Shown here: positions 1 through 64,000 of the stretch, one piece after another
Layout of the letters: each line of letters opens with the position of its first letter
Numbering within the stretch: the first letter of the stretch is position 1
From: Caulobacter endophyticus
GTDB taxonomy: Bacteria > Pseudomonadota > Alphaproteobacteria > Caulobacterales > Caulobacteraceae
DNA: 64,000 nt
Assembly: GCF_003116815.1 (NCBI RefSeq)
Contig: NZ_QDKQ01000060.1
Location: forward strand, 1-64,000
Direction of reading: 5' to 3'
The notes under the pieces: model-generated
The model's database searches: none
What the model saw: only the letters and a program-made list of their open reading frames with translations
Told to the model about the DNA's origin: nothing
Program-made: the position numbers and the translations under genes

Positions 1-348
1 TCCTCGAGCGCGCCCTGGCCTGGCTCGCCCGCCACGGCGTCATCGTCCAGCGGGTCATGACCGACAACGGCTCGGCCTATCGCTCCAAGCTCTTCGCAAA
101 GGCCCTCCAAGACGCCGGGGCCCGGCATGTGCGCACCAGGCCCTACACGCCCAGGACCAACGGCAAGGCCGAGCGCTTCATCCAGACCAGCCTGAGGGAG
201 TGGGCCTATGGCCGGCCTTACGCCTGCTCCGACGACCGGGCCAAGGCCATCAAGCCCTGGACCGACGCCTACAACCTCGTGCGTCCACACTCCGGCATCA
301 AAGGCCTCACGCCCTGGCAGCGGGCGAACAACCTTCTTGGAAACGACA
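1..348 (+). mobile_element. IS481-family insertion sequence, 3' part (cut by window edge)
   Basis: Only the right end of the element is in the window. It carries the end of a DDE transposase and finishes at ...GACA, which fits the TGT...ACA termini of IS481-type elements. Immediately after it lies GCTAGC, a match to the NCTAGN target that IS481 elements favour. The usher reading frame resumes at exactly this point, so the element sits inside the usher gene. The left end and the second target copy are outside the window. Confidence 0.8.
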
Positions 349-353
349 GCTAG
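3..353 (+). CDS. IS481-family transposase, C-terminal part (partial)
   Basis: The frame is open from the left edge of the window, so the start is not visible. The visible part is the C-terminal half of an rve-type integrase core. It shows the second catalytic aspartate in MTDNGSAYRS and the catalytic glutamate in PRTNGKAERF, followed by the RPHSGIKGLTPWQR tail typical of IS481 transposases. It would cut and join DNA for transposition. The stop codon TAG is supplied by the CTAG target sequence and not by the element itself, so the frame would end differently at another insertion site. Confidence 0.85.
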   Translation, partial: LERALAWLARHGVIVQRVMTDNGSAYRSKLFAKALQDAGARHVRTRPYTPRTNGKAERFIQTSLREWAYGRPYACSDDRAKAIKPWTDAYNLVRPHSGIKGLTPWQRANNLLGNDS

Positions 354-354
354 C
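349..354. repeat. IS481 target site GCTAGC (one copy of presumed duplication)
   Basis: Palindromic hexamer at the junction between the element end and usher coding sequence. IS481 is known to duplicate a 6-bp NCTAGN target. The partner copy should lie left of the window. It contributes the transposase stop codon in one frame and the first resumed usher codon in another. Confidence 0.6.
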
Positions 355-2257
355 GCTCGACGGCCGCGTCTTCGGCCGCTTCGGAACCCTGGCCAGCAGC
401 GTCTCGGCCAGCCACGTCAGCGACCAGACCCGCATCGTCCGCCTCGACACTACCTGGTCCTGGTATGATCCTAGGCGAATGCTGGGTCTGCGTGGCGGCG
501 ACTACATCAACGGCGGTTTTGCCTGGACGCGGCCGATCCGCATGGCCGGCTTCCAGATCCGTCGCGACTTCGCCACTCGTCCGGATATCGTCACCATGCC
601 GTCGCCGCGCCTGGCCGCCACCGCCGCCGCGCCCTCGACGCTGGAGCTCTATGTCAATGACAGCCGCATCCTCAGCCGTCCGGTGGGGGCTGGGCCGATC
701 CGGATCGACGGACTGCCGTCGGCCCACGGCTACATCAACGTGCGTCTCGTCCTGGCCGACGCCGCCGGACGCCAGGTGGCGGTGGACGCGCCGTTTTTCG
801 CCACGCCTCTGCTGCTGCGCAAGGGCTTGGCCGACTTCTCCGCCGAGGCCGGTTTCGCTCGTCGCGGCTTTGGCGTGGAGTCGGCCGACTACGCCGGTTC
901 GGTGATCGGCTCGGCCAGCCTGCGCTACGGCGTGCTCGACGCCCTGACCCTGGAGGGCCACGTCGAGGCCGGCGCGGGCCTGGTGCAGGGCGGTGGCGGA
1001 GCCACCGTGCAGTTTGGCGGCCTGGGCGTGGTCTCGGCCTCGGCGGCGGTCAGCCATGTTGATGATCGCAGCGGCGCCCTGGCGGCCGTGGTCTTCGACA
1101 GCCGTTTCGCCGGCTTCTATATTTCCGGCATGAGCATGCGGGCCTCCGCGGGCTATCGCGATTTGGCCTCGGTGACCTCGCGTCCGTCTTTCTATCGCAA
1201 CTGGAAGATGGCCGGCGACGAGCCGCCACGCGCCATCCACCAGGTGACGATCTCCAGCCCGCTGCGCCTGGCGCCGCTGATGCGGGGCGGCGACGCGCCC
1301 GTGGCCAGCGTCTCCTACAGCGCCCAGACGCCGGCGGCCGGCCCGCGCCGCCAGGTCTGGAGCGGTTCGCTGCGTCATACCCTGGCCGATCGGGTGACCG
1401 CCTACGTCACCGGCTATGCCAGCCGTGGCGAGCGGCGCGACGCCGGCGCCTTCTTCGGCATTTCCATTCCGCTGGGCGCGGCCGGCTCGGCGACTGCCGG
1501 CGTCCAGGCCCAGGGCGGCGACACCTTCGGCTTCGTCGAGGCCAGTCGCGCCGAGACCCAGGCTGACGGCAGCTATGGCTGGCGCGCACGGATAGAGCAG
1601 GGCGCTCGGCAGGCGGCCGAGGTGCAGGGCGCGTATCGCGGCCGCAACGCCCGGGTTTCGGGCGCGGTGCAATATGCCGACGGGGCCACGCGTGGCCAGG
1701 TGCAGGTCGAGGGCGCTGTGGCCTGGCTGGGCGGCGTCAGCGCGACCACCAATCGCCTGGAGGGCTCGTTCGCCCTGGTGGAGGTCGGGGCGCCGGGCGT
1801 GCCGGTGCTCTACCGGAACCAGAAGGTCGGCCGCAGCGACCGCAACGGCCGCCTCCTGGTGCGCAACCTCGAGGCCTTCGACGTCAACCGCCTGTCGATC
1901 GACAACCAGGATCTGCCGCTGGAGCTCGAGGCGGCTCAGACCGAGCGCACAGTCACGCCGATGGCCGGCGGCGGCGCGATCGTCCGTTTCGGCGTCGGCA
2001 AGAGCCCGCCGGCGGTGCTGCTGACCCTTCATCGGCCGGACGGCGCCTTCGTGCCGCCAGGGGCCGAGGTTATCCGCGCCGGCGTCGCCGAGCGGGCCAT
2101 CGTCGGCTACGACGGCCAGACCTTCCTGACCGGCGTCACCGAGGACGGAGACCTACGTGTCGTCCTCGAAGACGGCGCGGAGTGCAACGCGCGCCTGGTC
2201 CTGGGCGCGGCCGCCAGCGAAGGAGGCCGGCATGTGGTCGACGCCGTTTGCCGTTAG
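350..2257 (+). pseudogene. Fimbrial outer-membrane usher (spore coat U system), 3' part, interrupted by IS
   Basis: About 635 codons of an outer-membrane usher of the FimD-like type paired with spore coat U (SCPU) proteins. Ushers form a 24-strand beta barrel that assembles and secretes chaperone-delivered fimbrial subunits. Visible are alternating beta-strand barrel segments, a plug-like stretch (ELYVNDSRILSRPVGAGPI) and C-terminal domains with YRNQKVGRSDRNGRLLVRNL followed by FDVNRLSIDNQDLPL. The N-terminal part is missing: the frame starts at the IS481 target site. An ATG at 200 inside the element keeps the frame open but is not a credible start. The gene overlaps the next gene by 26 bases. 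It is probably inactive unless the upstream half is rejoined. Confidence 0.8.
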
Positions 2258-3227
2258 TCCTTGGCGCCTGCGCCTGATGGCGCTGGCCGGATTGCTTGTC
2301 GCCACTTTCGTGTGGCTGGGCGCGCCGTCCTCGGCCCAGGCGGCCGCCAGTTGCACCGCCTCGGTTTCCAGCGTGAACCTGGGCTCGACCCTCAGCCCGC
2401 TGACGGCCGGCACGGTGGACGCCACCGCCAACCTCAACTTCAGCTGCACCGGCCTGGGATCGCTACTGAGCTATTCGCTGTGTCCCAATCTCGACGCGGG
2501 TTCGGGTGGCAGCAACGGGGCGGGCCAGCGCTACATGACCGGTCCCGGCGGCGCCACCGTGGCCTTCCAGGTCTACCAGGACGCGGCCCGCACCCAGCCT
2601 TGGGGGTCTTCGGCCCTGCTGGTGTTCGGAACCGTGCCGACCATCACCGCCAGCCCAGGAACGGGGACTACGATCAACGTCAACCAGACGGTCTATCTGC
2701 GGCTGACGACGACCACGACGACCGTTCCGGGCGCCTATTCGACCAGCTTCGTGGGCCAGAACTTCTTCTGGGGCCTGAACCTGCTCACCTGCGCCGGGGT
2801 GACCATCGGCTATGCGGTCGTGCCAGCCACCTTCACCTTCAGCGCCACCCTGATCCCCGACTGCACGATCTCGACCGGCAACCTGAACTTCGGAAACGTC
2901 GGCGTGCTCAGCGCCGCCAAGGACGCCCAGACGGGCATGTCGGTGACCTGCACCAAGGACACGCCCTACGCTATCGGCCTCGACAACGGCCAGCAGGGAA
3001 CCTCGGCCACCGCCCGCCGGATGAAGGCCGCCGGTCAGTACGTCACCTACGGCATCTACAAGGACGAGGCGCGGGCTTCGCCCTGGGGGACGGGAGCAGG
3101 GCTGACGACCGGCGGCAGCGGTACCGGCGGCGCCCAGCCGCTCACCCTCTACGGCCGGGTCCCGGCCCAGACGACGCCGTCGCCGGGGACCTATGGCGAC
3201 CAGGTGATCGCCACGGTCACCTACTGA
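2232..3227 (+). CDS. Spore coat U domain protein (SCPU), two tandem domains, probable fimbrial tip/adhesin
   Basis: A 331-residue secreted protein. The ATG at 2232 was chosen because GAAGGAGG lies just upstream and a hydrophobic signal peptide follows (MALAGLLVATFVWLGAPSSAQA, cleavage near residue 37). Two SCPU beta-sandwich domains follow, roughly residues 40-200 and 205-331, the second starting after IPDCTISTGNLNFGNVGVLS and ending in ATVTY like a donor strand. SCPU proteins are assembled by a dedicated chaperone and usher. The gene starts inside the usher gene, so the two are coupled; since the usher is broken by the IS, export of this protein may be lost. Confidence 0.85.
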   Translation: MWSTPFAVSPWRLRLMALAGLLVATFVWLGAPSSAQAAASCTASVSSVNLGSTLSPLTAGTVDATANLNFSCTGLGSLLSYSLCPNLDAGSGGSNGAGQRYMTGPGGATVAFQVYQDAARTQPWGSSALLVFGTVPTITASPGTGTTINVNQTVYLRLTTTTTTVPGAYSTSFVGQNFFWGLNLLTCAGVTIGYAVVPATFTFSATLIPDCTISTGNLNFGNVGVLSAAKDAQTGMSVTCTKDTPYAIGLDNGQQGTSATARRMKAAGQYVTYGIYKDEARASPWGTGAGLTTGGSGTGGAQPLTLYGRVPAQTTPSPGTYGDQVIATVTY

Positions 3228-3724
3228 TCCAGATTCCAGGCGAAGGCCTCGCCCTCAAAGGCGTCTGCGCCTCGGCCGATGGCTGCGACGGCGGCGATCA
3301 TCCGGCCGTTCCGGTCTAGCGCCGCGTCGGCCAGGGCGACCATCAGCGGGTTGGGCGTGCCCGAGGGCGACAGGGTCCGCAGGGTTTTCGCCAGATCGGC
3401 CTCGTCTCGCTGGGGCGCCAGTCGGCAGGCCAGGATGAAGGCCGCCGCCGTTGAGCGGCTGACGCCGGCGTAGCAATGCAGGAGCAGCGGCCGCGCGCCG
3501 TTCCAGCCCTCGGCGAACGCCAGCAGGTCGGCGATCATGGCCGCGCCGGGCGGCACGAGGTCCTCGCGCGGCTCGGCGATGTCATGGAAGGCCAGATGCA
3601 GCCGCTCGACGTCGGCCAGCTCCGGCGCCTGGGCGGTCGGCGACAGCAGGCTGATCACGTGCGAAGGGCCGTGCGCCGCCAGATGCGCGTCCAGCCGGCT
3701 CAGCGGGCAGACAGCCAGGATCAT
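3221..3724 (-). CDS. Cys-dependent protein-tyrosine-phosphatase-fold protein at end of cobalamin operon
   Basis: 167 residues with the phosphatase P-loop HCYAGVSRS at residues 83-91 (nucleophile Cys84, Arg90) and a candidate general-acid Asp in FHDIAEP near residue 48. Family members hydrolyse phosphomonoesters through a phosphocysteine. The ATG at 3724 overlaps the cobS stop (ATGA), so it is translationally coupled to cobS. The longer upstream frame reads antisense-like low-complexity sequence inside cobS and was rejected. No histidine-phosphatase CobC/CobZ is visible in the cluster, so this protein may supply the missing alpha-ribazole or adenosylcobalamin phosphate phosphatase step (inference). 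The 3' end overlaps the SCPU gene by 7 bases, convergently. Confidence 0.8.
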   Translation of the reverse strand: MILAVCPLSRLDAHLAAHGPSHVISLLSPTAQAPELADVERLHLAFHDIAEPREDLVPPGAAMIADLLAFAEGWNGARPLLLHCYAGVSRSTAAAFILACRLAPQRDEADLAKTLRTLSPSGTPNPLMVALADAALDRNGRMIAAVAAIGRGADAFEGEAFAWNLDQ

Positions 3725-4479
3725 GCCAGCGCGGCCGCCAGGCCCAGCAAGGCGCCCAGCTCGGCCAGTTGCTCGATCGCGCCCAGCACGTCGCCGACAT
3801 AGCCGCCTATCAGCCGCCGGGCCAGCAGGGCCATGGCCGCTGCAAGGGCAGCGGCGAGGCCTATGGCCGCAAGTGCGCCCAACGGCGGCGCCAGCAGCAG
3901 CGGCCACAGGCCCAGCAGCGCCGCGATCAGCACTTCGACCAGCTTCACGCCGTCGGGGGCGGGCTTGTACTTGGCGTCGGAACGGTTGCTGACGTGGGGC
4001 AGGGCGGCCATGGCCGCCACCGCGGCGACCCGGCCGATCCCGTGAGCGACGAACAAGGCCAGCGCCGCACTCGCCGGCGTCAGCGTGGCCAGGGTCGCGG
4101 CCTTGGTCCCCAGCACCGCCAGCAGGGCCAGCACGCCGTAGGTCCCGACGCGGCTGTCCTTCATGATCTCCAGGCGGCGCTCACGGTTCAAGCCGCCGCC
4201 CAGGCCGTCGGCGCTGTCGGCCAGGCCGTCCTCGTGGAAGCCGCCCGTCAGCAGCAGGCCCGCGCCCAGCGCCAGCAGAGCCGGAACCCAGCCACTCCAG
4301 ACATGTCCGGCCGCCAGCAGGGCCAGCGCGCAGATTCCGCCGATCAGCAGGCCGACCAGCGGGAAGTAACGCGCCGATCGGGTGATCCAGTCCGGCTCGA
4401 AGCCGCGCAGGGGCGGGGTGGGCAGCCGGGTCAGGAACTGCACCGCGCAGAGCAGCAACTGGACCTGGCGACCGATCAT
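3721..4479 (-). CDS. cobS: Adenosylcobinamide-GDP ribazoletransferase (cobalamin synthase)
   Basis: 252-residue polytopic membrane protein that joins adenosylcobinamide-GDP with alpha-ribazole (phosphate), the last assembly step of the nucleotide loop. The family signature is clear: GGFHEDGLADSADG at residues 79-92 and IMKDSRVGTYG at 105-115, followed by several hydrophobic segments rich in Ala and Leu. Length is normal for CobS. It overlaps cobT upstream (ATGA at 4476-4479) and the phosphatase gene downstream, in the middle of the btuB-to-phosphatase operon. Confidence 0.95.
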   Translation of the reverse strand: MIGRQVQLLLCAVQFLTRLPTPPLRGFEPDWITRSARYFPLVGLLIGGICALALLAAGHVWSGWVPALLALGAGLLLTGGFHEDGLADSADGLGGGLNRERRLEIMKDSRVGTYGVLALLAVLGTKAATLATLTPASAALALFVAHGIGRVAAVAAMAALPHVSNRSDAKYKPAPDGVKLVEVLIAALLGLWPLLLAPPLGALAAIGLAAALAAAMALLARRLIGGYVGDVLGAIEQLAELGALLGLAAALA

Positions 4480-5501
4480 CCCAGCACGTCGGCCAGGTCG
4501 GCTACTTCGGTCAGGAGGCTGGCCGCCGCCGCCAGAAGCGGCGCGGCCAGCACCGAGCCGGTGCCTTCGCCCAGCCGCAGGCCAAGGTCGAGCAGCGGTT
4601 CGGCGCCCAGGGCCGTCAGCATCGCCGCGTGGCCCTTCTCGGCAGAGGCATGGGCGAAGACGCAGTAGTCCAGGGCTTGGGGCGCCAGGCGTACGGCCGC
4701 CAGGGCCGCGGCGGTGGCGATGAAGCCGTCGACCAGCACCGGACGCCGCCGGGCGGCCGCGCCCAGCACCGCGCCGGCCATCATCGCGATCTCGCAGCCG
4801 CCAAACTCGGCCAGCACCGAGAAAGGGTCTTCGGCGTCGCTGCGGGCGGCGGCGCGAGCGATGGCGGCGGCCTTGCGGGCCAGGCCTTCGGCGTCATGCC
4901 CGGTTCCCTGGCCCACGCAGGCGTCCAGCGGCGCCGGCGCCAGGCGATGCATGACGAGGGCGGCGGCCGAGCTGTTGCCGATGCCCATCTCGCCGATGGC
5001 CAGAACGTCGGCTTCGTCGAGAGCTCGGCCAGCGATCTCGATGCCGCGCGTCAGGGCCAGATGTGTCTCCTGCCGCGTCAGGGCGGGCTCGCGGGCGGCG
5101 TTGCGGGCCCCCAGGCGCACCTTGGCGTCGATCAGGTCGGGATGGGCCGGCAGATCGGCGGCGACGCCGGCGTCAACCACCTTAACAGATACGTCCGTCG
5201 CCCGGGCGAAGGCGTTGACGCTGGAGCGTCCCGACAGAAACAGGCCGACCATCGCCACGGTGACGCTCGACGGATAGCTGGAGACGCCTTCCTGCGTCAG
5301 GCCATGGTCGCCCGCAAACACCAGCAGCGCGGCGCGCTCGGCGCGGGGCGCCAGGTCGTTCGCGATCAGGCCCAGACGTACGGCCAGGTCCTCGATCCTG
5401 CCCAGCGACCCCGGCGGCTTGGCCTTGCCGTCCAGCATGGCGCGGAGCTTGGGCTCCAGCGTGCGGTCGACGGCGGCGATCGGCGGGGGCGCGAAGGTCA
5501 T
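4476..5501 (-). CDS. cobT: Nicotinate-nucleotide-dimethylbenzimidazole phosphoribosyltransferase
   Basis: 341 residues. The enzyme moves the phosphoribosyl group of nicotinate mononucleotide to dimethylbenzimidazole to give alpha-ribazole phosphate for the lower ligand. Recognised by KPPGSLG at residues 28-34, GDHGLTQEGVSSYP at 64-77 and the catalytic-glutamate motif RLGEGTGS near residue 312. The start ATG at 5501 overlaps the stop of the upstream cobD gene by ATGA; a more upstream in-frame codon lies in the cobD gene and was rejected. Full length for the family. Confidence 0.95.
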   Translation of the reverse strand: MTFAPPPIAAVDRTLEPKLRAMLDGKAKPPGSLGRIEDLAVRLGLIANDLAPRAERAALLVFAGDHGLTQEGVSSYPSSVTVAMVGLFLSGRSSVNAFARATDVSVKVVDAGVAADLPAHPDLIDAKVRLGARNAAREPALTRQETHLALTRGIEIAGRALDEADVLAIGEMGIGNSSAAALVMHRLAPAPLDACVGQGTGHDAEGLARKAAAIARAAARSDAEDPFSVLAEFGGCEIAMMAGAVLGAAARRRPVLVDGFIATAAALAAVRLAPQALDYCVFAHASAEKGHAAMLTALGAEPLLDLGLRLGEGTGSVLAAPLLAAAASLLTEVADLADVLG

Positions 5502-6454
5502 TGGGTCAGTCTCCAGCCGCCCAGGCACAGCAGGGTGACCAGCAGCCACAGCAGGGCGCAGGCGCGGCGATAGATGCGAAGGCCTCGGCGCAGGTCAGTG
5601 AGGTCGGGCGCGCGGCCATCGCCGAAGCTCGGGCGATCGGTCGTCTCGCCGTCATAGCGGGCCGGACCGCCCAGCTTCACGCCCAAGGCGCCGGCCATGG
5701 CCGCCTCGGGCCAGCCGGCGTTAGGCGAGGCGTGCTTGCGGGCGTCACGGCGCATGACCGCCCAGCCCTGCCAGCCGGCGCCCAGGCAGATCAGCAGGCC
5801 CGCCAGCCGCGCGGGAACCCAGTTCATCACGTCGTCGGTCCTGGCCGCCGCCCAGCCGAACGCTCGCCAGCGCGGCTCCATGTGGCCGATCTGGCTGTCG
5901 GCGGTGTTCACCGCCTTGTAGGCGAAGAGGCCGGGCAGGCCGAACAGGGTGAGCCACGAGGCCGGGGCCACGACGCCGTCGTTGAAGCTTTCGGCCAGGC
6001 TCTCCAGCGCCGCCGCGGTGACGCCGTGCAGATCCAGGTCGTCCACGTCGCGCCCGACGATCAGGCTGACCGCCGCGCGAGCCGCGGGCAGGTCGCCTGC
6101 CTCCAGCGGGTCGAGCACCGCCATCACGTGCTGGTGCAGGCTGCGCTGGGCCAGGCCCAAAGTGGCCAGCAATGCGACGACCAGCGTCGCCAGAAGGCCG
6201 CTGTCGAAAGCCGCCTCCAGCAGGCTGCCGATCAGGATCGCCGCCCCGATCAGGATCGCCACCGTGACGATGCCCAGTTCCTTGCGGCGGACCTCGGTCG
6301 CCTCGGGCCGGTTCCACCGCCGCTCCATCGCCTCGATCGCCTTGCCGATCCAGGTCACCGGATGCGGCACTGCCTTGTGCAGGCCCTGCGGATAGCCCGC
6401 CAGGGCCTCGATCACGAGGGCCAGCGGAGGCGCGAGCAGCAGCGGTTCAGCCAT
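5498..6454 (-). CDS. cobD: Adenosylcobinamide-phosphate synthase (CobD/CbiB)
   Basis: 318-residue integral membrane protein that attaches aminopropanol (phosphate) to adenosylcobyric acid. Typical features are the N-terminal hydrophobic segment, AGYPQGLHKAVPHPVTWIGK early in the protein, VGRDVDDLD, and the AESFNDGVVAPASWLTLFGLPG and YKAVNTADSQIGH motifs in the second half. The ATG at 6454 is preferred over an in-frame TTG at 6466 and overlaps the upstream ATPase gene by 8 bases. It acts with CobC, which provides the aminopropanol phosphate. Confidence 0.93.
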   Translation of the reverse strand: MAEPLLLAPPLALVIEALAGYPQGLHKAVPHPVTWIGKAIEAMERRWNRPEATEVRRKELGIVTVAILIGAAILIGSLLEAAFDSGLLATLVVALLATLGLAQRSLHQHVMAVLDPLEAGDLPAARAAVSLIVGRDVDDLDLHGVTAAALESLAESFNDGVVAPASWLTLFGLPGLFAYKAVNTADSQIGHMEPRWRAFGWAAARTDDVMNWVPARLAGLLICLGAGWQGWAVMRRDARKHASPNAGWPEAAMAGALGVKLGGPARYDGETTDRPSFGDGRAPDLTDLRRGLRIYRRACALLWLLVTLLCLGGWRLTQ

Positions 6455-7244
6455 GGCGTCCCACAAGTTCGATCAACGGGCCGGACTGGCCCTCGACCAC
6501 TCTTGCCGTGACTCCATAGGCGTGGGCCAGCACGTCCGGCGTCAGGGCCTCGCGTGGCGGTCCGTCGGCGATCAGCTTGCCGTCGACCAGAACCAGCACC
6601 CGGTCGGCCAGCCGGGCGGCGATGGCCAGGTCGTGCAGGGTCATGACCACGCCCTGGCCGGGCTGGGCGGCGAAGCCGCGCATCAGGTCCACCGCGTCCA
6701 ACTGGTGGCCGGGATCCAGGCCCGCCAGCGGCTCGTCGGCCAACAGCCAGTTCGGCTCGCCGGCCAGCACCCGGGCGAACAGGGCCCGGCCGCGCTCGCC
6801 GCCCGACAGGCTCTTCACCTCGCGGCGGGCGAGGCCTTCCAGGTCGGTGTGCTTGAGCGCGCGGGCCACGGCGAGCCGGTCGGCTTCGGAGAGCCCCCGC
6901 ATGCCGCTGTGCGGCGTGCGGCCCAGGCCCACCAGGGTCTCGACGTCAACGGCCCAGGCCACTTCCGGTGTCTGCGGCAGGAAACCGATCTTCCTCGCCC
7001 GCTCGCGGTGCGACAGAGCGGCTAGCGGCGCGCCTTCCAGGCTGACGCCCCCCGCATCGGGCCTGCGCAAGCCCGCCAGGCAGGCCAGCAGGGTCGACTT
7101 GCCCGCGCCGTTGGGACCGACCACGGCCGTGACCTCGCCAGCCTTGAAGGTCGCGCTGACGCCATGCAGCACCGGGCGGCCGCCTAGCGAGACGGACAGG
7201 TTCTCGGCGCTAAGCGTGGCGCTGGAGAGAATGGCGGCGGTCAT
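6447..7244 (-). CDS. btuD: Cobalamin/siderophore-type ABC transporter ATP-binding protein
   Basis: 265-residue ABC ATPase. It shows Walker A GPNGAGKST (43-51), the signature LSGGERGRA (146-154), Walker B WLLADEP (166-172) and the switch histidine in MTLHDLA (204). FecE/BtuD-like in sequence; the operon partners (permease and binding protein directly upstream, BtuB and cob genes around) and the riboswitch make corrinoid import the likely role. The start ATG at 7244 overlaps the permease stop (ATGA). Confidence 0.85.
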   Translation of the reverse strand: MTAAILSSATLSAENLSVSLGGRPVLHGVSATFKAGEVTAVVGPNGAGKSTLLACLAGLRRPDAGGVSLEGAPLAALSHRERARKIGFLPQTPEVAWAVDVETLVGLGRTPHSGMRGLSEADRLAVARALKHTDLEGLARREVKSLSGGERGRALFARVLAGEPNWLLADEPLAGLDPGHQLDAVDLMRGFAAQPGQGVVMTLHDLAIAARLADRVLVLVDGKLIADGPPREALTPDVLAHAYGVTARVVEGQSGPLIELVGRHG

Positions 7245-8227
7245 GCGAGCCTCCGGCGCATGGAGATCAGGAGAGCCAGGAAAAACGGCCCGCCGACGGC
7301 GGCGGTGGCCACGCCCAGCCGCATCTCAGCGGCCGAGGGCGTCAGCCGCACGACGATGTCGGCCGCCAGCACCAGGACCGAGCCGGCCAGGGCCGAGGGA
7401 ATGAGCAGGGCGCCCGGCCGGTGTCCGACCAGAGGGCGCACGAGGTGCGGGGCGATCAGGCCGACGAAGCCGATCAGGCCCGTCACCGCCACGCTGGCGC
7501 CCGAGGCGATCCCCACGCCCACCGCCAGGATCACTCGCACGGCCGAGAGGTTGACGCCCAGGGCCGTCGCGCCCGTCTCGCCCAGGGTCAAAGCGTCCAG
7601 CGACTTGCGCAGGGTCAGCAGTATGGCCAGCCCCACCGCGATCAGCGGCACGGCCAGCCGCACCTCCTCGACGCTGCGGTCGGCCAGCGAGCCGAGCAGC
7701 CAGCTGATGATCTCCTGCGCCGCCCACGGATTGGGGGCCAGCGACAGGGCCAGGGCCACGCCGGCGCTGGCCACGGTGTTGAGGATCACACCGGCCAGCA
7801 GGAAGGTCACGGCGCCGCCAGTCGTGCCGGCCAAGGCCAGCATCAGCACGACGCCCAGGCCCGCGCCCAGGATCGCGCAGGCCGGCAGCAGCCAGGTCGC
7901 GGTGAAGGCCAGGCCCAGATAGAGGCTCATCACCGCGCCCAGGGCGGCCATGGACGACACGCCCAGTACGCCGGGGTCGGCCAGCGGGTTGCGGGTGTAG
8001 CCCTGCATGGCCGCGCCCGACATTCCCAGCGCCGCCCCGATGGCCACCGCCAGCACGGTGCGTGGCAGACGCAGCTCGAAGATGATCGCCCAGCGCGGAT
8101 CGGCCCGGTCGACCCAGGCGCTCCAAGGCGCCCAGACCCGGCCGCTCATCAGCGACAGGCCGAACAATATGGTTATGGCCAGCAGGAGACCGCCGATCAG
8201 CAGCCAGGAACGTCGGGAATGGCTCAT
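7241..8227 (-). CDS. btuC: FecCD-family ABC permease, probable cobalamin/cobinamide importer
   Basis: 328 residues with about ten hydrophobic segments, in the FecCD/BtuC fold. Landmarks are LRLPRTVLAVAIGAALGMSGAAMQGYTRNPLADPGVLG near residues 50-85 and VTGLIGFVGLIAPHLVR in the C-terminal third, the region that contacts the ATPase. The ATG at 8227 was chosen because it overlaps the binding-protein stop (ATGA) and begins a membrane protein sequence; the longer frame runs back into the upstream gene. Forms the inner-membrane channel with BtuD and BtuF. Confidence 0.88.
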   Translation of the reverse strand: MSHSRRSWLLIGGLLLAITILFGLSLMSGRVWAPWSAWVDRADPRWAIIFELRLPRTVLAVAIGAALGMSGAAMQGYTRNPLADPGVLGVSSMAALGAVMSLYLGLAFTATWLLPACAILGAGLGVVLMLALAGTTGGAVTFLLAGVILNTVASAGVALALSLAPNPWAAQEIISWLLGSLADRSVEEVRLAVPLIAVGLAILLTLRKSLDALTLGETGATALGVNLSAVRVILAVGVGIASGASVAVTGLIGFVGLIAPHLVRPLVGHRPGALLIPSALAGSVLVLAADIVVRLTPSAAEMRLGVATAAVGGPFFLALLISMRRRLA

Positions 8228-9093
8228 GCGTGGGCCTTCAGCACTTGGCGGCGGGCGGCCGCCAGGGTAGCGGCGGTGTCGATCAGGGTAGGGCCGCCGC
8301 AATAGAGCAGCCGTTCGGGAAAGACCGCCCGGGTCATGCGATGGCTCACGCTAGTCAGGGCGGGGTGGTTGAGCATGCGTTCGGCCCAGGTCGGGGCGTC
8401 GGGTCGCGCCTGGCCGGCCAGCAGTACCTGCGGCGGATCGTCCAGCAGCCTCTCCAGCGAGACGTTGCCCCACTTCTTCAGGCCATAGCGGCTGGCGACG
8501 TTCACGAAACCGGCGCGCTTCATCATCTCGTCGACCAGCGTGCCTTCGCCTGCCGCGAAGCCGTTGGGCTGGAACACCAGCGCCTCCAGGGGCTTGGACC
8601 CCCGCGGCGGGGCCGAGGCGGCCAGCGCCCGGTCGATGCGTGCGATCAGCGCCTCGCCGCGTTCGGGGTGGCCGGCGGCGTCGGCGATGCGGCGAATGTC
8701 GGCCTGGTTCTCGACCCAGCTGTTGGGCACCTTGAAGAGCTCGGCGCGCACGCCCAGGCGCTTCAGGGCCGCCCGGGTGGCGGGCGAGGAGTGGGCGGCG
8801 CTCAGCACGACGTCGGGCCGCAGCGCGATAACCTCCTCGGCGCTCTCGTAGGTGATCGGATAGGTCTTGGCGCGCTCGGCGATGCTCGACTGTTGCGGAT
8901 CGCGGGCGTAGTGGCTCAGCGCCGCGATCTGGTCGCGATCGGCCACCTCGACCAGCACGCCGTCCAGGCAAGGGTTCAGCGAGACGATGCGCGGTTTCCG
9001 CGCCGCGGCCCTGGCCGAGCCCGCCGTAAGGCCTGCGGCCAAGCTCGCGCTCAGACCGGCGCCGATCGCCCCGCGACGGCTGAGCGGCGTCAA
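8224..9093 (-). CDS. btuF: Periplasmic corrinoid-binding protein of ABC importer (BtuF/FecB-like)
   Basis: 289 residues. The N-terminus has twin arginines (SRRGAIGAG) before a hydrophobic stretch ending SARAAA, which suggests Tat export. The mature part has the class III binding-protein pattern: RIVSLNPCLDGVLVEV, then EEVIALRPDVVL, a long linker helix and a second lobe. The start is a TTG at 9093 that overlaps the cobO stop; no other start codon fits this signal peptide. Ligand is inferred as cobalamin or cobinamide from the operon; direct sequence similarity to BtuF is only general. Confidence 0.82.
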   Translation of the reverse strand: MTPLSRRGAIGAGLSASLAAGLTAGSARAAARKPRIVSLNPCLDGVLVEVADRDQIAALSHYARDPQQSSIAERAKTYPITYESAEEVIALRPDVVLSAAHSSPATRAALKRLGVRAELFKVPNSWVENQADIRRIADAAGHPERGEALIARIDRALAASAPPRGSKPLEALVFQPNGFAAGEGTLVDEMMKRAGFVNVASRYGLKKWGNVSLERLLDDPPQVLLAGQARPDAPTWAERMLNHPALTSVSHRMTRAVFPERLLYCGGPTLIDTAATLAAARRQVLKAHA

Positions 9094-9698
9094 AACTCGA
9101 CCCCGCGCTGAGCCTTGAAGCCCTGCTCGAAGGGGTGCTTGACCAGGGTCATCTCGGTGACCAGATCAGCGATCTCAAGCAGCTGTGGCTTGGCGTTGCG
9201 ACCGGTCAGGCAGACATGCTTGTCGTTGGGGCGGGCCTTCAGCACCTCGACCACCTCGTCGATGTCGAGATAGTCGTAGCGCAGGGCGATGTTGATCTCG
9301 TCCAGCAGCACGAAGTCGAGCGCCGGGTCGGCGATCATCGCCTTGGACTCTTCCCAGGCGGCCCTGGCGGCGGCGATGTCGCGCTCGCGGTCCTGGGTGT
9401 CCCAGGTGAAGCCCTCGCCCATCACGCGATAGCGCACCTGGTCGGGAAAGCGGCTGAAGAACAGGCGCTCGCCGGTCTTCCACTTGCCCTTGATGAACTG
9501 CACCACGCCCACCTGCATGCCCCAGCCGAGCGAGCGGGCCACCATGCCGAAACCAGCCGACGACTTGCCCTTGCCGTCGCCCGTGTGGACCAGCAGCAGG
9601 CCCTTCTCGAGCGTCTTGGTTTTCATCAGCTCTTCGCGCTCGGCCTTGAGGGCGCGCATGGCTTCGGCGTGCTCGGCGTTGGCGGTCTCTTCGCTCAT
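9090..9698 (-). CDS. cobO: Corrinoid adenosyltransferase (CobO/BtuR)
   Basis: 202 residues. It transfers the adenosyl group of ATP to the cob(I)alamin-type corrinoid. The P-loop is GDGKGKSS at residues 40-47, followed by SAGFGMVARSLGWGMQVGVVQFIKG; FVLLDEINIALRYDYL and HVCLTGRNA are family motifs. The start ATG at 9698 overlaps the cobC stop (ATGA); the N-terminal 25 residues are charged and helical, as in other alphaproteobacterial CobO proteins. It would let the cell adenosylate imported cobinamide or cobalamin. Confidence 0.95.
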   Translation of the reverse strand: MSEETANAEHAEAMRALKAEREELMKTKTLEKGLLLVHTGDGKGKSSAGFGMVARSLGWGMQVGVVQFIKGKWKTGERLFFSRFPDQVRYRVMGEGFTWDTQDRERDIAAARAAWEESKAMIADPALDFVLLDEINIALRYDYLDIDEVVEVLKARPNDKHVCLTGRNAKPQLLEIADLVTEMTLVKHPFEQGFKAQRGVEF

Positions 9699-10681
9699 CG
9701 GGCGGTCTCCAGGGCGGCGGCCAGTCGCGCCCATTGGGCGTCGGATCCGGGCAGGCCGAAACGTAGCAGGCCTGCGTCGTGGTCGAAGGGGCGAGTGAGG
9801 ACCCCGGCGCGCGCCAGGGCCTCGAAGCGTTGCATGGCGTCGGCGGCTTGGACCAGCCGGAACAGGCTAGTCCCGCCCATGATCTCGTAGCCTGCGCCGG
9901 CCAGCAGGGCGTCCAGTCGCGCGGCGGCGTCGGTCAGGCTGGCGCGCGTGGCGTCGGCCCAGGCGGTGTCGGGATAGGCCGCCAGGCCCGTGGCCAGGGC
10001 AGGAGCCGAAAGCGGCCATTCGCCAAGCGTGTCGCGCAGGCGGCGCGCCAGGGCCGGGCGGGCGATGACAAAGCCCAGCCGAAGGCCGGCCAGACCGTAG
10101 AACTTGCCGAACGAGCGCAGCACCACCAGCCGCTCGTGGCCGGGCGCGCCAGCGAAGCGGGCCACCGACAGCGACGGTTCGCACTCGACGAAGGCTTCGT
10201 CGACGACCGCGCCGCGCTGGCCCAGCGCCAGCACCGCCTCGGGCTTCAGGCTGCGGCCATCGGGATTGTTGGGGTTCACCACCACGCAGACGTCGGCCTG
10301 GGACGGATCGGCGACCAGTTCTGAGCCGGCGCGGCGCCAGGCGTGGGCATGGCTGGAATAGGTGGGCAGCGGCAGGCTCACGCGCCCGCGCGGCAGGATC
10401 TTTGGCAGCAGCCGGATGGCGGTTTCGCTGCCGGGCATGGCGACGACCCGAGCCGGATCGTCGACGCCGAAGGCCCGGGCTGCGACCGCTTCGAGCCTGG
10501 CCAGATTGTCCGGATCTGGCAGGCTGCCCCAGTCCTCGAAGGCCTGGGGCGGAACCGGATAGGGGCGGGGATTGATCCCCGTCGACAGGTCGAGCCACGG
10601 CGCGGGCGCGTCAGGAAAACGCGCCCGCGCCGCCGCCAGGCGGCCGCCGTGTCCGGAGAGGGACGACGGCGCGCCGCTCAT
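9695..10681 (-). CDS. cobC: Threonine-phosphate decarboxylase, PLP-dependent (CobC)
   Basis: 328-residue class I/II aminotransferase-fold enzyme making (R)-1-amino-2-propanol phosphate for the nucleotide loop. STGINPRPYP (33-42) is typical of CobC; NPNNPDG (136-142), DEAF (161-164) and the PLP lysine in RSFGKFYGLAGLRLGF (Lys193) are in place. The ATG shares one base with the btuB stop (TGATG), so the cob genes are translated in continuity with the receptor gene. Alphaproteobacterial naming is used; the enteric equivalent is CobD. Confidence 0.9.
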   Translation of the reverse strand: MSGAPSSLSGHGGRLAAARARFPDAPAPWLDLSTGINPRPYPVPPQAFEDWGSLPDPDNLARLEAVAARAFGVDDPARVVAMPGSETAIRLLPKILPRGRVSLPLPTYSSHAHAWRRAGSELVADPSQADVCVVVNPNNPDGRSLKPEAVLALGQRGAVVDEAFVECEPSLSVARFAGAPGHERLVVLRSFGKFYGLAGLRLGFVIARPALARRLRDTLGEWPLSAPALATGLAAYPDTAWADATRASLTDAAARLDALLAGAGYEIMGGTSLFRLVQAADAMQRFEALARAGVLTRPFDHDAGLLRFGLPGSDAQWARLAAALETAR

Positions 10682-12591
10682 CAGAACTTCGCCCGCACGC
10701 CGGCGAAGAAGCCGCGGCCCACAGAGCCGTAGCGGTAGATGGTCTGGTATTCCTTGTCGAAGAGGTTCTCGACGCGGCCGAACACCTCGAACTGCTCGTT
10801 GACCGGATAGGCTGCGCGCAGGTCGAACAGGGCGTAGCTCTTCAGGCGACGGGCGTTGGTGACGTTGTCGTAGCTTTCGCCCACGTACTGAACCGAGACG
10901 CCCGTGGTCAGGCCGTTGGTCCAGTCGTAGTCGGCGTTGAGGTTGGCCGTCTCGCTCGGGCGGCGCGGGAGGCGCTTGCCGTTATTGGTGGCCGACCGGT
11001 TGATGGCGTCCATGTTGGTGTAGTTGGCGCTCACCTGCAGGGCCGAGGTCACCTCGATCGTGGCTTCCAGCTCCACGCCGCTGGTCTCGGTCTTGGCGAA
11101 GTTGGCGTAGCCGCCGTAGTTCGGCGGGTTGTTGTTCGAAACATAGTCGATCTGGTTGGTGATGTCGCGATGGAACCAGGTCACGCCGGCGCGCACGCGG
11201 CCGTTCAGCACGCTGTGCTCGACGCCCAGATCGACGCTCTCGGACTCTTCGGGCTTCAGGGTGTCGTCGCCGTAGATGCTGTAGAGTTGGTACAGCGACG
11301 GAGCCTTGAAGCCTTCGCCGTAGTTGGCGCGGAACACCGTCACGCCGTCGTTCGGCGAGTAGGTGGCGCCGGCCTGGTAGACGGTGGCGTCGCCGAAGGC
11401 CGAGTGGTCTTCCTGGCGAACGCCGCCGGTCAGGGTCAGGCCCGCGATCGGCTTGGCCTGCAGCTGCAGGTACAGGCTGTCGGTACTGGCCGCGTGACGG
11501 TCGGGCGTCGGGTTGGGATCGAAGGTAGACGGCGAGGCGGTGCGGAACCACGAGCGCTCGGTCTCGGCGCCGAAGGTGGCGCGCAGGGCCTCGCTGATCG
11601 TCCAGGTGCCCTGGTACTCGAAGCGGCTGTTGGTGCCGCGCGCGTCGAAGGTCCTCGGCACGGTCGAGCTGGGATCGAAGTTGTCGCGGTCGGTCTGGGT
11701 GTAGCCATAGCCGAGGCGGTTCTTCAGCGCGCCGTCGAAGGCGCTCAGGCGCACGCCGGCGTAGGAGACCAGCTCCTTGGTCTTGCCGTATTCAGGGCTG
11801 TCGGCGAAGGCGAACAGCGGGGCGGGGAAGCCGTCGAACTCGTTCTTGGCGGCGGCGTAGGACGCGCGCAGGTCAACGGCGGCCCAGTCGGTGACGTTGA
11901 GGTCCAGGCGGCTGCTGATGGCGGCGTTGCGATAGCCGTCCTTCTCCTTGCCGCCATAAGACTTACCGAAGGCCGAGACGCCATCGGTGGTGTAGTAGGC
12001 GCCGGCCAGGCGGAAGCCGCCCCAGTCGCCGCCGGTGCTGACGGCGGCGTGGCCGTAGGCGGTGTCGCGCGAGCCGGCCTCGGCCGAGACCGTGGCGCCC
12101 AGCGGGCCGGTCGGCACGGCGGTGATCATGTTGACCACGCCGCCGATCGCCTGGCTGCCCCACAGGGTCGACTGCGAGCCGCGCAGCACTTCGATGCGGT
12201 TGATGTTGCCGGCCAGCAGGGTGGCGAAGTTGTAGCCGCCGCCCGTCGAGGACGGGTCGTTCAGCTTGACGCCGTCGATCAGCACCACGGTCTGGTCGGT
12301 CTCGGCGCCGCGGATGCGCAGTTGGGTCGAGCCGCCAACGCCGCCGTTGCGGGTGACGGTGACGCCCACGGTGCGCGAAAGCAGGTCGGAGACTACGACG
12401 GCCTGGGACTTCTTCAACGCTTCGGCATCGATGACGGTCATGCTGGTCGAGACTTCCGACAGCTTTTCCGGTTCACGGCCGGCGGTGACCACGATCTGGT
12501 CGACCGTCGCGGCGTCGTCGGCCATGGCGTAGGCGGGCAGGGCGAGGGCAGGAACTGCGGCCGCGAGGGCCAGCAGGGAAACAAGGCGCAT
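10681..12591 (-). CDS. btuB: TonB-dependent cobalamin receptor BtuB
   Basis: 636-residue outer-membrane receptor. A signal peptide ends near residue 25 and a TonB box DQIVVTA follows at 31-37. The plug domain has LRIRGAETDQTVVLIDGVKLND and IEVLRGSQSTLWGSQAIGGVVNM; the rest is a beta barrel ending FFAGVRAKF with terminal phenylalanine. GGAGGAACGAC precedes the ATG. It is the first gene of the operon and lies behind a cobalamin riboswitch, which fixes the ligand as a corrinoid with good confidence. Confidence 0.92.
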   Translation of the reverse strand: MRLVSLLALAAAVPALALPAYAMADDAATVDQIVVTAGREPEKLSEVSTSMTVIDAEALKKSQAVVVSDLLSRTVGVTVTRNGGVGGSTQLRIRGAETDQTVVLIDGVKLNDPSSTGGGYNFATLLAGNINRIEVLRGSQSTLWGSQAIGGVVNMITAVPTGPLGATVSAEAGSRDTAYGHAAVSTGGDWGGFRLAGAYYTTDGVSAFGKSYGGKEKDGYRNAAISSRLDLNVTDWAAVDLRASYAAAKNEFDGFPAPLFAFADSPEYGKTKELVSYAGVRLSAFDGALKNRLGYGYTQTDRDNFDPSSTVPRTFDARGTNSRFEYQGTWTISEALRATFGAETERSWFRTASPSTFDPNPTPDRHAASTDSLYLQLQAKPIAGLTLTGGVRQEDHSAFGDATVYQAGATYSPNDGVTVFRANYGEGFKAPSLYQLYSIYGDDTLKPEESESVDLGVEHSVLNGRVRAGVTWFHRDITNQIDYVSNNNPPNYGGYANFAKTETSGVELEATIEVTSALQVSANYTNMDAINRSATNNGKRLPRRPSETANLNADYDWTNGLTTGVSVQYVGESYDNVTNARRLKSYALFDLRAAYPVNEQFEVFGRVENLFDKEYQTIYRYGSVGRGFFAGVRAKF

Positions 12592-12594
12592 GTC

Positions 12595-12638
12595 GTTCCT
12601 CCGTGCGCGACAAGAAGGAGCGTGCTCCAGCGAGGAAC
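12595..12638 (-). promoter_or_regulatory. Ribosome-site-sequestering hairpin (riboswitch expression platform)
   Basis: In the minus-strand leader, GTTCCTC (12632-12638) is perfectly complementary to GAGGAAC (12595-12601), which contains the btuB ribosome binding site. A GGAGC-GT-GCTCC hairpin (12617-12628) lies in the loop. No U-tract terminator is seen. This arrangement predicts translational control: ligand binding would favour occlusion of the btuB ribosome site. Confidence 0.55.
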
Positions 12639-12711
12639 ACGCCCGGACCAGGCGTCGTCATGCGGGGAAGAACCCGATCGTACGGCGCACCCCGGCCGGA
12701 CGAAAAACGAC

Positions 12712-12888
12712 AACGACAGGCAGGTCTCCTGGCTCGCGGGTCATCGTCGCTGGGCGTCGCCTTCCCAGGTCTTTTCCGAAGAACAGCCCCAGTGGCATGT
12801 GACGCGCGAACTCGCCGCTTACAGTTGCGGGGGCAGCCCAGGTTTCGCACCCGAGTTCCCTTTTCATCCTCTTTCGGAGGAACCTATC
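12712..12888 (-). promoter_or_regulatory. Cobalamin riboswitch aptamer
   Basis: Read on the minus strand, the region contains the conserved parts in order: a GGTTCCTC...GAGGATGAAAAGGGAA stem, GGTGCGAAACC, the B12 box GCTGCCCCCGCAACTGTAAGCGG (complement of 12814-12838), and a closing GAGCCAGGAGACCTGCC segment near 12720-12740. It lies 120 bases upstream of btuB and would repress the operon when adenosylcobalamin is plentiful. Confidence 0.93.
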
Positions 12889-12942
12889 GCGTGAGCTGCA
12901 CTATATGGTGCGCCGCACACCGTCAATCTGGAGGTCCACGCC

Positions 12943-13458
12943 TTGTCAGTCACTCTGGTCCTGGGCGGGGCCCGTTCCGGCAAGAGCGCCTTCGCGCAAG
13001 GGGCCGCCGAGATCGTCGCCGGATCGCGCGGCGTCACGCCGGTGATGATCGTCACCGCCCAGGCCTTCGACGCCGAGATGGAAGAGCGCATCGCGCGTCA
13101 CCAGGCCGACCGGGGGCAGGCCTGGACGACGGTCGAGGCGCCCATGGACCTCGTTGCGGCCCTGCGCGGCCTGCCGCCGGGGGCCGTGGCGGTCGTCGAC
13201 TGCCTCACCCTCTGGCTGACCAATCAGTTGCTGGCCGAGTGCGACCTTTCGTCCGCCGCCGCCCGCCTGATCGACGCAGTCGCCGGTTTCGACGGCGAGC
13301 TGTGGCTGGTCTCCAACGAGGTCGGCTGGGGCGTCGTGCCCGACAACGCCTTGGCCCGCAGGTTTCGCGACGAGGCCGGCCGGCTGCATCAGGCCCTGGC
13401 GGCGGCCGCCGACGCCGTGCACCTGGTCGCAGCCGGGCTAAGCCTGCGGATGAAGTGA
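12943..13458 (+). CDS. cobP: Bifunctional adenosylcobinamide kinase / adenosylcobinamide-phosphate guanylyltransferase
   Basis: 171 residues (CobU in enteric naming). Walker A GGARSGKS is at residues 8-15, the candidate guanylylated histidine is in IARHQADRG (His53), and VVDCLTLWLTN is the Walker-B-like motif. It phosphorylates and then guanylylates adenosylcobinamide, feeding CobS. The start is TTG at 12943, supported by TGGAGG eight bases upstream and by the motif spacing. It is transcribed away from the riboswitch-led operon, so it is not under that riboswitch. Confidence 0.93.
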   Translation: MSVTLVLGGARSGKSAFAQGAAEIVAGSRGVTPVMIVTAQAFDAEMEERIARHQADRGQAWTTVEAPMDLVAALRGLPPGAVAVVDCLTLWLTNQLLAECDLSSAAARLIDAVAGFDGELWLVSNEVGWGVVPDNALARRFRDEAGRLHQALAAAADAVHLVAAGLSLRMK

Positions 13459-13578
13459 GCCGCGCGACTCGGCCGCCGGTTGCTCAACTTCGGGAAATGC
13501 GACGATTGCGCACGCTGACACCGGGTGTCCCAGCATGGTTAAGACCTGTTCACACATTCGACAGGGCTGGGGCTGGCC

Positions 13579-13935
13579 ATGCGACGTATCCTTATTGCGG
13601 AAGACGACATTCTCCTCGGCGGCGTCTACGAGATGCTGCTGGAGGACGCGGGCTTCGAGGTTCTCTGGAGCCGCGACGGCCGTGAGGCGCTGGACGCCTT
13701 CGACGCCTTCGCGCCCGACCTGCTGATCACCGACAATTCGATGCCGCGCATGACGGGGGCCGAGCTGATCCGTGCGGTGGAAGATCGCAACGTGCCGGTG
13801 TTGATGGTGTCGGCCAGCGATCCGCGCGTGCTGAAGGTCGAACCGGACATGTGGCTCGAAAAGCCGATCACTCCGGCGCGCCTGCTGAATGCGGTGCGCG
13901 CGATGCAGCACCGGAACGTTCAGGCCGCGGCCTGA
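13579..13935 (+). CDS. Single-domain response regulator (receiver only)
   Basis: 118 residues forming one CheY-like receiver and no output domain. Acidic residues Glu8-Asp9-Asp10, the phosphoacceptor Asp52 in LLITDNSMPRMTG, Ser78 and Lys95 in WLEKPI are all present. The last ten residues are a short alanine-rich tail. No histidine kinase lies nearby, so the partner is unknown. Its 3' end overlaps a convergent micro-ORF by 16 bases. Confidence 0.9.
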   Translation: MRRILIAEDDILLGGVYEMLLEDAGFEVLWSRDGREALDAFDAFAPDLLITDNSMPRMTGAELIRAVEDRNVPVLMVSASDPRVLKVEPDMWLEKPITPARLLNAVRAMQHRNVQAAA

Positions 13936-14060
13936 AGGCCCAGCGCCAGCAGCGTCGCGACCACGCCCAATCCAACGACCCAGGCCGCGCAGAACGCCAG
14001 GGTGGGATGGCGTTGCCACCAGCGCGGATGGGGAACGCCGGTGATGGTCTTGTCGGTCAT
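13920..14060 (-). CDS. Small single-span membrane protein, 46 residues (hypothetical)
   Basis: A short frame: MTDKTITGVPHPRWWQRHPT, then one hydrophobic segment (residues 20-44, LAFCAAWVVGLGVV... ending LGLQAAA). Third codon positions are mostly G or C as in neighbouring genes, and the positive-before-membrane layout suggests an inner-membrane protein. The ribosome site is weak. It overlaps the receiver gene convergently at the 3' end. No family recognised. Confidence 0.5.
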   Translation of the reverse strand: MTDKTITGVPHPRWWQRHPTLAFCAAWVVGLGVVATLLALGLQAAA

Positions 14061-14119
14061 GCGGTCGTCTCGCGTGGTCTACGACAGACCAACGCGAGAC
14101 GCCCGGACTTCAGTTCCCT

Positions 14120-14764
14120 CTAGCCGCCGAAGCCGCGCGAACCGCCGCCGAAGCCGCCGCGCGAGATGACGCTGCTGCGGCTCTGCACGCGGGCCGGCGC
14201 CTCGTAGCGCGAGGGCGCGTCGAAGCTGTCGCGACGCACCCGGCTGCGGCCGGAGAGGTAGTCGCGCGACACCGGATAACCCGAGCCGCTGTAGTACGTG
14301 CCGTCGCGGTCGCGATACATCGGCGCGCCGCGATAGCCGCCGCCCATGTTGTTGAGCGCCTGGCCGATGATGAAGCCGGTCAGCAGCGGGGTGAAGAAGC
14401 TGCCGCCATTGGCCTGGCTGCGCGGCACGCACTGGTCGACGCCGTAGCGCTCCTCGCAGCTCTGCCGGTCGGAATACTTCGGGGCGTTCTCGGCGCTGGC
14501 CTTCTGGGCCTCGTCATAGGCGCTCTGGCACTGGTCGGCGGTGAAGTCGCCCGAGGCCTTGCACTCGTCCAGACTGGCGAAGCTGGAGGCGTCGACCTTC
14601 TGGCCCGAGACCGCCGCCGGCGGATCGTCGCCCCACTGCGTGGCCGAGCCGGGATCGTCGCACGCGACCAGGGTGAAGGCCGTGCCGGCCATCAGGCCGG
14701 TCAGGGCCACGGCGCCGGAGCGCTTGCGGCGTTTGGGGGCGGCCTGGGGAATAATCGCGTTCAT
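14120..14764 (-). CDS. DUF1190 lipoprotein (YgiB/YjfM family)
   Basis: 214 residues. A basic N-terminus (KRRKRSG) and hydrophobic stretch end in the lipobox TLVAC (Cys35), so it is probably lipid-anchored. The DUF1190 core follows: DECKASGDFTADQCQSAYDEA and a second Cys pair in RQSCEERYGVDQCVPR, then a membrane-like segment (PLLTGFIIGQALNN) and a Gly/Ser/Arg-rich tail. The ATG at 14764 is used; a GTG at 14776 overlapping the upstream stop (GTGA) is an alternative. In E. coli the relative yjfM lies with yjfIJKL and yjfC, as here. Confidence 0.85.
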   Translation of the reverse strand: MNAIIPQAAPKRRKRSGAVALTGLMAGTAFTLVACDDPGSATQWGDDPPAAVSGQKVDASSFASLDECKASGDFTADQCQSAYDEAQKASAENAPKYSDRQSCEERYGVDQCVPRSQANGGSFFTPLLTGFIIGQALNNMGGGYRGAPMYRDRDGTYYSGSGYPVSRDYLSGRSRVRRDSFDAPSRYEAPARVQSRSSVISRGGFGGGSRGFGG

Positions 14765-14772
14765 GCTCGGCC

Positions 14773-15186
14773 TCACGAGGTCATGCAGGCGGCGTTGAGC
14801 AGGCCGACGGCCAGCGAGATCGACGCAAGATAGACGCCGGCGGCCAGTTCGTTCTTCTCAATCCGCTCGATCAGGTCCTTGAGCACGGTGAAGCGCACCA
14901 GGGTGAAGGCGGCGATCTGGATAACGCCAGCCAGGAGCGCCCAGGCGGCGAATTCCATCAGGCTGACGGTGTGGCTGAGCGCCGAAGCCAGCGGCAGCAC
15001 GTAGCCGACCACCGCGCCGCCCAGGGCGATGGCCGCGGCGACGTTGCCTTCGCGGATCAGCTTGGCTTCGTCATACGGCGTCACCGCCTGGTAGATGACC
15101 TTGAACACCACGGTGAACAGGCCGGCGGCGACGAAGGCCACCAGGAAGGCCAGGGCGCTCTCGCCGAAGGCTTGGACGTCGAACAT
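14773..15186 (-). CDS. DUF350 membrane protein (YjfL family)
   Basis: 137 residues with four predicted membrane spans in two repeats; IYQAVTPYDEAKLIREGNVAAAIALGGAVVGYVLPLA is the typical DUF350 segment linking spans 1 and 2. Function unknown; the family is repeatedly linked to PspA and ATP-grasp amidoligase genes. GGGGGAT precedes the ATG. It lies second in the three-gene minus operon DUF2491-DUF350-DUF1190. Confidence 0.9.
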   Translation of the reverse strand: MFDVQAFGESALAFLVAFVAAGLFTVVFKVIYQAVTPYDEAKLIREGNVAAAIALGGAVVGYVLPLASALSHTVSLMEFAAWALLAGVIQIAAFTLVRFTVLKDLIERIEKNELAAGVYLASISLAVGLLNAACMTS

Positions 15187-15211
15187 CTAGAATATCCCCC
15201 TGTAAGGTGGC

Positions 15212-15850
15212 TTAGGCGCGGAATTCGCCCACTTCGAGCGGCATGCCGATCATGGTTTCGAACGAGACCTCGCGGTCTTCGGTCTCCATCTCGATGGCCA
15301 GCAGCAGTTCGCGGCCCTCGCCGGGCAGGTCGCGGGCGAACAGCATGCAGGTCTGAAAGATCTTGCGGTCGGGCACGCCGTCGCGGTCGTCGTGCAGTTC
15401 TTCCCAGAAGGTCACGGGGTCCTGGCTTTCGGCTTCGTCGCCGAACCAGAAGCGCTGATACTCGGGCAGGCCGGCGGCGTTGAAGCTGCGGGCGCGCAGG
15501 CGCTTGCCCCAGGCGTCGCGGTCGGTGCGGCCGCCTGGATAGGCGCTGTCCCAGGGCACGAAGATCGTCACGTCGGTCAGGCGCTGGCCGGCGCGGTCGT
15601 CCGACACGGCCTGAAACATCACGTGGTCGTCGGTATAGAACCGATGCACGAAGCCGCCGTCCTTCAGGTCCACCAGGCCCTGGGCGGTGATTTCCAGCGT
15701 GTCGCGGTCAAGCGGGAACTTGGTGTCGCTTCCGAACCGCTTCCACGCCAGCGGGTCCAGCCACACGGTTCGGCCCAGCGTCACGTTGCGGATGGCGGGC
15801 AGAGCCGACTCCGGGGCGGGTTCCTTGCGGCCGAATAAGCGACTGAACAT
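15212..15850 (-). CDS. DUF2491 protein (YjfK family)
   Basis: 212 residues, no signal peptide or membrane span, so probably cytoplasmic. LGRTVWLDPLAWKRF near the N-terminus and YQRFWFGDEAESQDPVTFWEEL in the C-terminal half are the recognisable DUF2491 stretches. First gene of the minus arm of the yjf-like module, divergent from the DUF2170 gene with a 144-base shared promoter region. Biochemical role unknown. Confidence 0.85.
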   Translation of the reverse strand: MFSRLFGRKEPAPESALPAIRNVTLGRTVWLDPLAWKRFGSDTKFPLDRDTLEITAQGLVDLKDGGFVHRFYTDDHVMFQAVSDDRAGQRLTDVTIFVPWDSAYPGGRTDRDAWGKRLRARSFNAAGLPEYQRFWFGDEAESQDPVTFWEELHDDRDGVPDRKIFQTCMLFARDLPGEGRELLLAIEMETEDREVSFETMIGMPLEVGEFRA

Positions 15851-15994
15851 GGCGGGTCCCTGCGATACTGCCCCTCATGTACGGCGCCAGCCTGCGCTGT
15901 AAAAGGGGCGACGCTCGCTCTCGACGGCTGGCGTTCGGCCTCCCATCTTGTATGAACACGGCCAAGATGGCCCGTTGAAGAGGATCACGACCCG
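15851..15994. promoter_or_regulatory. Divergent promoter region of the yjf-like module
   Basis: 144 bases between the DUF2491 and DUF2170 genes; both arms must start here. GAAGAGGATCAC is the ribosome site of the plus arm. No clear -35/-10 pair or operator palindrome was identified by eye. Confidence 0.4.
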
Positions 15995-16435
15995 ATGAGT
16001 CAGACGCCCTGGACTGTCCGCTCGCTGAAGGCGGCCCTGGACGAAGCGCCCGGACGCGGCGCCGACGAGATCACCGTCGGCATCCTGGAAGGCGCCGACG
16101 AAATCCTGCTGGCCACCATGCACTGGCACGGCGACCTGGAGATCTACATCAGCGTCAGCGACCAGCAGGTCGCGGCTTCGGCCCTGCTGTGGCCGGTCGA
16201 CGAACAGGAAGACCGCCACGCCTTCAACGAGTTCCTGCTCAAGGCCCAGAAGCTGGTGCCGCTGTCGAACTTCGGCATCTGCGTCGTCGGCGGCCGCGAC
16301 TACTACGAACTGTTCGGCGAGCTCTCGACCACCACCTCGATCGAGGACATCCTGATCGAACTGCGCACCCTGGCCGAGAACGCCATCGAAGTGGCTTCCG
16401 ACCTGCGCACTTCGTTCTCCTCCGCCGCCGCCTGA
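15995..16435 (+). CDS. DUF2170 protein (YjfI family)
   Basis: 146 residues, acidic, soluble. It has the family pattern: N-terminal LKAALDEAPGRGADEITVGILEGADEILLATM, then ASALLWPVDEQEDRHAFNEFLLKAQKLVPLSNFGI and YYELFGELS with a C-terminal helix. First gene of the plus arm; the PspA-like gene follows after 31 bases. In E. coli its relative yjfI likewise precedes yjfJ. Function not established. Confidence 0.88.
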   Translation: MSQTPWTVRSLKAALDEAPGRGADEITVGILEGADEILLATMHWHGDLEIYISVSDQQVAASALLWPVDEQEDRHAFNEFLLKAQKLVPLSNFGICVVGGRDYYELFGELSTTTSIEDILIELRTLAENAIEVASDLRTSFSSAAA

Positions 16436-16466
16436 CCCAAACCTAAGAATTTCCCGGAGCCTTCCG

Positions 16467-17201
16467 ATGTCCATCTGGCGCAAGCTTTTCACCCTGGGTC
16501 GCGCCGGCGCCCACGAAGCCACGTCCGCCGTCGTCGACGCCAACGCCATCCGCATTCTCGACCAGGAGATTCGCGACGCCGACGCGGCCCAGGCCAAGGC
16601 GCGCGACAACCTCGCCACCCTGGTCGCCCGTCGCCGCATCCAGGAGAACGACGTCAAGAGCCTGCGCGAGCAGGTGGCCAAGTACGAGAACTCCGCCCGC
16701 GCCGCCGTCACCAAGGGCGACATGGACCTGGCCCGCCAGGTGGCCCAGCGCATCGCCGACATCGAGAGCGAGATCTCGCTGAAGGAGCCGCAGATCGGCT
16801 CCATGCGCGAGGCCGAGGACCAGCTGCACCAGGCCATCGCCGCCACCGACCGCCGCATCGACACGCTCAAGCGCGAGGTCGAGGTCGTGAAGGTCAACGA
16901 GTCCGTCCAGAAGGCGCAGGAAGCCGTCACCGCCCGTGGCGCGGGCGCCGGCGCTTCGCTGGGCTCGGCCGCCGACAGCCTGGCGCGGATCAAGGAGCGC
17001 CAGATGGTCCGCGGCGAGAAGATCAAGGCCGCCGGCGAGCTGGAAGACCGCCGTACCGGCGCGGATCTCGACGAGAAGCTGCGCGTGGCCGGCATCCTTC
17101 CAGGCCAGTCGTCGGCCGACGACATTCTGGCGCGCCTCGCGCCGCAGCCCGCCCCGCTGCAGATCGAGGACAAGGCCGCCGACGGCTCGAAGCCCGAATA
17201 A
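16467..17201 (+). CDS. PspA/IM30 family membrane-stress protein (YjfJ-like)
   Basis: 244 residues, almost entirely charged helix. It begins with an amphipathic helix (SIWRKLFTLGRAGAHEATS) and continues with long coiled coils (EQVAKYENSARAAVTKGDMD..., ATDRRIDTLKREVEVVKV). PspA/IM30 proteins form ESCRT-III-like polymers on stressed inner membranes. Lies between DUF2170 and the glutathionylspermidine-synthase-like gene, with only 9 bases to the latter, so it is one operon. Confidence 0.92.
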   Translation: MSIWRKLFTLGRAGAHEATSAVVDANAIRILDQEIRDADAAQAKARDNLATLVARRRIQENDVKSLREQVAKYENSARAAVTKGDMDLARQVAQRIADIESEISLKEPQIGSMREAEDQLHQAIAATDRRIDTLKREVEVVKVNESVQKAQEAVTARGAGAGASLGSAADSLARIKERQMVRGEKIKAAGELEDRRTGADLDEKLRVAGILPGQSSADDILARLAPQPAPLQIEDKAADGSKPE

Positions 17202-17210
17202 GGACCAAGC

Positions 17211-18371
17211 GTGCGTCGTCTTACCCTGACCCCTCGCGCCGACTGGCGCGAGAAGGCCGAGGCCGTTGGCTTCGTCTACCATCACACCGGCGGACAGGCC
17301 TATTGGGACGAGGGGACGGCGTACGCCTTCACCCTGCGCGAGATCGAGGAGGATTTGGAGCCGGCCGCCGCCGAGCTTCATGACCTGTGTCTCGACCTCG
17401 TTGACGAGGCGGCGGCCAGCGAGGAAATCCTCGAAAAGCTGTCCATCCCGCGCGAGCACTGGGACTTCGTCGCCGCCTCCTGGCGCGCCAAGGAACCCTC
17501 GCTCTACGGCCGCTTCGACTTCGGCTACGACGGATCAAGCCCGCCCAAGCTCTACGAATACAACGCCGACACCCCCACCAGCCTGTTCGAGGCGGCGACC
17601 TTCCAGTGGCTGTGGCTGGAGGACCTGCTGGGGCAGGGGGCTCTCCCCCCAGGGACCGATCAGTTCAACAGCCTGTTCGAGGCGATGCGCGATCGCTTCA
17701 AGCTGCTGTTCCCGACCGGCGGCTTCGTGCATTTCGCCAGCGACGACGAGGCGGTCGAGGATCGCCAGACGGTGCGGTTCCTGGAAGACCTCGCCGCCCA
17801 GGCGGGCCTGGATCCCAAGTTCGTGGCCATGAACGCCATCGGCCTCAACGAGGAGGGCCAGTTCGTCGACACCGACGGCTATCTGCTGCAGGCGGCGTTC
17901 AAGCTCTATCCGTGGGAGGACATGCTGCGCGAGCCCTACGCGGCCAACCTGGCCACGGCCAAGGTGCGCTGGCTGGAGCCGCCGTGGAAGGCGATCCTGT
18001 CCAATAAGGCGATCCTCCCGCTGCTGTGGGAGCGCCACAAGGGTCACCCCAACCTGCTTGAGGCCTATTTCGAAAGCGATCCGGCCGCCTCGGCGCTGGG
18101 CGCGAACTATGTGCGCAAGCCGCTGTTCTCGCGCGAGGGCGCCAATGTCGAGATCGTCGGCGCGGCCGCCGAGCCGGTGCTCGACCAGGGCTACGGAGCC
18201 GAGGGCGCGATCGTCCAGGCCTTCCACCCGCCGCCCAGCTTCGATGGCAGGCATCCGGTGGTGGGCGCCTGGATCGTCGGGGCCGAGCCCGTGGGCATGG
18301 GCATTCGCGAGGACGACAGCCAAGTCACCAAGAACCTCGCCCGCTTCGTGCCGCACATCATCGAGGGTTGA
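17211..18371 (+). CDS. Glutathionylspermidine-synthase-like ATP-grasp protein (YjfC/YgiC)
   Basis: 386 residues matching the C-terminal synthetase part of Gsp synthase, without the amidase domain. FDFGYDGSSPPKLYEYNADTPTSLFEAA is the signature; LSNKAILPLLWERHKGHPNLLEAYFE and RKPLFSREGANVEIV are the ATP-grasp nucleotide-binding parts. The fold makes peptide-like bonds using ATP; the true substrate in YgiC/YjfC proteins is not known. The GTG start at 17211 has AAGGACC upstream. Last gene of the plus arm. Confidence 0.9.
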   Translation: MRRLTLTPRADWREKAEAVGFVYHHTGGQAYWDEGTAYAFTLREIEEDLEPAAAELHDLCLDLVDEAAASEEILEKLSIPREHWDFVAASWRAKEPSLYGRFDFGYDGSSPPKLYEYNADTPTSLFEAATFQWLWLEDLLGQGALPPGTDQFNSLFEAMRDRFKLLFPTGGFVHFASDDEAVEDRQTVRFLEDLAAQAGLDPKFVAMNAIGLNEEGQFVDTDGYLLQAAFKLYPWEDMLREPYAANLATAKVRWLEPPWKAILSNKAILPLLWERHKGHPNLLEAYFESDPAASALGANYVRKPLFSREGANVEIVGAAAEPVLDQGYGAEGAIVQAFHPPPSFDGRHPVVGAWIVGAEPVGMGIREDDSQVTKNLARFVPHIIEG

Positions 18372-18411
18372 CGCTATCGATCTCGTTGGATCGATCTTGC
18401 CTGCTCTCTCT

Positions 18412-18512
18412 CCCGTAAAATCCCCGCGAAAGCGGGGACCCAGGTGTTTTATCGTAGAGCGCCCCGCGTTTCAGAAAAAGCCTAGGCCCCCGCCTTCGCG
18501 GGGGTTTTACGG
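18412..18512. repeat. REP-like inverted palindromic pair
   Basis: Two GC-rich palindromes face each other: CGTAAAATCCCCGCG-AAA-GCGGGGA at 18414-18437 and GCCCCCGCCTTCGCGGGGG-TTTTACGG at 18485-18512. Outer arms CCGTAAAA / TTTTACGG are complementary, so the whole can fold into one long hairpin. It follows the ATP-grasp gene and resembles bacterial REP/BIME elements. A related hairpin lies at 57802-57831. Confidence 0.75.
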
Positions 18513-18551
18513 ATGTGGGGGGAGGGCGAAGCCCGTGCTAGGCTCCAGCCC

Positions 18552-18722
18552 ATGAGCGACTCCCAGGACGACGGCCCGCCCGGCGAAACCCCGATCCAGC
18601 GGGCCCTGCGCATCAAGCAGGCGGCGTTGGCCGCCAAGCCCAAGCCGCCGCGCGGCGGTCGCTTTCAACGCGAGCAGGCCAACCGCAAGGCGGCCGGCTC
18701 CACCAAGCCGTGGAACTGCTGA
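18552..18722 (+). CDS. Small hypothetical protein, 56 residues
   Basis: MSDSQDDGPPGETPIQRALR followed by a Lys/Ala/Pro/Arg-rich stretch ending STKPWNC. No family known to me beyond similar small alphaproteobacterial proteins. The ATG at 18552 is chosen because the upstream frame is repeat sequence. Its stop shares a base with the start of the next gene (TGATG), which supports real translation. Confidence 0.65.
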   Translation: MSDSQDDGPPGETPIQRALRIKQAALAAKPKPPRGGRFQREQANRKAAGSTKPWNC

Positions 18723-18904
18723 TGGCCGGTCTCAAGGACAAGCGTGGCTTCATCGACAAGGATCGCCTCGATCTCTCCGAGCGCCAGGCCGTCGAATACT
18801 GGATGAAGCGCTGGGGTGTGACCCGCGACCAGATCACCACCGCCCACCGCAAGGTTGGCCGGATGACCAAGGACATCGCCGCCGAGCTTGGCAAGAAGCG
18901 CTGA
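18722..18904 (+). CDS. DUF3606 protein, 60 residues
   Basis: Small basic protein with the DUF3606 pattern: LKDKRGFIDKDRLDLSERQAVEYWMKRWGVTRDQ followed by RKVGRMTKDIAAELGKK. The ATG at 18722 overlaps the preceding stop, so the pair is coupled. Function unknown; such proteins often resemble a small helical nucleic-acid-associated domain, but this is not shown. Confidence 0.82.
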   Translation: MAGLKDKRGFIDKDRLDLSERQAVEYWMKRWGVTRDQITTAHRKVGRMTKDIAAELGKKR

Positions 18905-19252
18905 GCGGTCGTTCCGTTCGCTGTGCGATCATTGTCATTTCGAGCGTCCTGGGGTGGCCTTCGACCAGTCCCCGCAAAGCGCTGCTATTCTCCGTGTGGC
19001 GACGTTTCGTGCCTTTGAAATGGCGCGTGCTGTCAAACTGCGATCAAGACAACGTTGTCATAGCAATGATTTGCTGAATTCTTGGCAAATCTGCGGGAAC
19101 GCAACGCACATGTGGACGCGTTCTTGGCCAAAATGCTAGGGAGGCCACGGATATTGCACTGCGAGATTCAGATTTCGCGGGGCTGTTCCAGGGCGAGACG
19201 ACCCCGGTAGAGGGCGCGGCCTTTCTTCACTTTATCGCAGGGTGAACTCAAT
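18905..19252. promoter_or_regulatory. 348-base intergenic region upstream of ppdK
   Basis: AT-richer than its surroundings and without a credible gene. It holds a perfect 12-bp palindrome GACAACGTTGTC (19048-19059) with TGTCAAACTGCGATCAA just before it, and one GANTC (CcrM-type) site near 19162. It should contain the ppdK promoter and a long leader. A short frame at 18888-19139 has no ribosome site and is not called. Confidence 0.5.
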
Positions 19253-21937
19253 ATGCCGGTAGAGACGCTGACGAAGTCCCTTTGGGTCTATTCGTTCGGG
19301 GGAGGCGGCGCTGACGGCGACGCTTCCATGAAGAACCTCCTCGGAGGCAAGGGCGCCAATCTCGCCGAGATGTCGTCTCTGGGTCTGCCGGTTCCGCCCG
19401 GCTTTACGATCACCACCGAGGCTTGCGTCCACTATTACGCCAACGGCAAGCAATACCCCGCCGAGCTGGCCGGGCAGGTCGCCGCGGGACTGGCCAAGAT
19501 CGAGGCCATCACCGGCAAGCGCTTCGGCGATGTGGCCAACCCGCTGCTGGTCTCGGTGCGCTCGGGCGCCCGGGCCTCGATGCCGGGCATGATGGACACC
19601 GTCCTGAACCTGGGCCTCAACGACGAGACCGTCGAGGGCCTGGCCAAGCTCTCGGGCGACCGCCGCTTCGCCTATGACAGCTACCGCCGCTTCATCCAGA
19701 TGTACTCGAACGTCGTACTCGACCTTGAGCACCACATGTTCGAGGAGATCCTCGACGACCATAAGGATCGCCTGGACGTCCACGTCGACACCGGCCTTTC
19801 CGCCGACGACTGGGCTGGCGTCATCAAGGACTACAAGGCCGCCGTCCAGAACGAACTGGGCAAGCCGTTCCCGCAGGACGCCCAGGAACAGCTGTGGGGC
19901 GCCGTCGGCGCCGTGTTCGCCAGCTGGATGAACGACCGCGCCAAGTTCTATCGCCGCATGCACGACATCCCCGAAAGCTGGGGCACCGCCGTCAACATCC
20001 AGTCGATGGTGTTCGGCAACATGGGCGACACCTCGGCCACGGGCGTGGCCTTCACCCGCAATCCGTCCAACGGCGACAACCGCCTGTACGGCGAGTTCCT
20101 GATCAACGCCCAGGGCGAGGACGTCGTCGCCGGCATCCGCACGCCGCAGTCGCTGACCAAGGCCGCCCGCGAGGAAATGGGCGACACCGCGCCGTCGATG
20201 GAAGAGGCGATGCCGGAGGTGTTCGGCCAGTTCAAGACGGTGGTCGAGACGCTGGAACGCCACTACCGCGACATGCAGGACATCGAGTTCACGGTGGAGC
20301 AGGGCGTGCTCTACATGCTGCAAACTCGCAACGGCAAGCGCACCGCCAAGGCCGCGCTGAAGATCGCGGTCGACATGGCCGCCGAGGGCGTGATCAGCAA
20401 GGAAGAGGGCGTCAGCCGCGTCGAGCCGGCCTCGCTGGACCAACTGCTGCACCCGACCATCGATCCGACGGCTCATCGCGACGTCGTCACCGTCGGCCTG
20501 CCGGCCTCGCCCGGCGCGGCCACCGGCAAGATCGTCTTCGACAGCGACGAGGCCGAGAAGGTCGCCGCCAACGGCGAGGCCGTGATCCTGGTGCGCGAAG
20601 AGACCTCGCCCGAGGACATCCACGGCATGCACGCCGCCCGCGGCATCATCACCGCCCGCGGCGGCATGACCAGCCACGCCGCCGTCGTGGCGCGCGGCAT
20701 GGGTCGTCCTTGCGTCTCGGGCGCCGGCGACGTGTCGATCTTCGCCAAGGAAGGCCTGTTCCGGGCCAAGGGCCGCGAGTTCAAGGCCGGCGAGGTGATC
20801 ACCATCGACGGCTCCACCGGCGAGATCCTGGCTGGCGCGCCGAAGATGATCGAGCCCGAACTGACCGGCGACTTCGCCACGCTGATGGGCTGGGCCGACC
20901 AGGTCCGTCGCCTGAAGGTGCGGGCCAACGCCGAGACGCCGCTCGACGCCAAGACCGCCCGCCAGTTCGGCGCCGAAGGCATCGGCCTGTGCCGCACCGA
21001 GCATATGTTCTTCGACGACACCCGCATCGCCGCGGTGCGCGAGATGATCCTGGCCGACGACGAAGCCGGCCGCCGCACGGCGCTGGCCAAGATCGCGCCC
21101 TTCCAGAAGGCCGACTTCGTCGAGCTGTTCACGATCATGGAAGGCCTGCCGGTCACCATCCGCCTGCTCGACCCGCCGCTGCACGAGTTCCTTCCTCATA
21201 CGGAAGAAGACGTTCAGGCCGTGGCCGTGGCCACGGGCCTGGACGCCGCCAAGCTGCTGCGCCGCGCCAAGGAACTGCACGAGACCAACCCCATGCTGGG
21301 CCACCGCGGCTGCCGCCTGGGCGTCTCCTATCCCGAGATCTACGAGATGCAGGTCCGGGCCATCCTCGAGGCGGCGTGCGAGATCGCCAAGTCGGGCAGG
21401 GCCGCGCCGGTGCCTGAGATCATGCACCCGCTGGTCGCCAAGGGCGAGGAGATGAAGTACCTGCGCGACCTTACCGACCGCGTCGCCAAGGCGGTGCTGG
21501 CCGAGCAGGGCGTCGAGCTGAAGTACACCGTAGGCACGATGGTCGAGCTGCCCCGCGCGGCCCTGCGCGCCGGCGATCTGGCCGCCAACGCCGAGTTCTT
21601 CAGCTTCGGCACCAACGACCTGACCCAGACGACGTTCGGCATCAGCCGCGACGACGCCGGCAAGTTCCTGGGCGCCTATATCGACAAGGGCATCTTCGAG
21701 AAGGACCCCTTCGTCAGTCTCGACCAGGACGGCGTGGGCGACCTGATCCGCATCGCGGCCGAGCGGGGCAGGGCGGCCCGTCCCGACGTCAAGCTCGGTA
21801 TCTGCGGCGAGCACGGCGGCGACCCGGCCTCGATCGCGTTCTGCGAGAAGGTCGGCCTCGACTATGTCTCCTGCTCGCCCTACCGCGTGCCGATCGCCCG
21901 CCTGGCGGCCGCGCAGGCCGCGCTGGCTGGGAAGTAG
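19253..21937 (+). CDS. ppdK: Pyruvate, phosphate dikinase
   Basis: 894 residues, full length. It interconverts pyruvate + ATP + phosphate with PEP + AMP + pyrophosphate. Domains in order: N-terminal ATP-grasp (GGKGANLAEMSSLGLPVPPGF, residues 26-46), the swivelling phosphohistidine domain with catalytic His475 in GGMTSHAAVVARGMGRPC, and the C-terminal PEP-binding TIM barrel with Cys851 in LGICGEHGGDPAS. A strong hairpin terminator lies about 140 bases downstream, so it is probably monocistronic. Likely role: anaplerosis/gluconeogenesis at the PEP-pyruvate node. Confidence 0.97.
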   Translation: MPVETLTKSLWVYSFGGGGADGDASMKNLLGGKGANLAEMSSLGLPVPPGFTITTEACVHYYANGKQYPAELAGQVAAGLAKIEAITGKRFGDVANPLLVSVRSGARASMPGMMDTVLNLGLNDETVEGLAKLSGDRRFAYDSYRRFIQMYSNVVLDLEHHMFEEILDDHKDRLDVHVDTGLSADDWAGVIKDYKAAVQNELGKPFPQDAQEQLWGAVGAVFASWMNDRAKFYRRMHDIPESWGTAVNIQSMVFGNMGDTSATGVAFTRNPSNGDNRLYGEFLINAQGEDVVAGIRTPQSLTKAAREEMGDTAPSMEEAMPEVFGQFKTVVETLERHYRDMQDIEFTVEQGVLYMLQTRNGKRTAKAALKIAVDMAAEGVISKEEGVSRVEPASLDQLLHPTIDPTAHRDVVTVGLPASPGAATGKIVFDSDEAEKVAANGEAVILVREETSPEDIHGMHAARGIITARGGMTSHAAVVARGMGRPCVSGAGDVSIFAKEGLFRAKGREFKAGEVITIDGSTGEILAGAPKMIEPELTGDFATLMGWADQVRRLKVRANAETPLDAKTARQFGAEGIGLCRTEHMFFDDTRIAAVREMILADDEAGRRTALAKIAPFQKADFVELFTIMEGLPVTIRLLDPPLHEFLPHTEEDVQAVAVATGLDAAKLLRRAKELHETNPMLGHRGCRLGVSYPEIYEMQVRAILEAACEIAKSGRAAPVPEIMHPLVAKGEEMKYLRDLTDRVAKAVLAEQGVELKYTVGTMVELPRAALRAGDLAANAEFFSFGTNDLTQTTFGISRDDAGKFLGAYIDKGIFEKDPFVSLDQDGVGDLIRIAAERGRAARPDVKLGICGEHGGDPASIAFCEKVGLDYVSCSPYRVPIARLAAAQAALAGK

Positions 21938-22074
21938 GCGCTTCACGCCCTTACGTCTGAGCCAGATAACCCCGCCTCCCTCGCCCTCGTGGCGAGGGTC
22001 CATGGCGGCGTTGCTCAGGCCTGTCGGGATTGATGCTCACCATCGGGCGGCCTTCCCCAACCTGCGATACCAAG

Positions 22075-22110
22075 AACGGCCCCGCTCCCACGAGTGGGGC
22101 CGTTTTTCTT
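22075..22110 (+). terminator. Rho-independent terminator downstream of ppdK
   Basis: Perfect 9-bp stem AACGGCCCC / GGGGCCGTT with a 12-base loop, followed by TTTTCTTT on the plus strand. Confidence 0.88.
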
Positions 22111-22142
22111 TGCGCGCCTGCTTGCATCGATATCGATAGGAA

Positions 22143-22160
22143 GCTATCTAAATAGATAGC
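22143..22160. promoter_or_regulatory. Probable MarR operator
   Basis: GCTATCTA-AA-TAGATAGC: 8-bp inverted arms around an AA centre, 31 bases upstream of the marR start. The flanks carry further related half-sites (GATAGGAAGC and GCAAGCTACCTATC). This is the usual size and position for an autoregulatory MarR site over the promoter. Confidence 0.7.
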
Positions 22161-22191
22161 AAGCTACCTATCGTTCTTCGAGCATCGTTAC

Positions 22192-22647
22192 ATGACGTCC
22201 CGCATTCCCAGCGAACGCACCTTCACGGGCGCGGTGCTGCGCCTGGCGCGCATCTACCGCCGTGAAGTCAATCGCGCCCTGGCCGAGCATGGCCTTTCCG
22301 ACGCCCGCGCCCTGCCGGTGCTGCACATCGCCCGCGCCGGCTCGGGCATGCGGCAAGGTGTGCTGGCCGAGGAACTGGGCGTCGAGGGACCGTCCCTGGT
22401 CCGTGTGCTCGACCAGCTGTGCGCTGCGGGCCTAGTGGAGCGCCGCGACGACCCCGCCGACGGCCGCGCCAAGACCCTGCACCTGACCACCGACGGCGCG
22501 GCCCTGGCCGTGATCGCCGAAGACACCGTCCAGGCCGTCAGATCGCGCCTTCTGGTCGGGGTCAGCGATGAGGATCTGGCCGCCACCCTTCGCACCTTCG
22601 CCGCCTTCGAAGCGGCTCTGGACGCCGCCAACGGGCAGGGGATGTAA
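22192..22647 (+). CDS. MarR-family transcriptional regulator
   Basis: 151 residues with a winged helix: VLAEELGVEGPSLVRVLDQLCAAGLVERRDDPADGRAKTLHLT at residues 58-100 is the recognition helix and wing. It precedes a FUSC/DUF1656/HlyD/NodT efflux operon by 7 bases and has a palindrome upstream, so it likely represses the operon and itself, and is released by an aromatic acid or similar compound (inference from related AaeR/MarR systems). Confidence 0.9.
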   Translation: MTSRIPSERTFTGAVLRLARIYRREVNRALAEHGLSDARALPVLHIARAGSGMRQGVLAEELGVEGPSLVRVLDQLCAAGLVERRDDPADGRAKTLHLTTDGAALAVIAEDTVQAVRSRLLVGVSDEDLAATLRTFAAFEAALDAANGQGM

Positions 22648-22654
22648 GAATCCC

Positions 22655-24664
22655 ATGCCCAAGTTCGACCGGTGGACGCTGCTGTTCTCGCTGAACAGCT
22701 TCGTCGCCGCCATGCTCGCCCTCTGGATCGGCTTCGCCGTCGGCCTGCCGCGTCCGTACTGGGCCATGACCACGGCCTATATCGTCAGCCAGCCCCTGGC
22801 CGGGGCTGTGCGCTCCAAGGCGCTGTATCGCGTGCTCGGCACCATCCTGGGCGGGGCGGCGGCCGTGGCCATGGTGCCCAACCTTGTCAATGCGCCCGTC
22901 CTGCTGTGCCTGGCCCTGGCTCTCTGGGTCGGCGCCTGCCTGACCATCTCGCTGCTCGACCGCACCCCGCGCAGCTACGTTCTGATGCTGGCCGGCTACA
23001 CGGCCGCCATCATCGGCTTCCCAGCCGTCAGCCAGCCCGGCGCGATCTTCGACCTAGCCGTCTGGCGCGTCGTCGAAATCGGCCTGGGGATCATCTGCGC
23101 CACCCTGGTCCACAGCCTGGTCTTCCCGCGTCCCGTCGGGACCGTCCTCCGCGCTCGCCTGGGCGCCTGGCTGGGCGAGGCCGACCGCTGGGCGCTGGAC
23201 GTGCTGAAGGGCGCCGACGAAGAGGCCTTCGCCCGCGACCGCCAGCACCTGGCTGCCGCCGCCAGCGAGATCCAGATGCTTGCCACGCACCTGCCGTTCG
23301 ACACCACCCGCCTGCGCGAGACCACCGGCGTCGTGCGGGCTTTGCATGAGCGGCTGCTGATCCTCATCCCCCTGCTGTCGGGCCTGGCCGATCGCATGCA
23401 GGCGCTGAAGGATGTCAAGGACCCCGCCGCCCGAGCGGCGCTGGACGCCGCCGTCGCCTGGATCGAGGCCGGCGCGACCCGCGGCCCTGGCCTGGAGCTT
23501 ATCGACCACCTCAAGGCCGAAGCCGCCGCGCGGCGCGGCGGCGACTGGAACGCCCTCTTGGTCGAGAGCCTGCTGGTGCGCCTGGCCGAGACCGTCCAGG
23601 CCCTGGGCGAGGGGCATGCGCTGATGACCCGACTGAAGAATCCTGACGTCCCACTGTCGCCGAACCTGACGGCGGCCACCGCCAACGCCGCCCGCCGCCG
23701 CATGCACAGCGACCTGCCGTTGGCGCTTCTTTCGGGCGCGGCGGCCGCAATCGCCGTGCTGCTGTCCTGCGGCATCTGGATCGTCTCGGGCTGGGGCGAC
23801 GGCGCCTCGGCGCCGGTGATGGCTGCGGTGTTCTGCTGCTTCTTTGCGGCCATGGACGACCCCGTGCCGGCGATCCGCAGCTTCGGAATCTTCACCCTGG
23901 TCTCGCTGCCGCTGTCGGCGCTCTACATGTTCGCCGTGCTGCCGGCCATCGACGGCTTCCCGCTGCTGGTCCTGACCCTGGCCCCGCCGCTGCTGTTCAT
24001 CGGCTTGTTCATTCCCAATCCCAAGACCATGGGGGCGGGCCTAGCCACCCTGATCGGCTTCTGCAACGCCCTGGCCCTGCAAGAGACCTTCAGCGCCGAC
24101 TTCGCGAGCTTCCTGAACATCAATCTCGGCCAGTTCGTCGGCCTGGGGGCGGCGATCTTCGTCACCGCCGCCATGCGCTCGATGAGCATCGACGCCGGCG
24201 CCCGTCGCCTGCTGTCGCGCACCTGGAAGGGCATCGCTCGCCTGGCGCGCGCCGGCCGCGCCCCGGAGCCGGCCGCTTTCGCCGCCGCCCTGGTCGACCG
24301 CCTGGGCCTGCTTAGCCCCAAGCTCGCCGCAGTCGGCCCGCGCCACGACCTCGTCGGCGTCGACGTGCTGCGCGACCTGCGGGTGGGCATGAACCTGGTG
24401 GCCGTCCAGACCGCTCGTGGCGACCTTTCCGGTCCGGCCCGCGCGTCGCTCGACGCCGTGCTGGGCGGGGTAGGCGATCACTATGCGGCCCTGTCGGCCG
24501 GCCGTCGCGCCCCGCCGCACGCCGACCTTCTGGCCAAGCTCGATCAGGCCCTCGGCCGCCTGGGCCAGGCCCAGTTCGTATCCGGCGGCGTCACCGGCCT
24601 CGTCGGCCTGCGCCGCAATCTCTTCCCCGACGCCCCCGCCTTCAATCCGGAGCCCGCCGCATGA
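22655..24664 (+). CDS. FUSC-family inner-membrane transporter (AaeB-like)
   Basis: 669 residues. Two groups of membrane spans (about residues 15-150 and 355-505) each precede a soluble helical region, the FUSC/ArAE layout. WTLLFSLNSFVAAMLALWIGFAVGLPRPYWAM and the internal repeat around VSGWGDGASAPVMAAVFCCFFAA are typical. E. coli AaeB exports hydroxylated aromatic carboxylates. The ATG at 22655 was chosen because the sequence upstream is marR coding. It overlaps DUF1656 by ATGA. Confidence 0.9.
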   Translation: MPKFDRWTLLFSLNSFVAAMLALWIGFAVGLPRPYWAMTTAYIVSQPLAGAVRSKALYRVLGTILGGAAAVAMVPNLVNAPVLLCLALALWVGACLTISLLDRTPRSYVLMLAGYTAAIIGFPAVSQPGAIFDLAVWRVVEIGLGIICATLVHSLVFPRPVGTVLRARLGAWLGEADRWALDVLKGADEEAFARDRQHLAAAASEIQMLATHLPFDTTRLRETTGVVRALHERLLILIPLLSGLADRMQALKDVKDPAARAALDAAVAWIEAGATRGPGLELIDHLKAEAAARRGGDWNALLVESLLVRLAETVQALGEGHALMTRLKNPDVPLSPNLTAATANAARRRMHSDLPLALLSGAAAAIAVLLSCGIWIVSGWGDGASAPVMAAVFCCFFAAMDDPVPAIRSFGIFTLVSLPLSALYMFAVLPAIDGFPLLVLTLAPPLLFIGLFIPNPKTMGAGLATLIGFCNALALQETFSADFASFLNINLGQFVGLGAAIFVTAAMRSMSIDAGARRLLSRTWKGIARLARAGRAPEPAAFAAALVDRLGLLSPKLAAVGPRHDLVGVDVLRDLRVGMNLVAVQTARGDLSGPARASLDAVLGGVGDHYAALSAGRRAPPHADLLAKLDQALGRLGQAQFVSGGVTGLVGLRRNLFPDAPAFNPEPAA

Positions 24665-24861
24665 TCGGCGAATACAATATCGACGGCGTCTTTCTGTCGT
24701 CCGTCCTTGTCTCGGCCGTCTTGGCCCTCGTCGCCGCCTTCGTGCTCCGACGCGTGCTGTCCTGGGCCGGCGCCTACCGCTTCGTCTGGCATCCGGCGCT
24801 CTTCGACACCGCGCTCTTCGTCATCCTCTGGGCCGCCGCCGTGGCCCTTGTCCGTCGTTAA
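24661..24861 (+). CDS. DUF1656 small membrane protein (AaeX-like)
   Basis: 66 residues, two membrane spans (residues 9-29 and 47-64) joined by RRVLSWAGAYRFVWHPALFD, which is the DUF1656 signature. Always found between FUSC and HlyD genes in AaeXAB-type operons, as here. Role in the pump is unclear. Confidence 0.92.
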   Translation: MIGEYNIDGVFLSSVLVSAVLALVAAFVLRRVLSWAGAYRFVWHPALFDTALFVILWAAAVALVRR

Positions 24862-24868
24862 GAAAAAC

Positions 24869-25795
24869 ATGCCCCAGCTGAAAACTATCCTCCCCCAATC
24901 CGGCCGCGTCGCGGTCACCCTGGCCGTCGTCGCCGTCGCCGTGGTCGGGGGCAAGCGCCTCTGGGACCACTACCAGGTCGATCCCTGGACCCGTGACGGC
25001 CGCGTCCGCGCCGACATCGTCCAGGTCGCCCCCGACGTCTCGGGTCTGGTCACCGCCGTCCAGGTGGTCAACGACCAGACGGTCAAAGCCGGCCAGCCGC
25101 TGTTCTATGTCGACCGAGACCGTTACGCGCTTGCCCTGCGTCAGGCCGACGCGGCCGTTGCCGCCCAGAAGGCCCAACTGGCCCAGGCCCGTCGCGAGCT
25201 GGCCCGCAATCGCGTGCTGGGCGACCTTGTCGCTGGCGAAATCACCGAGCAGAGCCTGGCCAAGGTCGAGCAGGGGCAGGCCGCTTTGGCCCAGGCGCTC
25301 GCCGCCCGCGACCTGGCGGCCCTGAACCTGAAACGCACCCTGGTGGTCGCCCCCACCGACGGCTTTCTGTCGGACCTGACGTTGCGCACCGGTGACTACG
25401 TCACCGCCGGCAAGCCGGTGCTGGCCTTGATCGACAGCCGCTCCTACCGGGTCGAGGGCTACTTCGAGGAGACCAAGCTCAAGGGCCTGCACGTCGGCCA
25501 GAAGGTCAGCATCACGGTGATGGGCGAGGACAGGCCGCTGCACGGCCACATCCAGTCGATCGCGGCCGGCATCGAGGACCGTGACCGCGCCGCCGGCGCC
25601 AGCCTGTTGCCCAACGTCAATCCGACCTTCAGCTGGGTGCGCCTGGCCCAGCGCGTGCCCGTCCGCGTCGCCCTGGACGAGACGCCCAAGGACCTGCGCC
25701 TGATCGCCGGCCGCACAGCCACGGTCGCGGTGCTGGGCCAAGGAGATGGCGTGAGGGGCGAGGGCAAGGTCGTCGGCAAGGGAGCCGTCTCGTGA
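24869..25795 (+). CDS. HlyD-family periplasmic adaptor (AaeA/EmrA-like)
   Basis: 308 residues. One N-terminal membrane anchor (residues 13-30), then TRDGRVRADIVQVAPDVSGLV, the biotinyl-lipoyl-like half, an alpha-hairpin with Ala/Gln-rich coiled coil (about 85-145), and the second lipoyl half APTDGFLSDLTLRTGDYVTAGKP. It links the FUSC transporter to the outer-membrane factor. The ATG at 24869 lies 7 bases after the DUF1656 stop. Confidence 0.92.
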   Translation: MPQLKTILPQSGRVAVTLAVVAVAVVGGKRLWDHYQVDPWTRDGRVRADIVQVAPDVSGLVTAVQVVNDQTVKAGQPLFYVDRDRYALALRQADAAVAAQKAQLAQARRELARNRVLGDLVAGEITEQSLAKVEQGQAALAQALAARDLAALNLKRTLVVAPTDGFLSDLTLRTGDYVTAGKPVLALIDSRSYRVEGYFEETKLKGLHVGQKVSITVMGEDRPLHGHIQSIAAGIEDRDRAAGASLLPNVNPTFSWVRLAQRVPVRVALDETPKDLRLIAGRTATVAVLGQGDGVRGEGKVVGKGAVS

Positions 25796-27243
25796 CTATG
25801 ACCCGCACCCTGGCGGCGGCCGCCTCGCTGCTGGCGCTCGCCGCCTGCACGACCGTCGGCCCGACCTACAAGCGGCCCGACGCGGCCAAGATCAACGAGC
25901 CGGCCGCGCAAGCCCCGTTCATGGGCGCCGCCAGCGCCGCCGTCAGCCAGGACCCCGTCCCAGACGGCTGGTGGAAGCTCTATGACGACGAGACCCTGAA
26001 CGGACTGGTCGAACAAGCTCTGAGCGCCAATACGGACCTGCGTGTGGCCGCCGCCAACCTGGTCCGCGCCCGCGCCGTGGCCGGCGAGGCCGACGACGCC
26101 GGTGGTTTCTCGGTCGGCGCCTCGGGGGCGGCCATGCGCGCCCGCGAGTCCGGCGAGCAGTACCTGATGACCCAGCCCCTGCCGGTCGAGAACCTGGCTG
26201 ACGCCGGCGTGAAGGTCTCCTACCAGGTCGACCTCGTGGGCCGGCTCAAGCGCGCCGCCGAAGCCGCCCACGCCGACGCCGACGCCAGCCAGGCCGCCCT
26301 GGATCTGGCCCGCGTAAGCGTCGCCGCCGACGTCGCCCGCGCCTATGTCGACGCCTGCTCGGCCGGCCATGAGATTCACGTGGCCGAACATAGTCTGGCG
26401 CTCCAGCAGAAGAGCCTGGAGGTCACGGGCCGCCTGATCGCCGCCGGTCGCGGCACGGCGCTGGACGCGACTCGCGCCCGCGCCCAGGTCGACCTGCAGC
26501 GCGCCGCCATCCCCACCTTCGAGGCCCACCGCAAGGCCGCGCTCTACAAGCTGGCCGTGCTCACTGGAAAACCGCCCGCTGAGTTCCCCGAGGCCGTGGA
26601 GGACTGCGCCTCACCGCCGAAGCTCGCCCAGCCCCTGCCGGTCGGCGACGGCGCGGCGCTGCTCAAGCGTCGTCCCGACGTGCGCCAGGCCGAGCGCACC
26701 CTGGCCGGCGCCACCGCCCGCATCGGCGTGGCGCGCGGCGCGCTCTATCCGAACGTCAGCTTCGGCATGGGCGCGGGCTCGACGGGCCTGCTGGCTGACA
26801 TCGGCCAGCCCGCCGCCAACCGCTGGAGCCTGTCGGGCCTGATCTCCTGGACCCTGCCGGGCGAGGGCGAGCGCGCCCGCATCCGCGGGGCCGAAGCCGG
26901 CGCGGACGGGGCCCTGGCAAGGTTCGACGGAGTGGTGCTGAACGCCCTGCGCGAGACAGAGACGAGCCTGACCGCCTACGCCCACGAACTCGACCGCAAC
27001 GCCGCCCTGCGCGCCGCCCGCGACGAGGCCGTCAAGGCCGAGCGCCAAGCCGCCACGCTCTACAAGGCCGGCCGCGCGCCCTACCTTCAGGGGCTGGACG
27101 CACAGCGCACTCTAGCGGGTGCGGAGGCGGCTCTGGCGGCGTCGGATGCGGCCGTGGCGGCCGACCAGGTCAACCTGTTCCTGGCGCTGGGCGGCGGCTG
27201 GGAAACCGCGCCGCCGGTGAAGGTGGTGCAGGCGCAGCGCTAG
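25792..27243 (+). CDS. NodT-family outer-membrane efflux lipoprotein
   Basis: 483 residues. The lipobox is LALAAC (Cys19 from the GTG at 25792; an ATG two codons later is equally possible), followed by TTVGPTYKRPD, the classic NodT/OprM N-terminus. Two TolC-like repeats of helix and strand follow. The GTG overlaps the HlyD stop (GTGA). Completes a tripartite pump through the envelope with the FUSC and HlyD proteins. Confidence 0.93.
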   Translation: MTMTRTLAAAASLLALAACTTVGPTYKRPDAAKINEPAAQAPFMGAASAAVSQDPVPDGWWKLYDDETLNGLVEQALSANTDLRVAAANLVRARAVAGEADDAGGFSVGASGAAMRARESGEQYLMTQPLPVENLADAGVKVSYQVDLVGRLKRAAEAAHADADASQAALDLARVSVAADVARAYVDACSAGHEIHVAEHSLALQQKSLEVTGRLIAAGRGTALDATRARAQVDLQRAAIPTFEAHRKAALYKLAVLTGKPPAEFPEAVEDCASPPKLAQPLPVGDGAALLKRRPDVRQAERTLAGATARIGVARGALYPNVSFGMGAGSTGLLADIGQPAANRWSLSGLISWTLPGEGERARIRGAEAGADGALARFDGVVLNALRETETSLTAYAHELDRNAALRAARDEAVKAERQAATLYKAGRAPYLQGLDAQRTLAGAEAALAASDAAVAADQVNLFLALGGGWETAPPVKVVQAQR

Positions 27244-27428
27244 GAGAGGGCGAGCTCTCTCCGTGAAGGGGGAAGCCATGGGAACCGGATGCCGAGCTCG
27301 GCCCCTCGATCAAGCCACCAGAAGCCGCCGCCCACGGCGGCCGACGCTCAGACGGCGGCTGAACTTGAAAAGTCCCAGCAGGCTGACCGATGGATCCTCG
27401 CCACATGGGCGAGGAAGGCGCTCGTTCA

Positions 27429-27475
27429 GATCCTCCCTTTCTGGGGGAGGTGGCCTGGAGGGCCGGAGGGGGGTC
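27429..27475 (-). repeat. CCTCCCCC-type intergenic palindromic repeat (copy 1)
   Basis: Read on minus: CCCCCTCCGGCCCTCC-AGGCCACCTCCCCC-AGAAAGGGAGGATCT. It matches repeat units at 41661-41705 and 47561-47610 almost base for base. It abuts the 3' end of the Hsp70-like gene. Confidence 0.8.
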
Positions 27476-28796
27476 ACCCCGGCGCCCGCTCGCTCCAGAG
27501 GTCGAGGTCGTTCTCATGTCCGATCAGCGCCAGGCCCGAGGCGATCGACTCGAACTCGCCGCCGCTCTCGATCCGTTCCGCACCGAACCGGCGCAGGAAG
27601 ATCTCACGCACCGCCGGCACGAAGGAGGAGCCCCCGGTCAGGAACACCCGGTCGACGCCCCCGGCCGTCAGGCCCGAGCGCTCCAGCGCTTGGTCAACGG
27701 CCGTCTCGATGGCCTTCAGTTCCGGGGCGATCCAGCTTTCGAACTCAGTCCGGGCGACGTCGCGTTCGATCACCACCGAGCCCGCCCTGAACGAGAACCG
27801 CGCCTCTTCCTTGCCTGACAGCGCCTCCTTCAGGCTCGAAACCGAACGGTAGAGGGCGTAGCCGTGATTGTCGTCGAGCACCTCGATCAGCCGGGCGATC
27901 TTCTCGGGTTCGACCGCCGTGCGCTCCAGGGCGCGGATGTCGCGCATGTCCTTGGAGGCCCGCAGCATGGCCAGTTGGTCCCAGCGGGCGAAGGCCGTGT
28001 AGTAGCGCTGCGGGATCGGCAGGCGGCTGGACATGGCCTTGTAGAGGCTGCCCTTGCCCAGTTCCGGCGACACCACATTGTCGATGATCCGGTAGTCGAA
28101 GGCGTCGCCGGCCACGCCGACGCCCGAGCGCGCAAGAGGAACCGAGCGCAGCTGGCCGCCTTGGCGCTCGAACCGCACGATCGAGAAGTCGCTGGTGCCG
28201 CCGCCGAAGTCGGCCACCAGCACCGTGGCGTCCTCCTTCAGCTGGCGGGCGAAGAAGAAGGCCGCGCCGACCGGTTCGTGGGCGTAGCGGATGTCGGTGA
28301 AGCCCAGGCGCTCGAAGGCGGCCTCGTAGCGCTTCAGGGCCAGGGCCTCGTCGGGGTTGCCGCCGGCGAAGGTCACCGGCCGGCCGACGATCACGCGCGG
28401 CGGCAGGTCGGCCATCTGGCCCTGCGCATGGTCGCGCAGCTTGAACAGGAACGCCGCCAGCAGGTCTTCGAACTGGTAGCGCTTGTCGAGGATCTTGGTC
28501 TCGGTAAAGGCCGCGCTGGCCGCGAACGTCTTGAACGACTGGACGAAGCGGGTCTCGAGCGGGTCTTCGACATAGGCTTCGATCGCCCAGGGGCCGGCCT
28601 CGATGACGCGCTCGGTCGGACGGCCGTCCGGGCCGGCCATCGAATGGAAGCTCAGCGCCGAGCGGAAGGCGAAGATGTCCTTATCGCCGACGGGAAAGCG
28701 CACCAGGCGCGCGGGGCCTTGGCCGTCGGCGATGGCGACGACGGTGTTGGTGGTGCCAAAATCGATGCCGATCGTCGGCTGGACGGCGGACGTCAT
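27474..28796 (-). CDS. Hsp70-family protein (YegD-like)
   Basis: 440 residues, so it lacks most of the Hsp70 substrate domain. ATPase motifs are clear: phosphate 1 IGIDFGTTNTVVA (9-21), phosphate 2 VLVADFGGGTSDFSIV, and the adenosine motif FLTGGSSFVPAVREIF near the C-terminus. E. coli YegD is a similar short actin-fold relative with no settled client. Monocistronic on minus; divergent from the chemoreceptor gene. Confidence 0.88.
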   Translation of the reverse strand: MTSAVQPTIGIDFGTTNTVVAIADGQGPARLVRFPVGDKDIFAFRSALSFHSMAGPDGRPTERVIEAGPWAIEAYVEDPLETRFVQSFKTFAASAAFTETKILDKRYQFEDLLAAFLFKLRDHAQGQMADLPPRVIVGRPVTFAGGNPDEALALKRYEAAFERLGFTDIRYAHEPVGAAFFFARQLKEDATVLVADFGGGTSDFSIVRFERQGGQLRSVPLARSGVGVAGDAFDYRIIDNVVSPELGKGSLYKAMSSRLPIPQRYYTAFARWDQLAMLRASKDMRDIRALERTAVEPEKIARLIEVLDDNHGYALYRSVSSLKEALSGKEEARFSFRAGSVVIERDVARTEFESWIAPELKAIETAVDQALERSGLTAGGVDRVFLTGGSSFVPAVREIFLRRFGAERIESGGEFESIASGLALIGHENDLDLWSERAPG

Positions 28797-28950
28797 GGGG
28801 AAGCTCGGGCCGGGGAGGGGGTCGTGCGTCCTACAGCCATCAGCGCAGGGGTCAAGCGACTTAACGGGGTTTTTACGTCGCAGCCGAAAAACTGCGTTCG
28901 ACTACCGCGAATCCGGCGTGGACCAGACAAACATCCGGGGGGAAACGAAC

Positions 28951-30771
28951 ATGAAGCTCGACGATCTCAAGATCGCGTCGAAGGTCGCCCTGCCGGCCGT
29001 CGTGCTGGGCGTGGCCGTGCTGGCCTGTACGGGCCTGGGCGTCTGGCAGCAGAAGAGCCTGGACGCCGCCACCAGCCGCCTCGTCGAGCACCGCGCGCCC
29101 GCCGAAGTCCAGTCGGCACGCTTCAGCCGGCGCCTTGCCATGATGGGTCACGCCGCCCACCGCACCGTCACCTACGACGCTGGTTCCGAACAGGCCCAGG
29201 CCGCCTCGAGAGAGCTCGACAAGGTCTATGCCGAGGGCAAGGACAGTCTCGACAAGATGACCGGCTTCGACCCGGCGATCGCCGACAGGGCCGAGAGTTT
29301 CCGCGCCCGCATCGACGCTCTCTACGGCGAGGCGCGCGGCGCGGCGGACAAAGGCTTGTCCAACGATGACACCGGTGCCATGGCGCAACTGGCCGTCATG
29401 GATCCCGCGATCGACGGCCTCGCCAAGGATGTGAAGGCCTGGGGCGACGGCTATCACGAGGAGACTGACGCCATGGTCACGGCCGCCCGCGCCGAGGCGC
29501 AGCGCGGCGTGCTGCTGACCCTGCTGTTCGGCGTCGCGGCGGCCCTGGGCGGCGTGGCCTTCGCGCTCTGGATAGGTGCGGTGAAGATCTCGCGACCCGT
29601 GGCCGTGCTGTCGCGGGCCATGAACGACCTGGCCGAGGGCCGCCTGGAGACCGCCGTGGCCGGCGCCGGCCGCCGCGACGAGGTCGGGTTGATGGCCAAG
29701 GCCGTGCAGGTCTTCAAGGACAACGCCCTGGCCCTGAAAAGCGCCCAGGCCGAGCAGGCCCGCTCCCGTGTCGCCAGCGACGAGGAGCGCGGCCGCAACG
29801 AGCAGGCCCGCGAGGCCGCCGCCCGCGAGCAGGCCTTCGTCATGGAGACCATCGCCGACGGCCTGTCGCGCCTGTCGCGTGGCGACCTGACCGTGCGCGT
29901 GACCGAGGCTTTCCCGGATGGCTATCACCAGCTTCGCGATGACTTCAATGCCGCCATGGGCCACCTGGACGAGGCCATGGGTCAGATCCTGGCCGCCGTG
30001 GACGGCATCGGCCGGGGCTCGGACGAGATCGCCGCCGCCGCCGACCACACCGCCCGCCGCAGCGAGCAGCAGGCCGCTAGCCTGGAAGAAACCGCCGCCG
30101 CCCTGGACGAGATCACCGCCACCGTCCGTCGCGCCTCGCAGGGCGCCGGCGAGGCCGCCCGCGTGGTCGGCTCGGCCCGGGGCGACGCCGAGCGCTCCGG
30201 CGAAGTGGTGCGCGGCGCCGTCGAGGCCATGACCGGCATCGAAAGCTCCTCGCGCCAGATCGGCCAGATCATCGGCGTCATCGACGAAATCGCCTTCCAA
30301 ACCAACCTGTTGGCTCTCAACGCCGGGGTCGAGGCCGCCCGGGCCGGAGAGGCGGGGCGCGGCTTCGCCGTCGTCGCCCAGGAGGTGCGCGCGCTCGCCC
30401 AGCGCAGCGCCGACGCCGCCAAGGAGATCAAGACCCTGATCTCGACCTCGGCCCGCCAGGTCGACGAGGGCGTCAAGCTGGTCGGCCAGACCGGCGAGGC
30501 CCTGGAAGGCATCGTCTGCAAGGTCGGCGAGATCGACGCCCTGGTGCGCGAACTGGCGGCTTCCGCCGGCGAGCAGGCCACCGGCCTCAACGAGGTCAAT
30601 TCGGCCGTGAACCAGATGGACCAGGGCGTGCAGCAGAACGCCGCCATGGTCGAGGAGGCCAACGCCGTCGCCCACGCCCTCAAGAGCGAAATCGTCGGCC
30701 TGGTCGAGATGACGGAGCGGTTTCGGGTGTCCAGCGCGAGACAGGCGCGGAGCTTTCGCATGGCGGGGTAG
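28951..30771 (+). CDS. Methyl-accepting chemotaxis protein
   Basis: 606 residues. Membrane spans near residues 12-31 and 188-211 bracket a helical periplasmic sensor domain of about 155 residues; a HAMP domain (SRPVAVLSRAMNDLAEGRLE) follows, then a second HAMP-like/linker region and the signalling hairpin DEIAFQTNLLALNAGVEAARAGEAGRG with flanking methylation helices. No C-terminal NWETF-type CheR tether. GGGGGGAAACGAAC precedes the ATG. Ligand unknown. Confidence 0.92.
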   Translation: MKLDDLKIASKVALPAVVLGVAVLACTGLGVWQQKSLDAATSRLVEHRAPAEVQSARFSRRLAMMGHAAHRTVTYDAGSEQAQAASRELDKVYAEGKDSLDKMTGFDPAIADRAESFRARIDALYGEARGAADKGLSNDDTGAMAQLAVMDPAIDGLAKDVKAWGDGYHEETDAMVTAARAEAQRGVLLTLLFGVAAALGGVAFALWIGAVKISRPVAVLSRAMNDLAEGRLETAVAGAGRRDEVGLMAKAVQVFKDNALALKSAQAEQARSRVASDEERGRNEQAREAAAREQAFVMETIADGLSRLSRGDLTVRVTEAFPDGYHQLRDDFNAAMGHLDEAMGQILAAVDGIGRGSDEIAAAADHTARRSEQQAASLEETAAALDEITATVRRASQGAGEAARVVGSARGDAERSGEVVRGAVEAMTGIESSSRQIGQIIGVIDEIAFQTNLLALNAGVEAARAGEAGRGFAVVAQEVRALAQRSADAAKEIKTLISTSARQVDEGVKLVGQTGEALEGIVCKVGEIDALVRELAASAGEQATGLNEVNSAVNQMDQGVQQNAAMVEEANAVAHALKSEIVGLVEMTERFRVSSARQARSFRMAG

Positions 30772-30838
30772 GACTTCGTCGCATTGACATTTGGCCCGCG
30801 CACCCGTCCTTGGCGCGCTCACTTGAAAGGGCCGGCCT

Positions 30839-32017
30839 TTGGAACAGTTCGACGTCGTGGTGCTGGGAGCCGGCGCGGCCGGCATGATGTGCGCCATCGA
30901 GGCCGGCAAACGCGGTCGCAGCGTGCTGATCGTCGACCACGCCAAGGCGGCGGGCGAGAAGATCCGCATCAGCGGCGGCGGCCGCTGCAACTTCACCAAT
31001 GTCGGCGCGACGCCCGCCAACTTCCTGTCGGCCAATCCGAAGTTCTGCGTCTCGGCCCTGCGCCGCTATCGCCCGGCCAACTTCATCGATCTGGTTAAGA
31101 AGCACGGCATCGCCTTCCACGAGAAGACGCTGGGCCAGCTGTTCTGCGACGGCTCCTCCAAGGAGATCATCGCCATGCTGCTGGACGAGATGGCCGAGGC
31201 CGGCGTCGTGCTGCGCCTGGAAACGGCGATTCAGGGCGTCGACAGGCAAGGCGAGGGTTTCGTTGTGGAGCTGTCGAGCGGCGCGGTCGCCTGCGCCTCG
31301 CTGGTGGTCGCCACCGGCGGCAAGTCGATCCCGAAGATGGGCGCGACGGGCGTGGGCTATGAAATCGCGCGGCAGTTCGGCCTGGCCATCATCGAGCCGC
31401 GTCCGGCCCTGGTGCCGCTGACCTTCGAGGCACGCACGCTTGAAAGGCTTTCGCCCCTGTCGGGCGTGTCGGTCGACGCCGTGGTGGCCAGCGGCAAGAC
31501 CAAGTTCCGCGAAGGCATGCTGTTCACTCACCGGGGCCTGTCGGGCCCGTCGATCCTGCAGATCTCGTCCTATTGGCGCGAGGGCGGCGAGATCACGGTC
31601 GACATGGCGCCGGGCGTCGACGTTTTCGCCGCGCTGAAGGCCGAGCGTTCGACCAATGGCCGTCGCGCGCTGCACACCGTGCTGGGCGAGATCGTGCCCA
31701 AGCGGCTGGCCCAGAAGATCGTCGAGGACGAGGGCATCGCCGGTAACATCGCCGACTGTTCGGACAAGGTGCTGGCCCGTGTCGGCGGCGTCGTCAACGC
31801 CTGGACCTTCAAGCCGGTGGGCTCGGAAGGCTATCGCACGGCGGAAGTGACGCTGGGCGGGATCGACACCGATGAGCTGGATTCCCGCTCGATGATGGCC
31901 AAGTCCGTGCCGGGCCTGCACTTCATCGGCGAGGTTGTCGACGTGACTGGCTGGCTCGGCGGCTATAACTTCCAGTGGGCCTGGGCGTCGGGCTGGTGCG
32001 CAGGGCAGGCGGTCTAG
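30839..32017 (+). CDS. BaiN/HI0933-family NAD(P)/FAD-dependent oxidoreductase
   Basis: 392 residues. FAD-binding GAGAAGMMCAIEAGKRG (10-26), the family-specific KIRISGGGRCNFTN, ATGGKSIPKMGATGVGYEIA, and the C-terminal GEVVDVTGWLGGYNFQWAWASG. This matches the YhiN/HI0933 group of flavoproteins of mostly unknown substrate. The start is TTG at 30839 with GAAAGG upstream; no ATG fits. Convergent with the helicase gene. Confidence 0.88.
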   Translation: MEQFDVVVLGAGAAGMMCAIEAGKRGRSVLIVDHAKAAGEKIRISGGGRCNFTNVGATPANFLSANPKFCVSALRRYRPANFIDLVKKHGIAFHEKTLGQLFCDGSSKEIIAMLLDEMAEAGVVLRLETAIQGVDRQGEGFVVELSSGAVACASLVVATGGKSIPKMGATGVGYEIARQFGLAIIEPRPALVPLTFEARTLERLSPLSGVSVDAVVASGKTKFREGMLFTHRGLSGPSILQISSYWREGGEITVDMAPGVDVFAALKAERSTNGRRALHTVLGEIVPKRLAQKIVEDEGIAGNIADCSDKVLARVGGVVNAWTFKPVGSEGYRTAEVTLGGIDTDELDSRSMMAKSVPGLHFIGEVVDVTGWLGGYNFQWAWASGWCAGQAV

Positions 32018-32057
32018 AACCGGCCCGTCGGCTCGGCGGCGCCGTCGCCAAACGAAA

Positions 32058-32077
32058 GAGGGGGCTTTCGCCCCCTC
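32058..32077 (-). terminator. Hairpin terminator of the helicase gene
   Basis: Perfect 8-bp stem GAGGGGGC / GCCCCCTC with a TTTC/GAAA tetraloop; on minus it is followed by TTTCGTTT. It lies between convergent genes and may serve both. Confidence 0.7.
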
Positions 32078-32083
32078 GGAAAA

Positions 32084-34216
32084 CTACTTCTTCTTGAACG
32101 GCTTCGGCTTGCCGCCGAACTCGCCCTTGGCCTTGAAGGGCTTGGGGCCCTTGAACGCCGGCTTGTCGCCGAAGGCGGGCTTGGCCTTGTAGGGCTTGGC
32201 CGGAGCGTCGCCGAACGCCTTGGGGGCGCGGGGCTTGTACTCGCGCGGACCGTCGGCGTTGTCGCGGCCTTCGGCGCGCGGCTTGTAGGCTCGCTTAGGC
32301 GCGCCGTCGCTTTCGATCGGCGAGTAGGGGCGCGGGGCCTCGTCGCGATCGCGCGGCTTGAAGTCGCGCGGCGGGCGCGGCTTGTAGTCGCCCTTCGGCT
32401 CGTCGCCGCGGCCGTACGGCTTGGCGCCGCTCACGCCGTCGCGGTCGTAGCCGCCCTGGCGCGGAGCGCGGGGAGCGCGGGGTGCGTCGTCGTAGTTGCG
32501 CGGACCACGGGGCGGACGCGAGTCGCCGTCGAAGTCACGCGGCGGACGCGGCGCGCGCGGACCGTCGCCGCGCGGGGCCGGCGCCGTGGTCGGGGTGATC
32601 TGGACGTCCTCGCGCACAGTGGTCTGCACCGCCGCGCCGAACTTCACAGCCGCCTCGGCCGAGATCTCGAACTTGGTGTCGTAATCGAAGATCCGGATCG
32701 AGCCGATGTCTTTCTTGGTGATGTGGCCCTGGCGGCAGATCAGCGGGATCAGCCACTTGGGATCGGCGTTGCCGCGACGGCCGACGCTGATGCGGAACCA
32801 CTCCGAGCCGTCCATGCTGACGCGCGGCTCGCGCTCCGGGCGGTCGCCGTACTCGCGGGGCTCGCGCGGCTCACGCGAGCGCGGACCCGGATCGGCGCCG
32901 TGGCGCGGATCGTCATAGATTTCTTCCGGGGCCGGCAGCTTGGCGCGACGGGTGCGGATCAGGGCCGCGGCGATCTCGGTCGGGGTGCGCTTGGCCAGCA
33001 TGGCTTCGGCCAGGGCCAGATCTTCCTCGTTGGTGGCTTCCAGGAAGATCGGATCGTCGAGCAGGCGCTCGGTGTCCTTGGCGCGGATCTCGTCGGCGCT
33101 CGGAGCGCCGCCCCAGACGCCTTCGACGCCGGCGGCGAACAGCAACTGCTCAGCCTTGCGGCGGCGGGTATAGGGCACGACGAGCGCCGAGACGCCCTTC
33201 TTGCCGGCCCGGCCGGTGCGGCCCGAACGGTGCAGCAGGGTGGCCTTGTTGACCGGCAGTTCGGCGTGGATGACGAGGCCCAGGTCCGGCAGGTCTAGGC
33301 CGCGGGCGGCGACGTCGGTGGCGACGCAGACGCGGGCGTGCCCGTCGCGCAGGGCCTGCAGGGCGTCGGCGCGTTCGCGCTGGCTCAGTTCGCCGGAGAG
33401 GCCGACGACGTCGAAGCCGCGTTCGCGCAGCTTGCTGTGCAGCGAGCGGACGCTTTCGCGGGTGTTGGCGAACACCAGGGCGCCGGGGCTTTCGAAATAG
33501 CGCAGCAGGTTGACGACCGCGTGCTCGGTCTCGTTCGGCGCCACGCGCACGGCGCGGTACTCGATGTCGCGGTGCGGCTCGTTGCGGTCGATGGTGTCGA
33601 TGCGCAGGGCGTCGTTCTGGTAGTTCTTGGCCAGGGCGATGATGTCGCGCGCCAGGGTCGCCGAGAACAGCAGGGTGCGCCGGTCGGCCGGGGCGGCGTC
33701 GAGGATGAACTCGAGGTCCTCGCGGAAGCCCATGTCGAGCATCTCGTCGGCCTCGTCGAGGACGGCGACCTTCAGCTCGGAGAGATCCAGGTGGCCGCGC
33801 TCGATGTGGTCGCGCAGGCGGCCCGGGGTGCCGACGACGATGTGGGCGCCGAAGTTCAGGGCGCGCTGCTCGCGGCGGGCGTCCATGCCGCCGACGCAGT
33901 TGACGACCGTGGCGCCGGCCTGGGCGTAGAGCCATTCCAGTTCGCGATTGACCTGCATGGCCAGTTCGCGGGTCGGGGCGATGACCAGGGCCATCGGCAG
34001 GCCTGCCTTGGGCAGGCGCTCGGCCTCGCCCAGCAGGGTCGGGGCTGCGGCCAGGCCGAAGGCCACGGTCTTGCCCGAGCCGGTCTGGGCGCTGACCAGC
34101 AGGTCGCGGCCTTCGGCGCCGGCTTCCAGCACGGCGGCCTGTACGGGGGTGGGCTCGGCGTAACCCTGAGCAGCGAGCGCCCGCTCAAGAGCGGGGTGGG
34201 AGGCGGGGAAGGGCAT
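32084..34216 (-). CDS. DEAD-box RNA helicase with DbpA-type RNA-binding domain and basic tail
   Basis: 710 residues. Motifs in order: Q motif (GYAEPTPVQ, 18-26), I AQTGSGKT (43-50), II DEAD in VLDEADEMLDMGF, III SAT, then helicase C with HRSGRTGRAG. Residues about 480-550 form a DbpA RNA-binding domain (WFRISVGRRGNADPKWLIPLICRQGHITKKDIGSIRI). The last 150 residues are Arg/Gly/Asp/Pro-rich and end in Lys/Pro/Phe repeats. The ATG at 34216 starts at the conserved core; a GTG at 34321 would add an unlikely N-terminus. Role probably ribosome assembly or mRNA decay. Confidence 0.92.
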   Translation of the reverse strand: MPFPASHPALERALAAQGYAEPTPVQAAVLEAGAEGRDLLVSAQTGSGKTVAFGLAAAPTLLGEAERLPKAGLPMALVIAPTRELAMQVNRELEWLYAQAGATVVNCVGGMDARREQRALNFGAHIVVGTPGRLRDHIERGHLDLSELKVAVLDEADEMLDMGFREDLEFILDAAPADRRTLLFSATLARDIIALAKNYQNDALRIDTIDRNEPHRDIEYRAVRVAPNETEHAVVNLLRYFESPGALVFANTRESVRSLHSKLRERGFDVVGLSGELSQRERADALQALRDGHARVCVATDVAARGLDLPDLGLVIHAELPVNKATLLHRSGRTGRAGKKGVSALVVPYTRRRKAEQLLFAAGVEGVWGGAPSADEIRAKDTERLLDDPIFLEATNEEDLALAEAMLAKRTPTEIAAALIRTRRAKLPAPEEIYDDPRHGADPGPRSREPREPREYGDRPEREPRVSMDGSEWFRISVGRRGNADPKWLIPLICRQGHITKKDIGSIRIFDYDTKFEISAEAAVKFGAAVQTTVREDVQITPTTAPAPRGDGPRAPRPPRDFDGDSRPPRGPRNYDDAPRAPRAPRQGGYDRDGVSGAKPYGRGDEPKGDYKPRPPRDFKPRDRDEAPRPYSPIESDGAPKRAYKPRAEGRDNADGPREYKPRAPKAFGDAPAKPYKAKPAFGDKPAFKGPKPFKAKGEFGGKPKPFKKK

Positions 34217-34480
34217 CTTGGTCCAGTTCGATTCTGCAGGCGGCGAGCACACAAAAACGCCCGCGGCCTGCGCCACGACCAAATTACGACCCCGTTGTCC
34301 CGGACCCGTCTGATTGGTCACTTGTCATGAAAATAAACCTCTCCGGCCGCCAAAACGAGCCGTTTGCGCCAGCGAGGAAATTTGCAAGGGCGCGTTAAGA
34401 CGCCAAACCGACGCGAAAGGCAAGGGGCGGCCGACGATTAGCGCCGACTGCGGCGCTTTGGCCGCAGGCGCCTCAATGAG
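34217..34480. promoter_or_regulatory. Leader/promoter region of the helicase gene
   Basis: About 265 bases without a gene between the helicase start and the pstS terminator. It is AT-richer, with CAAAAACGCCCGCGGCC and AAAATAAACC tracts. A long leader would fit cold-regulated DEAD-box genes, but no specific element was recognised. Confidence 0.35.
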
Positions 34481-34516
34481 AAACGCCCCGCCCGGAGGTC
34501 CGGACGGGGCGTCTTT
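34481..34516 (-). terminator. Rho-independent terminator downstream of pstS
   Basis: On minus: GACGCCCCGTCCGG-ACCT-CCGGGCGGGGCGTTT. A long GC stem with a 4-base loop, ending in TTTCTC, 21 bases beyond the pstS stop. Confidence 0.85.
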
Positions 34517-34536
34517 CAAGGTGGCGACCGAGGCGA

Positions 34537-35577
34537 TCAGGCTTTCGGCGGAGCCATCAGGGTCAGCTTGCTGGCCGTGGCCTTGGCGGCGTCGTGCTGC
34601 GTGGGCGGCAGCGGGATCAGGCCGCGGCCCTGCAGATAGCCGCCGCGGCCGGTGGCGGCGTCGGAGACGAACTCGTTCAGGAATTCCTTCAGGCCTGGCG
34701 TCACGCCGACCTGGCCCTTCTTCACGTAGATGAAGAGCGAGCGCGAGACGGGGTAGCTGCCGTTGGCGATGGTCTGCGGGGTGGGTTTCACGCCGTTGAC
34801 GGCCGCGCCCTTGATGACGTTGGCGTTCTCTTCGAGGAACGAGAAGCCGAACACGCCCAGCGCGCCGGGCGTCTTGGTCAGGGTGCCGACGATGGCGTTG
34901 TCGTTCTCGCCCGCGTCGATCCAGGCGCCATCCTTGCGCATCGGGTCGACCTTGGCCTTGAAGCCCTTCTCGTCGGCGTCGTGCAGCTTCTTGATGGTCG
35001 GGAACTTCTTGGCGCCGCCTTCGATGGCCAGCTCGACCCAGGCGTCGCGGGTGCCCGAGGTGGGCGGCGGGCCGTAGACGAGGATGCGGTTGGCCGGCAG
35101 GCCCGAGCCCACGTCCTTCCAGGTTTTGTACGGGTTGTTCACGAACTGACCGCCGCGCAGGGCGTTCTGGGCGAGGCCGAGATACAGGTGTTCGAGCTTG
35201 AAGTTGTAGTCGGGCGACTTCTTGTCCATCGCGATGACGATGCCGTCGAAGCCGATCTTGATCTCGATGATGTCCTTGACGCCCTTGGCCTTGCAGGCCT
35301 CGAACTCGGACTTCTTCATCGGACGCGAGGCGTTGGCGATATCGGGGAAGCCTTCGCCCATGCCGCCGCAGAACATCTTGATGCCGCCGCCGGTGCCGAG
35401 GCTCTCGACCTTGGGCGACTTCTTGCCGGTCTTCTTGGCGAAGTTCTCGGCGACGCGGGTGCTGAACGGGAAGACGGTCGAGGAGCCGGCGGCCCAGACA
35501 TAGTCACGGGCGGCGTGAGCGCTGGGAGCCAGGGCCAGCAGGCCAAGCGCGGCGGCGGCTCCGAGGAAGGCTTTCAT
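34537..35577 (-). CDS. pstS: Phosphate ABC transporter substrate-binding protein PstS
   Basis: 346 residues from the ATG at 35577 (AGGAT eight bases upstream; an ATG at 35586 adds three residues). The signal peptide is cleaved after AHA (near residue 22). AAGSSTVFPFSTRVAE and GTGGGIKMFCGGMGEGFPDIANASRPMK are the phosphate-binding loops, and PPTSGTRDAW the second-lobe loop. No pstCAB genes follow, so the transporter partners lie elsewhere. A Pho box upstream indicates PhoB control by phosphate starvation. Confidence 0.93.
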   Translation of the reverse strand: MKAFLGAAAALGLLALAPSAHAARDYVWAAGSSTVFPFSTRVAENFAKKTGKKSPKVESLGTGGGIKMFCGGMGEGFPDIANASRPMKKSEFEACKAKGVKDIIEIKIGFDGIVIAMDKKSPDYNFKLEHLYLGLAQNALRGGQFVNNPYKTWKDVGSGLPANRILVYGPPPTSGTRDAWVELAIEGGAKKFPTIKKLHDADEKGFKAKVDPMRKDGAWIDAGENDNAIVGTLTKTPGALGVFGFSFLEENANVIKGAAVNGVKPTPQTIANGSYPVSRSLFIYVKKGQVGVTPGLKEFLNEFVSDAATGRGGYLQGRGLIPLPPTQHDAAKATASKLTLMAPPKA

Positions 35578-35700
35578 GGACGACATCCTGATGGTCGGCT
35601 TGGGGCCATTTGGAATCTTGGACGTGTCGGGCGGACCCTTAAGAGGGAACGGTCTCCGACCTCGTCGACCGCAGATTAGCGGCGGCGAGGTCGGCTATTT

Positions 35701-35729
35701 GTCACAGTTCGGCGACAGATTTGCGACAG
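35701..35729 (-). promoter_or_regulatory. Triple Pho box upstream of pstS
   Basis: Read on minus: CTGTCGC-AAAT-CTGTCGC followed by CGAA-CTGTGAC. Three 7-bp half-sites at 11-base spacing, matching the PhoB consensus CTGTCAT-N4-CTGTCAT. It is about 125 bases upstream of the pstS start. Confidence 0.82.
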
Positions 35730-35755
35730 GTGACGGCTAAACGTCCGACCACGGA

Positions 35756-36139
35756 TCAGGATGCACCCGCCGGCGGGCGCCGGTCCAGGACCTCCAGCAC
35801 CTTTTCCTTCGGGCGCGCCAGCACCGCTCCCTTGGGCGTGACGACGATCGGGCGCTCGACCAGGATCGGGTGTTCGATCATCGCCGCAAGGATCACATCA
35901 TCTGCGGCGGCCGGGTCGGTCAGGCCCAGTTCCTCGGCCGGGGTGCCCTTGACGCGCAACAGGCCGCGGGCGCCGAGGCCGGTTCGGGCGGCCAGATCCC
36001 TTAGCTGGTTCAGTGTCCAGCCCGCCTTCAGGTACTCGACCACGGTGGGCGCGTAGCCGGCGGCTTCGATGATCGCCAGGGTGTTGCGCGAGGTGCCGCA
36101 CTTGGGATTGTGGAAGATGGTGATCGGAAAGTCGGTCAT
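35756..36139 (-). CDS. arsC: Arsenate reductase, glutaredoxin-dependent type (ArsC/YfgD family)
   Basis: 127 residues with the thioredoxin-like ArsC fold. The catalytic cysteine is in HNPKCGTSRNT (Cys14), and RVKGTPAEELGL and HPILVERPIVV contain the arginines that bind arsenate in this family. Could reduce arsenate to arsenite; some members are of uncertain substrate. The longer frame extending to 37165 is unrelated antisense sequence. It lies close behind the pstS promoter, but no ars operon is present. Confidence 0.88.
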   Translation of the reverse strand: MTDFPITIFHNPKCGTSRNTLAIIEAAGYAPTVVEYLKAGWTLNQLRDLAARTGLGARGLLRVKGTPAEELGLTDPAAADDVILAAMIEHPILVERPIVVTPKGAVLARPKEKVLEVLDRRPPAGAS

Positions 36140-36221
36140 GGCGGCCTCTGGAGACGATGCGAGGCTGATAGCAGGCGACGAGCGGACCGGCCAAGTCGCC
36201 CTCGTCGCTTCAGAATAGTAG

Positions 36222-36238
36222 TTGCGATTCACTCGCAT
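36222..36238. promoter_or_regulatory. Fur-box-like palindrome
   Basis: TTGCGA-TTCAC-TCGCAT: TGCGA and TCGCA arms 5 bases apart, the layout of Fur sites found before iron-uptake genes in Caulobacterales and sphingomonads. It sits between arsC (minus) and the small gene at 36278 (plus). Confidence 0.5.
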
Positions 36239-36277
36239 CAATGCGACTGGGACGCCCCGCCCGAAGAGGAGCGCCCC

Positions 36278-36430
36278 ATGCGCGACGACCGGGGTCTGGA
36301 CGACCCGCCGCCCACGCTCGACGAACTGCTCTCCGAGCCCATCGTCCGCCTGCTGATGCGCCGCGATGGCGTGGAGGAGGGCGAAGTGCGAAAGCTCATC
36401 GCCCGGGTGGCCTCCAGCCGCAGGTCCTAA
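36278..36430 (+). CDS. Small hypothetical protein, 50 residues
   Basis: MRDDRGLDDPPPTLDELLSE followed by PIVRLLMRRDGVEEGEVRKLIARV: an acidic start and two short amphipathic helices. A strong AGAGGAG ribosome site sits 7 bases upstream, and a Fur-like palindrome about 40 bases upstream. I do not recognise a named family; it is not HemP. The 3' end overlaps the convergent hydrolase gene by 4 bases. Confidence 0.65.
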   Translation: MRDDRGLDDPPPTLDELLSEPIVRLLMRRDGVEEGEVRKLIARVASSRRS

Positions 36431-37560
36431 AGTCCTTTCAGGATCAGGTTGGGCAGCACGCTGTTGTCCCATTCGGGCGTCTTGGGCGGATTGTCGCCGA
36501 CGCGCAGCACGATCAGTCGCTTGGACGGCACGATGTAGACTACCTGGTTGGAGTTTCCGCAGAAGAGATAGAGGTCGTCGGCGGCGTAGGGCTCGCTGTG
36601 CAGAATCTTGGGCCAGGGCGTGTCGGGCGCCGCCCAGCCGCGACGCTCCACGTAGGGCGCGCCGATATAGACGCCCAGTCCGTAGTGAGGGTTCTGCTTC
36701 GTCGGGGTGCGCATCTCTCCGACATAGCCCGCGGGCAACAGCCGCTTGCCGGCATGGACCCCATCGTCGATCAGCAGGATGGCCAGGCGCAGCCAGCTCT
36801 CGGCCGGCAGCAGGATACAGCAGCCCGAGTGGGCCAGACCGCCCGGACGGTCGACCCAGATCTGGCCTCCGGGCGCGTCGATGGGCTTTAGCACTTCTTC
36901 GGAGATGAACTCGGCGTAGCGGCGACCGGTGGCGCGCTCGATGACCAGGGCCACCAGCTCGGAGGTGGCGTTGGCGTAGTCGTAGCGACTGCCCGGGGTG
37001 TTCACGAGCGGGTAGTCGTTGATCAGGATGTCGTCGTGACGCGGGTGCAGGTAGGCCCGGTTCAGCACGTCGGCCGGATCGGTGCTGAAGCCCTGCGGCA
37101 GGAAGCCGGTGCGCATGTCCAGAGTGTGGCGGACCAGGATCTCGGCCTTGGGCGTGCCCCTCCACTCGGTGATGAAGTCGGCGAGCGACTGGTCCAGCGA
37201 CTTGATGACGCCCAGCTCAAGGGCCCTGCCGATGGCGACGGCGGTCAGCGGCTTGGCCAGCGACTTTGACGCCAGCAGGGTCGGGCGGCTGGCGCCGGCG
37301 AAGTAGGTCTCGCGTTCCAGCACGCCGTCGCGCCAAACCATGAAGGCCTTTGCTTTGCTTTGCTCGGCATAGGCCTGAGCCGAGTCGAGGGCGGCGGCGT
37401 CGATCGTGGCCGGCGAAGCGGCGGGAATCAGCGTGCGGCCGGCCGCCCCAGGCACGGGCTCGAGCGTGTCATAGGTCTCCTGCGGCGCATTGGCGGCGGC
37501 CTGAAAGCGCTGAAGATACAAGGCCTCGTCGGCTGACGTTACGGAAGTTTCAGCGCTCAT
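36427..37560 (-). CDS. Serine hydrolase, beta-lactamase/class C fold (catabolic island, paralogue 1)
   Basis: 377 residues, no signal peptide, so cytoplasmic. The SxxK motif is S100-L-A-K103 in ASKSLAKPL and the YxN motif is Y195-A-N197 in SRYDYANATSE. Such enzymes are esterases or amidases rather than true beta-lactamases. Divergent from iclR with a putative operator between. A related protein (same fold, shared HSEPYAADD / SAPFLADDL and VLPNLI.KG endings) is encoded at 42366-43448. Probably opens a lactone, lactam or ester in the island pathway (inference). Confidence 0.85.
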   Translation of the reverse strand: MSAETSVTSADEALYLQRFQAAANAPQETYDTLEPVPGAAGRTLIPAASPATIDAAALDSAQAYAEQSKAKAFMVWRDGVLERETYFAGASRPTLLASKSLAKPLTAVAIGRALELGVIKSLDQSLADFITEWRGTPKAEILVRHTLDMRTGFLPQGFSTDPADVLNRAYLHPRHDDILINDYPLVNTPGSRYDYANATSELVALVIERATGRRYAEFISEEVLKPIDAPGGQIWVDRPGGLAHSGCCILLPAESWLRLAILLIDDGVHAGKRLLPAGYVGEMRTPTKQNPHYGLGVYIGAPYVERRGWAAPDTPWPKILHSEPYAADDLYLFCGNSNQVVYIVPSKRLIVLRVGDNPPKTPEWDNSVLPNLILKGL

Positions 37561-37699
37561 CTCGGGCTCCGACGTTATGTGAGCCTGACCGTAAATCCAC
37601 GAATTGCCACTTCGTTGACCGCGTGGTCAAATATCCGCCCTGCGAAAGAGCAGGCGACGCACAAAAGACGACTCCGACCGTTGCGGGGCTTCGTTGCGC

Positions 37700-37716
37700 T
37701 ATCCGGCAAACGGATA
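37700..37716. promoter_or_regulatory. Putative IclR operator, site 1
   Basis: TATCCGG-CAA-ACGGATA: inverted 7-bp arms with a 3-base centre, between the divergent hydrolase and iclR genes. The two arms match the site consensus TATCCGC-N3-GCGGATA at 12 of 14 positions. Confidence 0.7.
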
Positions 37717-37789
37717 GTCGGGACGTGGTTTCCGCCAGACCCCCGCCGCCACGGTCTGGAGTTCGCGTGAATCTGGAGGAGGCGTTTCG

Positions 37790-38584
37790 ATGGAAAAAGG
37801 TGTGCCGATCAGGGCCATCAGCCGCTGCATCTCGGTGCTGCAGGCGATCAACCGGCGTGGTTCGCTGTCGATGATGGAGATCGCCCAAACCTCGGGCGTT
37901 CCCTATCCGACGGCCTGCCGCATCGTTCAGACCCTGCTGCACGAGAAGCTGATCGAGCGCGAGCCGGCGCGGAAGCGCTATCGCCCGACGATGCTGGTGC
38001 AGTCGCTGTCGCACGGGTTCCAGGAGAGCGATCGCCTGGTGGCCTGCGCCCGTCCGCACATCGTCGACCTGACCGCCAAGGTGACCTGGCCGGTCTCGAT
38101 CGCCACGCGGGTCGGCCAGCAGATGATGATCCGCGACTCGACGCACACCATGACGTCGCTGACGCTGAACAACTACTATCCCGGCTACACCCTGCCGATC
38201 CTGGAGAGCGCAGCGGGCAAGGCGTATCTCGCCTTCGCCAGTCCCGACGAGCAGGCGGCCGTGCTGGAGGCCTATCGCCGCGGCGAGGGCCAGGTGGATC
38301 CGCTGACCCTGCAGTATGCCGAGTCCGGCGGGATGTTCTCCGACATCATCGAGGCGGGCGTGGCCACCAAGGGGCGCAACCCCTACACCGCCACCCCGGG
38401 CAAGACCTCGTCGATCGGCGCGCCGATCTTCAACAGCGAGGGCGTCTGCGGGGCGCTGGTGCTGGTGTTCTTCTCGTCGTCGATGAAGATGCCCGACGCG
38501 CTCAAGCAGTACGGCGACAAGCTGAAGATCGCCGCGGCGGCCATCAGTCGCGACCTGTCCGAGCCCCTGTCCCGCGCCGCCTAG
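37790..38584 (+). CDS. IclR-family transcriptional regulator of the catabolic island
   Basis: 264 residues. N-terminal winged helix (ISRCISVLQAINRRGSLSMMEIAQTSGVPYPTACRIVQTLLHEKLIER, 8-55) and a C-terminal GAF-like effector domain (LPILESAAGKAYLAFASPDEQ...SIGAPIFNSEGVCGALVLVF). A strong GGAGGAGG ribosome site precedes the ATG. Similar regulators such as MhpR control aromatic catabolism with small acids as effectors. Five matching palindromes in island intergenic regions suggest it controls the whole island. Confidence 0.9.
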   Translation: MEKGVPIRAISRCISVLQAINRRGSLSMMEIAQTSGVPYPTACRIVQTLLHEKLIEREPARKRYRPTMLVQSLSHGFQESDRLVACARPHIVDLTAKVTWPVSIATRVGQQMMIRDSTHTMTSLTLNNYYPGYTLPILESAAGKAYLAFASPDEQAAVLEAYRRGEGQVDPLTLQYAESGGMFSDIIEAGVATKGRNPYTATPGKTSSIGAPIFNSEGVCGALVLVFFSSSMKMPDALKQYGDKLKIAAAAISRDLSEPLSRAA

Positions 38585-38601
38585 CGGCGCGGGATGGCGC
38601 T

Positions 38602-39852
38602 TCAGGTCGTTTCTTTGGGTGTGTCCCATTGCGGATAGCGTCCCATGAGGAGGATCAGCGTGCCGCTGGCCACAAAGCCGGCGGCCGCGATCGCCAGGGC
38701 GCGGCCATAGCCGCCGTCATGGTCGTAGAGCGCTCCGAAGCCGATGGCGCCGATCGGAACGCCCAGCGAGATCGCCACCCCGATCAGGGCGTAGACGGCG
38801 CCGTAGGAACGCATGCCGAAATAGCGGGCGACGAAGAAGGCGGCGACGTCGACCTCGCCGCCCTGCGCCGCGCCGATCAGCAGCACGGCCAGCACCGCCA
38901 GCGGCCACTGGCCGTGGCCGGTCGCCAGCAGGCCCACGCCCAGCGCCGGCAGGACGAGGGCGATGGCGGCCGGGATCGGGGCCCAGAAGCGGTCGACCGC
39001 CCAGCCGACGACGATCCGGCCCAGGGCGACCGAAACGGCCAGCAGCGCCACCAGCCAGCCGGCGGCCCGGGCGTCGAGGCCCTGGTCGGTGAGGATCGGC
39101 TGAAGCTGGCTGATCACGCCCGTCAGGCCCGCCGTCGCCAGCAGGATCGCCAGGGCCAGGATCCAGAAGCGGCCGGTCTTCAGCGCCTGGCCGGCGGTCA
39201 GGCCGACCTGGGCGACCTGTCGGGCGGCGGCGATCTCGCCCGCGGCCGCGCCGCGCTTGGCCAGCCAGCGCGGGCGCTCCCACAGGGCCACCAAGACGGT
39301 GGGCAGGGCGACGAAGATCGACAGCGCCGCCAGCGCCGCATAGCCGCCACGCCAGCCATGATGGGTGATGACGAAGTTCAGCAGCGGCGCCGACAGCGCC
39401 GCGACCAGCGACACGCCGGTCAGCGTAAGCCCCAGCGAAAGGCCGCGGCCCTTCTCGAACCAGGTGTTGACCGCCCGGGTGTAGCCGATCGGCCCGGTGC
39501 CGCTGCCCAGGATGACCAGCAGGGCGAAGAGGCCGTAGAAGGCGCCCAGCGACGGAGGCATGGCCGCCAGCATCGCGTAGACCGCCGCCAGCAGGCCGAT
39601 GGAGACCATCGCCACGGGCCGCACCCCGACCTTGTCGATCAGCCAGCCCAGCACGGGAGCCACGAACAGGGCCGCCAGGGCCGCGCCCTGGGCCTGGGCG
39701 ATCTGGCCGCGCGTCCAGCCCAGATCGGCCTGCAGGGCCTTCACGAACAGCGAGCCGACATACTGCTGCAGGCTGATGCCGCAGCCGACCCCAACGCCTG
39801 CCGCCAGCACCACGCGCCAGCCCCTGCGGAACTCGTCCCGAACCTCGCTCAC
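38602..39852 (-). CDS. MFS transporter, OFA/MCT-like (island paralogue 1)
   Basis: 416 residues, twelve predicted spans. GVGCGISLQQYVGSLFVKALQADLGWTRGQIAQAQG starts the first half; RPVAMVSIGLL and GPIGYTRAVNTWFEKGRGLSLGLTLTGVSL are typical of oxalate/monocarboxylate-type MFS carriers. The start is GTG at 39852 with GGGGGAT upstream. It resembles the partial transporter at the right window edge (RVVVGWAVDRFWAP versus RVAGGYLVDRFWAP). Likely imports the island's acid substrate. Confidence 0.88.
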   Translation of the reverse strand: MSEVRDEFRRGWRVVLAAGVGVGCGISLQQYVGSLFVKALQADLGWTRGQIAQAQGAALAALFVAPVLGWLIDKVGVRPVAMVSIGLLAAVYAMLAAMPPSLGAFYGLFALLVILGSGTGPIGYTRAVNTWFEKGRGLSLGLTLTGVSLVAALSAPLLNFVITHHGWRGGYAALAALSIFVALPTVLVALWERPRWLAKRGAAAGEIAAARQVAQVGLTAGQALKTGRFWILALAILLATAGLTGVISQLQPILTDQGLDARAAGWLVALLAVSVALGRIVVGWAVDRFWAPIPAAIALVLPALGVGLLATGHGQWPLAVLAVLLIGAAQGGEVDVAAFFVARYFGMRSYGAVYALIGVAISLGVPIGAIGFGALYDHDGGYGRALAIAAAGFVASGTLILLMGRYPQWDTPKETT

Positions 39853-40031
39853 GCGTCACATCCCCCGGGCCGCCTGGCCCCAATGTCCCCAGTCGAGCAT
39901 CCGACGGCCCGCGCGCGGCGCGCCATCGTTTCGCGCGGGCTGATCGACAGGCGGGGAGGGCGCGCGGCAAGGCGGCGGCCGGGCCGCCCCCGCTTCACAA
40001 CAGCTTCCAGTTCATTCCGACGGAGTTTCCC

Positions 40032-41549
40032 ATGGCGGACGCCAGCGACGCAGCGATCTTCGGCCCCTCGAAGGAGGTCCTGGGCTTCCTGGGCGAGGCC
40101 CATGGCCAGCTGATCGGCGAGGCCTTCGTCGAAGGACGCGGGCAGACCCTGATCGAGGTCGAGGATCCGGCCACCGAGCAGGTGATCGCCAAGGTGCGGG
40201 CCAGTTCGCCCGAGGATCTCGACCAGGCCGTGGCCGCGGCCCGCAAGGCCTTCAAGGGTTGGAGCCGCACCTCCGGCGCCGACCGGGCGCGGATCATGCT
40301 GCGCTTCGCCGACCTGCTGGAACGCGATGCGGAGACGCTGGCGCAGATCGAGACGCTGGAGAACGGCATGCCGGTCGCGCTGTCGGGCGCGACCATCAAG
40401 GGCTTCTGCGCCGACTATGTGCGCTATTACGCGGGCCTGGCCACCAAGCTGGAGGGCTCGACCATTCCAGCGAGGGCCAACGGCCGCGAGGCGCTGGATC
40501 TTCTGGTCTACACGGTGCGCGAGCCGGTGGGCGTGGTCGGGGCGATCGTGCCGTGGAACGTGCCGGTGTCGATGATCATCCTGAAGCTGGCGCCGGCCCT
40601 GGCGGCGGGCTGCACGCTGGTTTTGAAGAGCGCCGAGCTGACGCCGCTGACCTCGATCCTGGTGGCCCGCCTGTGGCTGGAGGCCGGCGGCCCGCCCGGC
40701 GTGTTCAACCTGATCCATGGCCTCGGCCACGAGATCGGCGCGGCGCTGGTCTCGCATCCGGGCGTCGACAAGATCACCTTCACGGGCTCGACGGCGGTGG
40801 GCAAGGAGATCGTCCGCGCGGTCAGCCATGACCTCAAGCGCGTGTCGCTGGAGCTGGGCGGCAAGTCGCCGTTCGTGATCTTCCCCGACGCGGACCTGGC
40901 CGACGCCATCCCGTCGGCGGCGATGGCCTGCTTCTTCCTGTCAGGCCAGAACTGCATGGCGGGCACGCGCCTGTTCGTGCACGAGAAGGTGCTGGAGCCG
41001 GTGCTGGAAGGCCTGGCCCAGACGGCCGCCTATCTGAAGGTCGGGCCGGGCCTGGACCCGACCACGATGATCGGCCCGCTGGTTTCGGGCCGCCAGAAGG
41101 GCAGGGTGCTGGAGCATGTGGAGGCCGCCGCCGCCGAGGGCGCGCGCCTGGCCTATTCCGGCGAGGTTCCTTCGGGGCCAGGGCACTATGTGGCGCCGAC
41201 CATCTATGCCGACGTGACGCCGGGCATGCGCCTGGCTCGCGAGGAGGTGTTCGGGCCGGTGCTGGGCGTACAGAGCTTCGGCGACGATGACGAGGCGCTC
41301 CTGGCTGCGATCAACGCCACGACCTATGGCCTGTCGGGCTCGGTCTGGACCAGGGACCTGTCGCGCGCCCACCGGATGGCCCGCGCCATCGACAGCGGCC
41401 AGGTGGGGGTGAACATCCACGCCGCCCTGAGCCCGGAGACCCCGTTCGGCGGCAACCGCCAGTCGGGCTGGGGCCGCGAGTTCGGCCGCGAGGGCGTGGA
41501 CGCGTACCTGAAGACCAAGGCCGTGAGCGTGAACCTGGGGGTGGGGTAG
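40032..41549 (+). CDS. Aldehyde dehydrogenase family protein (island paralogue 1)
   Basis: 505 residues, complete ALDH fold. VPWNVPVSMIILKLAPALAAGCTLVLKSAE and FTGSTAVGKEI form the NAD(P) site; catalytic Glu274 in LELGGKSP and Cys308 in SGQNCMAGTRL. Oxidises an aldehyde to the acid. ATG at 40032 with GGAG upstream. Divergent from the MFS gene. Shares overall layout with the ALDH at 43623, but they differ enough to suggest separate substrates. Confidence 0.92.
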   Translation: MADASDAAIFGPSKEVLGFLGEAHGQLIGEAFVEGRGQTLIEVEDPATEQVIAKVRASSPEDLDQAVAAARKAFKGWSRTSGADRARIMLRFADLLERDAETLAQIETLENGMPVALSGATIKGFCADYVRYYAGLATKLEGSTIPARANGREALDLLVYTVREPVGVVGAIVPWNVPVSMIILKLAPALAAGCTLVLKSAELTPLTSILVARLWLEAGGPPGVFNLIHGLGHEIGAALVSHPGVDKITFTGSTAVGKEIVRAVSHDLKRVSLELGGKSPFVIFPDADLADAIPSAAMACFFLSGQNCMAGTRLFVHEKVLEPVLEGLAQTAAYLKVGPGLDPTTMIGPLVSGRQKGRVLEHVEAAAAEGARLAYSGEVPSGPGHYVAPTIYADVTPGMRLAREEVFGPVLGVQSFGDDDEALLAAINATTYGLSGSVWTRDLSRAHRMARAIDSGQVGVNIHAALSPETPFGGNRQSGWGREFGREGVDAYLKTKAVSVNLGVG

Positions 41550-41570
41550 AGGGCGACGGCCTGTCGCCCC

Positions 41571-41705
41571 AGATGCTCCCCCTGAAGGGGGAGCTGTCGC
41601 GGAGCGACTGAGGGGGAAGGGGCTTCTGTGGTGGAGGGAGCACTGACCTCATCAGTCACTTCCCCCTCCGGCCCTCCGGGCCACCTCCCCCTTCGGGGGG
41701 AGGAT
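41571..41705. repeat. CCTCCCCC-type intergenic palindromic repeat (copy 2, paired)
   Basis: Two facing units: CTCCCCCTGAAGGGGGAG at 41577-41594 followed by CTGTCGCGGAGCGACTGAGGGGG, and CCCCCTCCGGCCCTCCGGG-CCACCTCCCCCTTCGGGGGGAGG at 41662-41703. Same unit as at 27429 and 47561. Confidence 0.82.
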
Positions 41706-41758
41706 CTTGGACACGCGACTTCGGCCTCACGCGGCTTGCCGCTGAGCTTGTGGAGAGG

Positions 41759-41832
41759 GCGCGGGGCGTCCGGGCCTCGCCCGGATGTGTGAGTTCTAAG
41801 TACCGTTTCGACGAAGCATAGACGCCCCGCGC
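41759..41832. other. Structured hairpin region, possible small RNA or terminator
   Basis: Perfect 12-bp inverted arms GCGCGGGGCGTC (41759-41770) and GACGCCCCGCGC (41821-41832) enclose an inner CCGGGC-CTC-GCCCGG hairpin. It lies directly downstream of the minus-strand micro-ORF ending at 41845. Could be its terminator or a separate structured RNA; no U-tract follows. Confidence 0.4.
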
Positions 41833-41844
41833 GATCGTTACGCC

Positions 41845-41961
41845 TCAGGCCGGGGCGCGCGGGCCTCTTCCGCCCTGTGCCCCTTCCCCATGCAGTGCGC
41901 CCCGTTTCTTGGCGGCCAGGCGTGCATGGCGGCGCGAACCCTTGGACGGGCGGAAGGCCAT
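41845..41961 (-). CDS. Candidate 38-residue basic protein
   Basis: MAFRPSKGSRRHARLAAKKR followed by GALHGEGAQGGRGPRAPA: strongly basic, like small RNA- or ribosome-binding proteins, but no family recognised. The ATG is preceded by GGGAGG at 9-base spacing, the best ribosome site in this 816-base gap. Codon use is good in the first half, looser in the second. The stop is followed by a 12-bp-arm hairpin. The rest of the gap (41962-42238) holds nothing I can assign. Confidence 0.45.
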   Translation of the reverse strand: MAFRPSKGSRRHARLAAKKRGALHGEGAQGGRGPRAPA

Positions 41962-42238
41962 GAACGGCAGCCTCCCGATGGATGGGTTTACGTCCCCCAT
42001 CCTCATTTAAGCCTTCAGGCCCGGCTCACGCCGCTCCCTCAGCCCCGCTCGATCGCATCCACGTCGCACGCTTCGGGCCGGATCCTTGCGCCCTCTCCCT
42101 GTGACGGGACAGCTTTGATTATGCAGCGGGATTCAGCGCGTCTGATCCAGGCGGCTGAGAAAGTTGCAAGGGGTTGAGATCGTTGGGGTTCATCCGCCGA
42201 ACGCCGGGGATCCACGCTGCTCTATCCCCATAACCAGG

Positions 42239-42362
42239 AACCTCCCCCTGTGGGGGAGGCGATCGCGGAGCGATCGGTGGGGGCAATCGGCCAGCCGACA
42301 GCAAGCTGATAACGTCCCCCCACCGGCCTTCGGCCGCCTCCCCCACGGGGGGAGGTTTTTGG
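42239..42362. repeat. CCTCCCCC-type intergenic palindromic repeat (copy 3, variant pair)
   Basis: Facing units AACCTCCCCCTGTGGGGGAGGCG and CCCCCCACCGGCCTTCGGCCGCCTCCCCCACGGGGGGAGGTTTTT (42317-42361), with GATCGCGGAGCGATCGGTGGGGG in the left unit. The right end stops 4 bases before the hydrolase stop codon and may end that transcript. Confidence 0.78.
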
Positions 42363-42365
42363 GGG

Positions 42366-43448
42366 CTAGATCATCCCTTTGACGATCAAGTTCGGCAACA
42401 CCGCATCGTCGAAATCCAGGCGCGGGCGGCCGATGCGGACGATGACCAGGTCGCGCGAGGGCGAGACATAGACGCGCTGGCCGCCGAAGCCGTCGAAATA
42501 GACGAGGTCGTCGGCCAGGAACGGCGCGCTGTGCGGGGCGGCGTAGGCGGTGGAGGGGCCGTAGGGGCGTTTGCCGTCTTCGACCGGGGCCGCGCGCCAG
42601 ACCAGCAGGCCGTAGGCGGGATTGAGCGGGTTCGCCGCGGTGATCGTCGATATCCAGTCGGCCGGCAGCACCTGGCGCCCGTCGATCGCGCCGCCGCCCG
42701 CGACCAGCCGGCCCATCTGCAGCCAGTCGCGGGCCCGGGCCTGGAGGCCGGCGAAGAAGCGCGGCTCGCCGTCCTCGCGCTCGACCCACAGACGGGCGTC
42801 GGCGCCGCCCATCGGGCTCCACAGCGCCTTGGACAGGTAGGTCGCCGCATCGCCCAGGCCCTTGGCGGCGACGGCGCGCGACAGGGCCAGGCCGGCGATC
42901 TGGGCGGCGACGTTGTAGTAGTCGAAGATCTCGCCCGAGGGCCGCTGCGCCTGCACCGACAGGGCCGTCTCGCTGATCCTGTCGCCCAGCATCAGGGCCA
43001 GGGCGACGGGGTCGCCCTTGTCGAGGCTGTGCACCGTCAGGCCCGAGCTCATGCCCAGCAGGTGGCGCAGCGGGATCGCGCCGCGGGCGTCGTCGCGCCA
43101 CTCAGCGATATAGAGGCCGACCGGATCGTCGATCGAGGCGATGGCGCCGTCGCGGATCGCCGCGCCGTAGAGCAGGCCCAGCGCCGACTTGTGCATCGAG
43201 AAGGTCTCGAACAGGCTGTCGGCCGACAGATGCGGCGCATAGGCCTCGTGCCGCAGGGCGCCGCCGGCGAAGACCAGCAGGGCCAGGCCGTCATGGGCGT
43301 CGGAATAGGCCTGGGCGGCGTCGAGGGCGGCTTGCGAGATCCCGCCCGGCACGACCGGCGAGGCGTCGGGCACGGCCGCGCCGGCCACCGGGCGCAGGGG
43401 GGCGTAGCCATGGATCTCGTCCACGCCTCGTCCGTTCATCGTCGTCAT
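42366..43448 (-). CDS. Serine hydrolase, beta-lactamase/class C fold (island paralogue 2)
   Basis: 360 residues, cytoplasmic. SxxK is S84-M-H-K87 in TFSMHKSALG and YxN is Y177-Y-N179 in IFDYYNVAAQ. It resembles the hydrolase at 36427 through the whole length, including the C-terminal VSPSRDLVIVRIGRPRLDFDDAVLPNLIVKG. Start at the first ATG (43448); an ATG three codons later is possible. Divergent from the second ALDH with a putative IclR site between. Likely an esterase, lactonase or amidase. Confidence 0.85.
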   Translation of the reverse strand: MTTMNGRGVDEIHGYAPLRPVAGAAVPDASPVVPGGISQAALDAAQAYSDAHDGLALLVFAGGALRHEAYAPHLSADSLFETFSMHKSALGLLYGAAIRDGAIASIDDPVGLYIAEWRDDARGAIPLRHLLGMSSGLTVHSLDKGDPVALALMLGDRISETALSVQAQRPSGEIFDYYNVAAQIAGLALSRAVAAKGLGDAATYLSKALWSPMGGADARLWVEREDGEPRFFAGLQARARDWLQMGRLVAGGGAIDGRQVLPADWISTITAANPLNPAYGLLVWRAAPVEDGKRPYGPSTAYAAPHSAPFLADDLVYFDGFGGQRVYVSPSRDLVIVRIGRPRLDFDDAVLPNLIVKGMI

Positions 43449-43526
43449 CCCAAGCCCCTGAAAAACATCCGTTACGAGCTGTGAACCTAGGCTCTAGCGC
43501 GGTTCGCAAACGCTTGCGCGCAAAGG

Positions 43527-43543
43527 CGCCCGCACAGCGGATA
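43527..43543. promoter_or_regulatory. Putative IclR operator, site 2
   Basis: CGCCCGC-ACA-GCGGATA: the right arm is exact, the left matches 4 of 7. It is followed by GCCCGTCCGCG, as similar GC flanks follow sites 3 and 5. It lies between divergent hydrolase and ALDH genes. Confidence 0.55.
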
Positions 43544-43622
43544 GCCCGTCCGCGACCCCTGTGAATCGAGGATGCGAGGACTAGCGTCGAGGCTGGAATT
43601 CCAGCGTCCCGGGGAGTGCGCC

Positions 43623-45137
43623 ATGACCTTCGTCGTCCGTTCGGTCGAACCTCAGACGGAGGGGGCCAAAGCCTTCCTCGCCCAGCGTCGCAAGCAGCTC
43701 CTGATCGACGGCGCCTGGGTCGATGCGGCCGGCGGCGAGACCTTCGAGACCAAGGATCCGGCCACCGGCGTGGTGCTCGCCGACGTCGCCAAGGGCGGAG
43801 CGGCCGATGTCGACGCGGCCGTGGCCGCCGCCCGCAAGGCCTTCGAGGGCGGCGAGTGGCCCAGCCTGACGCCGATGCAGCGTTCGCGCCTGCTGTGGGC
43901 CTTGGCCGACCTGATCGAGGCCAATATCGACGAACTGGCCGAGCTGGAGACCCTCGACCAGGGCAAGCCGCTCTACGTCGGCCGTTGGGCCGAGATCCCC
44001 GGCGCGGTGAACCAGTTCCGTTACTATGCCGGCCTGGCCACGGCCATCGAAGGCCGCACGATCGACAGCTCGATCAACTACCAGCCGGCCGGCAAGCAGG
44101 TGGCCAGCTGGACCCTGCGCGAGCCGGTGGGCGTGGTCGCAGCCATCGTGCCGTGGAACTCGCCGCTGGTGCTGACCGCCATGAAGCTGGCGCCGGCCCT
44201 GGCCGCCGGCTGCACCGTGGTGCTGAAGCCCGCCGAAGACACCTCGCTGACCGCCGTGCGCCTGGCCCAGCTGGTGCAGCAGGCCGGTTTCCCGGCAGGC
44301 GTGCTGAACCTGGTCACGGGCCTGGGCGGCGAGGCCGGCGCGGCCCTGGCCGCGCATCCGGACGTCGACAAGGTGGCCTTCACCGGCTCGACCCCGACGG
44401 GCCGGGCGATCCTCGACGCGGCCAAGGGCAACCTCAAGAAGGTCAGCCTGGAGCTGGGCGGCAAGTCGCCGGTGGTGATCCTGCCGGACGCCGACCTGGA
44501 TCTGGCCATCCCCGGCGCGGCCAACGCCATCTTCTTCAACGCCGGCCAGGTGTGCGTGGCCGGCTCGCGGCTCTACGCCCATCGTTCGATCTATGACCGG
44601 GTGGTCGAGGGGGTGGCGGCCCAGGCCAGGGGACTGCAGCTGGGTCATGGCCTGGATCCGGCCACCCACATGGGGCCGCTGGTCTCGCGCAAGCAGGCCG
44701 ACCGCGTGGCCGGCTTCGTGGCTGGCGCAGCGGCGGCCGGGGCCGAGGTGCTGACCGGCGGCGTCCAAGGCGGCGACGAGGGGACCTTCGTAACCCCCGC
44801 CGTGGTGGCGCGGGTGACCGCCGACATGGCTATCGTCCGCGAGGAGGTGTTCGGTCCCGTGGTGGTCGTGCAGGCCTATGACGAGATCGACGAGGTGGTG
44901 GCCGCCGCCAACGACAGCGAGTTCGGCCTGGCCGCCAGCCTCTGGACCGAGAGCCTGTCGCACGCCCACCGCCTGTCGCGCCGCATCAAGGCCGGCACAG
45001 TGTGGATCAACTGCCACTCGATGTACGACAACGCCCTGCCGATCGGCGGGGTGAAGGCCTCGGGCTGGGGGCGCGACAGCGGCCAGGTCGCCCTCGACGG
45101 CTACCTGGAATGGAAGACGGTCTGCGCGGTCGTCTGA
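43623..45137 (+). CDS. Aldehyde dehydrogenase family protein (island paralogue 2)
   Basis: 504 residues with the complete ALDH core: VPWNSPLVLTAMKLAPALAAGCTVVLKPAEDT, FTGSTPTGRAI, catalytic Glu277 in LELGGKSP and Cys311 in NAGQVCVAGSRL. ATG at 43623 after GGGGAG. It overlaps the alpha/beta hydrolase gene (TGATG), so aldehyde oxidation and hydrolysis are coupled in one transcript. Probably controlled by operator site 2. Confidence 0.93.
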   Translation: MTFVVRSVEPQTEGAKAFLAQRRKQLLIDGAWVDAAGGETFETKDPATGVVLADVAKGGAADVDAAVAAARKAFEGGEWPSLTPMQRSRLLWALADLIEANIDELAELETLDQGKPLYVGRWAEIPGAVNQFRYYAGLATAIEGRTIDSSINYQPAGKQVASWTLREPVGVVAAIVPWNSPLVLTAMKLAPALAAGCTVVLKPAEDTSLTAVRLAQLVQQAGFPAGVLNLVTGLGGEAGAALAAHPDVDKVAFTGSTPTGRAILDAAKGNLKKVSLELGGKSPVVILPDADLDLAIPGAANAIFFNAGQVCVAGSRLYAHRSIYDRVVEGVAAQARGLQLGHGLDPATHMGPLVSRKQADRVAGFVAGAAAAGAEVLTGGVQGGDEGTFVTPAVVARVTADMAIVREEVFGPVVVVQAYDEIDEVVAAANDSEFGLAASLWTESLSHAHRLSRRIKAGTVWINCHSMYDNALPIGGVKASGWGRDSGQVALDGYLEWKTVCAVV

Positions 45138-45934
45138 TGGAAACCGTCGAGATCGCCATCGCCGACCGGCGGGTCCTGCTGACGGTGGCGAGGCCCGCTG
45201 GTCAGCCCAAGGCCGCCATCGCCTTTTCGCACGGCGCCTTCTCCGCGCCCGACAAGTATTCGGCCCTGCTGGAAGGTTGGGCGGCGGCCGGCCTGCTGGC
45301 GGCCGCGCCGCTGCACGTGGACAGCACCGACCACCCCGAGCGTTCGGCCTATGACCAGGGCGCGGTCTGGCGCACGCGGCTGGAGGACCAGGCCGCGACG
45401 CTGGACTGGCTGGCCGGGCAGGGGGCGCTTTGCCGAGATGATTGGGGGCTCGCCGCCGCCGGTCACTCGTTTGGCGCGCTGCTGGCGCTGGCGGCCGGGG
45501 GCGCGGGCGTGCTGGCCCCGCCCGGCGCGCCGACGCTGGATGCGCGCGTGAAAGCCGTGATCGCCCTGTCGCCGCCGCCGGCCACGCCGCCGCTGATCGG
45601 GCCGGAGGGCTTTGCGAGCACCGCCGCGCCGCTGCTGGTGCAGACCGGCGACGCCGACGTGCTGCCAGGCTTCGTCGACGACTGGCGCATGCGCCTGATC
45701 GCCTATGAGGCCCCGGCGCCGGGCGGCAGGCACGCGCTGGTGCTGCCGGGCGTCGATCACTATTTCGGCGGGCTGATCTGCCGGCCGGAGCTGCCGGGCC
45801 CGGCGCAGGCCGAGGGCTTCGCGCAGGCGCTTGCGGCCTCGGCGGACCTTGTGCTGGCCCATGCCGCCGGCGACGCTTCGGCGGCCGCCCGCATCGCCGC
45901 CCGGTCGAGCGATTGCAGCTTCACCACCCGCTGA
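45137..45934 (+). CDS. Alpha/beta hydrolase, dienelactone-hydrolase-like
   Basis: 265 residues. Nucleophile elbow AAGHSFGAL (Ser111), oxyanion region FSHGAFSAPDKY, candidate Asp in QTGDADVLPGF and His in LPGVDHYFGG. The fold fits dienelactone hydrolase or chlorophyllase-like esterases. The ATG overlaps the ALDH stop. Role inferred as hydrolysis of an ester, lactone or C-C bond intermediate. Operator site 3 overlaps its stop codon. Confidence 0.82.
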   Translation: METVEIAIADRRVLLTVARPAGQPKAAIAFSHGAFSAPDKYSALLEGWAAAGLLAAAPLHVDSTDHPERSAYDQGAVWRTRLEDQAATLDWLAGQGALCRDDWGLAAAGHSFGALLALAAGGAGVLAPPGAPTLDARVKAVIALSPPPATPPLIGPEGFASTAAPLLVQTGDADVLPGFVDDWRMRLIAYEAPAPGGRHALVLPGVDHYFGGLICRPELPGPAQAEGFAQALAASADLVLAHAAGDASAAARIAARSSDCSFTTR

Positions 45935-45948
45935 CCGTTCTGCGGATA
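45932..45948. promoter_or_regulatory. Putative IclR operator, site 3
   Basis: TGACCGT-TCT-GCGGATA, with exact right arm and a 4-of-7 left arm, followed by GCGGGTCCG. It precedes the first methyltransferase gene by about 77 bases and is the only site not between divergent genes. Confidence 0.5.
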
Positions 45949-46024
45949 GCGGGTCCGACACGCCTTTCAGCCAGGCGCGACGGGGTTAAAGTCCCTCATC
46001 GAAACAAGGTTTTAGAGGTGCCTC

Positions 46025-47071
46025 ATGGACGCTCCGGCCCTGGCCCAACGCGGGCGCGCGTCGCTCGATTTCCAGGCGGGCATATCGAAGGCGACCTTCG
46101 GCCTGCACTTCGCCTCCGAGGCGGAGCTGGCCATGAAGGGCGTCACCGCCCAGACGATGCCCGACGACATGGATGAACGTCATGCCCTGGTCGTCGAGAC
46201 CCTGGCCGACTCCAAGATCTTCAAGATCCGCGAGCTGTTCGGCGAATGGGCCTCGCGCACCCACGGCGCGCACTGCGACGAAGCCTTCGAGGAGCGTCGC
46301 GCGGTCATCGAGCCCTACCTCAAGGCCCTCGACGAAGGCCCGGCCACCCTGGACTACGGCGACGGCGAGACCCCGCCCAGCTACTGGAGCAAGGTCTGGT
46401 TCCACCGCACCACCGGCGGCTGGGACCACATCGACCACACCGGCTATGTCCACGGCGAGCTGGTGCACAAGCAACTGGTGGCGCGCGGCTACGGCGGCGA
46501 CATCTTCGGCCAGCGCCGGGCCGCCGCCCAGCAGGCCCCGCGCCGCGACTACAAGGAAATCCTCGATATCGGCTGCGGCTCGGGCCACTTCACCCAGGCC
46601 CTGCAGGAGACTTTCCCGGAAGCCCAGATCACCGGCATCGACTGGTCGGCCCGCATGCTCGAACAGGCCCGTCGCGTGGCCAACGAGAAGGGCTGGAACT
46701 GGAAGCTGATGGTCAAGGGTGGCGAGAACTCCGGTTTCGCCGACGAGAGCTTCGATCTCGTGACAACCTTCATCCTGTTCCACGAGGCGCCGCCGCGGAT
46801 CATCAAGGCGGTGCTGGAAGAGGCCTTCCGGATGCTGAAGCCGGGCGGCGACATCATCATGGCCGACGTGCCGCGCTATGCGGAAATCGATAAGATGGCG
46901 TCCTGGCGCTACGACTACCTGGCCAAGTGGGGCGGCGAGCCCTACTGGCGCGCCTCGGCCAGCATGGACCTGATCCAGACCTGCAAGGACATCGGCTTCG
47001 TCGACGTCGAGGGCGCGACCCAGGCTCCGACCCACTCGTACTACGTGCTGCGCGCTCACAAGCCCGCCTGA
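46025..47071 (+). CDS. Class I SAM-dependent methyltransferase (pair 1)
   Basis: 348 residues. An N-terminal helical region of about 170 residues precedes the Rossmann core: motif I EILDIGCGSGHFTQA (178-192), acidic Asp after strand 2 in ITGIDWSARML, then SFDLVTTFILFHEA and MLKPGGDIIMADVP. The C-terminal WGGEPYWRASASMDLI resembles the NNEPFW segment of the other two island methyltransferases. Substrate unknown. The small helical gene follows after 24 bases and the pair ends at a strong terminator. Confidence 0.88.
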   Translation: MDAPALAQRGRASLDFQAGISKATFGLHFASEAELAMKGVTAQTMPDDMDERHALVVETLADSKIFKIRELFGEWASRTHGAHCDEAFEERRAVIEPYLKALDEGPATLDYGDGETPPSYWSKVWFHRTTGGWDHIDHTGYVHGELVHKQLVARGYGGDIFGQRRAAAQQAPRRDYKEILDIGCGSGHFTQALQETFPEAQITGIDWSARMLEQARRVANEKGWNWKLMVKGGENSGFADESFDLVTTFILFHEAPPRIIKAVLEEAFRMLKPGGDIIMADVPRYAEIDKMASWRYDYLAKWGGEPYWRASASMDLIQTCKDIGFVDVEGATQAPTHSYYVLRAHKPA

Positions 47072-47095
47072 TCCTTCCGACAACGAGCGAGCGAC

Positions 47096-47404
47096 ATGAA
47101 CGCGATGAACCAGAAGACCTTCGAGCGCCCGATCTCCGAGCCGGTGAACCGCCGGATGCTGACCGTCGACCAGATCGACGACCTGGGCGAGGCCATCCTG
47201 TCCCTGACCCGCGAGATCTGGGTGCTGACCGACCGCGTCCACGTGCTGGAAGCGGTGCTGGAAAGCCACGGCGTGCTGGCCAACGCCGAGATCGACGCCT
47301 TCCAGCCGGGTCCGGAACTGCAGGCCCAGCTGAACGCCAAGCGCGACGCCATCGTCCAGAACCTGATGCGCGCGCTGCGCGCGGCTCCGGAAGCCCGGAG
47401 CTAG
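47096..47404 (+). CDS. Small helical partner protein of methyltransferase (pair 1)
   Basis: 102 residues, mainly two or three amphipathic helices: REIWVLTDRVHVLEAVLES (about 41-59), then GVLANAEIDAFQPGPELQAQ and a C-terminal helix KRDAIVQNLMRAL. The pattern EL.V...R...LE.VLES.G.L...EI..F.P recurs in the proteins at 49224 and 61661. Such heptad spacing suggests a coiled-coil adaptor or subunit of the methyltransferase. No known family recognised. Confidence 0.75.
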   Translation: MNAMNQKTFERPISEPVNRRMLTVDQIDDLGEAILSLTREIWVLTDRVHVLEAVLESHGVLANAEIDAFQPGPELQAQLNAKRDAIVQNLMRALRAAPEARS

Positions 47405-47438
47405 CCTCGTCCCCGCCGCAACTGCGCGGTGTTAGCCT

Positions 47439-47470
47439 GGCGCGGTCGGAAACGACCGCGCCGTTTTTTT
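47439..47470 (+). terminator. Rho-independent terminator after pair 1
   Basis: Perfect 10-bp stem GGCGCGGTCG / CGACCGCGCC with a GAAA tetraloop, followed by GTTTTTTT. Confidence 0.93.
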
Positions 47471-47610
47471 GATCCCTCTCCCTGAAGGGAGAGGTGGCGC
47501 CGAAGCCGACGGAGAGGGAACGTCTTGTGGAGGTTGGAGGAGCCGCCGTGTAAGCGGAAACTTCCCCCTCCGGCCCTCCGGGTCACCTCCCCCTTCAGGG
47601 GGAGGGTCTT
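47471..47610. repeat. CCTCCCCC-type intergenic palindromic repeat (copy 4, paired)
   Basis: Left unit CCCTCTCCCTGAAGGGAGAGGTGGCG and right unit CTTCCCCCTCCGGCCCTCCGG-GTCACCTCCCCCTTCAGGGGGAGGGTCTT (47561-47610). The right unit matches 41661-41709 nearly base for base. Confidence 0.82.
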
Positions 47611-47612
47611 TA

Positions 47613-49196
47613 TCAGAGCCCCAGCGCCCCCGGGTTCATCACGCCCTTCGGGTCCACCGCGGCCTTGATCGCACGGACCAGGTCCAGCGAAGGGGCCTCC
47701 AGCACTTCGCCGTACGGATACAGCTTGCCGAGCTGGAAGTGCACGGCGCCGTGCTGGGCGTAGAGCGCGATGATCTGGGCCTTGAGCTTGCCCACGAAGG
47801 CCGTGGTTTCGGGATCGTCGGCGTATTGGGGCAGGCTGGCCAGGTGCTCGGCGGGCAGGACGCCGGCGTGGTAGGCGGTCTGGGCGCCGGGCCAGTAGAG
47901 GGCGACCTCGTAGAGGAAGCCGGACGGGCGCAGCACCTCGAACATGCCGCCGCGCCAGACGCCGCGGGCTGTCATCTCGTCGGCGTGGCTGGCGTAGAGG
48001 GCTTCCAGGGCCTGGTGGAAGGCCGCGACATGGCTGTGGGGCAGGATGCCGTTCAGCGGGGCCCAGCGCTCGCCCTTGGGGCCAAGCACGTTGTAGAGCG
48101 GGGCGAACGGCATGCCGCGCACGATGGTCGGCATGGTGTTGGGGATCTCGACCCCCTCGGCCGTCATCAGGGTGCGCAGGCGGTCCAGCCGCGCCTTGGC
48201 CTCGCGGTCATCGACGCCCTCGAGGATGTAGTGGACCATGTACTGCGCCTTGCGCAGGGCGCGGTCGCCGGCCAGGGCCATCTTGCTCAGCTGCCTGAGG
48301 CCCGCGACCAGCGACGGCGAACTCTTCAGCACGGTCAGGGCCATCTGCACGACGGCGGCGTTGTCCTGGCGGGCGATCTGGCCCTGGGCCAGGGGGGCGT
48401 CGATGGCGAAGTGCTCGTCGTCGAGGCTCTCGATCGACGCCGCGCGCATGGCGCGGGCCAGGCTGGGCAGGTCTTCGAAGGCGAAGGAGGCGCATTGGAA
48501 GGCGGGCCTCTTGGCGATCAGCGGCAGGGTGATCCGCGCCTTGATCCCGAGCGCGCCGCAGTCGCCCAGGAACAGTCCGCAAAGATCGGGGCCGTACCAG
48601 CGAGCGAAGGGCGAGGCGCCGCGGGCGGCCGAGCCGGTCCGCAGCAGGGACCCGTCGGCGATGACGACGTCGACCGACACGGCCGACTCCGCCGAGCTGC
48701 CGTAGAGGCCCGAGCCGTGGCTGATGGCGTGCTGCGACATCGACCCGCCGATGGTGGCGGCGAGCCCCGAGAACGGGCCGAAGAACGGGGTGCGCAGGCC
48801 TAAGGGATCGAGCGCGTCCTTCAGCTGGGCCCAGGTGACCCCAGCCTCGACCGTGACATAGGCGTCGGTCTGGTTGATCTCGACGATGCGGGAAAGCGCG
48901 CCCGTGTCGATCAGCACCGTGTCGGCGCGGGTCGCCAGGTAGCCGTCGGTATAGGAGGCGCCCCCGCCGCGCGGGACGATGGCGACGCCCTCGGCCGCTG
49001 CCTCGCGCACGACCGCCTGCAACTGGTCGACATCGGCGGGGCGGACCACGGCCAGCGGCGTTTCCAGCCGGCGATAGACGTCGGTGGCGAAGGGCAGGGC
49101 GGCCTCGCCCGTCAGGACGCCGCCGGCGCCGACGATCGCCTCCAGGCGTGCAAGGAGGCCGGCGTCGGCCGGGGCGGTACGCGTCTTGACGGGCAT
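47613..49196 (-). CDS. FAD-linked oxidase, vanillyl-alcohol-oxidase/PCMH type
   Basis: 527 residues. The FAD-binding domain covers residues about 45-225, with PRGGGASYTDGY (75-86), VEAGVTWAQLKDALDP and FSGLAATIGGSMSQHAISHGSGLYGSSAES; the C-terminus has the typical DPKGVMNPGALGL. Relatives include 4-cresol dehydrogenase, vanillyl alcohol oxidase and glycolate/lactate oxidase subunits. No signal peptide. It follows the methyltransferase/helper pair 2 on minus. Likely oxidises a phenolic or hydroxy-acid intermediate (inference). Confidence 0.85.
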   Translation of the reverse strand: MPVKTRTAPADAGLLARLEAIVGAGGVLTGEAALPFATDVYRRLETPLAVVRPADVDQLQAVVREAAAEGVAIVPRGGGASYTDGYLATRADTVLIDTGALSRIVEINQTDAYVTVEAGVTWAQLKDALDPLGLRTPFFGPFSGLAATIGGSMSQHAISHGSGLYGSSAESAVSVDVVIADGSLLRTGSAARGASPFARWYGPDLCGLFLGDCGALGIKARITLPLIAKRPAFQCASFAFEDLPSLARAMRAASIESLDDEHFAIDAPLAQGQIARQDNAAVVQMALTVLKSSPSLVAGLRQLSKMALAGDRALRKAQYMVHYILEGVDDREAKARLDRLRTLMTAEGVEIPNTMPTIVRGMPFAPLYNVLGPKGERWAPLNGILPHSHVAAFHQALEALYASHADEMTARGVWRGGMFEVLRPSGFLYEVALYWPGAQTAYHAGVLPAEHLASLPQYADDPETTAFVGKLKAQIIALYAQHGAVHFQLGKLYPYGEVLEAPSLDLVRAIKAAVDPKGVMNPGALGL

Positions 49197-49223
49197 AGGC
49201 TCTACTCAGATCAGGTCACAGGA

Positions 49224-49595
49224 TCAGGTTTGGGCGATGTCTTCGATGGTGGCGCGGAAGCGCTCGGCCGTGTCGGCCGCGGCGGCTTCCGAGGCGTCCT
49301 TGCGGGCCAGGTAGAAGAGGCGGCCCAGGAAGTCCTGGCGCCAGGCCTCGCGGGCCTCCAGGGCGGGCTGGTCGAGCTGCAGGGCCTCGATCTCGGCGGC
49401 CAGGTCCAGGCCCTTGGCGGCATGGACGCGTTCGGCGCTGTCGAGGCGGTCGTGCAGCACGGCCAGTTCGTTGGCCAGGACCATGATCATCGACATGGCC
49501 TGGTCGAGGCCCGGGGCCTCGTAGAACTGCGGGCGCTTGCCCTTGGCATCGCGGATGACGTGCGGGCGCTCGGCCTGCGGAGCGTGGGCGTTCAT
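49224..49595 (-). CDS. Small helical partner protein of methyltransferase (pair 2)
   Basis: 123 residues from the ATG at 49595 (AAGGATAATACG upstream). An ATG at 49616 that shares a base with the methyltransferase stop would add seven residues. KGKRPQFYEAPGLDQAMSMI and MVLANELAVLHDRLDSAERV align with KRPYFFANPEVERVLAITM and AVVQELAVARARLDTLERV of the protein at 61661, followed in both by G-x5-EIE. Predicted helical; no known family. Confidence 0.75.
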   Translation of the reverse strand: MNAHAPQAERPHVIRDAKGKRPQFYEAPGLDQAMSMIMVLANELAVLHDRLDSAERVHAAKGLDLAAEIEALQLDQPALEAREAWRQDFLGRLFYLARKDASEAAAADTAERFRATIEDIAQT

Positions 49596-49615
49596 CGTAT
49601 TATCCTTCGAACTCA

Positions 49616-50839
49616 TCAGGCCTTGCGGGCGATCAGGACTTCCCAGCCGCCGCCGGGAGCGTATTCGCCGGCGGCGAACTCGCGGTCGGAGACCGCCGCG
49701 CTGGCGTCCTGGCTGTAGCCGGCGGCTTGCTGGGCGACGAACTCCATGATGGCCATGGGCGCGGTGTCGAACTTGATGCTCTCGGGCGGGAAGCCGGCGG
49801 CCTTGGCCAGGGCGACCTGGTCGGTCTCGCGCATTGCGCCCCAGAACGGCTCGTTGTTGTACCAGGTCTCGTTGTCCAGGATGAACTGGGTGAACGGGTC
49901 CATGTTGTCGAACGGCGGCAGGTCGGCGTGGATCATGTAGCCGCCGGGCGCCAGCAGGCGGTGGCACTCGTTGAAGATGCGCGGCATGGCCTTGCCCGAC
50001 GTCTCGTGCAGCAGGATGTGGCTGACGATCAGATCGAAGGAGCCGTCCTCGAAGCGGGTCTCCTCGGCGTTCATCTGGGCGAAGTTCACTTCGAGGCCCA
50101 GGCCCGCGGCGCGAGCATGCGCGTAGCGCACCTGCGGGGCGGCGACGTCGACGCCCCAGACTTCAGCCTCGGGGAACAGCTCCTTGTAGGGCAGGGTCGA
50201 GTGGCCGACCGTGCAGCCCAGATCGAGGATCCGCTTGGGCTTGAAGCCGTCCAGGCGCCGGTTGACGTAGTTGCAGACCGAGCGGCCCATGTCGTCGTTG
50301 AACGGGCCCATGTAGCCCATGGCGTAGAGATAGACGCCGCGGTCGTAGAGGGCGCCCGTCGAGATGTCGTCCGGGGCCACCGCGCCGGCATAGCCGCCGG
50401 GCATGCAGTGAATGTCGATCGAGGTGACGTAGCGCGGGGTCTCGAATTCCTCGGGCAGGTCGAGCTGGCCCTTGGCCGACGCCGACAGGCCGCGGGCCTT
50501 CTCGATCAGTTCGGGCAACTCGCGGTCGATCGTGACGTTGGTCGATTCCCAGAGCAGCTCCTGGGCGATGCGGTTGGCCGCGGCGTAGTGCTGGAAATAG
50601 AGGTCCTTGACCATGGCCGAGCGGATGTCGCGGCGGTCGGCGGGCGCGCGGCCATGCTCGCGCTCGAAGGCCTTGGCGGCGCGGACGCCGAACACGGGCC
50701 CCAGGCCCGGCAGCAGACCCTGCTGGATGAACTGCTTGAAGCTCTTGGTGAATTCCTGGCGCGAGCCCTCGTCATGGGTCGGCTTGGGCAGGATCGGGTG
50801 ATCGACCTGCTGGAAGGTGTTGAGCATCTCGGCGGACAT
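49616..50839 (-). CDS. Class I SAM-dependent methyltransferase (pair 2)
   Basis: 407 residues. An extended N-terminal domain (to about 195) contains AFEREHGRAPADRRDIRSAM and RYVTSIDIHCMPGGY; the Rossmann core has ILDLGCTVGHSTLP (204-217), VWGVDVAAPQVRYA, SFDLIVSHILLHET and LLAPGGYMIHADLP, and the NNEPFW segment follows. Clear paralogue of the 62014 protein. The ATG at 50839 has GGAGG five bases upstream; an upstream TTG is less likely. First gene of a three-gene minus operon with its small partner and the FAD oxidase. Confidence 0.88.
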   Translation of the reverse strand: MSAEMLNTFQQVDHPILPKPTHDEGSRQEFTKSFKQFIQQGLLPGLGPVFGVRAAKAFEREHGRAPADRRDIRSAMVKDLYFQHYAAANRIAQELLWESTNVTIDRELPELIEKARGLSASAKGQLDLPEEFETPRYVTSIDIHCMPGGYAGAVAPDDISTGALYDRGVYLYAMGYMGPFNDDMGRSVCNYVNRRLDGFKPKRILDLGCTVGHSTLPYKELFPEAEVWGVDVAAPQVRYAHARAAGLGLEVNFAQMNAEETRFEDGSFDLIVSHILLHETSGKAMPRIFNECHRLLAPGGYMIHADLPPFDNMDPFTQFILDNETWYNNEPFWGAMRETDQVALAKAAGFPPESIKFDTAPMAIMEFVAQQAAGYSQDASAAVSDREFAAGEYAPGGGWEVLIARKA

Positions 50840-51147
50840 GGCGGCCTCCAAACAGCCGGCCCGGAAGGGCGGCGCGAACTGAGGCTAATCTGAAGGGGAC
50901 CGATCAGTCAAAATATTGCGTTCAGCGGATGCTCCGCTAGGCGGTCAGCCCGGGCGCTGGGCAGGTGGGTGGCGGCTGGCGGGCAGGGAAGAGGCGTCCG
51001 CCAGAAAGCCCCTCTCCCAGAGGGAGAGGGAGGGGCCCGCCGCGACGCGGCGGGAGGGTGAGGGGTTACGAGGTCGGACGACGTGCCGGCGCTCCGTCGG
51101 GCGCCGTAACCCCTCACCCCGACCCTCTCCCTATGGGAGAGGGGGGC
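50840..51147. repeat. Intergenic region with CCCTCTCCC-type inverted repeat (copy 5)
   Basis: The 308-base gap holds a small AGCGGA-TGC-TCCGCT palindrome (50926-50940) near the pair 2 promoter and a repeat pair: CCCCTCTCCCAGAGGGAGAGGG...GGGTGAGGGGTTACGAGG (51009-51081) facing GTAACCCCTCACCCCGACCCTCTCCC (51107-51132). No gene seen. The repeat ends directly at the monooxygenase stop. Confidence 0.7.
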
Positions 51148-52317
51148 TTAAACCTCCACAGCCCCCGCGTCATACGCGAAGAGGCCCAGGGTCTCTTCGT
51201 TCTTGATCTCGGTCATGCCGTAGAGGTGGGCTTCGTCGCCTTCCAGGCGGTCGGCGTTGAGGTTGGATTCGACCTGGATGAAGCCGCATCGTTCCTTGCG
51301 GGCGGCTTCGTAGCGGGCCAGGGCTTCGGGAACGTCCGACGCGGCTTCGAAGGCGCGGGCCAGGACGAGGGCGTCCTCGATGGCGGCGGCGGCGCCCTGG
51401 CCCAGGAACGGGGTCATGGCGTGGGCGGCGTCGCCCAGCAGGGCCACGCGGCCGCCGCGCACCCAGGTCTTCAGGGGCTGGCGGGCGAAGACGGCCCACT
51501 TGTAGAGGGCGGCCGGGTCGATGGTGTCGAGCAGGGCCTGGACGTCGTCGCTCCAGCCCTCGAAGGTCTTGCGCAGGTCGGCGAGATCCGCGCGGATCGT
51601 CCAGCCTTCCTCGGCCCAGCCTTCCTGGCGGGCGAAGAAGACGAGGTTGAGCAGGGTGGAGCCTCGCAGCGGATAGCGCACGGCCATGCGGCCCGGGCCG
51701 ATGTGGATGCCGGGGAAGTGGGCCAGATCCTCAAGCAGGGCGCTCTCGACCGGCACGATGGCGCGCCAGACGACGTGGCCGGTGAAGTGCGGCTCGCCCG
51801 GGTCGAAGCCCTTGCGCACGCCCGATTTCACGCCGTCGGCGCCGATCACGGCGTCGCCCTTGATCTCAGTTCCGTCGGCCAGGGCGGCGATCGCGCCGTC
51901 GGCAGTCGGCTCGGCGGCGACGCAAGGGCTGGACAGGCGCACAGTGGCCCGGCCGGTGGCCTCGAGCGCCTCGACCAGGATGGCGTGCAGGTCGGCGCGG
52001 TGGATGTAGACGTAAGGCGCGCCGTAGAGGTCTCGCACCTTCTGGCCGCGCTCGAAGGCGACAAGGTCGCGGCCGTCGGACCAGTGCTGCACCCGCTGGC
52101 GCTGGGGCTCGACGCCGGCCGTGGTGATCGCCTCGGCCAGGCCCAGGTGGTGATAGACGCGCATGGCGTTGGGGGCCAGGGTGACGCCGGCGCCGATCTC
52201 GCCAAGGGCGGGAGCCTGTTCCAGCACCTCGACGGTGTGGCCGGCCCGGGCCAGGGCGATGGCGGCGGTCAGGCCGCCGATGCCGGCGCCGGCGACGATC
52301 AGGTGCTGGGGACGCAT
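51148..52317 (-). CDS. FAD-dependent aromatic monooxygenase, salicylate-hydroxylase/NicC-like
   Basis: 389 residues, group A flavin hydroxylase. GAGIGGLTAAIALARAGHTVEVLE (10-33), the DG motif GDAVIGADGVKSGVRK (about 153-168), and GDAAHAMTPFLGQGAAAAIEDA in the C-terminal third. Size and motifs fit salicylate hydroxylase, 3-hydroxybenzoate 6-hydroxylase and 6-hydroxynicotinate 3-monooxygenase. ATG at 52317 with GGAGAC upstream. Last of a four-gene minus operon. Substrate unproven. Confidence 0.88.
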   Translation of the reverse strand: MRPQHLIVAGAGIGGLTAAIALARAGHTVEVLEQAPALGEIGAGVTLAPNAMRVYHHLGLAEAITTAGVEPQRQRVQHWSDGRDLVAFERGQKVRDLYGAPYVYIHRADLHAILVEALEATGRATVRLSSPCVAAEPTADGAIAALADGTEIKGDAVIGADGVKSGVRKGFDPGEPHFTGHVVWRAIVPVESALLEDLAHFPGIHIGPGRMAVRYPLRGSTLLNLVFFARQEGWAEEGWTIRADLADLRKTFEGWSDDVQALLDTIDPAALYKWAVFARQPLKTWVRGGRVALLGDAAHAMTPFLGQGAAAAIEDALVLARAFEAASDVPEALARYEAARKERCGFIQVESNLNADRLEGDEAHLYGMTEIKNEETLGLFAYDAGAVEV

Positions 52318-52359
52318 GGGTAGTCTCCGGAACTTAGGCGCCAAATCAGGCTGCCAAAA

Positions 52360-53226
52360 TCAGGCGTAGGTCGCCGCGTCGGCCAGCAGGGCGTCGAGCC
52401 CGGCGACCGCGTTCAGGCGGGGAAGGTCGAGAATGTCGAGGCCGTCGGTCGTGCCCTCGCTGCGCAGCATGGCCAGCCACTCGGGCGCGTAGCGGGCCAG
52501 GCCGTGCAGCAGCAGCATCGGGTGCAGGGCGATGGCGAAGCCCAGCTCCTGCAGTTCTGCGCCCGTGCGCACGGCGGTGATCCCGCCCTCGACCAGGTTG
52601 TGGACCAGGGGAACGCGGGCGGCGAAGCGCTCGGCCACGGCCCTGGTCTCTTCGAGCGTGCGGGGACCCTCGACGAAGACGATGTCGGCGCCGGCCTCCA
52701 GATAGGCCTCGGCGCGATCCATGGCGGCTTGCGGCCCCTCGACGCCGAGCGCATCCGTGCGGCCGATGATCAGGGTCTGCGAGCGGGCGTCGACGGCGGC
52801 GCGAACCTTGCCGACCATCTCTGCTACCGGGATCACGCCCTTGCCGCGGATATGGCCGCAGCGCTTGGGGAAGGTCTGGTCTTCCAGCTGCACGGCCGAC
52901 GCGCCGGCCCGTTCCAGCACCTTGACCGTCCGCTGGGTGTTCAGCGCGTTGCCGAAACCCGTGTCGATGTCGACGATCAGCGGGATATCGACGCGGTCGG
53001 CGATGGCCCGCACCGCGTCGGCCAGCTCGCCGACGCCGACGAGGCCGACGTCCGGACGGCCCAGGCGGGCCAGCGACAGGGCCGCGCCCGACAGGAACGC
53101 GGCCTCGAAGCCGGCCTGCTCGACCAGCAGGGCCGAGAAGCCGTCATAGCAGCCGGGCGCGGCCAGCAGCCGGCGGCGGCCGTCGGGGCCGGCCGCCAGC
53201 CGCTGGCGCAGGCGAGCCCCGTTCAC
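52360..53226 (-). CDS. Isocitrate lyase/PEP mutase superfamily enzyme
   Basis: 288 residues. Metal-binding VDIDTGFGN (Asp86, Asp88), EDQ (115-117) and the catalytic loop PKRCGH (120-125) are all present, as in methylisocitrate lyase and 2,3-dimethylmalate lyase relatives; oxaloacetate decarboxylase-type activity is also possible. The GTG start overlaps the upstream deacetylase stop (GTGA), so translation is coupled. It could cleave the final C4-C6 acid to central metabolites (inference). Confidence 0.87.
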   Translation of the reverse strand: MNGARLRQRLAAGPDGRRRLLAAPGCYDGFSALLVEQAGFEAAFLSGAALSLARLGRPDVGLVGVGELADAVRAIADRVDIPLIVDIDTGFGNALNTQRTVKVLERAGASAVQLEDQTFPKRCGHIRGKGVIPVAEMVGKVRAAVDARSQTLIIGRTDALGVEGPQAAMDRAEAYLEAGADIVFVEGPRTLEETRAVAERFAARVPLVHNLVEGGITAVRTGAELQELGFAIALHPMLLLHGLARYAPEWLAMLRSEGTTDGLDILDLPRLNAVAGLDALLADAATYA

Positions 53227-54152
53227 TCCGCGGCCTTGGCGCTGGCGCCGGTCGGGATGTGGCTCTCGTGGTTGGCCAGATACCAGTCGGCGATCTCCTC
53301 GCGGGTGGCGAACCACACGCCCGGCAGGTTCTTGGCGTGCTGGATGAATTCGCGCAGGGCGCGGATCCGGTAGGCCCGGCCCGAGACGTGCGGGTGGATG
53401 CCCACGTTCATGATCCGGCCCGAGGTGGCGCCTTCCTTGTAGAGGACGTTCAACTCCTCGATCATCACGTCGCGGTATTCGTCGGTGGTGTGGCCGCGAC
53501 GGGTGAGCAGGGTGAAGTCGTTGATCTCGTTCGAATAGGGCGTCGAGACGATCGGGCCGTTCGGCGTGCGCAGCAGATAGGGCTGGTCGTCGTTGAGCAG
53601 GTCGCAATAGAAGGTGCAGCCGTGCTCGGCGAGGATGTCGGCGGTCTGCAGCGTGCCGCGCAGGGACGACGACAGCCAGCCCTTGGCGCGCTTGCCGACG
53701 TACTTCTCGTATTGCTCCAGCGAGCGCAGGACGATGTCGCGCTCCTTGGCCGGTTCATGGGCGAAGTCGGTCAGCAGCTCGCCCTGTTCCCAGTTGTGGG
53801 CCAGAAGCTCCCAGCCGCGCTCCAGGCAGGCGTCGGTCATGGCCTTGCGGCGCTCGAAGGTCACAGCGTTGGTGGTGCAGCTGGCCTTGACGCCCTGCTC
53901 GTCGAACAGGTCGAACAGCCGCCAGATGCCCACGCGCTGGCCGTACTCGCGCCAGGTGTAGTTGGGGAAGTCGGGCGTATCGCCGGCCAGCACGTCGGGC
54001 AGCACGGCCGGACCGCCGGCGTAGTACTTCTCCTTGGTCGGCTTGGTGAGGTCCCAGGTCTCCAGGTTGAAGGTCATGACCAGGGCCACGCGTGCGCCGT
54101 TCGGCCAGATCAGCGGCTTGCGGTGCGGGAGCGGAACGTAATCGTATTCCAT
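53223..54152 (-). CDS. Polysaccharide-deacetylase-fold hydrolase, PuuE allantoinase-like
   Basis: 309 residues. VALVMTFNLETWD, YGQRVGIWRLFDLFDEQGVKASCTTNAVTFER, ELLAHNWEQGELL and GIHPHVSGRAYRIRALREFI fit the NodB-fold branch that includes metal-independent PuuE allantoinase and cyclic-imide hydrolases; it is cytoplasmic. The usual metal-binding D-H-H set of chitin deacetylases is not intact, as in PuuE. A ring-opening amidohydrolase role is therefore plausible. Coupled to the ICL/PEPM gene. Confidence 0.8.
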   Translation of the reverse strand: MEYDYVPLPHRKPLIWPNGARVALVMTFNLETWDLTKPTKEKYYAGGPAVLPDVLAGDTPDFPNYTWREYGQRVGIWRLFDLFDEQGVKASCTTNAVTFERRKAMTDACLERGWELLAHNWEQGELLTDFAHEPAKERDIVLRSLEQYEKYVGKRAKGWLSSSLRGTLQTADILAEHGCTFYCDLLNDDQPYLLRTPNGPIVSTPYSNEINDFTLLTRRGHTTDEYRDVMIEELNVLYKEGATSGRIMNVGIHPHVSGRAYRIRALREFIQHAKNLPGVWFATREEIADWYLANHESHIPTGASAKAAE

Positions 54153-54177
54153 GCCGGTACTCTCTGATCTCTGACGA

Positions 54178-54924
54178 CTAGTGTTCCAGAAGGAGCGAGC
54201 CGAAGCCGTCCACCTTGTCCTGGATCCCCATGCTCCGGAGAGCATGCCAGTAGGTGGCGGTGTTGATGGCCACGACCGGCTTTTCCAGCCAGAACTCGGC
54301 GACGCCGGCGACCTTGGCGAAGGCCAGGTTGGTGCCGCACTGGACGACGGCGTCGGCGCCTTCGGAGACCTCGATGGCCGCGCGCTTGAGGGTCTGCGGA
54401 TCCTCGTGGGCGATCAGCATCGGGGAGGGGGACTTCAGGCCCTTCACCTGGGTGACCTCGTAGCCCAGGTCCTCGAAGAACTTGCGCACCTGGTTGTCCC
54501 CGACCGGCATGTAGGGGGTGATGACCCCGATCTTCTTGATGCCCCCATAGGCCTTCAGCGCCGCGTCGACGGCGGTGGAGCCCATCACGACCGGCACCCC
54601 CCCGGTGCGCTCCAGCATGCGCTGGGTCAGGCGCTCGGCGCCGTCTGCGCCATCCCAGAAGGTCTCGGCCGACATGCCCATGACCACGCAGGCCGGGTCC
54701 ATGGTCATGGCGACATCGACGCTGTCCATGGTCGCATCACGGATGTTCTGCAGCATCACCATGAACGACTCGTCGTCGGTGACCTTGGTGTCCGGTATGG
54801 CGATCCGCTGGAAGTGGTTGGTCACGCCGCGTGGGCGCATGTCGTCGTATTCGGGCTGGACGCTCGTGTTGGTCGACGGCGCGATCACCGCGTACTTCAG
54901 GCGGTGTCCCAATGAATCCGGCAT
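54178..54924 (-). CDS. Maleate isomerase / arylmalonate decarboxylase family protein (Asp/Glu racemase fold)
   Basis: 248 residues. APSTNTSVQPEYDDMRP at the N-terminus is the family substrate loop; two catalytic cysteines are in place, Cys79 (DPACVVMGMSAETFW) and Cys196 (VVQCGTNLAF). Family members isomerise maleate to fumarate or decarboxylate arylmalonates. ATG at 54924 after AAGGAAGC. First gene of the minus operon that includes deacetylase, ICL/PEPM and monooxygenase; operator site 4 lies upstream. Suggests a maleate-type end product. Confidence 0.85.
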   Translation of the reverse strand: MPDSLGHRLKYAVIAPSTNTSVQPEYDDMRPRGVTNHFQRIAIPDTKVTDDESFMVMLQNIRDATMDSVDVAMTMDPACVVMGMSAETFWDGADGAERLTQRMLERTGGVPVVMGSTAVDAALKAYGGIKKIGVITPYMPVGDNQVRKFFEDLGYEVTQVKGLKSPSPMLIAHEDPQTLKRAAIEVSEGADAVVQCGTNLAFAKVAGVAEFWLEKPVVAINTATYWHALRSMGIQDKVDGFGSLLLEH

Positions 54925-55004
54925 GACGCTTCCTTCGACCTGCGACGTTTCGATGGTCGAGGAATGGCAAAGCCGAAGCGGCCGCGCCGCACCCCAGGAG
55001 CCGA

Positions 55005-55021
55005 TATCCGCCCGGCGGATA
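55005..55021. promoter_or_regulatory. Putative IclR operator, site 4 (perfect palindrome)
   Basis: TATCCGC-CCG-GCGGATA, both arms exact. It lies between the divergent maleate-isomerase-like operon (minus) and the DUF1330/monooxygenase/GST operon (plus). Confidence 0.75.
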
Positions 55022-55107
55022 GGAAAAGGCGCCGTCAGAGCGGGAAGGACGGGCGTCGCTAGGGTCGTCGTTGAACCACAACGGAAATTCCTCCGGGGGA
55101 CGAGACC

Positions 55108-55398
55108 ATGCCCGCCTTCATCATCGCCACCACCGTCATCACCGACCCGCCGCGCTTCATGGAGTACGTGAAGGCCATTTCGGGCCTGGCCGAGCGTTTC
55201 GGCGGCGAGACCTATGTCCGCGGTCCGGTGACCGAAGTGCTGGAGGGCGAGGTCCCCGAAGGCGAGCGCGTGATCGTCACCCGTTACCCCGACGCCGCCG
55301 CGGCCAAGGCCTATCTGCACTCTGACGAGTACCAGGCCGCCAAGCTCCTGCGGAAGAACGCGGGCGACGTCGTGGTCCGCATGATCGTCGTCGACTGA
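55108..55398 (+). CDS. DUF1330-family small protein
   Basis: 96 residues with a ferredoxin-like alpha/beta pattern: MPAFIIATTVITDPPRFMEY, GGETYVRGPVTEVLEGEVPEGERVIVTRYPDAAAAKAYLHSDEYQ. DUF1330 is the closest family; members often accompany aromatic degradation genes without known activity. GGGGGACGAG precedes the ATG. First of a three-gene plus operon. Confidence 0.8.
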   Translation: MPAFIIATTVITDPPRFMEYVKAISGLAERFGGETYVRGPVTEVLEGEVPEGERVIVTRYPDAAAAKAYLHSDEYQAAKLLRKNAGDVVVRMIVVD

Positions 55399-55469
55399 TC
55401 AAGACGCGTGAGCCGGGGCGCGAGGGGGAAACCGCGCCCGCAACGCCGATCCAAAACTAGCGAGGTTCC

Positions 55470-56669
55470 GTGGAACGATTCCAAGTCGTCGTCGCCGGCG
55501 CTGGGCCCGTGGGCTCGGTCGCGGCCTATCGGCTGGCCCAACTGGGCGTCGAGGTGCTGCTGCTGGAGGCCGCGCCGCGCTGCCCAGAGGACCTGCGCGC
55601 CTCGACCATGCATCCGCCGACGCTCGACATGATGAAGGCGCTGGGGGTGCTGGACGAGCTGGAGGCCCAGGGCCTTCGCGCGCCGGTCTATCACTATCGC
55701 AATCGCCTGACGGGCGAGGTGATGGCCTTCGACATGAGCGAGCTGGCCGACATCAGCGAGCACCCCTACCGGCTGCAATGCGAGCAGTTCAAGCTGGCCC
55801 GCCTGCTGACCGAGAAGCTGGCCGCCCATCCCAAGGGCGAGGTGCGGTTCTCGCACCGCCTGGCCCACTTCACCCAGGACGACCAGGGCGTCACCGCCTC
55901 GATCGAGGCGCCCTTCGGCATCGAGCAGGTGCGTTGCGACTATCTGATCGGCGCCGACGGGGCCAATTCGATCGTTCGCAAGTGGCTGGACGTCGAGTTC
56001 GAGGGCTTCACCTATCCGGAGAAGTTCCTGACCCTGTCGACCGACTGGCCGCTGGAGGATCACTTCAAGGGCCTGGCCCACGTCAACTACGTGGCCGATC
56101 CCAAGGAGTGGTGCGTGCTGCTGCGGGTGCCGTCGCTGTGGCGCATCCTGGTGCCGGCCAATGGCGAGGAGAGCGACGAGGCGCTGCTGTCGGACGCCAA
56201 GAAGGAAGCCGTCTTCGGCGGCCTGCTGGGCGAGGGAGCATCGATCAAGACCGCGCACCGCACGCTCTACAAGGTGCACCAGCGGGTGGCCAAGACCTAC
56301 CATGTGGGTCGCGTGCTGCTGGCCGGGGATGCGGCCCACCTCAACAACCCGCTGGGCGGGTTCGGCATGAACTCGGGCATCCACGACGTCTGGAGCCTGA
56401 CGCAGAAGCTGGCCGAGATCCTGCTGGAGAAGGGCGACGCGCAGGCGCTGCTGCCGCTCTACGATCGCCAGCGGCGGGCGGTGATGCACAAGTTCATCCA
56501 GACCCAGACGATCGCCAACAAGGCGGCGATGGAGGCGGGCACGGCCGAGGCCTATGCCGAGCGCGAGGCCAAGATGCGCCAGATCCTGGCCGATCCGGAG
56601 CAGCGGCGCGAGTACCTGCTGCTGCAGTCTATGTACAAGAGCCTCGAGCTCGAAGCGGCGACGGCGTGA
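55470..56669 (+). CDS. FAD-dependent monooxygenase, MhpA/PheA-like
   Basis: 399 residues. GAGPVGSVAAYRLAQLGVEVLLLE (10-33), the DG motif CDYLIGADGANSIVRKWL, and LLAGDAAHLNNPLGGFGMNSGIHDVWSLTQKLAEIL are characteristic of 3-(3-hydroxyphenyl)propionate-type hydroxylases. The start is GTG at 55470 with GAGG upstream. Shorter than MhpA (lacks the C-terminal thioredoxin-like domain). Probably hydroxylates a ring intermediate. The GST gene follows after 10 bases. Confidence 0.88.
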   Translation: MERFQVVVAGAGPVGSVAAYRLAQLGVEVLLLEAAPRCPEDLRASTMHPPTLDMMKALGVLDELEAQGLRAPVYHYRNRLTGEVMAFDMSELADISEHPYRLQCEQFKLARLLTEKLAAHPKGEVRFSHRLAHFTQDDQGVTASIEAPFGIEQVRCDYLIGADGANSIVRKWLDVEFEGFTYPEKFLTLSTDWPLEDHFKGLAHVNYVADPKEWCVLLRVPSLWRILVPANGEESDEALLSDAKKEAVFGGLLGEGASIKTAHRTLYKVHQRVAKTYHVGRVLLAGDAAHLNNPLGGFGMNSGIHDVWSLTQKLAEILLEKGDAQALLPLYDRQRRAVMHKFIQTQTIANKAAMEAGTAEAYAEREAKMRQILADPEQRREYLLLQSMYKSLELEAATA

Positions 56670-56679
56670 GGGCGGGGCG

Positions 56680-57306
56680 GTGATCCAGTTTCACACAATC
56701 CCGACCGCCAACGGCCAGAAGGTGCGGATCGTGCTGGAGGAGACGGGGCTGGCCTACAGGCTGGCCCCCATCGACCTCTATGCCGGCGAGCACAAGCGGC
56801 CTGACTACAAGGCCGCGCTGAGCCCGTTCGGCAAGGCGCCGGCGATCGTCGATCCCGATGGTCCCGGGGGCGAGCCGATCGTGCTGGCCGAGACCCTGGC
56901 CATCGCCTGGTACCTGGCCGAGAAGGCCGCAAGCGACCTTTTGCCCAAGGGGCCGGGCGAGCGGGCCGAGTTCCTGATGTGGGCCTCGGCGGTGTCGTCG
57001 CAGCTGGCCGGGGCCTTCACGAACCAGTTCGTGGCCACGGTGATGGCCCCGGAAAAGACCCCGTGGGCGATCGAGCGGTCGCTGGCCGACTGCCACGAGC
57101 AGCTGGCGGCGTTCGAGGCCCGGCTGGCCAGCCGCGTCTACATGCTGGGCGAGCGCTTCACGATCCTGGACGCACTGTTCTTCCCGATGGTGGCCAGCTC
57201 GGCCAGGCGCCTGGAAGGCGGGCTCGATCCCTACCCGAACCTGGCGCGCTACGAGGCCTTCATCGGCCAGCGGCCGGGCGTTCAGCGGGGCATGGCGGCG
57301 GGCTGA
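56680..57306 (+). CDS. Glutathione S-transferase family protein (Nu/Ure2p-like)
   Basis: 208 residues. Thioredoxin-fold N-domain with TANGQKVRIVLEETGLAYRL (residues 6-25) and SPFGKAPAIVD, then an all-helical C-domain. The TxNxxK motif resembles YfcG/Nu-class GSTs. In aromatic catabolism GST-type proteins act as maleylpyruvate isomerase or beta-etherases; which applies is not evident. GTG start at 56680, 11 bases after the monooxygenase stop. Confidence 0.85.
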   Translation: MIQFHTIPTANGQKVRIVLEETGLAYRLAPIDLYAGEHKRPDYKAALSPFGKAPAIVDPDGPGGEPIVLAETLAIAWYLAEKAASDLLPKGPGERAEFLMWASAVSSQLAGAFTNQFVATVMAPEKTPWAIERSLADCHEQLAAFEARLASRVYMLGERFTILDALFFPMVASSARRLEGGLDPYPNLARYEAFIGQRPGVQRGMAAG

Positions 57307-57398
57307 CGCGAACGTCGTTCGCCTGCAACCTTGGCGCCGTACCGGGCTCGAAAACCTTGTGAGACAGTCGCCCGCACGGTTAACGCGAGGCGGCCCGG

Positions 57399-57785
57399 AT
57401 GGAGCGCAGCTGGATCAAGGGCCGGGTCTTCGTCGTCGACGACGACCCGGTTCTGCTGAACTTCCTGGAGGGCGCGCTCGCCAGGTCCGGCTATCTGGTC
57501 CAGGCCTTCGAGACCGCCCGCAGCGCGCTGCACGCTGCCGCCATCGACCGGCCGGCGATCTGGCTTATCGACATCCGCATGCCCGACATGGACGGCATGG
57601 AGCTCCTGAAGATGCTGCGCGCCGGCGAGGAGCACCGGCAGACGCCGGTGATCATGGTGACGGGCGACGGGCGTCTCGACCGCATCGCCAGCGCCATGGG
57701 CGCGGGGGCGACGACCTACCTGCTGAAACCGTTCTCGCCCCAGCAGGTGGTGGAGAAGGTCTATGCCGCGCTGAGGTTGGGGTAA
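57399..57785 (+). CDS. Single-domain response regulator (receiver only)
   Basis: 128 residues, FixJ-like receiver: Asp14-Asp16 acidic cluster in VVDDDP, phosphoacceptor Asp58 in LIDIRMPDMDG, Thr88 in VIMVTGDG and Lys110 in YLLKPFS. No output domain and no kinase nearby. It lies within the catabolic island between the GST and SDR genes but may be unrelated to it. Confidence 0.9.
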   Translation: MERSWIKGRVFVVDDDPVLLNFLEGALARSGYLVQAFETARSALHAAAIDRPAIWLIDIRMPDMDGMELLKMLRAGEEHRQTPVIMVTGDGRLDRIASAMGAGATTYLLKPFSPQQVVEKVYAALRLG

Positions 57786-57801
57786 GGGAGCTACCCCCAT
57801 C

Positions 57802-57831
57802 CCGTGAAATCCCTTCGCGGGGATTTCACGG
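57802..57831. repeat. REP-like hairpin
   Basis: Perfect 12-bp arms CCGTGAAATCCC / GGGATTTCACGG with loop TTCGCG, between the 3' ends of convergent genes. Same style as the pair at 18412 (CCGTAAAATCCCC). No U-tract; may still halt both transcripts. Confidence 0.8.
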
Positions 57832-57857
57832 ATGATGGCAGGCGTGGCGAGAAACAC

Positions 57858-58574
57858 TTACCAAGCCACCTCGGCGCCCGCCAGGTCGAGGAACTTGCCC
57901 GTATCGTCGAGGCTCAGCCCGGCGATGACCTTCTGCTGGCCTTCGACGCTTTCCTCGACGGAGTAGGGCGCGTCGGGGCCGCCGAGCGCGGTGCGGGTCC
58001 AGCCGGGGGCCATGGCGATGACGGTGACGCCGTCGCCCTTCAGTTCCACCGCCAGGCCCTTGGCCAGCATGTTCAGCGCCGCCTTGGACGAGCGGTAGGC
58101 GTGCGAGCCGCCGTAGATGTTGGTTCCGATCGAGGCCAGGCCGCTCGACATCATGACGATGGTCTTCTTGTCGCCGGCCTTCACGTTGTCGATCAGCGCC
58201 GCGGTGATCCGGAAGGGCGAGACGACGTTGGTGGCCAGAATGTCGGCCCAGATCTCGTAGTCCATCCCGTCCAGGGTCTGGTGGGCCATGCCCTCGGGCA
58301 GGGGAATGGGGCCGTAGGTGCCGGCGTTGTTGATCAGCACGTCGATCGCTGCGCCTCGAAGACGCTCGGCGAAGGCGGCGACGGAGCCCGCGTCGTTCAC
58401 CGACAGCGCCTCGATGCGGACCTTGCCGGGATGTGCGGCGGCGATGGCCTGCAGGTCGTCGGCGGCGGCCGGATCGCGGCAGGTGGCGATGACGCCGGCG
58501 CCGGCGGCGGCGTATTGGCGGACGTGCTCCAGGCCGATGCCGCGATTGGCGCCGGTGATCAGGACCGTGGTCAT
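57858..58574 (-). CDS. Short-chain dehydrogenase/reductase
   Basis: 238 residues, classical SDR. Cofactor motif TGANRGIG (7-14), NNAGTYGP, and the active site with Ser in MMSSGLASIG and YRSSK in SHAYRSSKAAL. Start ATG at 58574 with AGGAGAG upstream; the frame continuing far upstream is antisense to the next gene and not real. Divergent from the fusion gene, with operator site 5 between, so probably part of the regulon. Confidence 0.92.
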   Translation of the reverse strand: MTTVLITGANRGIGLEHVRQYAAAGAGVIATCRDPAAADDLQAIAAAHPGKVRIEALSVNDAGSVAAFAERLRGAAIDVLINNAGTYGPIPLPEGMAHQTLDGMDYEIWADILATNVVSPFRITAALIDNVKAGDKKTIVMMSSGLASIGTNIYGGSHAYRSSKAALNMLAKGLAVELKGDGVTVIAMAPGWTRTALGGPDAPYSVEESVEGQQKVIAGLSLDDTGKFLDLAGAEVAW

Positions 58575-58647
58575 GGCGTGCTCTCCTGTTCGTTGCTGGC
58601 GGCGACTTGAACCGCTCGCCGCGACGCGGGCGTGGCGGCGGCGATCT

Positions 58648-58664
58648 TCGCCGCTGTGCGGATA
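58648..58664. promoter_or_regulatory. Putative IclR operator, site 5
   Basis: TCGCCGC-TGT-GCGGATA: exact right arm, 5 of 7 in the left, followed by ACGGGCCCG. Located between the divergent SDR and fusion genes. Confidence 0.6.
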
Positions 58665-58739
58665 ACGGGCCCGGCCGCCGGGAGCCGGCGAGGGACGGGC
58701 GCTAGGACCGAGGCTCAAAAGAGTCCGCTGGAGCCGCCC

Positions 58740-60581
58740 TTGACCGCCATCCTCAAGGCTTACGCCGATACGCCCGCCGGCCAGGTGCACCTGCGCCGGG
58801 TGGACGGCCCCGGCGATCCGATCGTGCTTCTGCACCGCACGCCGGTCAGCTCGGCCTGCTTCGACGGCGTTCTGGCCCGCCTGGCCGGCCGTCGCGCGGC
58901 CATCGCGCTTGATACGCCCGGCTTTGGCCAGTCGTTCCGTCCCAAGGGCCTGCCTTCGACGGCGGACTACGGGGCCTGGCTGCTGGCGGCGCTGGACGCC
59001 GTGGGCGTCGAGCGTTTCCACCTGGCCGGCCACCACACGGGCACCCACATCGGCGCCGAGATCGCCGTGGCCGCGCCGGGCCGCGTGCGCTCGCTGCTGC
59101 TGAACGGTGTGCTGTTCGCCACCGCCGCCGAACGCGAGATGTTCCGAACCCAGGTCGGCCAGGCCGCGCCGATCGATGCTCACGGCGCCTACCTGATCCA
59201 GTCCTGGGGCACGATGAAGGGGTTGATGCCCCGCTTCGACGCCCAACTCGTGCAGGCCGAGTTCCTGGGCGCGATCGGCGCGCCGGACGGCCGAAACCAG
59301 GCCTTCGGGGCGATCTTCGACCAGGACTTCGCCAGCGTCTTCAAGGGCGTGACCTGCCCGGTCACCGTGCTGCAGGCGGTTGACGACCCGCTGGCCGGCT
59401 TCGTCAGCCGCATCCGCACCGCACGGCCGGGCGTGGTGGTCACCACCCAGGGCAAGACCGGCGTCGCCGCGCCCGAACTCGAGCCCGAAATCTTCGCCGA
59501 AACCCTGCTGGCTTTCGCGGCCGGCGTCGAAACCACGCCTCCGAACACCCCCCTTCAATGGACTCCGCCCATGACCAATCGCCGTTTCTCCCTCGTCCGC
59601 GCCGAGCAGGGCTTCGAACTGGCCGACACCATCGTGCCGGTCCCGCAGCCGGGTCCGGGCGAGGTGCTGGTGCGCGTGCGCGCGGTGGCGCTGAATCGTC
59701 GCGACGTGATGATCCGCAAGGGCTGGTATCCGGTGGGCGAGGCCGACGGCTTCACCCCGCTGTCGGACGCCGCCGGCGAGATCGTCGCCCTGGGTGACGG
59801 GGTCGGAGACCTGGCGGTGGGCGATCGCGTGGCCTCGACCTTCTTCCAGGCCTGGCCGGAAGGGCGCATCACCTTCCCGGCGGTGATCTCGTCGCTGGGC
59901 GCCGGCGGCCCCGGCGTGCTGGCCGAGCACGTGGTGCTGTCGGCCGGCGGCGTGGTGAAGCTGCCCGACAGCCTCGACTTCGTGCAGGGCGCGACCCTGA
60001 CCTGCTCGGGCGTGACGGCCTGGTCGTCGCTGGTGACGCACGGCGGCCTGAAGGCCGGCGACTGGGTGGTGACGCTGGGCACCGGCGGCGTCTCGCTGTG
60101 GGGTCTGCAGATCGCCAAGGCTTTTGGCGCCAGGGTGGCCGTGGTCGGCGGCGACGACGCCAAGCTGGCCCGCGCCAAGGAGCTGGGCGCCGACCTGACG
60201 GTAAACTATCGCACTACGCCCGACTGGGATGTCGCGGTGAAGGAAGCCACCGGCGGCGGCGTGCAGCACGCCCTGGAACTGGGCGGCGCCGGCACCCTGG
60301 CCAAGTCGCAGGCCAGCCTCGGCGTCGGCGGCCACGTGGCCGTCATTGGCGCGCTGGATGGCTTTGGCGGTACGCTGGACGCCTCGGCCATGGTCATGGC
60401 CGCCCAGCGCGCCACGGCGATCTCGGTGGGCTCGCGCGCCGACCACCAGGCGCTGTCGGACTTCGTGGCGGCCAAGGGCATCGTCCCGGTGGTCGACGCC
60501 GTCTTCGCCCTCGACGCCATCGAGGGCGCCTACACCCGCGCCGACCAGGGCGCGTTCGGCAAGGTGGTGGTGACGCTCTGA
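58740..60581 (+). CDS. Fusion protein: alpha/beta hydrolase + zinc-type (MDR) alcohol dehydrogenase
   Basis: 613 residues in one uninterrupted frame. Residues 1-270 form an alpha/beta hydrolase (VLLHRTPVSSACFDGV, DTPGFGQS), but the nucleophile elbow reads AGHHTGTHIG, so His99 occupies the usual Ser position. From Met278 an MDR dehydrogenase begins: MTNRRFSLVRAEQGFEL, VLVRVRAVALNRRDVMIRKGWYP, and the NAD(P) fold VTLGTGGVSLWGLQIAKAFGARVAVV. The zinc-ligand Cys is absent at the usual place, as in quinone-oxidoreductase-like MDRs. TTG start at 58740 with GGAG upstream. The internal Met278 has no good ribosome site. Confidence 0.82.
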   Translation: MTAILKAYADTPAGQVHLRRVDGPGDPIVLLHRTPVSSACFDGVLARLAGRRAAIALDTPGFGQSFRPKGLPSTADYGAWLLAALDAVGVERFHLAGHHTGTHIGAEIAVAAPGRVRSLLLNGVLFATAAEREMFRTQVGQAAPIDAHGAYLIQSWGTMKGLMPRFDAQLVQAEFLGAIGAPDGRNQAFGAIFDQDFASVFKGVTCPVTVLQAVDDPLAGFVSRIRTARPGVVVTTQGKTGVAAPELEPEIFAETLLAFAAGVETTPPNTPLQWTPPMTNRRFSLVRAEQGFELADTIVPVPQPGPGEVLVRVRAVALNRRDVMIRKGWYPVGEADGFTPLSDAAGEIVALGDGVGDLAVGDRVASTFFQAWPEGRITFPAVISSLGAGGPGVLAEHVVLSAGGVVKLPDSLDFVQGATLTCSGVTAWSSLVTHGGLKAGDWVVTLGTGGVSLWGLQIAKAFGARVAVVGGDDAKLARAKELGADLTVNYRTTPDWDVAVKEATGGGVQHALELGGAGTLAKSQASLGVGGHVAVIGALDGFGGTLDASAMVMAAQRATAISVGSRADHQALSDFVAAKGIVPVVDAVFALDAIEGAYTRADQGAFGKVVVTL

Positions 60582-60653
60582 TCGTGATCCTTCAACCCCT
60601 TGCGGGAGAAGGTGTCGGCGATGGCCGACGGATGAGGGGTCTCTCAAAAGCAA

Positions 60654-60692
60654 GACGCCGCGACAGCTGATCGGCTGTCGCGGCGTTTCTGT
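60654..60692 (+). terminator. Terminator hairpin after the fusion gene
   Basis: ACGCCGCGACAG-CTGATCGG-CTGTCGCGGCGT, a 12-bp perfect stem, followed by TTCTGTT on plus. Confidence 0.8.
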
Positions 60693-60694
60693 TC

Positions 60695-60745
60695 GTGCAA
60701 CCCCTCACCCGACCCGCTGCGCGGCCCCCCTCTCCAGCAAGGGTA
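60695..60745. repeat. CCCTCTCC-type repeat fragment (copy 6)
   Basis: CAACCCCTCACCCGACCCGCTGCGCGGCCCCCCTCTCC resembles the right unit of the 51009-51132 pair. A facing GGGAGAAGGTGTCGG...GATGAGGGGT unit lies at 60604-60641, so the terminator is enclosed by the pair. Confidence 0.6.
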
Positions 60746-60757
60746 GAGGGCTCATGT

Positions 60758-61633
60758 TCAGGCTTCCACCACCTCGACCAGCGCCCCGCCAGGGGCGCGC
60801 AGGACGCCGGCGCGCTTGCCGCCGTAGACGGCGCCGGCGCGGACCGTGGGGGGCGCGATCCAGTCGCCCGTCACGCTGTCGAAGTCCGGATGCTTGAGGG
60901 TGCAGATGGCGACGCCCGGCGGCAGGGCGCCAGGGTGGCCGGGGCGCGCCGTGGCTTGCTCCGGGTACTGGTCGAACTCTAGGAAGACGTCCTTCTCAAA
61001 CGTCGCCGTCGCCAGGGCGTGGCGGCTGTCTTTGGGAAGATCGAAGGCGTCGTTGATCATGTGGTAGACGATGGTCATCGGCGTGCCGACGTCCAGGCCC
61101 AGGGTCTGGGCGAACCAGCGGCCGCTGGCCTCCATGTCGTCGCTGGCCAGGACGAGGATGAACAGCTTGTCGATCAGGCTGCCGGGATGGGGCAGGCCAT
61201 TGCCGGGCGAGATGATCTCGGTGAGGTAGACGATCTCGCCGTCGGGACCCTTGACCTGCATCGGATGGATGGTCGGCAGGCCGTCGATGCGCCTGGGCGG
61301 GCCGATGATCTCGAACGGCGCGTCCTGCATGCGGGCGTTCACGGCCATCACGTCCTGGCAGCAGATCTCGATCGCGGCCCAGCCGTAGGTGCGCAACGGC
61401 AGGTATTGGGGGGCCGGATCGCCCTCGACGAAGCGCAGGAAGACGTCGGCGCCGCTGGCCGGCTGCAGTACGGCGTAGGGCCGGCCGGCGCTGGCCGGGG
61501 CCCCCCAGCTTGCGGCGACGTCGGCGGGGACCTCGCCCTCTTCGACCACGGCGTAGTCCAGCCACTGGGCGTAGCGTTGCGCGGTCGCCCCGACGTTCGG
61601 CGTCACCAGGGTGGCGGCCCTAAGAAGGTTCAT
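60758..61633 (-). CDS. VOC-superfamily protein, two-module
   Basis: 291 residues with two vicinal-oxygen-chelate modules: residues about 1-130 (ATLVTPNVGATAQRYAQWLDYAVVEEGEV) and 140-290 (KLFILVLASDDMEASGRWFAQTLGLDVG). The fold includes extradiol dioxygenases, glyoxalases and isomerases. The His/His/Glu triad of extradiol dioxygenases is not evident by eye, so the reaction is open. Third gene of the minus operon led by methyltransferase pair 3. Start ATG at 61633. Confidence 0.8.
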   Translation of the reverse strand: MNLLRAATLVTPNVGATAQRYAQWLDYAVVEEGEVPADVAASWGAPASAGRPYAVLQPASGADVFLRFVEGDPAPQYLPLRTYGWAAIEICCQDVMAVNARMQDAPFEIIGPPRRIDGLPTIHPMQVKGPDGEIVYLTEIISPGNGLPHPGSLIDKLFILVLASDDMEASGRWFAQTLGLDVGTPMTIVYHMINDAFDLPKDSRHALATATFEKDVFLEFDQYPEQATARPGHPGALPPGVAICTLKHPDFDSVTGDWIAPPTVRAGAVYGGKRAGVLRAPGGALVEVVEA

Positions 61634-61660
61634 CGATATGTCCTTGAAATCGTAAGGGCT

Positions 61661-62017
61661 TCAGTCGCGCAGTTCGACGGCGACGTCTTCCGAAGCGACG
61701 TCGCCCGTGGCGGTCGCGGCTTCGGCCTCCTGCTGGACGATGCGCAGCACGCGGGAAAGGTATTCCTGCAGCCACAGGCCGCGCTCGGCGGCGGCCTCGG
61801 CCGACGGCTCGAAGCGCTCGATCTCGGTGCGATCGAGGCTGCCGCGGGATTCCAGCACGCGCTCCAGCGTGTCGAGCCGGGCGCGGGCGACGGCCAGCTC
61901 CTGGACCACGGCCATGGTGATGGCCAGCACGCGCTCGACTTCCGGATTGGCGAAGAAATAGGGGCGCTTGCCGGCGGGCTTGGCGCCGGCGTCGGCCAGG
62001 GCGTCTGCGATGCTCAT
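61661..62017 (-). CDS. Small helical partner protein of methyltransferase (pair 3)
   Basis: 118 residues. KRPYFFANPEVERVLAITM, AVVQELAVARARLDTLERV then LESRGSLDRTEIERFEPSAE and a C-terminal helix LWLQEYLSRVLRI. It is the clearest member of the three-protein family (with 47096 and 49224). The start overlaps the methyltransferase stop (ATGA), so the two are made together, which supports a physical partnership. No signal peptide, no known domain. Confidence 0.78.
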   Translation of the reverse strand: MSIADALADAGAKPAGKRPYFFANPEVERVLAITMAVVQELAVARARLDTLERVLESRGSLDRTEIERFEPSAEAAAERGLWLQEYLSRVLRIVQQEAEAATATGDVASEDVAVELRD

Positions 62018-63240
62018 CGTGACTTTCGCGCTCCGATCACGCGCCAGGCGGCCTTGCGGCCATAGTCTTCGCTGTCGTCGTCGGCGGCGTCGGGGAAGAC
62101 CTCGCGGTCGACCACGGCGGTGACGCCGTCATGGATCAGCTCGCCTGCCGCAAAGCCGGCCTCGACCATGCGGGCGTCCAGGTCGATCTCGTGCAGCGTG
62201 CTCCAGAAGGGCTCGTTATTGTAGAAGGCGTCCCAGTCGCGCATGGCCTGCTCGAACAGCGGCATGGTCGGCGCGTATTGCGGTTGCTCGACGTGCAGCA
62301 CGACGCCGCCGGGCGCCAGGACGCGGCGGCTCTCGGCGAAAATGGCCTTCATCGAGGTCAGCGACAGCTCGTGCAGGAACATCGTGGTCTGCACCCAGTC
62401 GAAGCTCTCGTTCTCGAAGCGCGACAGGTCGGCGCCGTCGGCCTGGACGAAGCGGATGTTCTCCACCCCCAGCGAAGCGGCGCGGGCGGCGGCGTAGCGC
62501 AGCATCGGCCCGCCGACGTCGATGGCGACGACCTCGGCGTCAGGAAAGGCCTGGGCGATCGGCAGCGCGCTGTGGCCGACCGTGGCGCCGATGTCGAGGA
62601 TGCGGCGCGGCTTGAAGTCGGGAAGCCGGCGCTGCACCCAGCGCACCACGGCCTGGCCGCCGCCGTCGGAGAAGCGGCCGAGCAGCCCCCCGGTGGTGGC
62701 GAAGCCGCCGTGGTCGTAGTTGGCGCCGCCCGACACGTCGCCTTCGAAGCGCTCGACGTGATAGCTGCCGGGCATGCAGTGATGGTCGACGGCGCTCACA
62801 TAGCGCGGGATCTTCAGGTCAGGGTCAAGCTCCAGCCGGTCGTGGCCGGCGTTCAGTGCGGCGGCCTTGGCGGCCAGCTCCTCGGCCTGACGCAGGGTGG
62901 TCCAGCGGCCGGCCTGCTGGCGCTGCTCCATGGTCAGGCGGCGAAGGGCCGACCAAGTCTGGAAGGCGGGATCCTTCAGCAGGGCCTTGCGGACCTCGTG
63001 GCGATCCCCAGGCGCGCGATCGTTGGCCTTCTCGAAGGCCGGCAGGGCGCGGGTTTCCCAGGCTTGCTTCACGCCGGGGATGAGGCGGGTGGAGAGGTGG
63101 CGGTTGAGCTGGGCCAGGACGTTCAGCCGCTCGACCTCGTCATGCGACATGTCGGGGAACACCCCATGGCGGCCGACCTTGCGATAGTCGGGCGGGCCGT
63201 CATAGGCCTGGATCGGCCCCTCGTTGACGCGACCGGTCAT
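62014..63240 (-). CDS. Class I SAM-dependent methyltransferase (pair 3)
   Basis: 408 residues. N-terminal domain with AFEKANDRAPGDRHEVRKAL and RYVSAVDHHCMPGSY (148-160), then the Rossmann core ILDIGATVGHSALP (214-227), VVAIDVGGPMLRYA, SFDWVQTTMFLHEL and VLAPGGVVLHVEQP, and FYNNEPFW. Strong paralogue of 49616. The glycine-rich loop is GATVG here and GCTVG in pair 2. AGGAG precedes the ATG. Leads an operon with its small partner and the VOC gene. Confidence 0.88.
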   Translation of the reverse strand: MTGRVNEGPIQAYDGPPDYRKVGRHGVFPDMSHDEVERLNVLAQLNRHLSTRLIPGVKQAWETRALPAFEKANDRAPGDRHEVRKALLKDPAFQTWSALRRLTMEQRQQAGRWTTLRQAEELAAKAAALNAGHDRLELDPDLKIPRYVSAVDHHCMPGSYHVERFEGDVSGGANYDHGGFATTGGLLGRFSDGGGQAVVRWVQRRLPDFKPRRILDIGATVGHSALPIAQAFPDAEVVAIDVGGPMLRYAAARAASLGVENIRFVQADGADLSRFENESFDWVQTTMFLHELSLTSMKAIFAESRRVLAPGGVVLHVEQPQYAPTMPLFEQAMRDWDAFYNNEPFWSTLHEIDLDARMVEAGFAAGELIHDGVTAVVDREVFPDAADDDSEDYGRKAAWRVIGARKSR

Positions 63241-63335
63241 GGCGCACTCCTACTGACTTGGCGGGAGCTTGCGCCCGACCGGCGGGCGGCGGGCGCGCGA
63301 CGGCGCGAAAATCCGCCTGTCAGGAATCTGGGAAG

Positions 63336-64000
63336 TCAGGCGCCGGGAACGGCCGCGCGCTCGCCGGCGGCGGCCTCGATGCGCTGCTCCTCGACGACGT
63401 GCTCGGAGGCGAAGCGGTAGCGGCCCAGCGGCAACAGGACGAGACCGCCGACCACCAGCAGGCCCGTGGCGATCAGCAGCGAGAGCTGGTAGCCGCCGGT
63501 GGCGTCGAAATCCGCCCCGAACGCCACAGGGCCCAGGCCCGAGCCGGCGGCGTAGGACAGGTAGAGGCAGCCATAGAGGGTCGAATAGGACCGCGCCCCG
63601 AAATAGCGGGCGATCAGGAAGGCCAGCAGGTCGAACTCCATGCCCGCCGCCATGCCGACCAGGGCGATGGCAAGGAGGGCGCCGGTGAAGCCGGGGGCCT
63701 GGCCGTGCAGGATCAGGCAGCCCAGCGCCGGCAGGCACAGCAGCACCAGCGCCACGGCCGGCGCCCAGAAGCGGTCGACCAGATAGCCGCCGGCCACGCG
63801 TCCGACGATCACCGACAGGCCGACCACGGGCGCCAGGCTGACGATCTCGGCCTTGCTGAAGCCCTTCAGCTTCAGCAGGTTCTCGAGGTTGGGCAGAGGG
63901 CCTGCGATGGCGAAGGAGAACAGCAGGAAGCCGCTGGCGATCAGCCAGAACTTCGGATTGCGCAGGGCTTGGGCCAGCGTCAGGCCCGGCAGGGGCTCGG
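63336..64000 (-). CDS. MFS transporter, C-terminal part (island paralogue 2, cut by window edge)
   Basis: The frame runs off the right edge, so the 5' part is missing. About 221 residues are visible, roughly six membrane spans, beginning EPLPGLTLAQALRNPKFWLIASGF. RVAGGYLVDRFWAP and FDLLAFLIARYFGARSYSTLYG match RVVVGWAVDRFWAP and VDVAAFFVARYFGMRSYGAVYA of the transporter at 38602. Likely a second carrier for an island substrate. Confidence 0.87.
   Translation of the reverse strand, partial: EPLPGLTLAQALRNPKFWLIASGFLLFSFAIAGPLPNLENLLKLKGFSKAEIVSLAPVVGLSVIVGRVAGGYLVDRFWAPAVALVLLCLPALGCLILHGQAPGFTGALLAIALVGMAAGMEFDLLAFLIARYFGARSYSTLYGCLYLSYAAGSGLGPVAFGADFDATGGYQLSLLIATGLLVVGGLVLLPLGRYRFASEHVVEEQRIEAAAGERAAVPGA

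Follow-up and report, generated by a model that had tools for sequence, protein, structure and literature searches.

A recurrent but non-obligatory pairing of a class I methyltransferase with an unnamed small protein in a catabolic-type island of Caulobacter endophyticus

The window analysed here, a stretch of 64,000 nucleotides of Caulobacter endophyticus DNA, carries within its final 18 kb three genes for class I SAM methyltransferases, each next to a gene for a small protein without a family. Do the two proteins form a working partnership and, if so, is it an obligatory one, how did three copies come to lie together, and what might they do there? The enzyme belongs to a known fold, its partner has no name, and the two occur together frequently but not universally.

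Three methyltransferases and their small neighbours

The methyltransferase (MT) genes at 46025, 49616 and 62014, and the small gene next to each, were confirmed as open reading frames where the original prediction had placed them. Pair A lies on the forward strand and consists of MT A (46025..47071; 348 aa; Pfam PF13649, E 1.2e-24) followed after 24 bp by small partner A (47096..47404; 102 aa). The other two pairs are on the reverse strand. MT B (49616..50851; PF13649, E 3.5e-22) is listed as 411 aa from a TTG start, with an ATG four codons in, and is separated by 20 bp from small partner B (49224..49595; 123 aa, with its ATG at 49595). The stop of MT C (62014..63240; 408 aa; PF13649, E 3.5e-19) is overlapped by the start of small partner C (61661..62017; 118 aa), a spacing of -4 bp. 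The three small genes were each defined by open reading frame, blastp and a genome search.

Pairs B and C are each followed by another gene on the same strand, as the original prediction had described. Past small B, at a distance of 27 bp, is a FAD_binding_4 oxidase gene by Pfam (47613..49196, reverse strand), whose nearest solved chains are of the D-lactate dehydrogenase, glycolate oxidase and vanillyl-alcohol oxidase types. Past small C, also at 27 bp, is an open reading frame (60758..61633, reverse strand) with a homologue near two of five other C-type pairs; its earlier label, VOC, was not borne out by a match in Pfam at 0.001 or in NCBIfam at 1e-5.

Judged by their Pfam domain scores and motif columns, the three enzymes are class I SAM methyltransferases, and methyl transfer is the predicted reaction. 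MT A, MT B and MT C score 87.3, 79.3 and 69.7 bits against PF13649, for which the Pfam gathering cut-off is 27. In NCBIfam, no methyltransferase subfamily (CpaM, UbiE, BioC, ArsM and others) was matched at its cut-off among the best 25 of 80, 53 and 62 families, and the top score among the matches listed was 75.3 bits for CpaM, against a cut-off of 180. Identities by blastp are 37-38% over 404 aa for MT B and MT C, 32% over 230 aa for MT A and MT B, and 28-29% over 237 aa for MT A and MT C. In each enzyme the N-terminal region, which spans about 130 residues and is helical in the models described below, is followed by an HxxxG[GS][YW] loop. The C-terminal Rossmann domain has the positions usual for binding SAM, and a conserved EP[FY]W-type segment lies late in the protein. 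In an alignment of 36 MTs, the SAM-binding columns are kept (G212 and G216 invariant, D235 at 90% or more), and the alignment also contains unusual invariant residues, namely H148, G152 and E334-P335 in MT B numbering.

The N-terminal region had originally been attributed to two of the three enzymes. Its motifs are indeed found in MT B (HCMPGGY and NNEPFW) and MT C (HCMPGSY and NNEPFW), but MT A has HRTTGGW in place of HCMPGGY and GGEPYW in place of NNEPFW. Since these variant motifs fall in identical columns of the 36-MT alignment, the region is common to all three methyltransferases, in a looser form in MT A.

The small proteins are homologous to one another, as had been proposed, with blastp E values of 8e-15 for B and C, 1.5e-6 for A and C, and 0.001 for A and B (4e-4 in reverse); none of the three contains Cys. 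The view that their family is unnamed also stands after HMM and related searches, which gave nothing significant in Pfam (top E 0.059), NCBIfam (0 families at E<=1), PHROGs (top E 0.11) or the PDB sequences (top E 1.0 in a profile search with the small proteins, and 0.087 with small C alone); the small B query for Pfam and NCBIfam had 7 extra residues at its front. When 22 members of the A2 set were searched against Pfam, eight families appeared with one member each, at a top E of 0.0082. An open-access literature search returned nothing on the pair, which counts as weak evidence of absence. The sole product-named record seen for both genes, on plasmid pJE1, calls the enzyme a 'class I SAM-dependent methyltransferase' and the small protein a 'hypothetical protein', although the pair is found again in scattered genera and is present in several copies in some genomes.

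How did three pairs come to lie in one island? The genome (a 5.4 Mb assembly) holds exactly three small genes, even at E<=10 with all 83 candidates scored, and three MTs at E<=1e-45, with four candidates scored. The original prediction spoke of a triplication, and a recent local event of this kind was considered and rejected. Once MTs more than 80% identical had been removed, the closest relatives of MT A, MT B and MT C were 66%, 77% and 71% identical, all of them in other genomes, against 28-38% among the three. Because the relatives elsewhere are far closer than the three are to each other, the pairs are, on these identities, old paralogues that have come together in a single island. MT B itself is 97-99% identical in seven Caulobacter records.

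About 8 kb past the end of the window is another methyltransferase-like gene (L086, 9924-11087), which resembles MT A only distantly (31%); the genome search gave no small gene near it.

Conservation of the pairing and its exceptions

The less biased measures of the pairing come from loci chosen by MT B alone and from counts across 385 alphaproteobacterial genomes. When genomes were scanned at one per species, at least 118 relatives of MT B came up, and 80 loci were kept; in 80/80 of them the main MT has a small gene directly beside it, which follows it in 79 and precedes it in one. Going by record titles, these loci belong to Caulobacter, Sphingomonadales, Niveispirillum and relatives, and to some genera of Burkholderiales and Gammaproteobacteria. 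Co-occurrence elsewhere, which had been proposed as a check, was also found: the small family is present in 24 of the 385 genomes and the MT family in 25, with both in 23 (Fisher 1.2e-33), so that 23 of the 24 genomes with a small gene also have the MT family. The genomes with one family alone are G372 (small) and G060 and G224 (MT), and a marginal small gene was later found by the MT of G060. The number of candidates scored in any genome shown did not exceed 4 for the MT and 11 for the small family. All of these counts rest on profile or tblastn matches, the exception being gene names given by eye.

The distribution is patchy, with the family in 10 of 61 genomes of the genus and 4 of 398 of a phylum sample, the own genome included in both. 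Four more small genes of the phylum sample (L215-L218) each have an MT beside them, in loci that were picked by the small gene. The full set of loci, in which 155 of 173 MTs are paired, is biased because the loci beyond L091 were selected for holding a small gene. Natural MT-small fusion genes were not found: 26/26 in-frame arrangements in these loci have at least one intervening stop, as does pair A of the window.

The two proteins also co-vary. Among 70 pairs, MT and small distances correlate with a Pearson coefficient of 0.87 and a Spearman coefficient of 0.78, against a best value of 0.23 in 1000 permutations; the 70 were reduced from 148 pairs at 80% MT identity, leaving out L088, L089, L091, L007, L011 and MT matches below 100 bits. 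Shared ancestry is kept in such a permutation, and the correlation therefore demonstrates matched inheritance, not contact.

Is the pairing obligatory? The 385 genomes contain 61 MT matches, of which 29 have a listed small gene within 700 bp on the same strand and 3 have one about 1.6 kb away. Around the remaining 29, a clear divergent small gene was seen in four cases (L204, L208, L210, L211) and a marginal one in two (L213, L214), which leaves 23 with none in view; three of these are at contig edges (L202, L203, L207), so that 20 are assessable. This is a count of gene neighbourhoods, and a partner may lie elsewhere in the genome. Of the 23 MTs without an adjacent small gene, 15 are in four genomes of family f31, which hold 5 to 7 small genes elsewhere. 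Neighbours of these MTs (L186-L200) by eye include transporter-binding-protein, AMP-ligase and enoyl-CoA-hydratase-like genes or PuuE-like ones; in L188, one gene resembles that after small C.

Conversely, 17 of 169 small matches in the loci lack a same-strand MT within 600 bp. Two of these are weak or partial (L033, L157), two run into a contig edge on the upstream side (L181, L182), and in four the MT is more distant, at 1.5-1.7 kb (L139, L165, L176) or 6 kb (L129). For the other nine, the fetched stretch contains no MT and is not interrupted by a contig edge. Some of these have a GMC oxidoreductase as neighbour or, by eye, an acyl-CoA dehydrogenase or a TRAP transporter. With 20 assessable MTs and 17/169 small genes unpaired, the 'obligate two-subunit enzyme' of the original prediction fails at the level of gene neighbourhood; the partnership is real, and common rather than obligatory.

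Three small proteins (L128 6779-7384, L133 6720-7325 and L129 7011-7571) have a long Lys/Ala-rich N-terminal extension, and in the vicinity of their genes are those of a GMC oxidoreductase and of what by eye is an acyl-CoA dehydrogenase. An MT is absent from the fetched 14 kb around L128 and L133, and is 6 kb off in L129.

Structure models and related systems

Structure prediction of the pair, another check proposed at the outset, gave a divided answer. Pairs A and B were modelled by AlphaFold as read-through single chains, an arrangement that forces proximity. Pair B reached a pTM of 0.84, and this model suggests that small B docks on MT B. For pair A, docking is not supported, since the pTM was 0.75 and the block means of the small part were 34-71. 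In both models the small part consists of helices only, with no strands. Mutual information between MT and small protein (148 pairs, effective number 69) gave no usable inter-protein signal: the MT N-terminal part, with 32% of the columns, supplied 12% of the top 50, and the result was discarded because invariant columns filled the top list, an artefact.

With the class I SAM methyltransferases (Pfam Methyltransf_25/11 and others; in the PDB, Rv2258c, phosphoethanolamine methyltransferases, RebM, CouO/NovO and Coq5), the present enzymes have the Rossmann core and SAM-binding columns in common, and the loop that follows strand 4 carries LH, as it does in RebM and plant PMT2. They differ in their N-terminal helical region with its HxxxG[GS][YW] loop, in the EP[FY]W-type segment and in the small partner, and in falling below every NCBIfam subfamily cut-off among the matches listed. 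A whole-model fold search with the B model (VIA), which barely probes the small part and the N-terminal helices, listed 50 matches that include RdmB (1qzz), TamK (7pg7) and a Trm112-type entry (6f5z).

Trm112 is a small partner that activates its methyltransferases, and Trm112-type activators have a mixed fold with strands and, in many cases, zinc-binding Cys. The likeness is that a small protein goes with a class I methyltransferase. The small proteins described here differ from that type in being helical and strandless in the models, in having no Cys in the three window copies, and in that the small gene usually adjoins the enzyme gene.

The surrounding island and possible functions

Catabolic-type genes span about 36 to 64 kb of the window, including two beta-lactamase-fold hydrolases, the FAD oxidase and a hydrolase-alcohol dehydrogenase reading frame described below. 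The surrounding island (37790..57306) contains an IclR regulator, an MFS transporter, two aldehyde dehydrogenases, a beta-lactamase-fold hydrolase, a hydrolase-like gene and two FAD monooxygenases, along with methylisocitrate-lyase-like, PuuE-like (PuuE-allantoinase-like), maleate-isomerase-like (also arylmalonate-decarboxylase-like), DUF1330 and GST genes. One aldehyde dehydrogenase is nearest to the phenylacetaldehyde dehydrogenase StyD, under the StyD cut-off, and the gene at 45134-45931, without a family match, is an alpha/beta hydrolase by eye. The neighbourhood looks like a catabolic island and fits peripheral catabolism without fixing the compound.

Some of these neighbours recur. Near 26 dereplicated B-type pairs there are homologues of the FAD oxidase in 10 cases, the PuuE-like gene in 9, the Amdase-like gene in 8, and FAD monooxygenase 2 and an aldehyde dehydrogenase in 7 each, whereas 34 pairs of other subtypes have few of the B-type neighbours in common. 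The FAD oxidase is the most frequent other neighbour overall (within 4.5 kb in 42/138 loci, or 18/67 dereplicated pairs), and other loci have DUF1838, hydantoinase B, aconitase-family and HMG-CoA-lyase-like genes. Where they are conserved, the neighbours suggest that FAD enzymes carry out an oxidation and that amide or imide bonds, and dicarboxylic acids with substituents, are dealt with later. A route that degrades imides, tetrapyrroles or rings of the purine type via substituted maleates was considered from the PuuE-, maleate-isomerase- and methylisocitrate-lyase-like genes and the two FAD monooxygenases, and from the hydantoinase B, aconitase-family and HMG-CoA-lyase-like genes elsewhere; it is not claimed, as nothing is decisive and only some neighbours recur.

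What might the pairs do in such islands? We give about an even chance to the reading that each pair is a SAM-dependent small-molecule methyltransferase with an all-helical auxiliary subunit, acting at one step of a catabolic pathway. Four elements would make up the substrate site: the N-terminal region, the loop with HxxxGG, the His-Glu that follows strand 4 (in MT B, H282-E283), and the segment with EP[FY]W. The small helical protein would dock on the MT and stabilise or cap it, and an intermediate would receive the methyl group on O, N or C. With a matched small protein for every paralogue, the different pairs may serve different substrates or steps. If expressing such an enzyme by itself yields no activity, a helper subunit would account for this.

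The unpaired genes count against this reading. Perhaps the small protein is a separate helper (in folding, solubility, scaffolding or regulation) for several pathway enzymes, with the MT only its most frequent neighbour. The 20 assessable MTs without an adjacent small gene fit such a role, as do the 17/169 small genes apart from any MT, among them the extended ones of L128, L129 and L133, whose neighbours are a GMC oxidoreductase and (by eye) an acyl-CoA dehydrogenase, and that of L160 beside TRAP-transporter-like genes (by eye). However, pairing is matched by subfamily, with distances co-varying at 0.87, all 80 MT-B relatives are paired, and the B model has a pTM of 0.84, and we consider a general helper rather improbable, if the most serious competitor. 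Co-variation can also reflect co-inheritance. The patchy distribution (10/61 genomes of the genus, the own included) and variable neighbours would fit two genes that travel together only as members of the same catabolic islands. Against this, the small gene lies beside the MT in 80/80 loci chosen by MT B alone, compared with 42/138 or 18/67 for the FAD oxidase, and mere hitch-hiking seems very unlikely.

The subunit reading also assumes that the enzyme methylates. Methylation is, in our judgement, unusual in a catabolic setting, and RdmB and TamK, non-methylating by their entry titles, have the methyltransferase fold in common with the present enzymes and are among the 50 fold matches listed; together with the invariant but unusual residues of MT B (H148, G152 and E334-P335), this would be consistent with SAM as a structural or other cofactor in a different step, such as decarboxylation, hydroxylation, or C-C or ring chemistry. 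Yet many ordinary methyltransferases have the same Z as RdmB and TamK, the present enzymes retain the canonical SAM columns as well as the His that follows strand 4, and the comparison with the two proteins gave no evidence here for a non-methylating reaction, which we regard as unlikely.

Small genes number up to 7 in one genome, and a broader proposal, offered tentatively and as somewhat doubtful, is that an undescribed class of SAM enzymes with a dedicated helical subunit, multiplied together with its partner, marks unmapped catabolic islands in Alphaproteobacteria, some Gammaproteobacteria and Burkholderiales, where methylation or another SAM-dependent step would serve in the breakdown of natural compounds not yet linked to genes. 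The islands with the pair point to catabolic routes of unmapped substrates.

Three minor observations concern neighbouring genes. Between pairs B and C, window positions 58632-60581 hold a single 649-aa open frame that combines an alpha/beta hydrolase with a zinc alcohol dehydrogenase domain. A DUF1838-type cluster (tested by a representative; for example L152 1981-3084) lies within 4.5 kb of the small gene in 38/138 loci; the open-access literature searched includes one paper in which DUF1838 is named. On plasmid pJE1 (L090 11517-11837), a C-type pair lies beside a gene annotated as REDY-like protein HapK.
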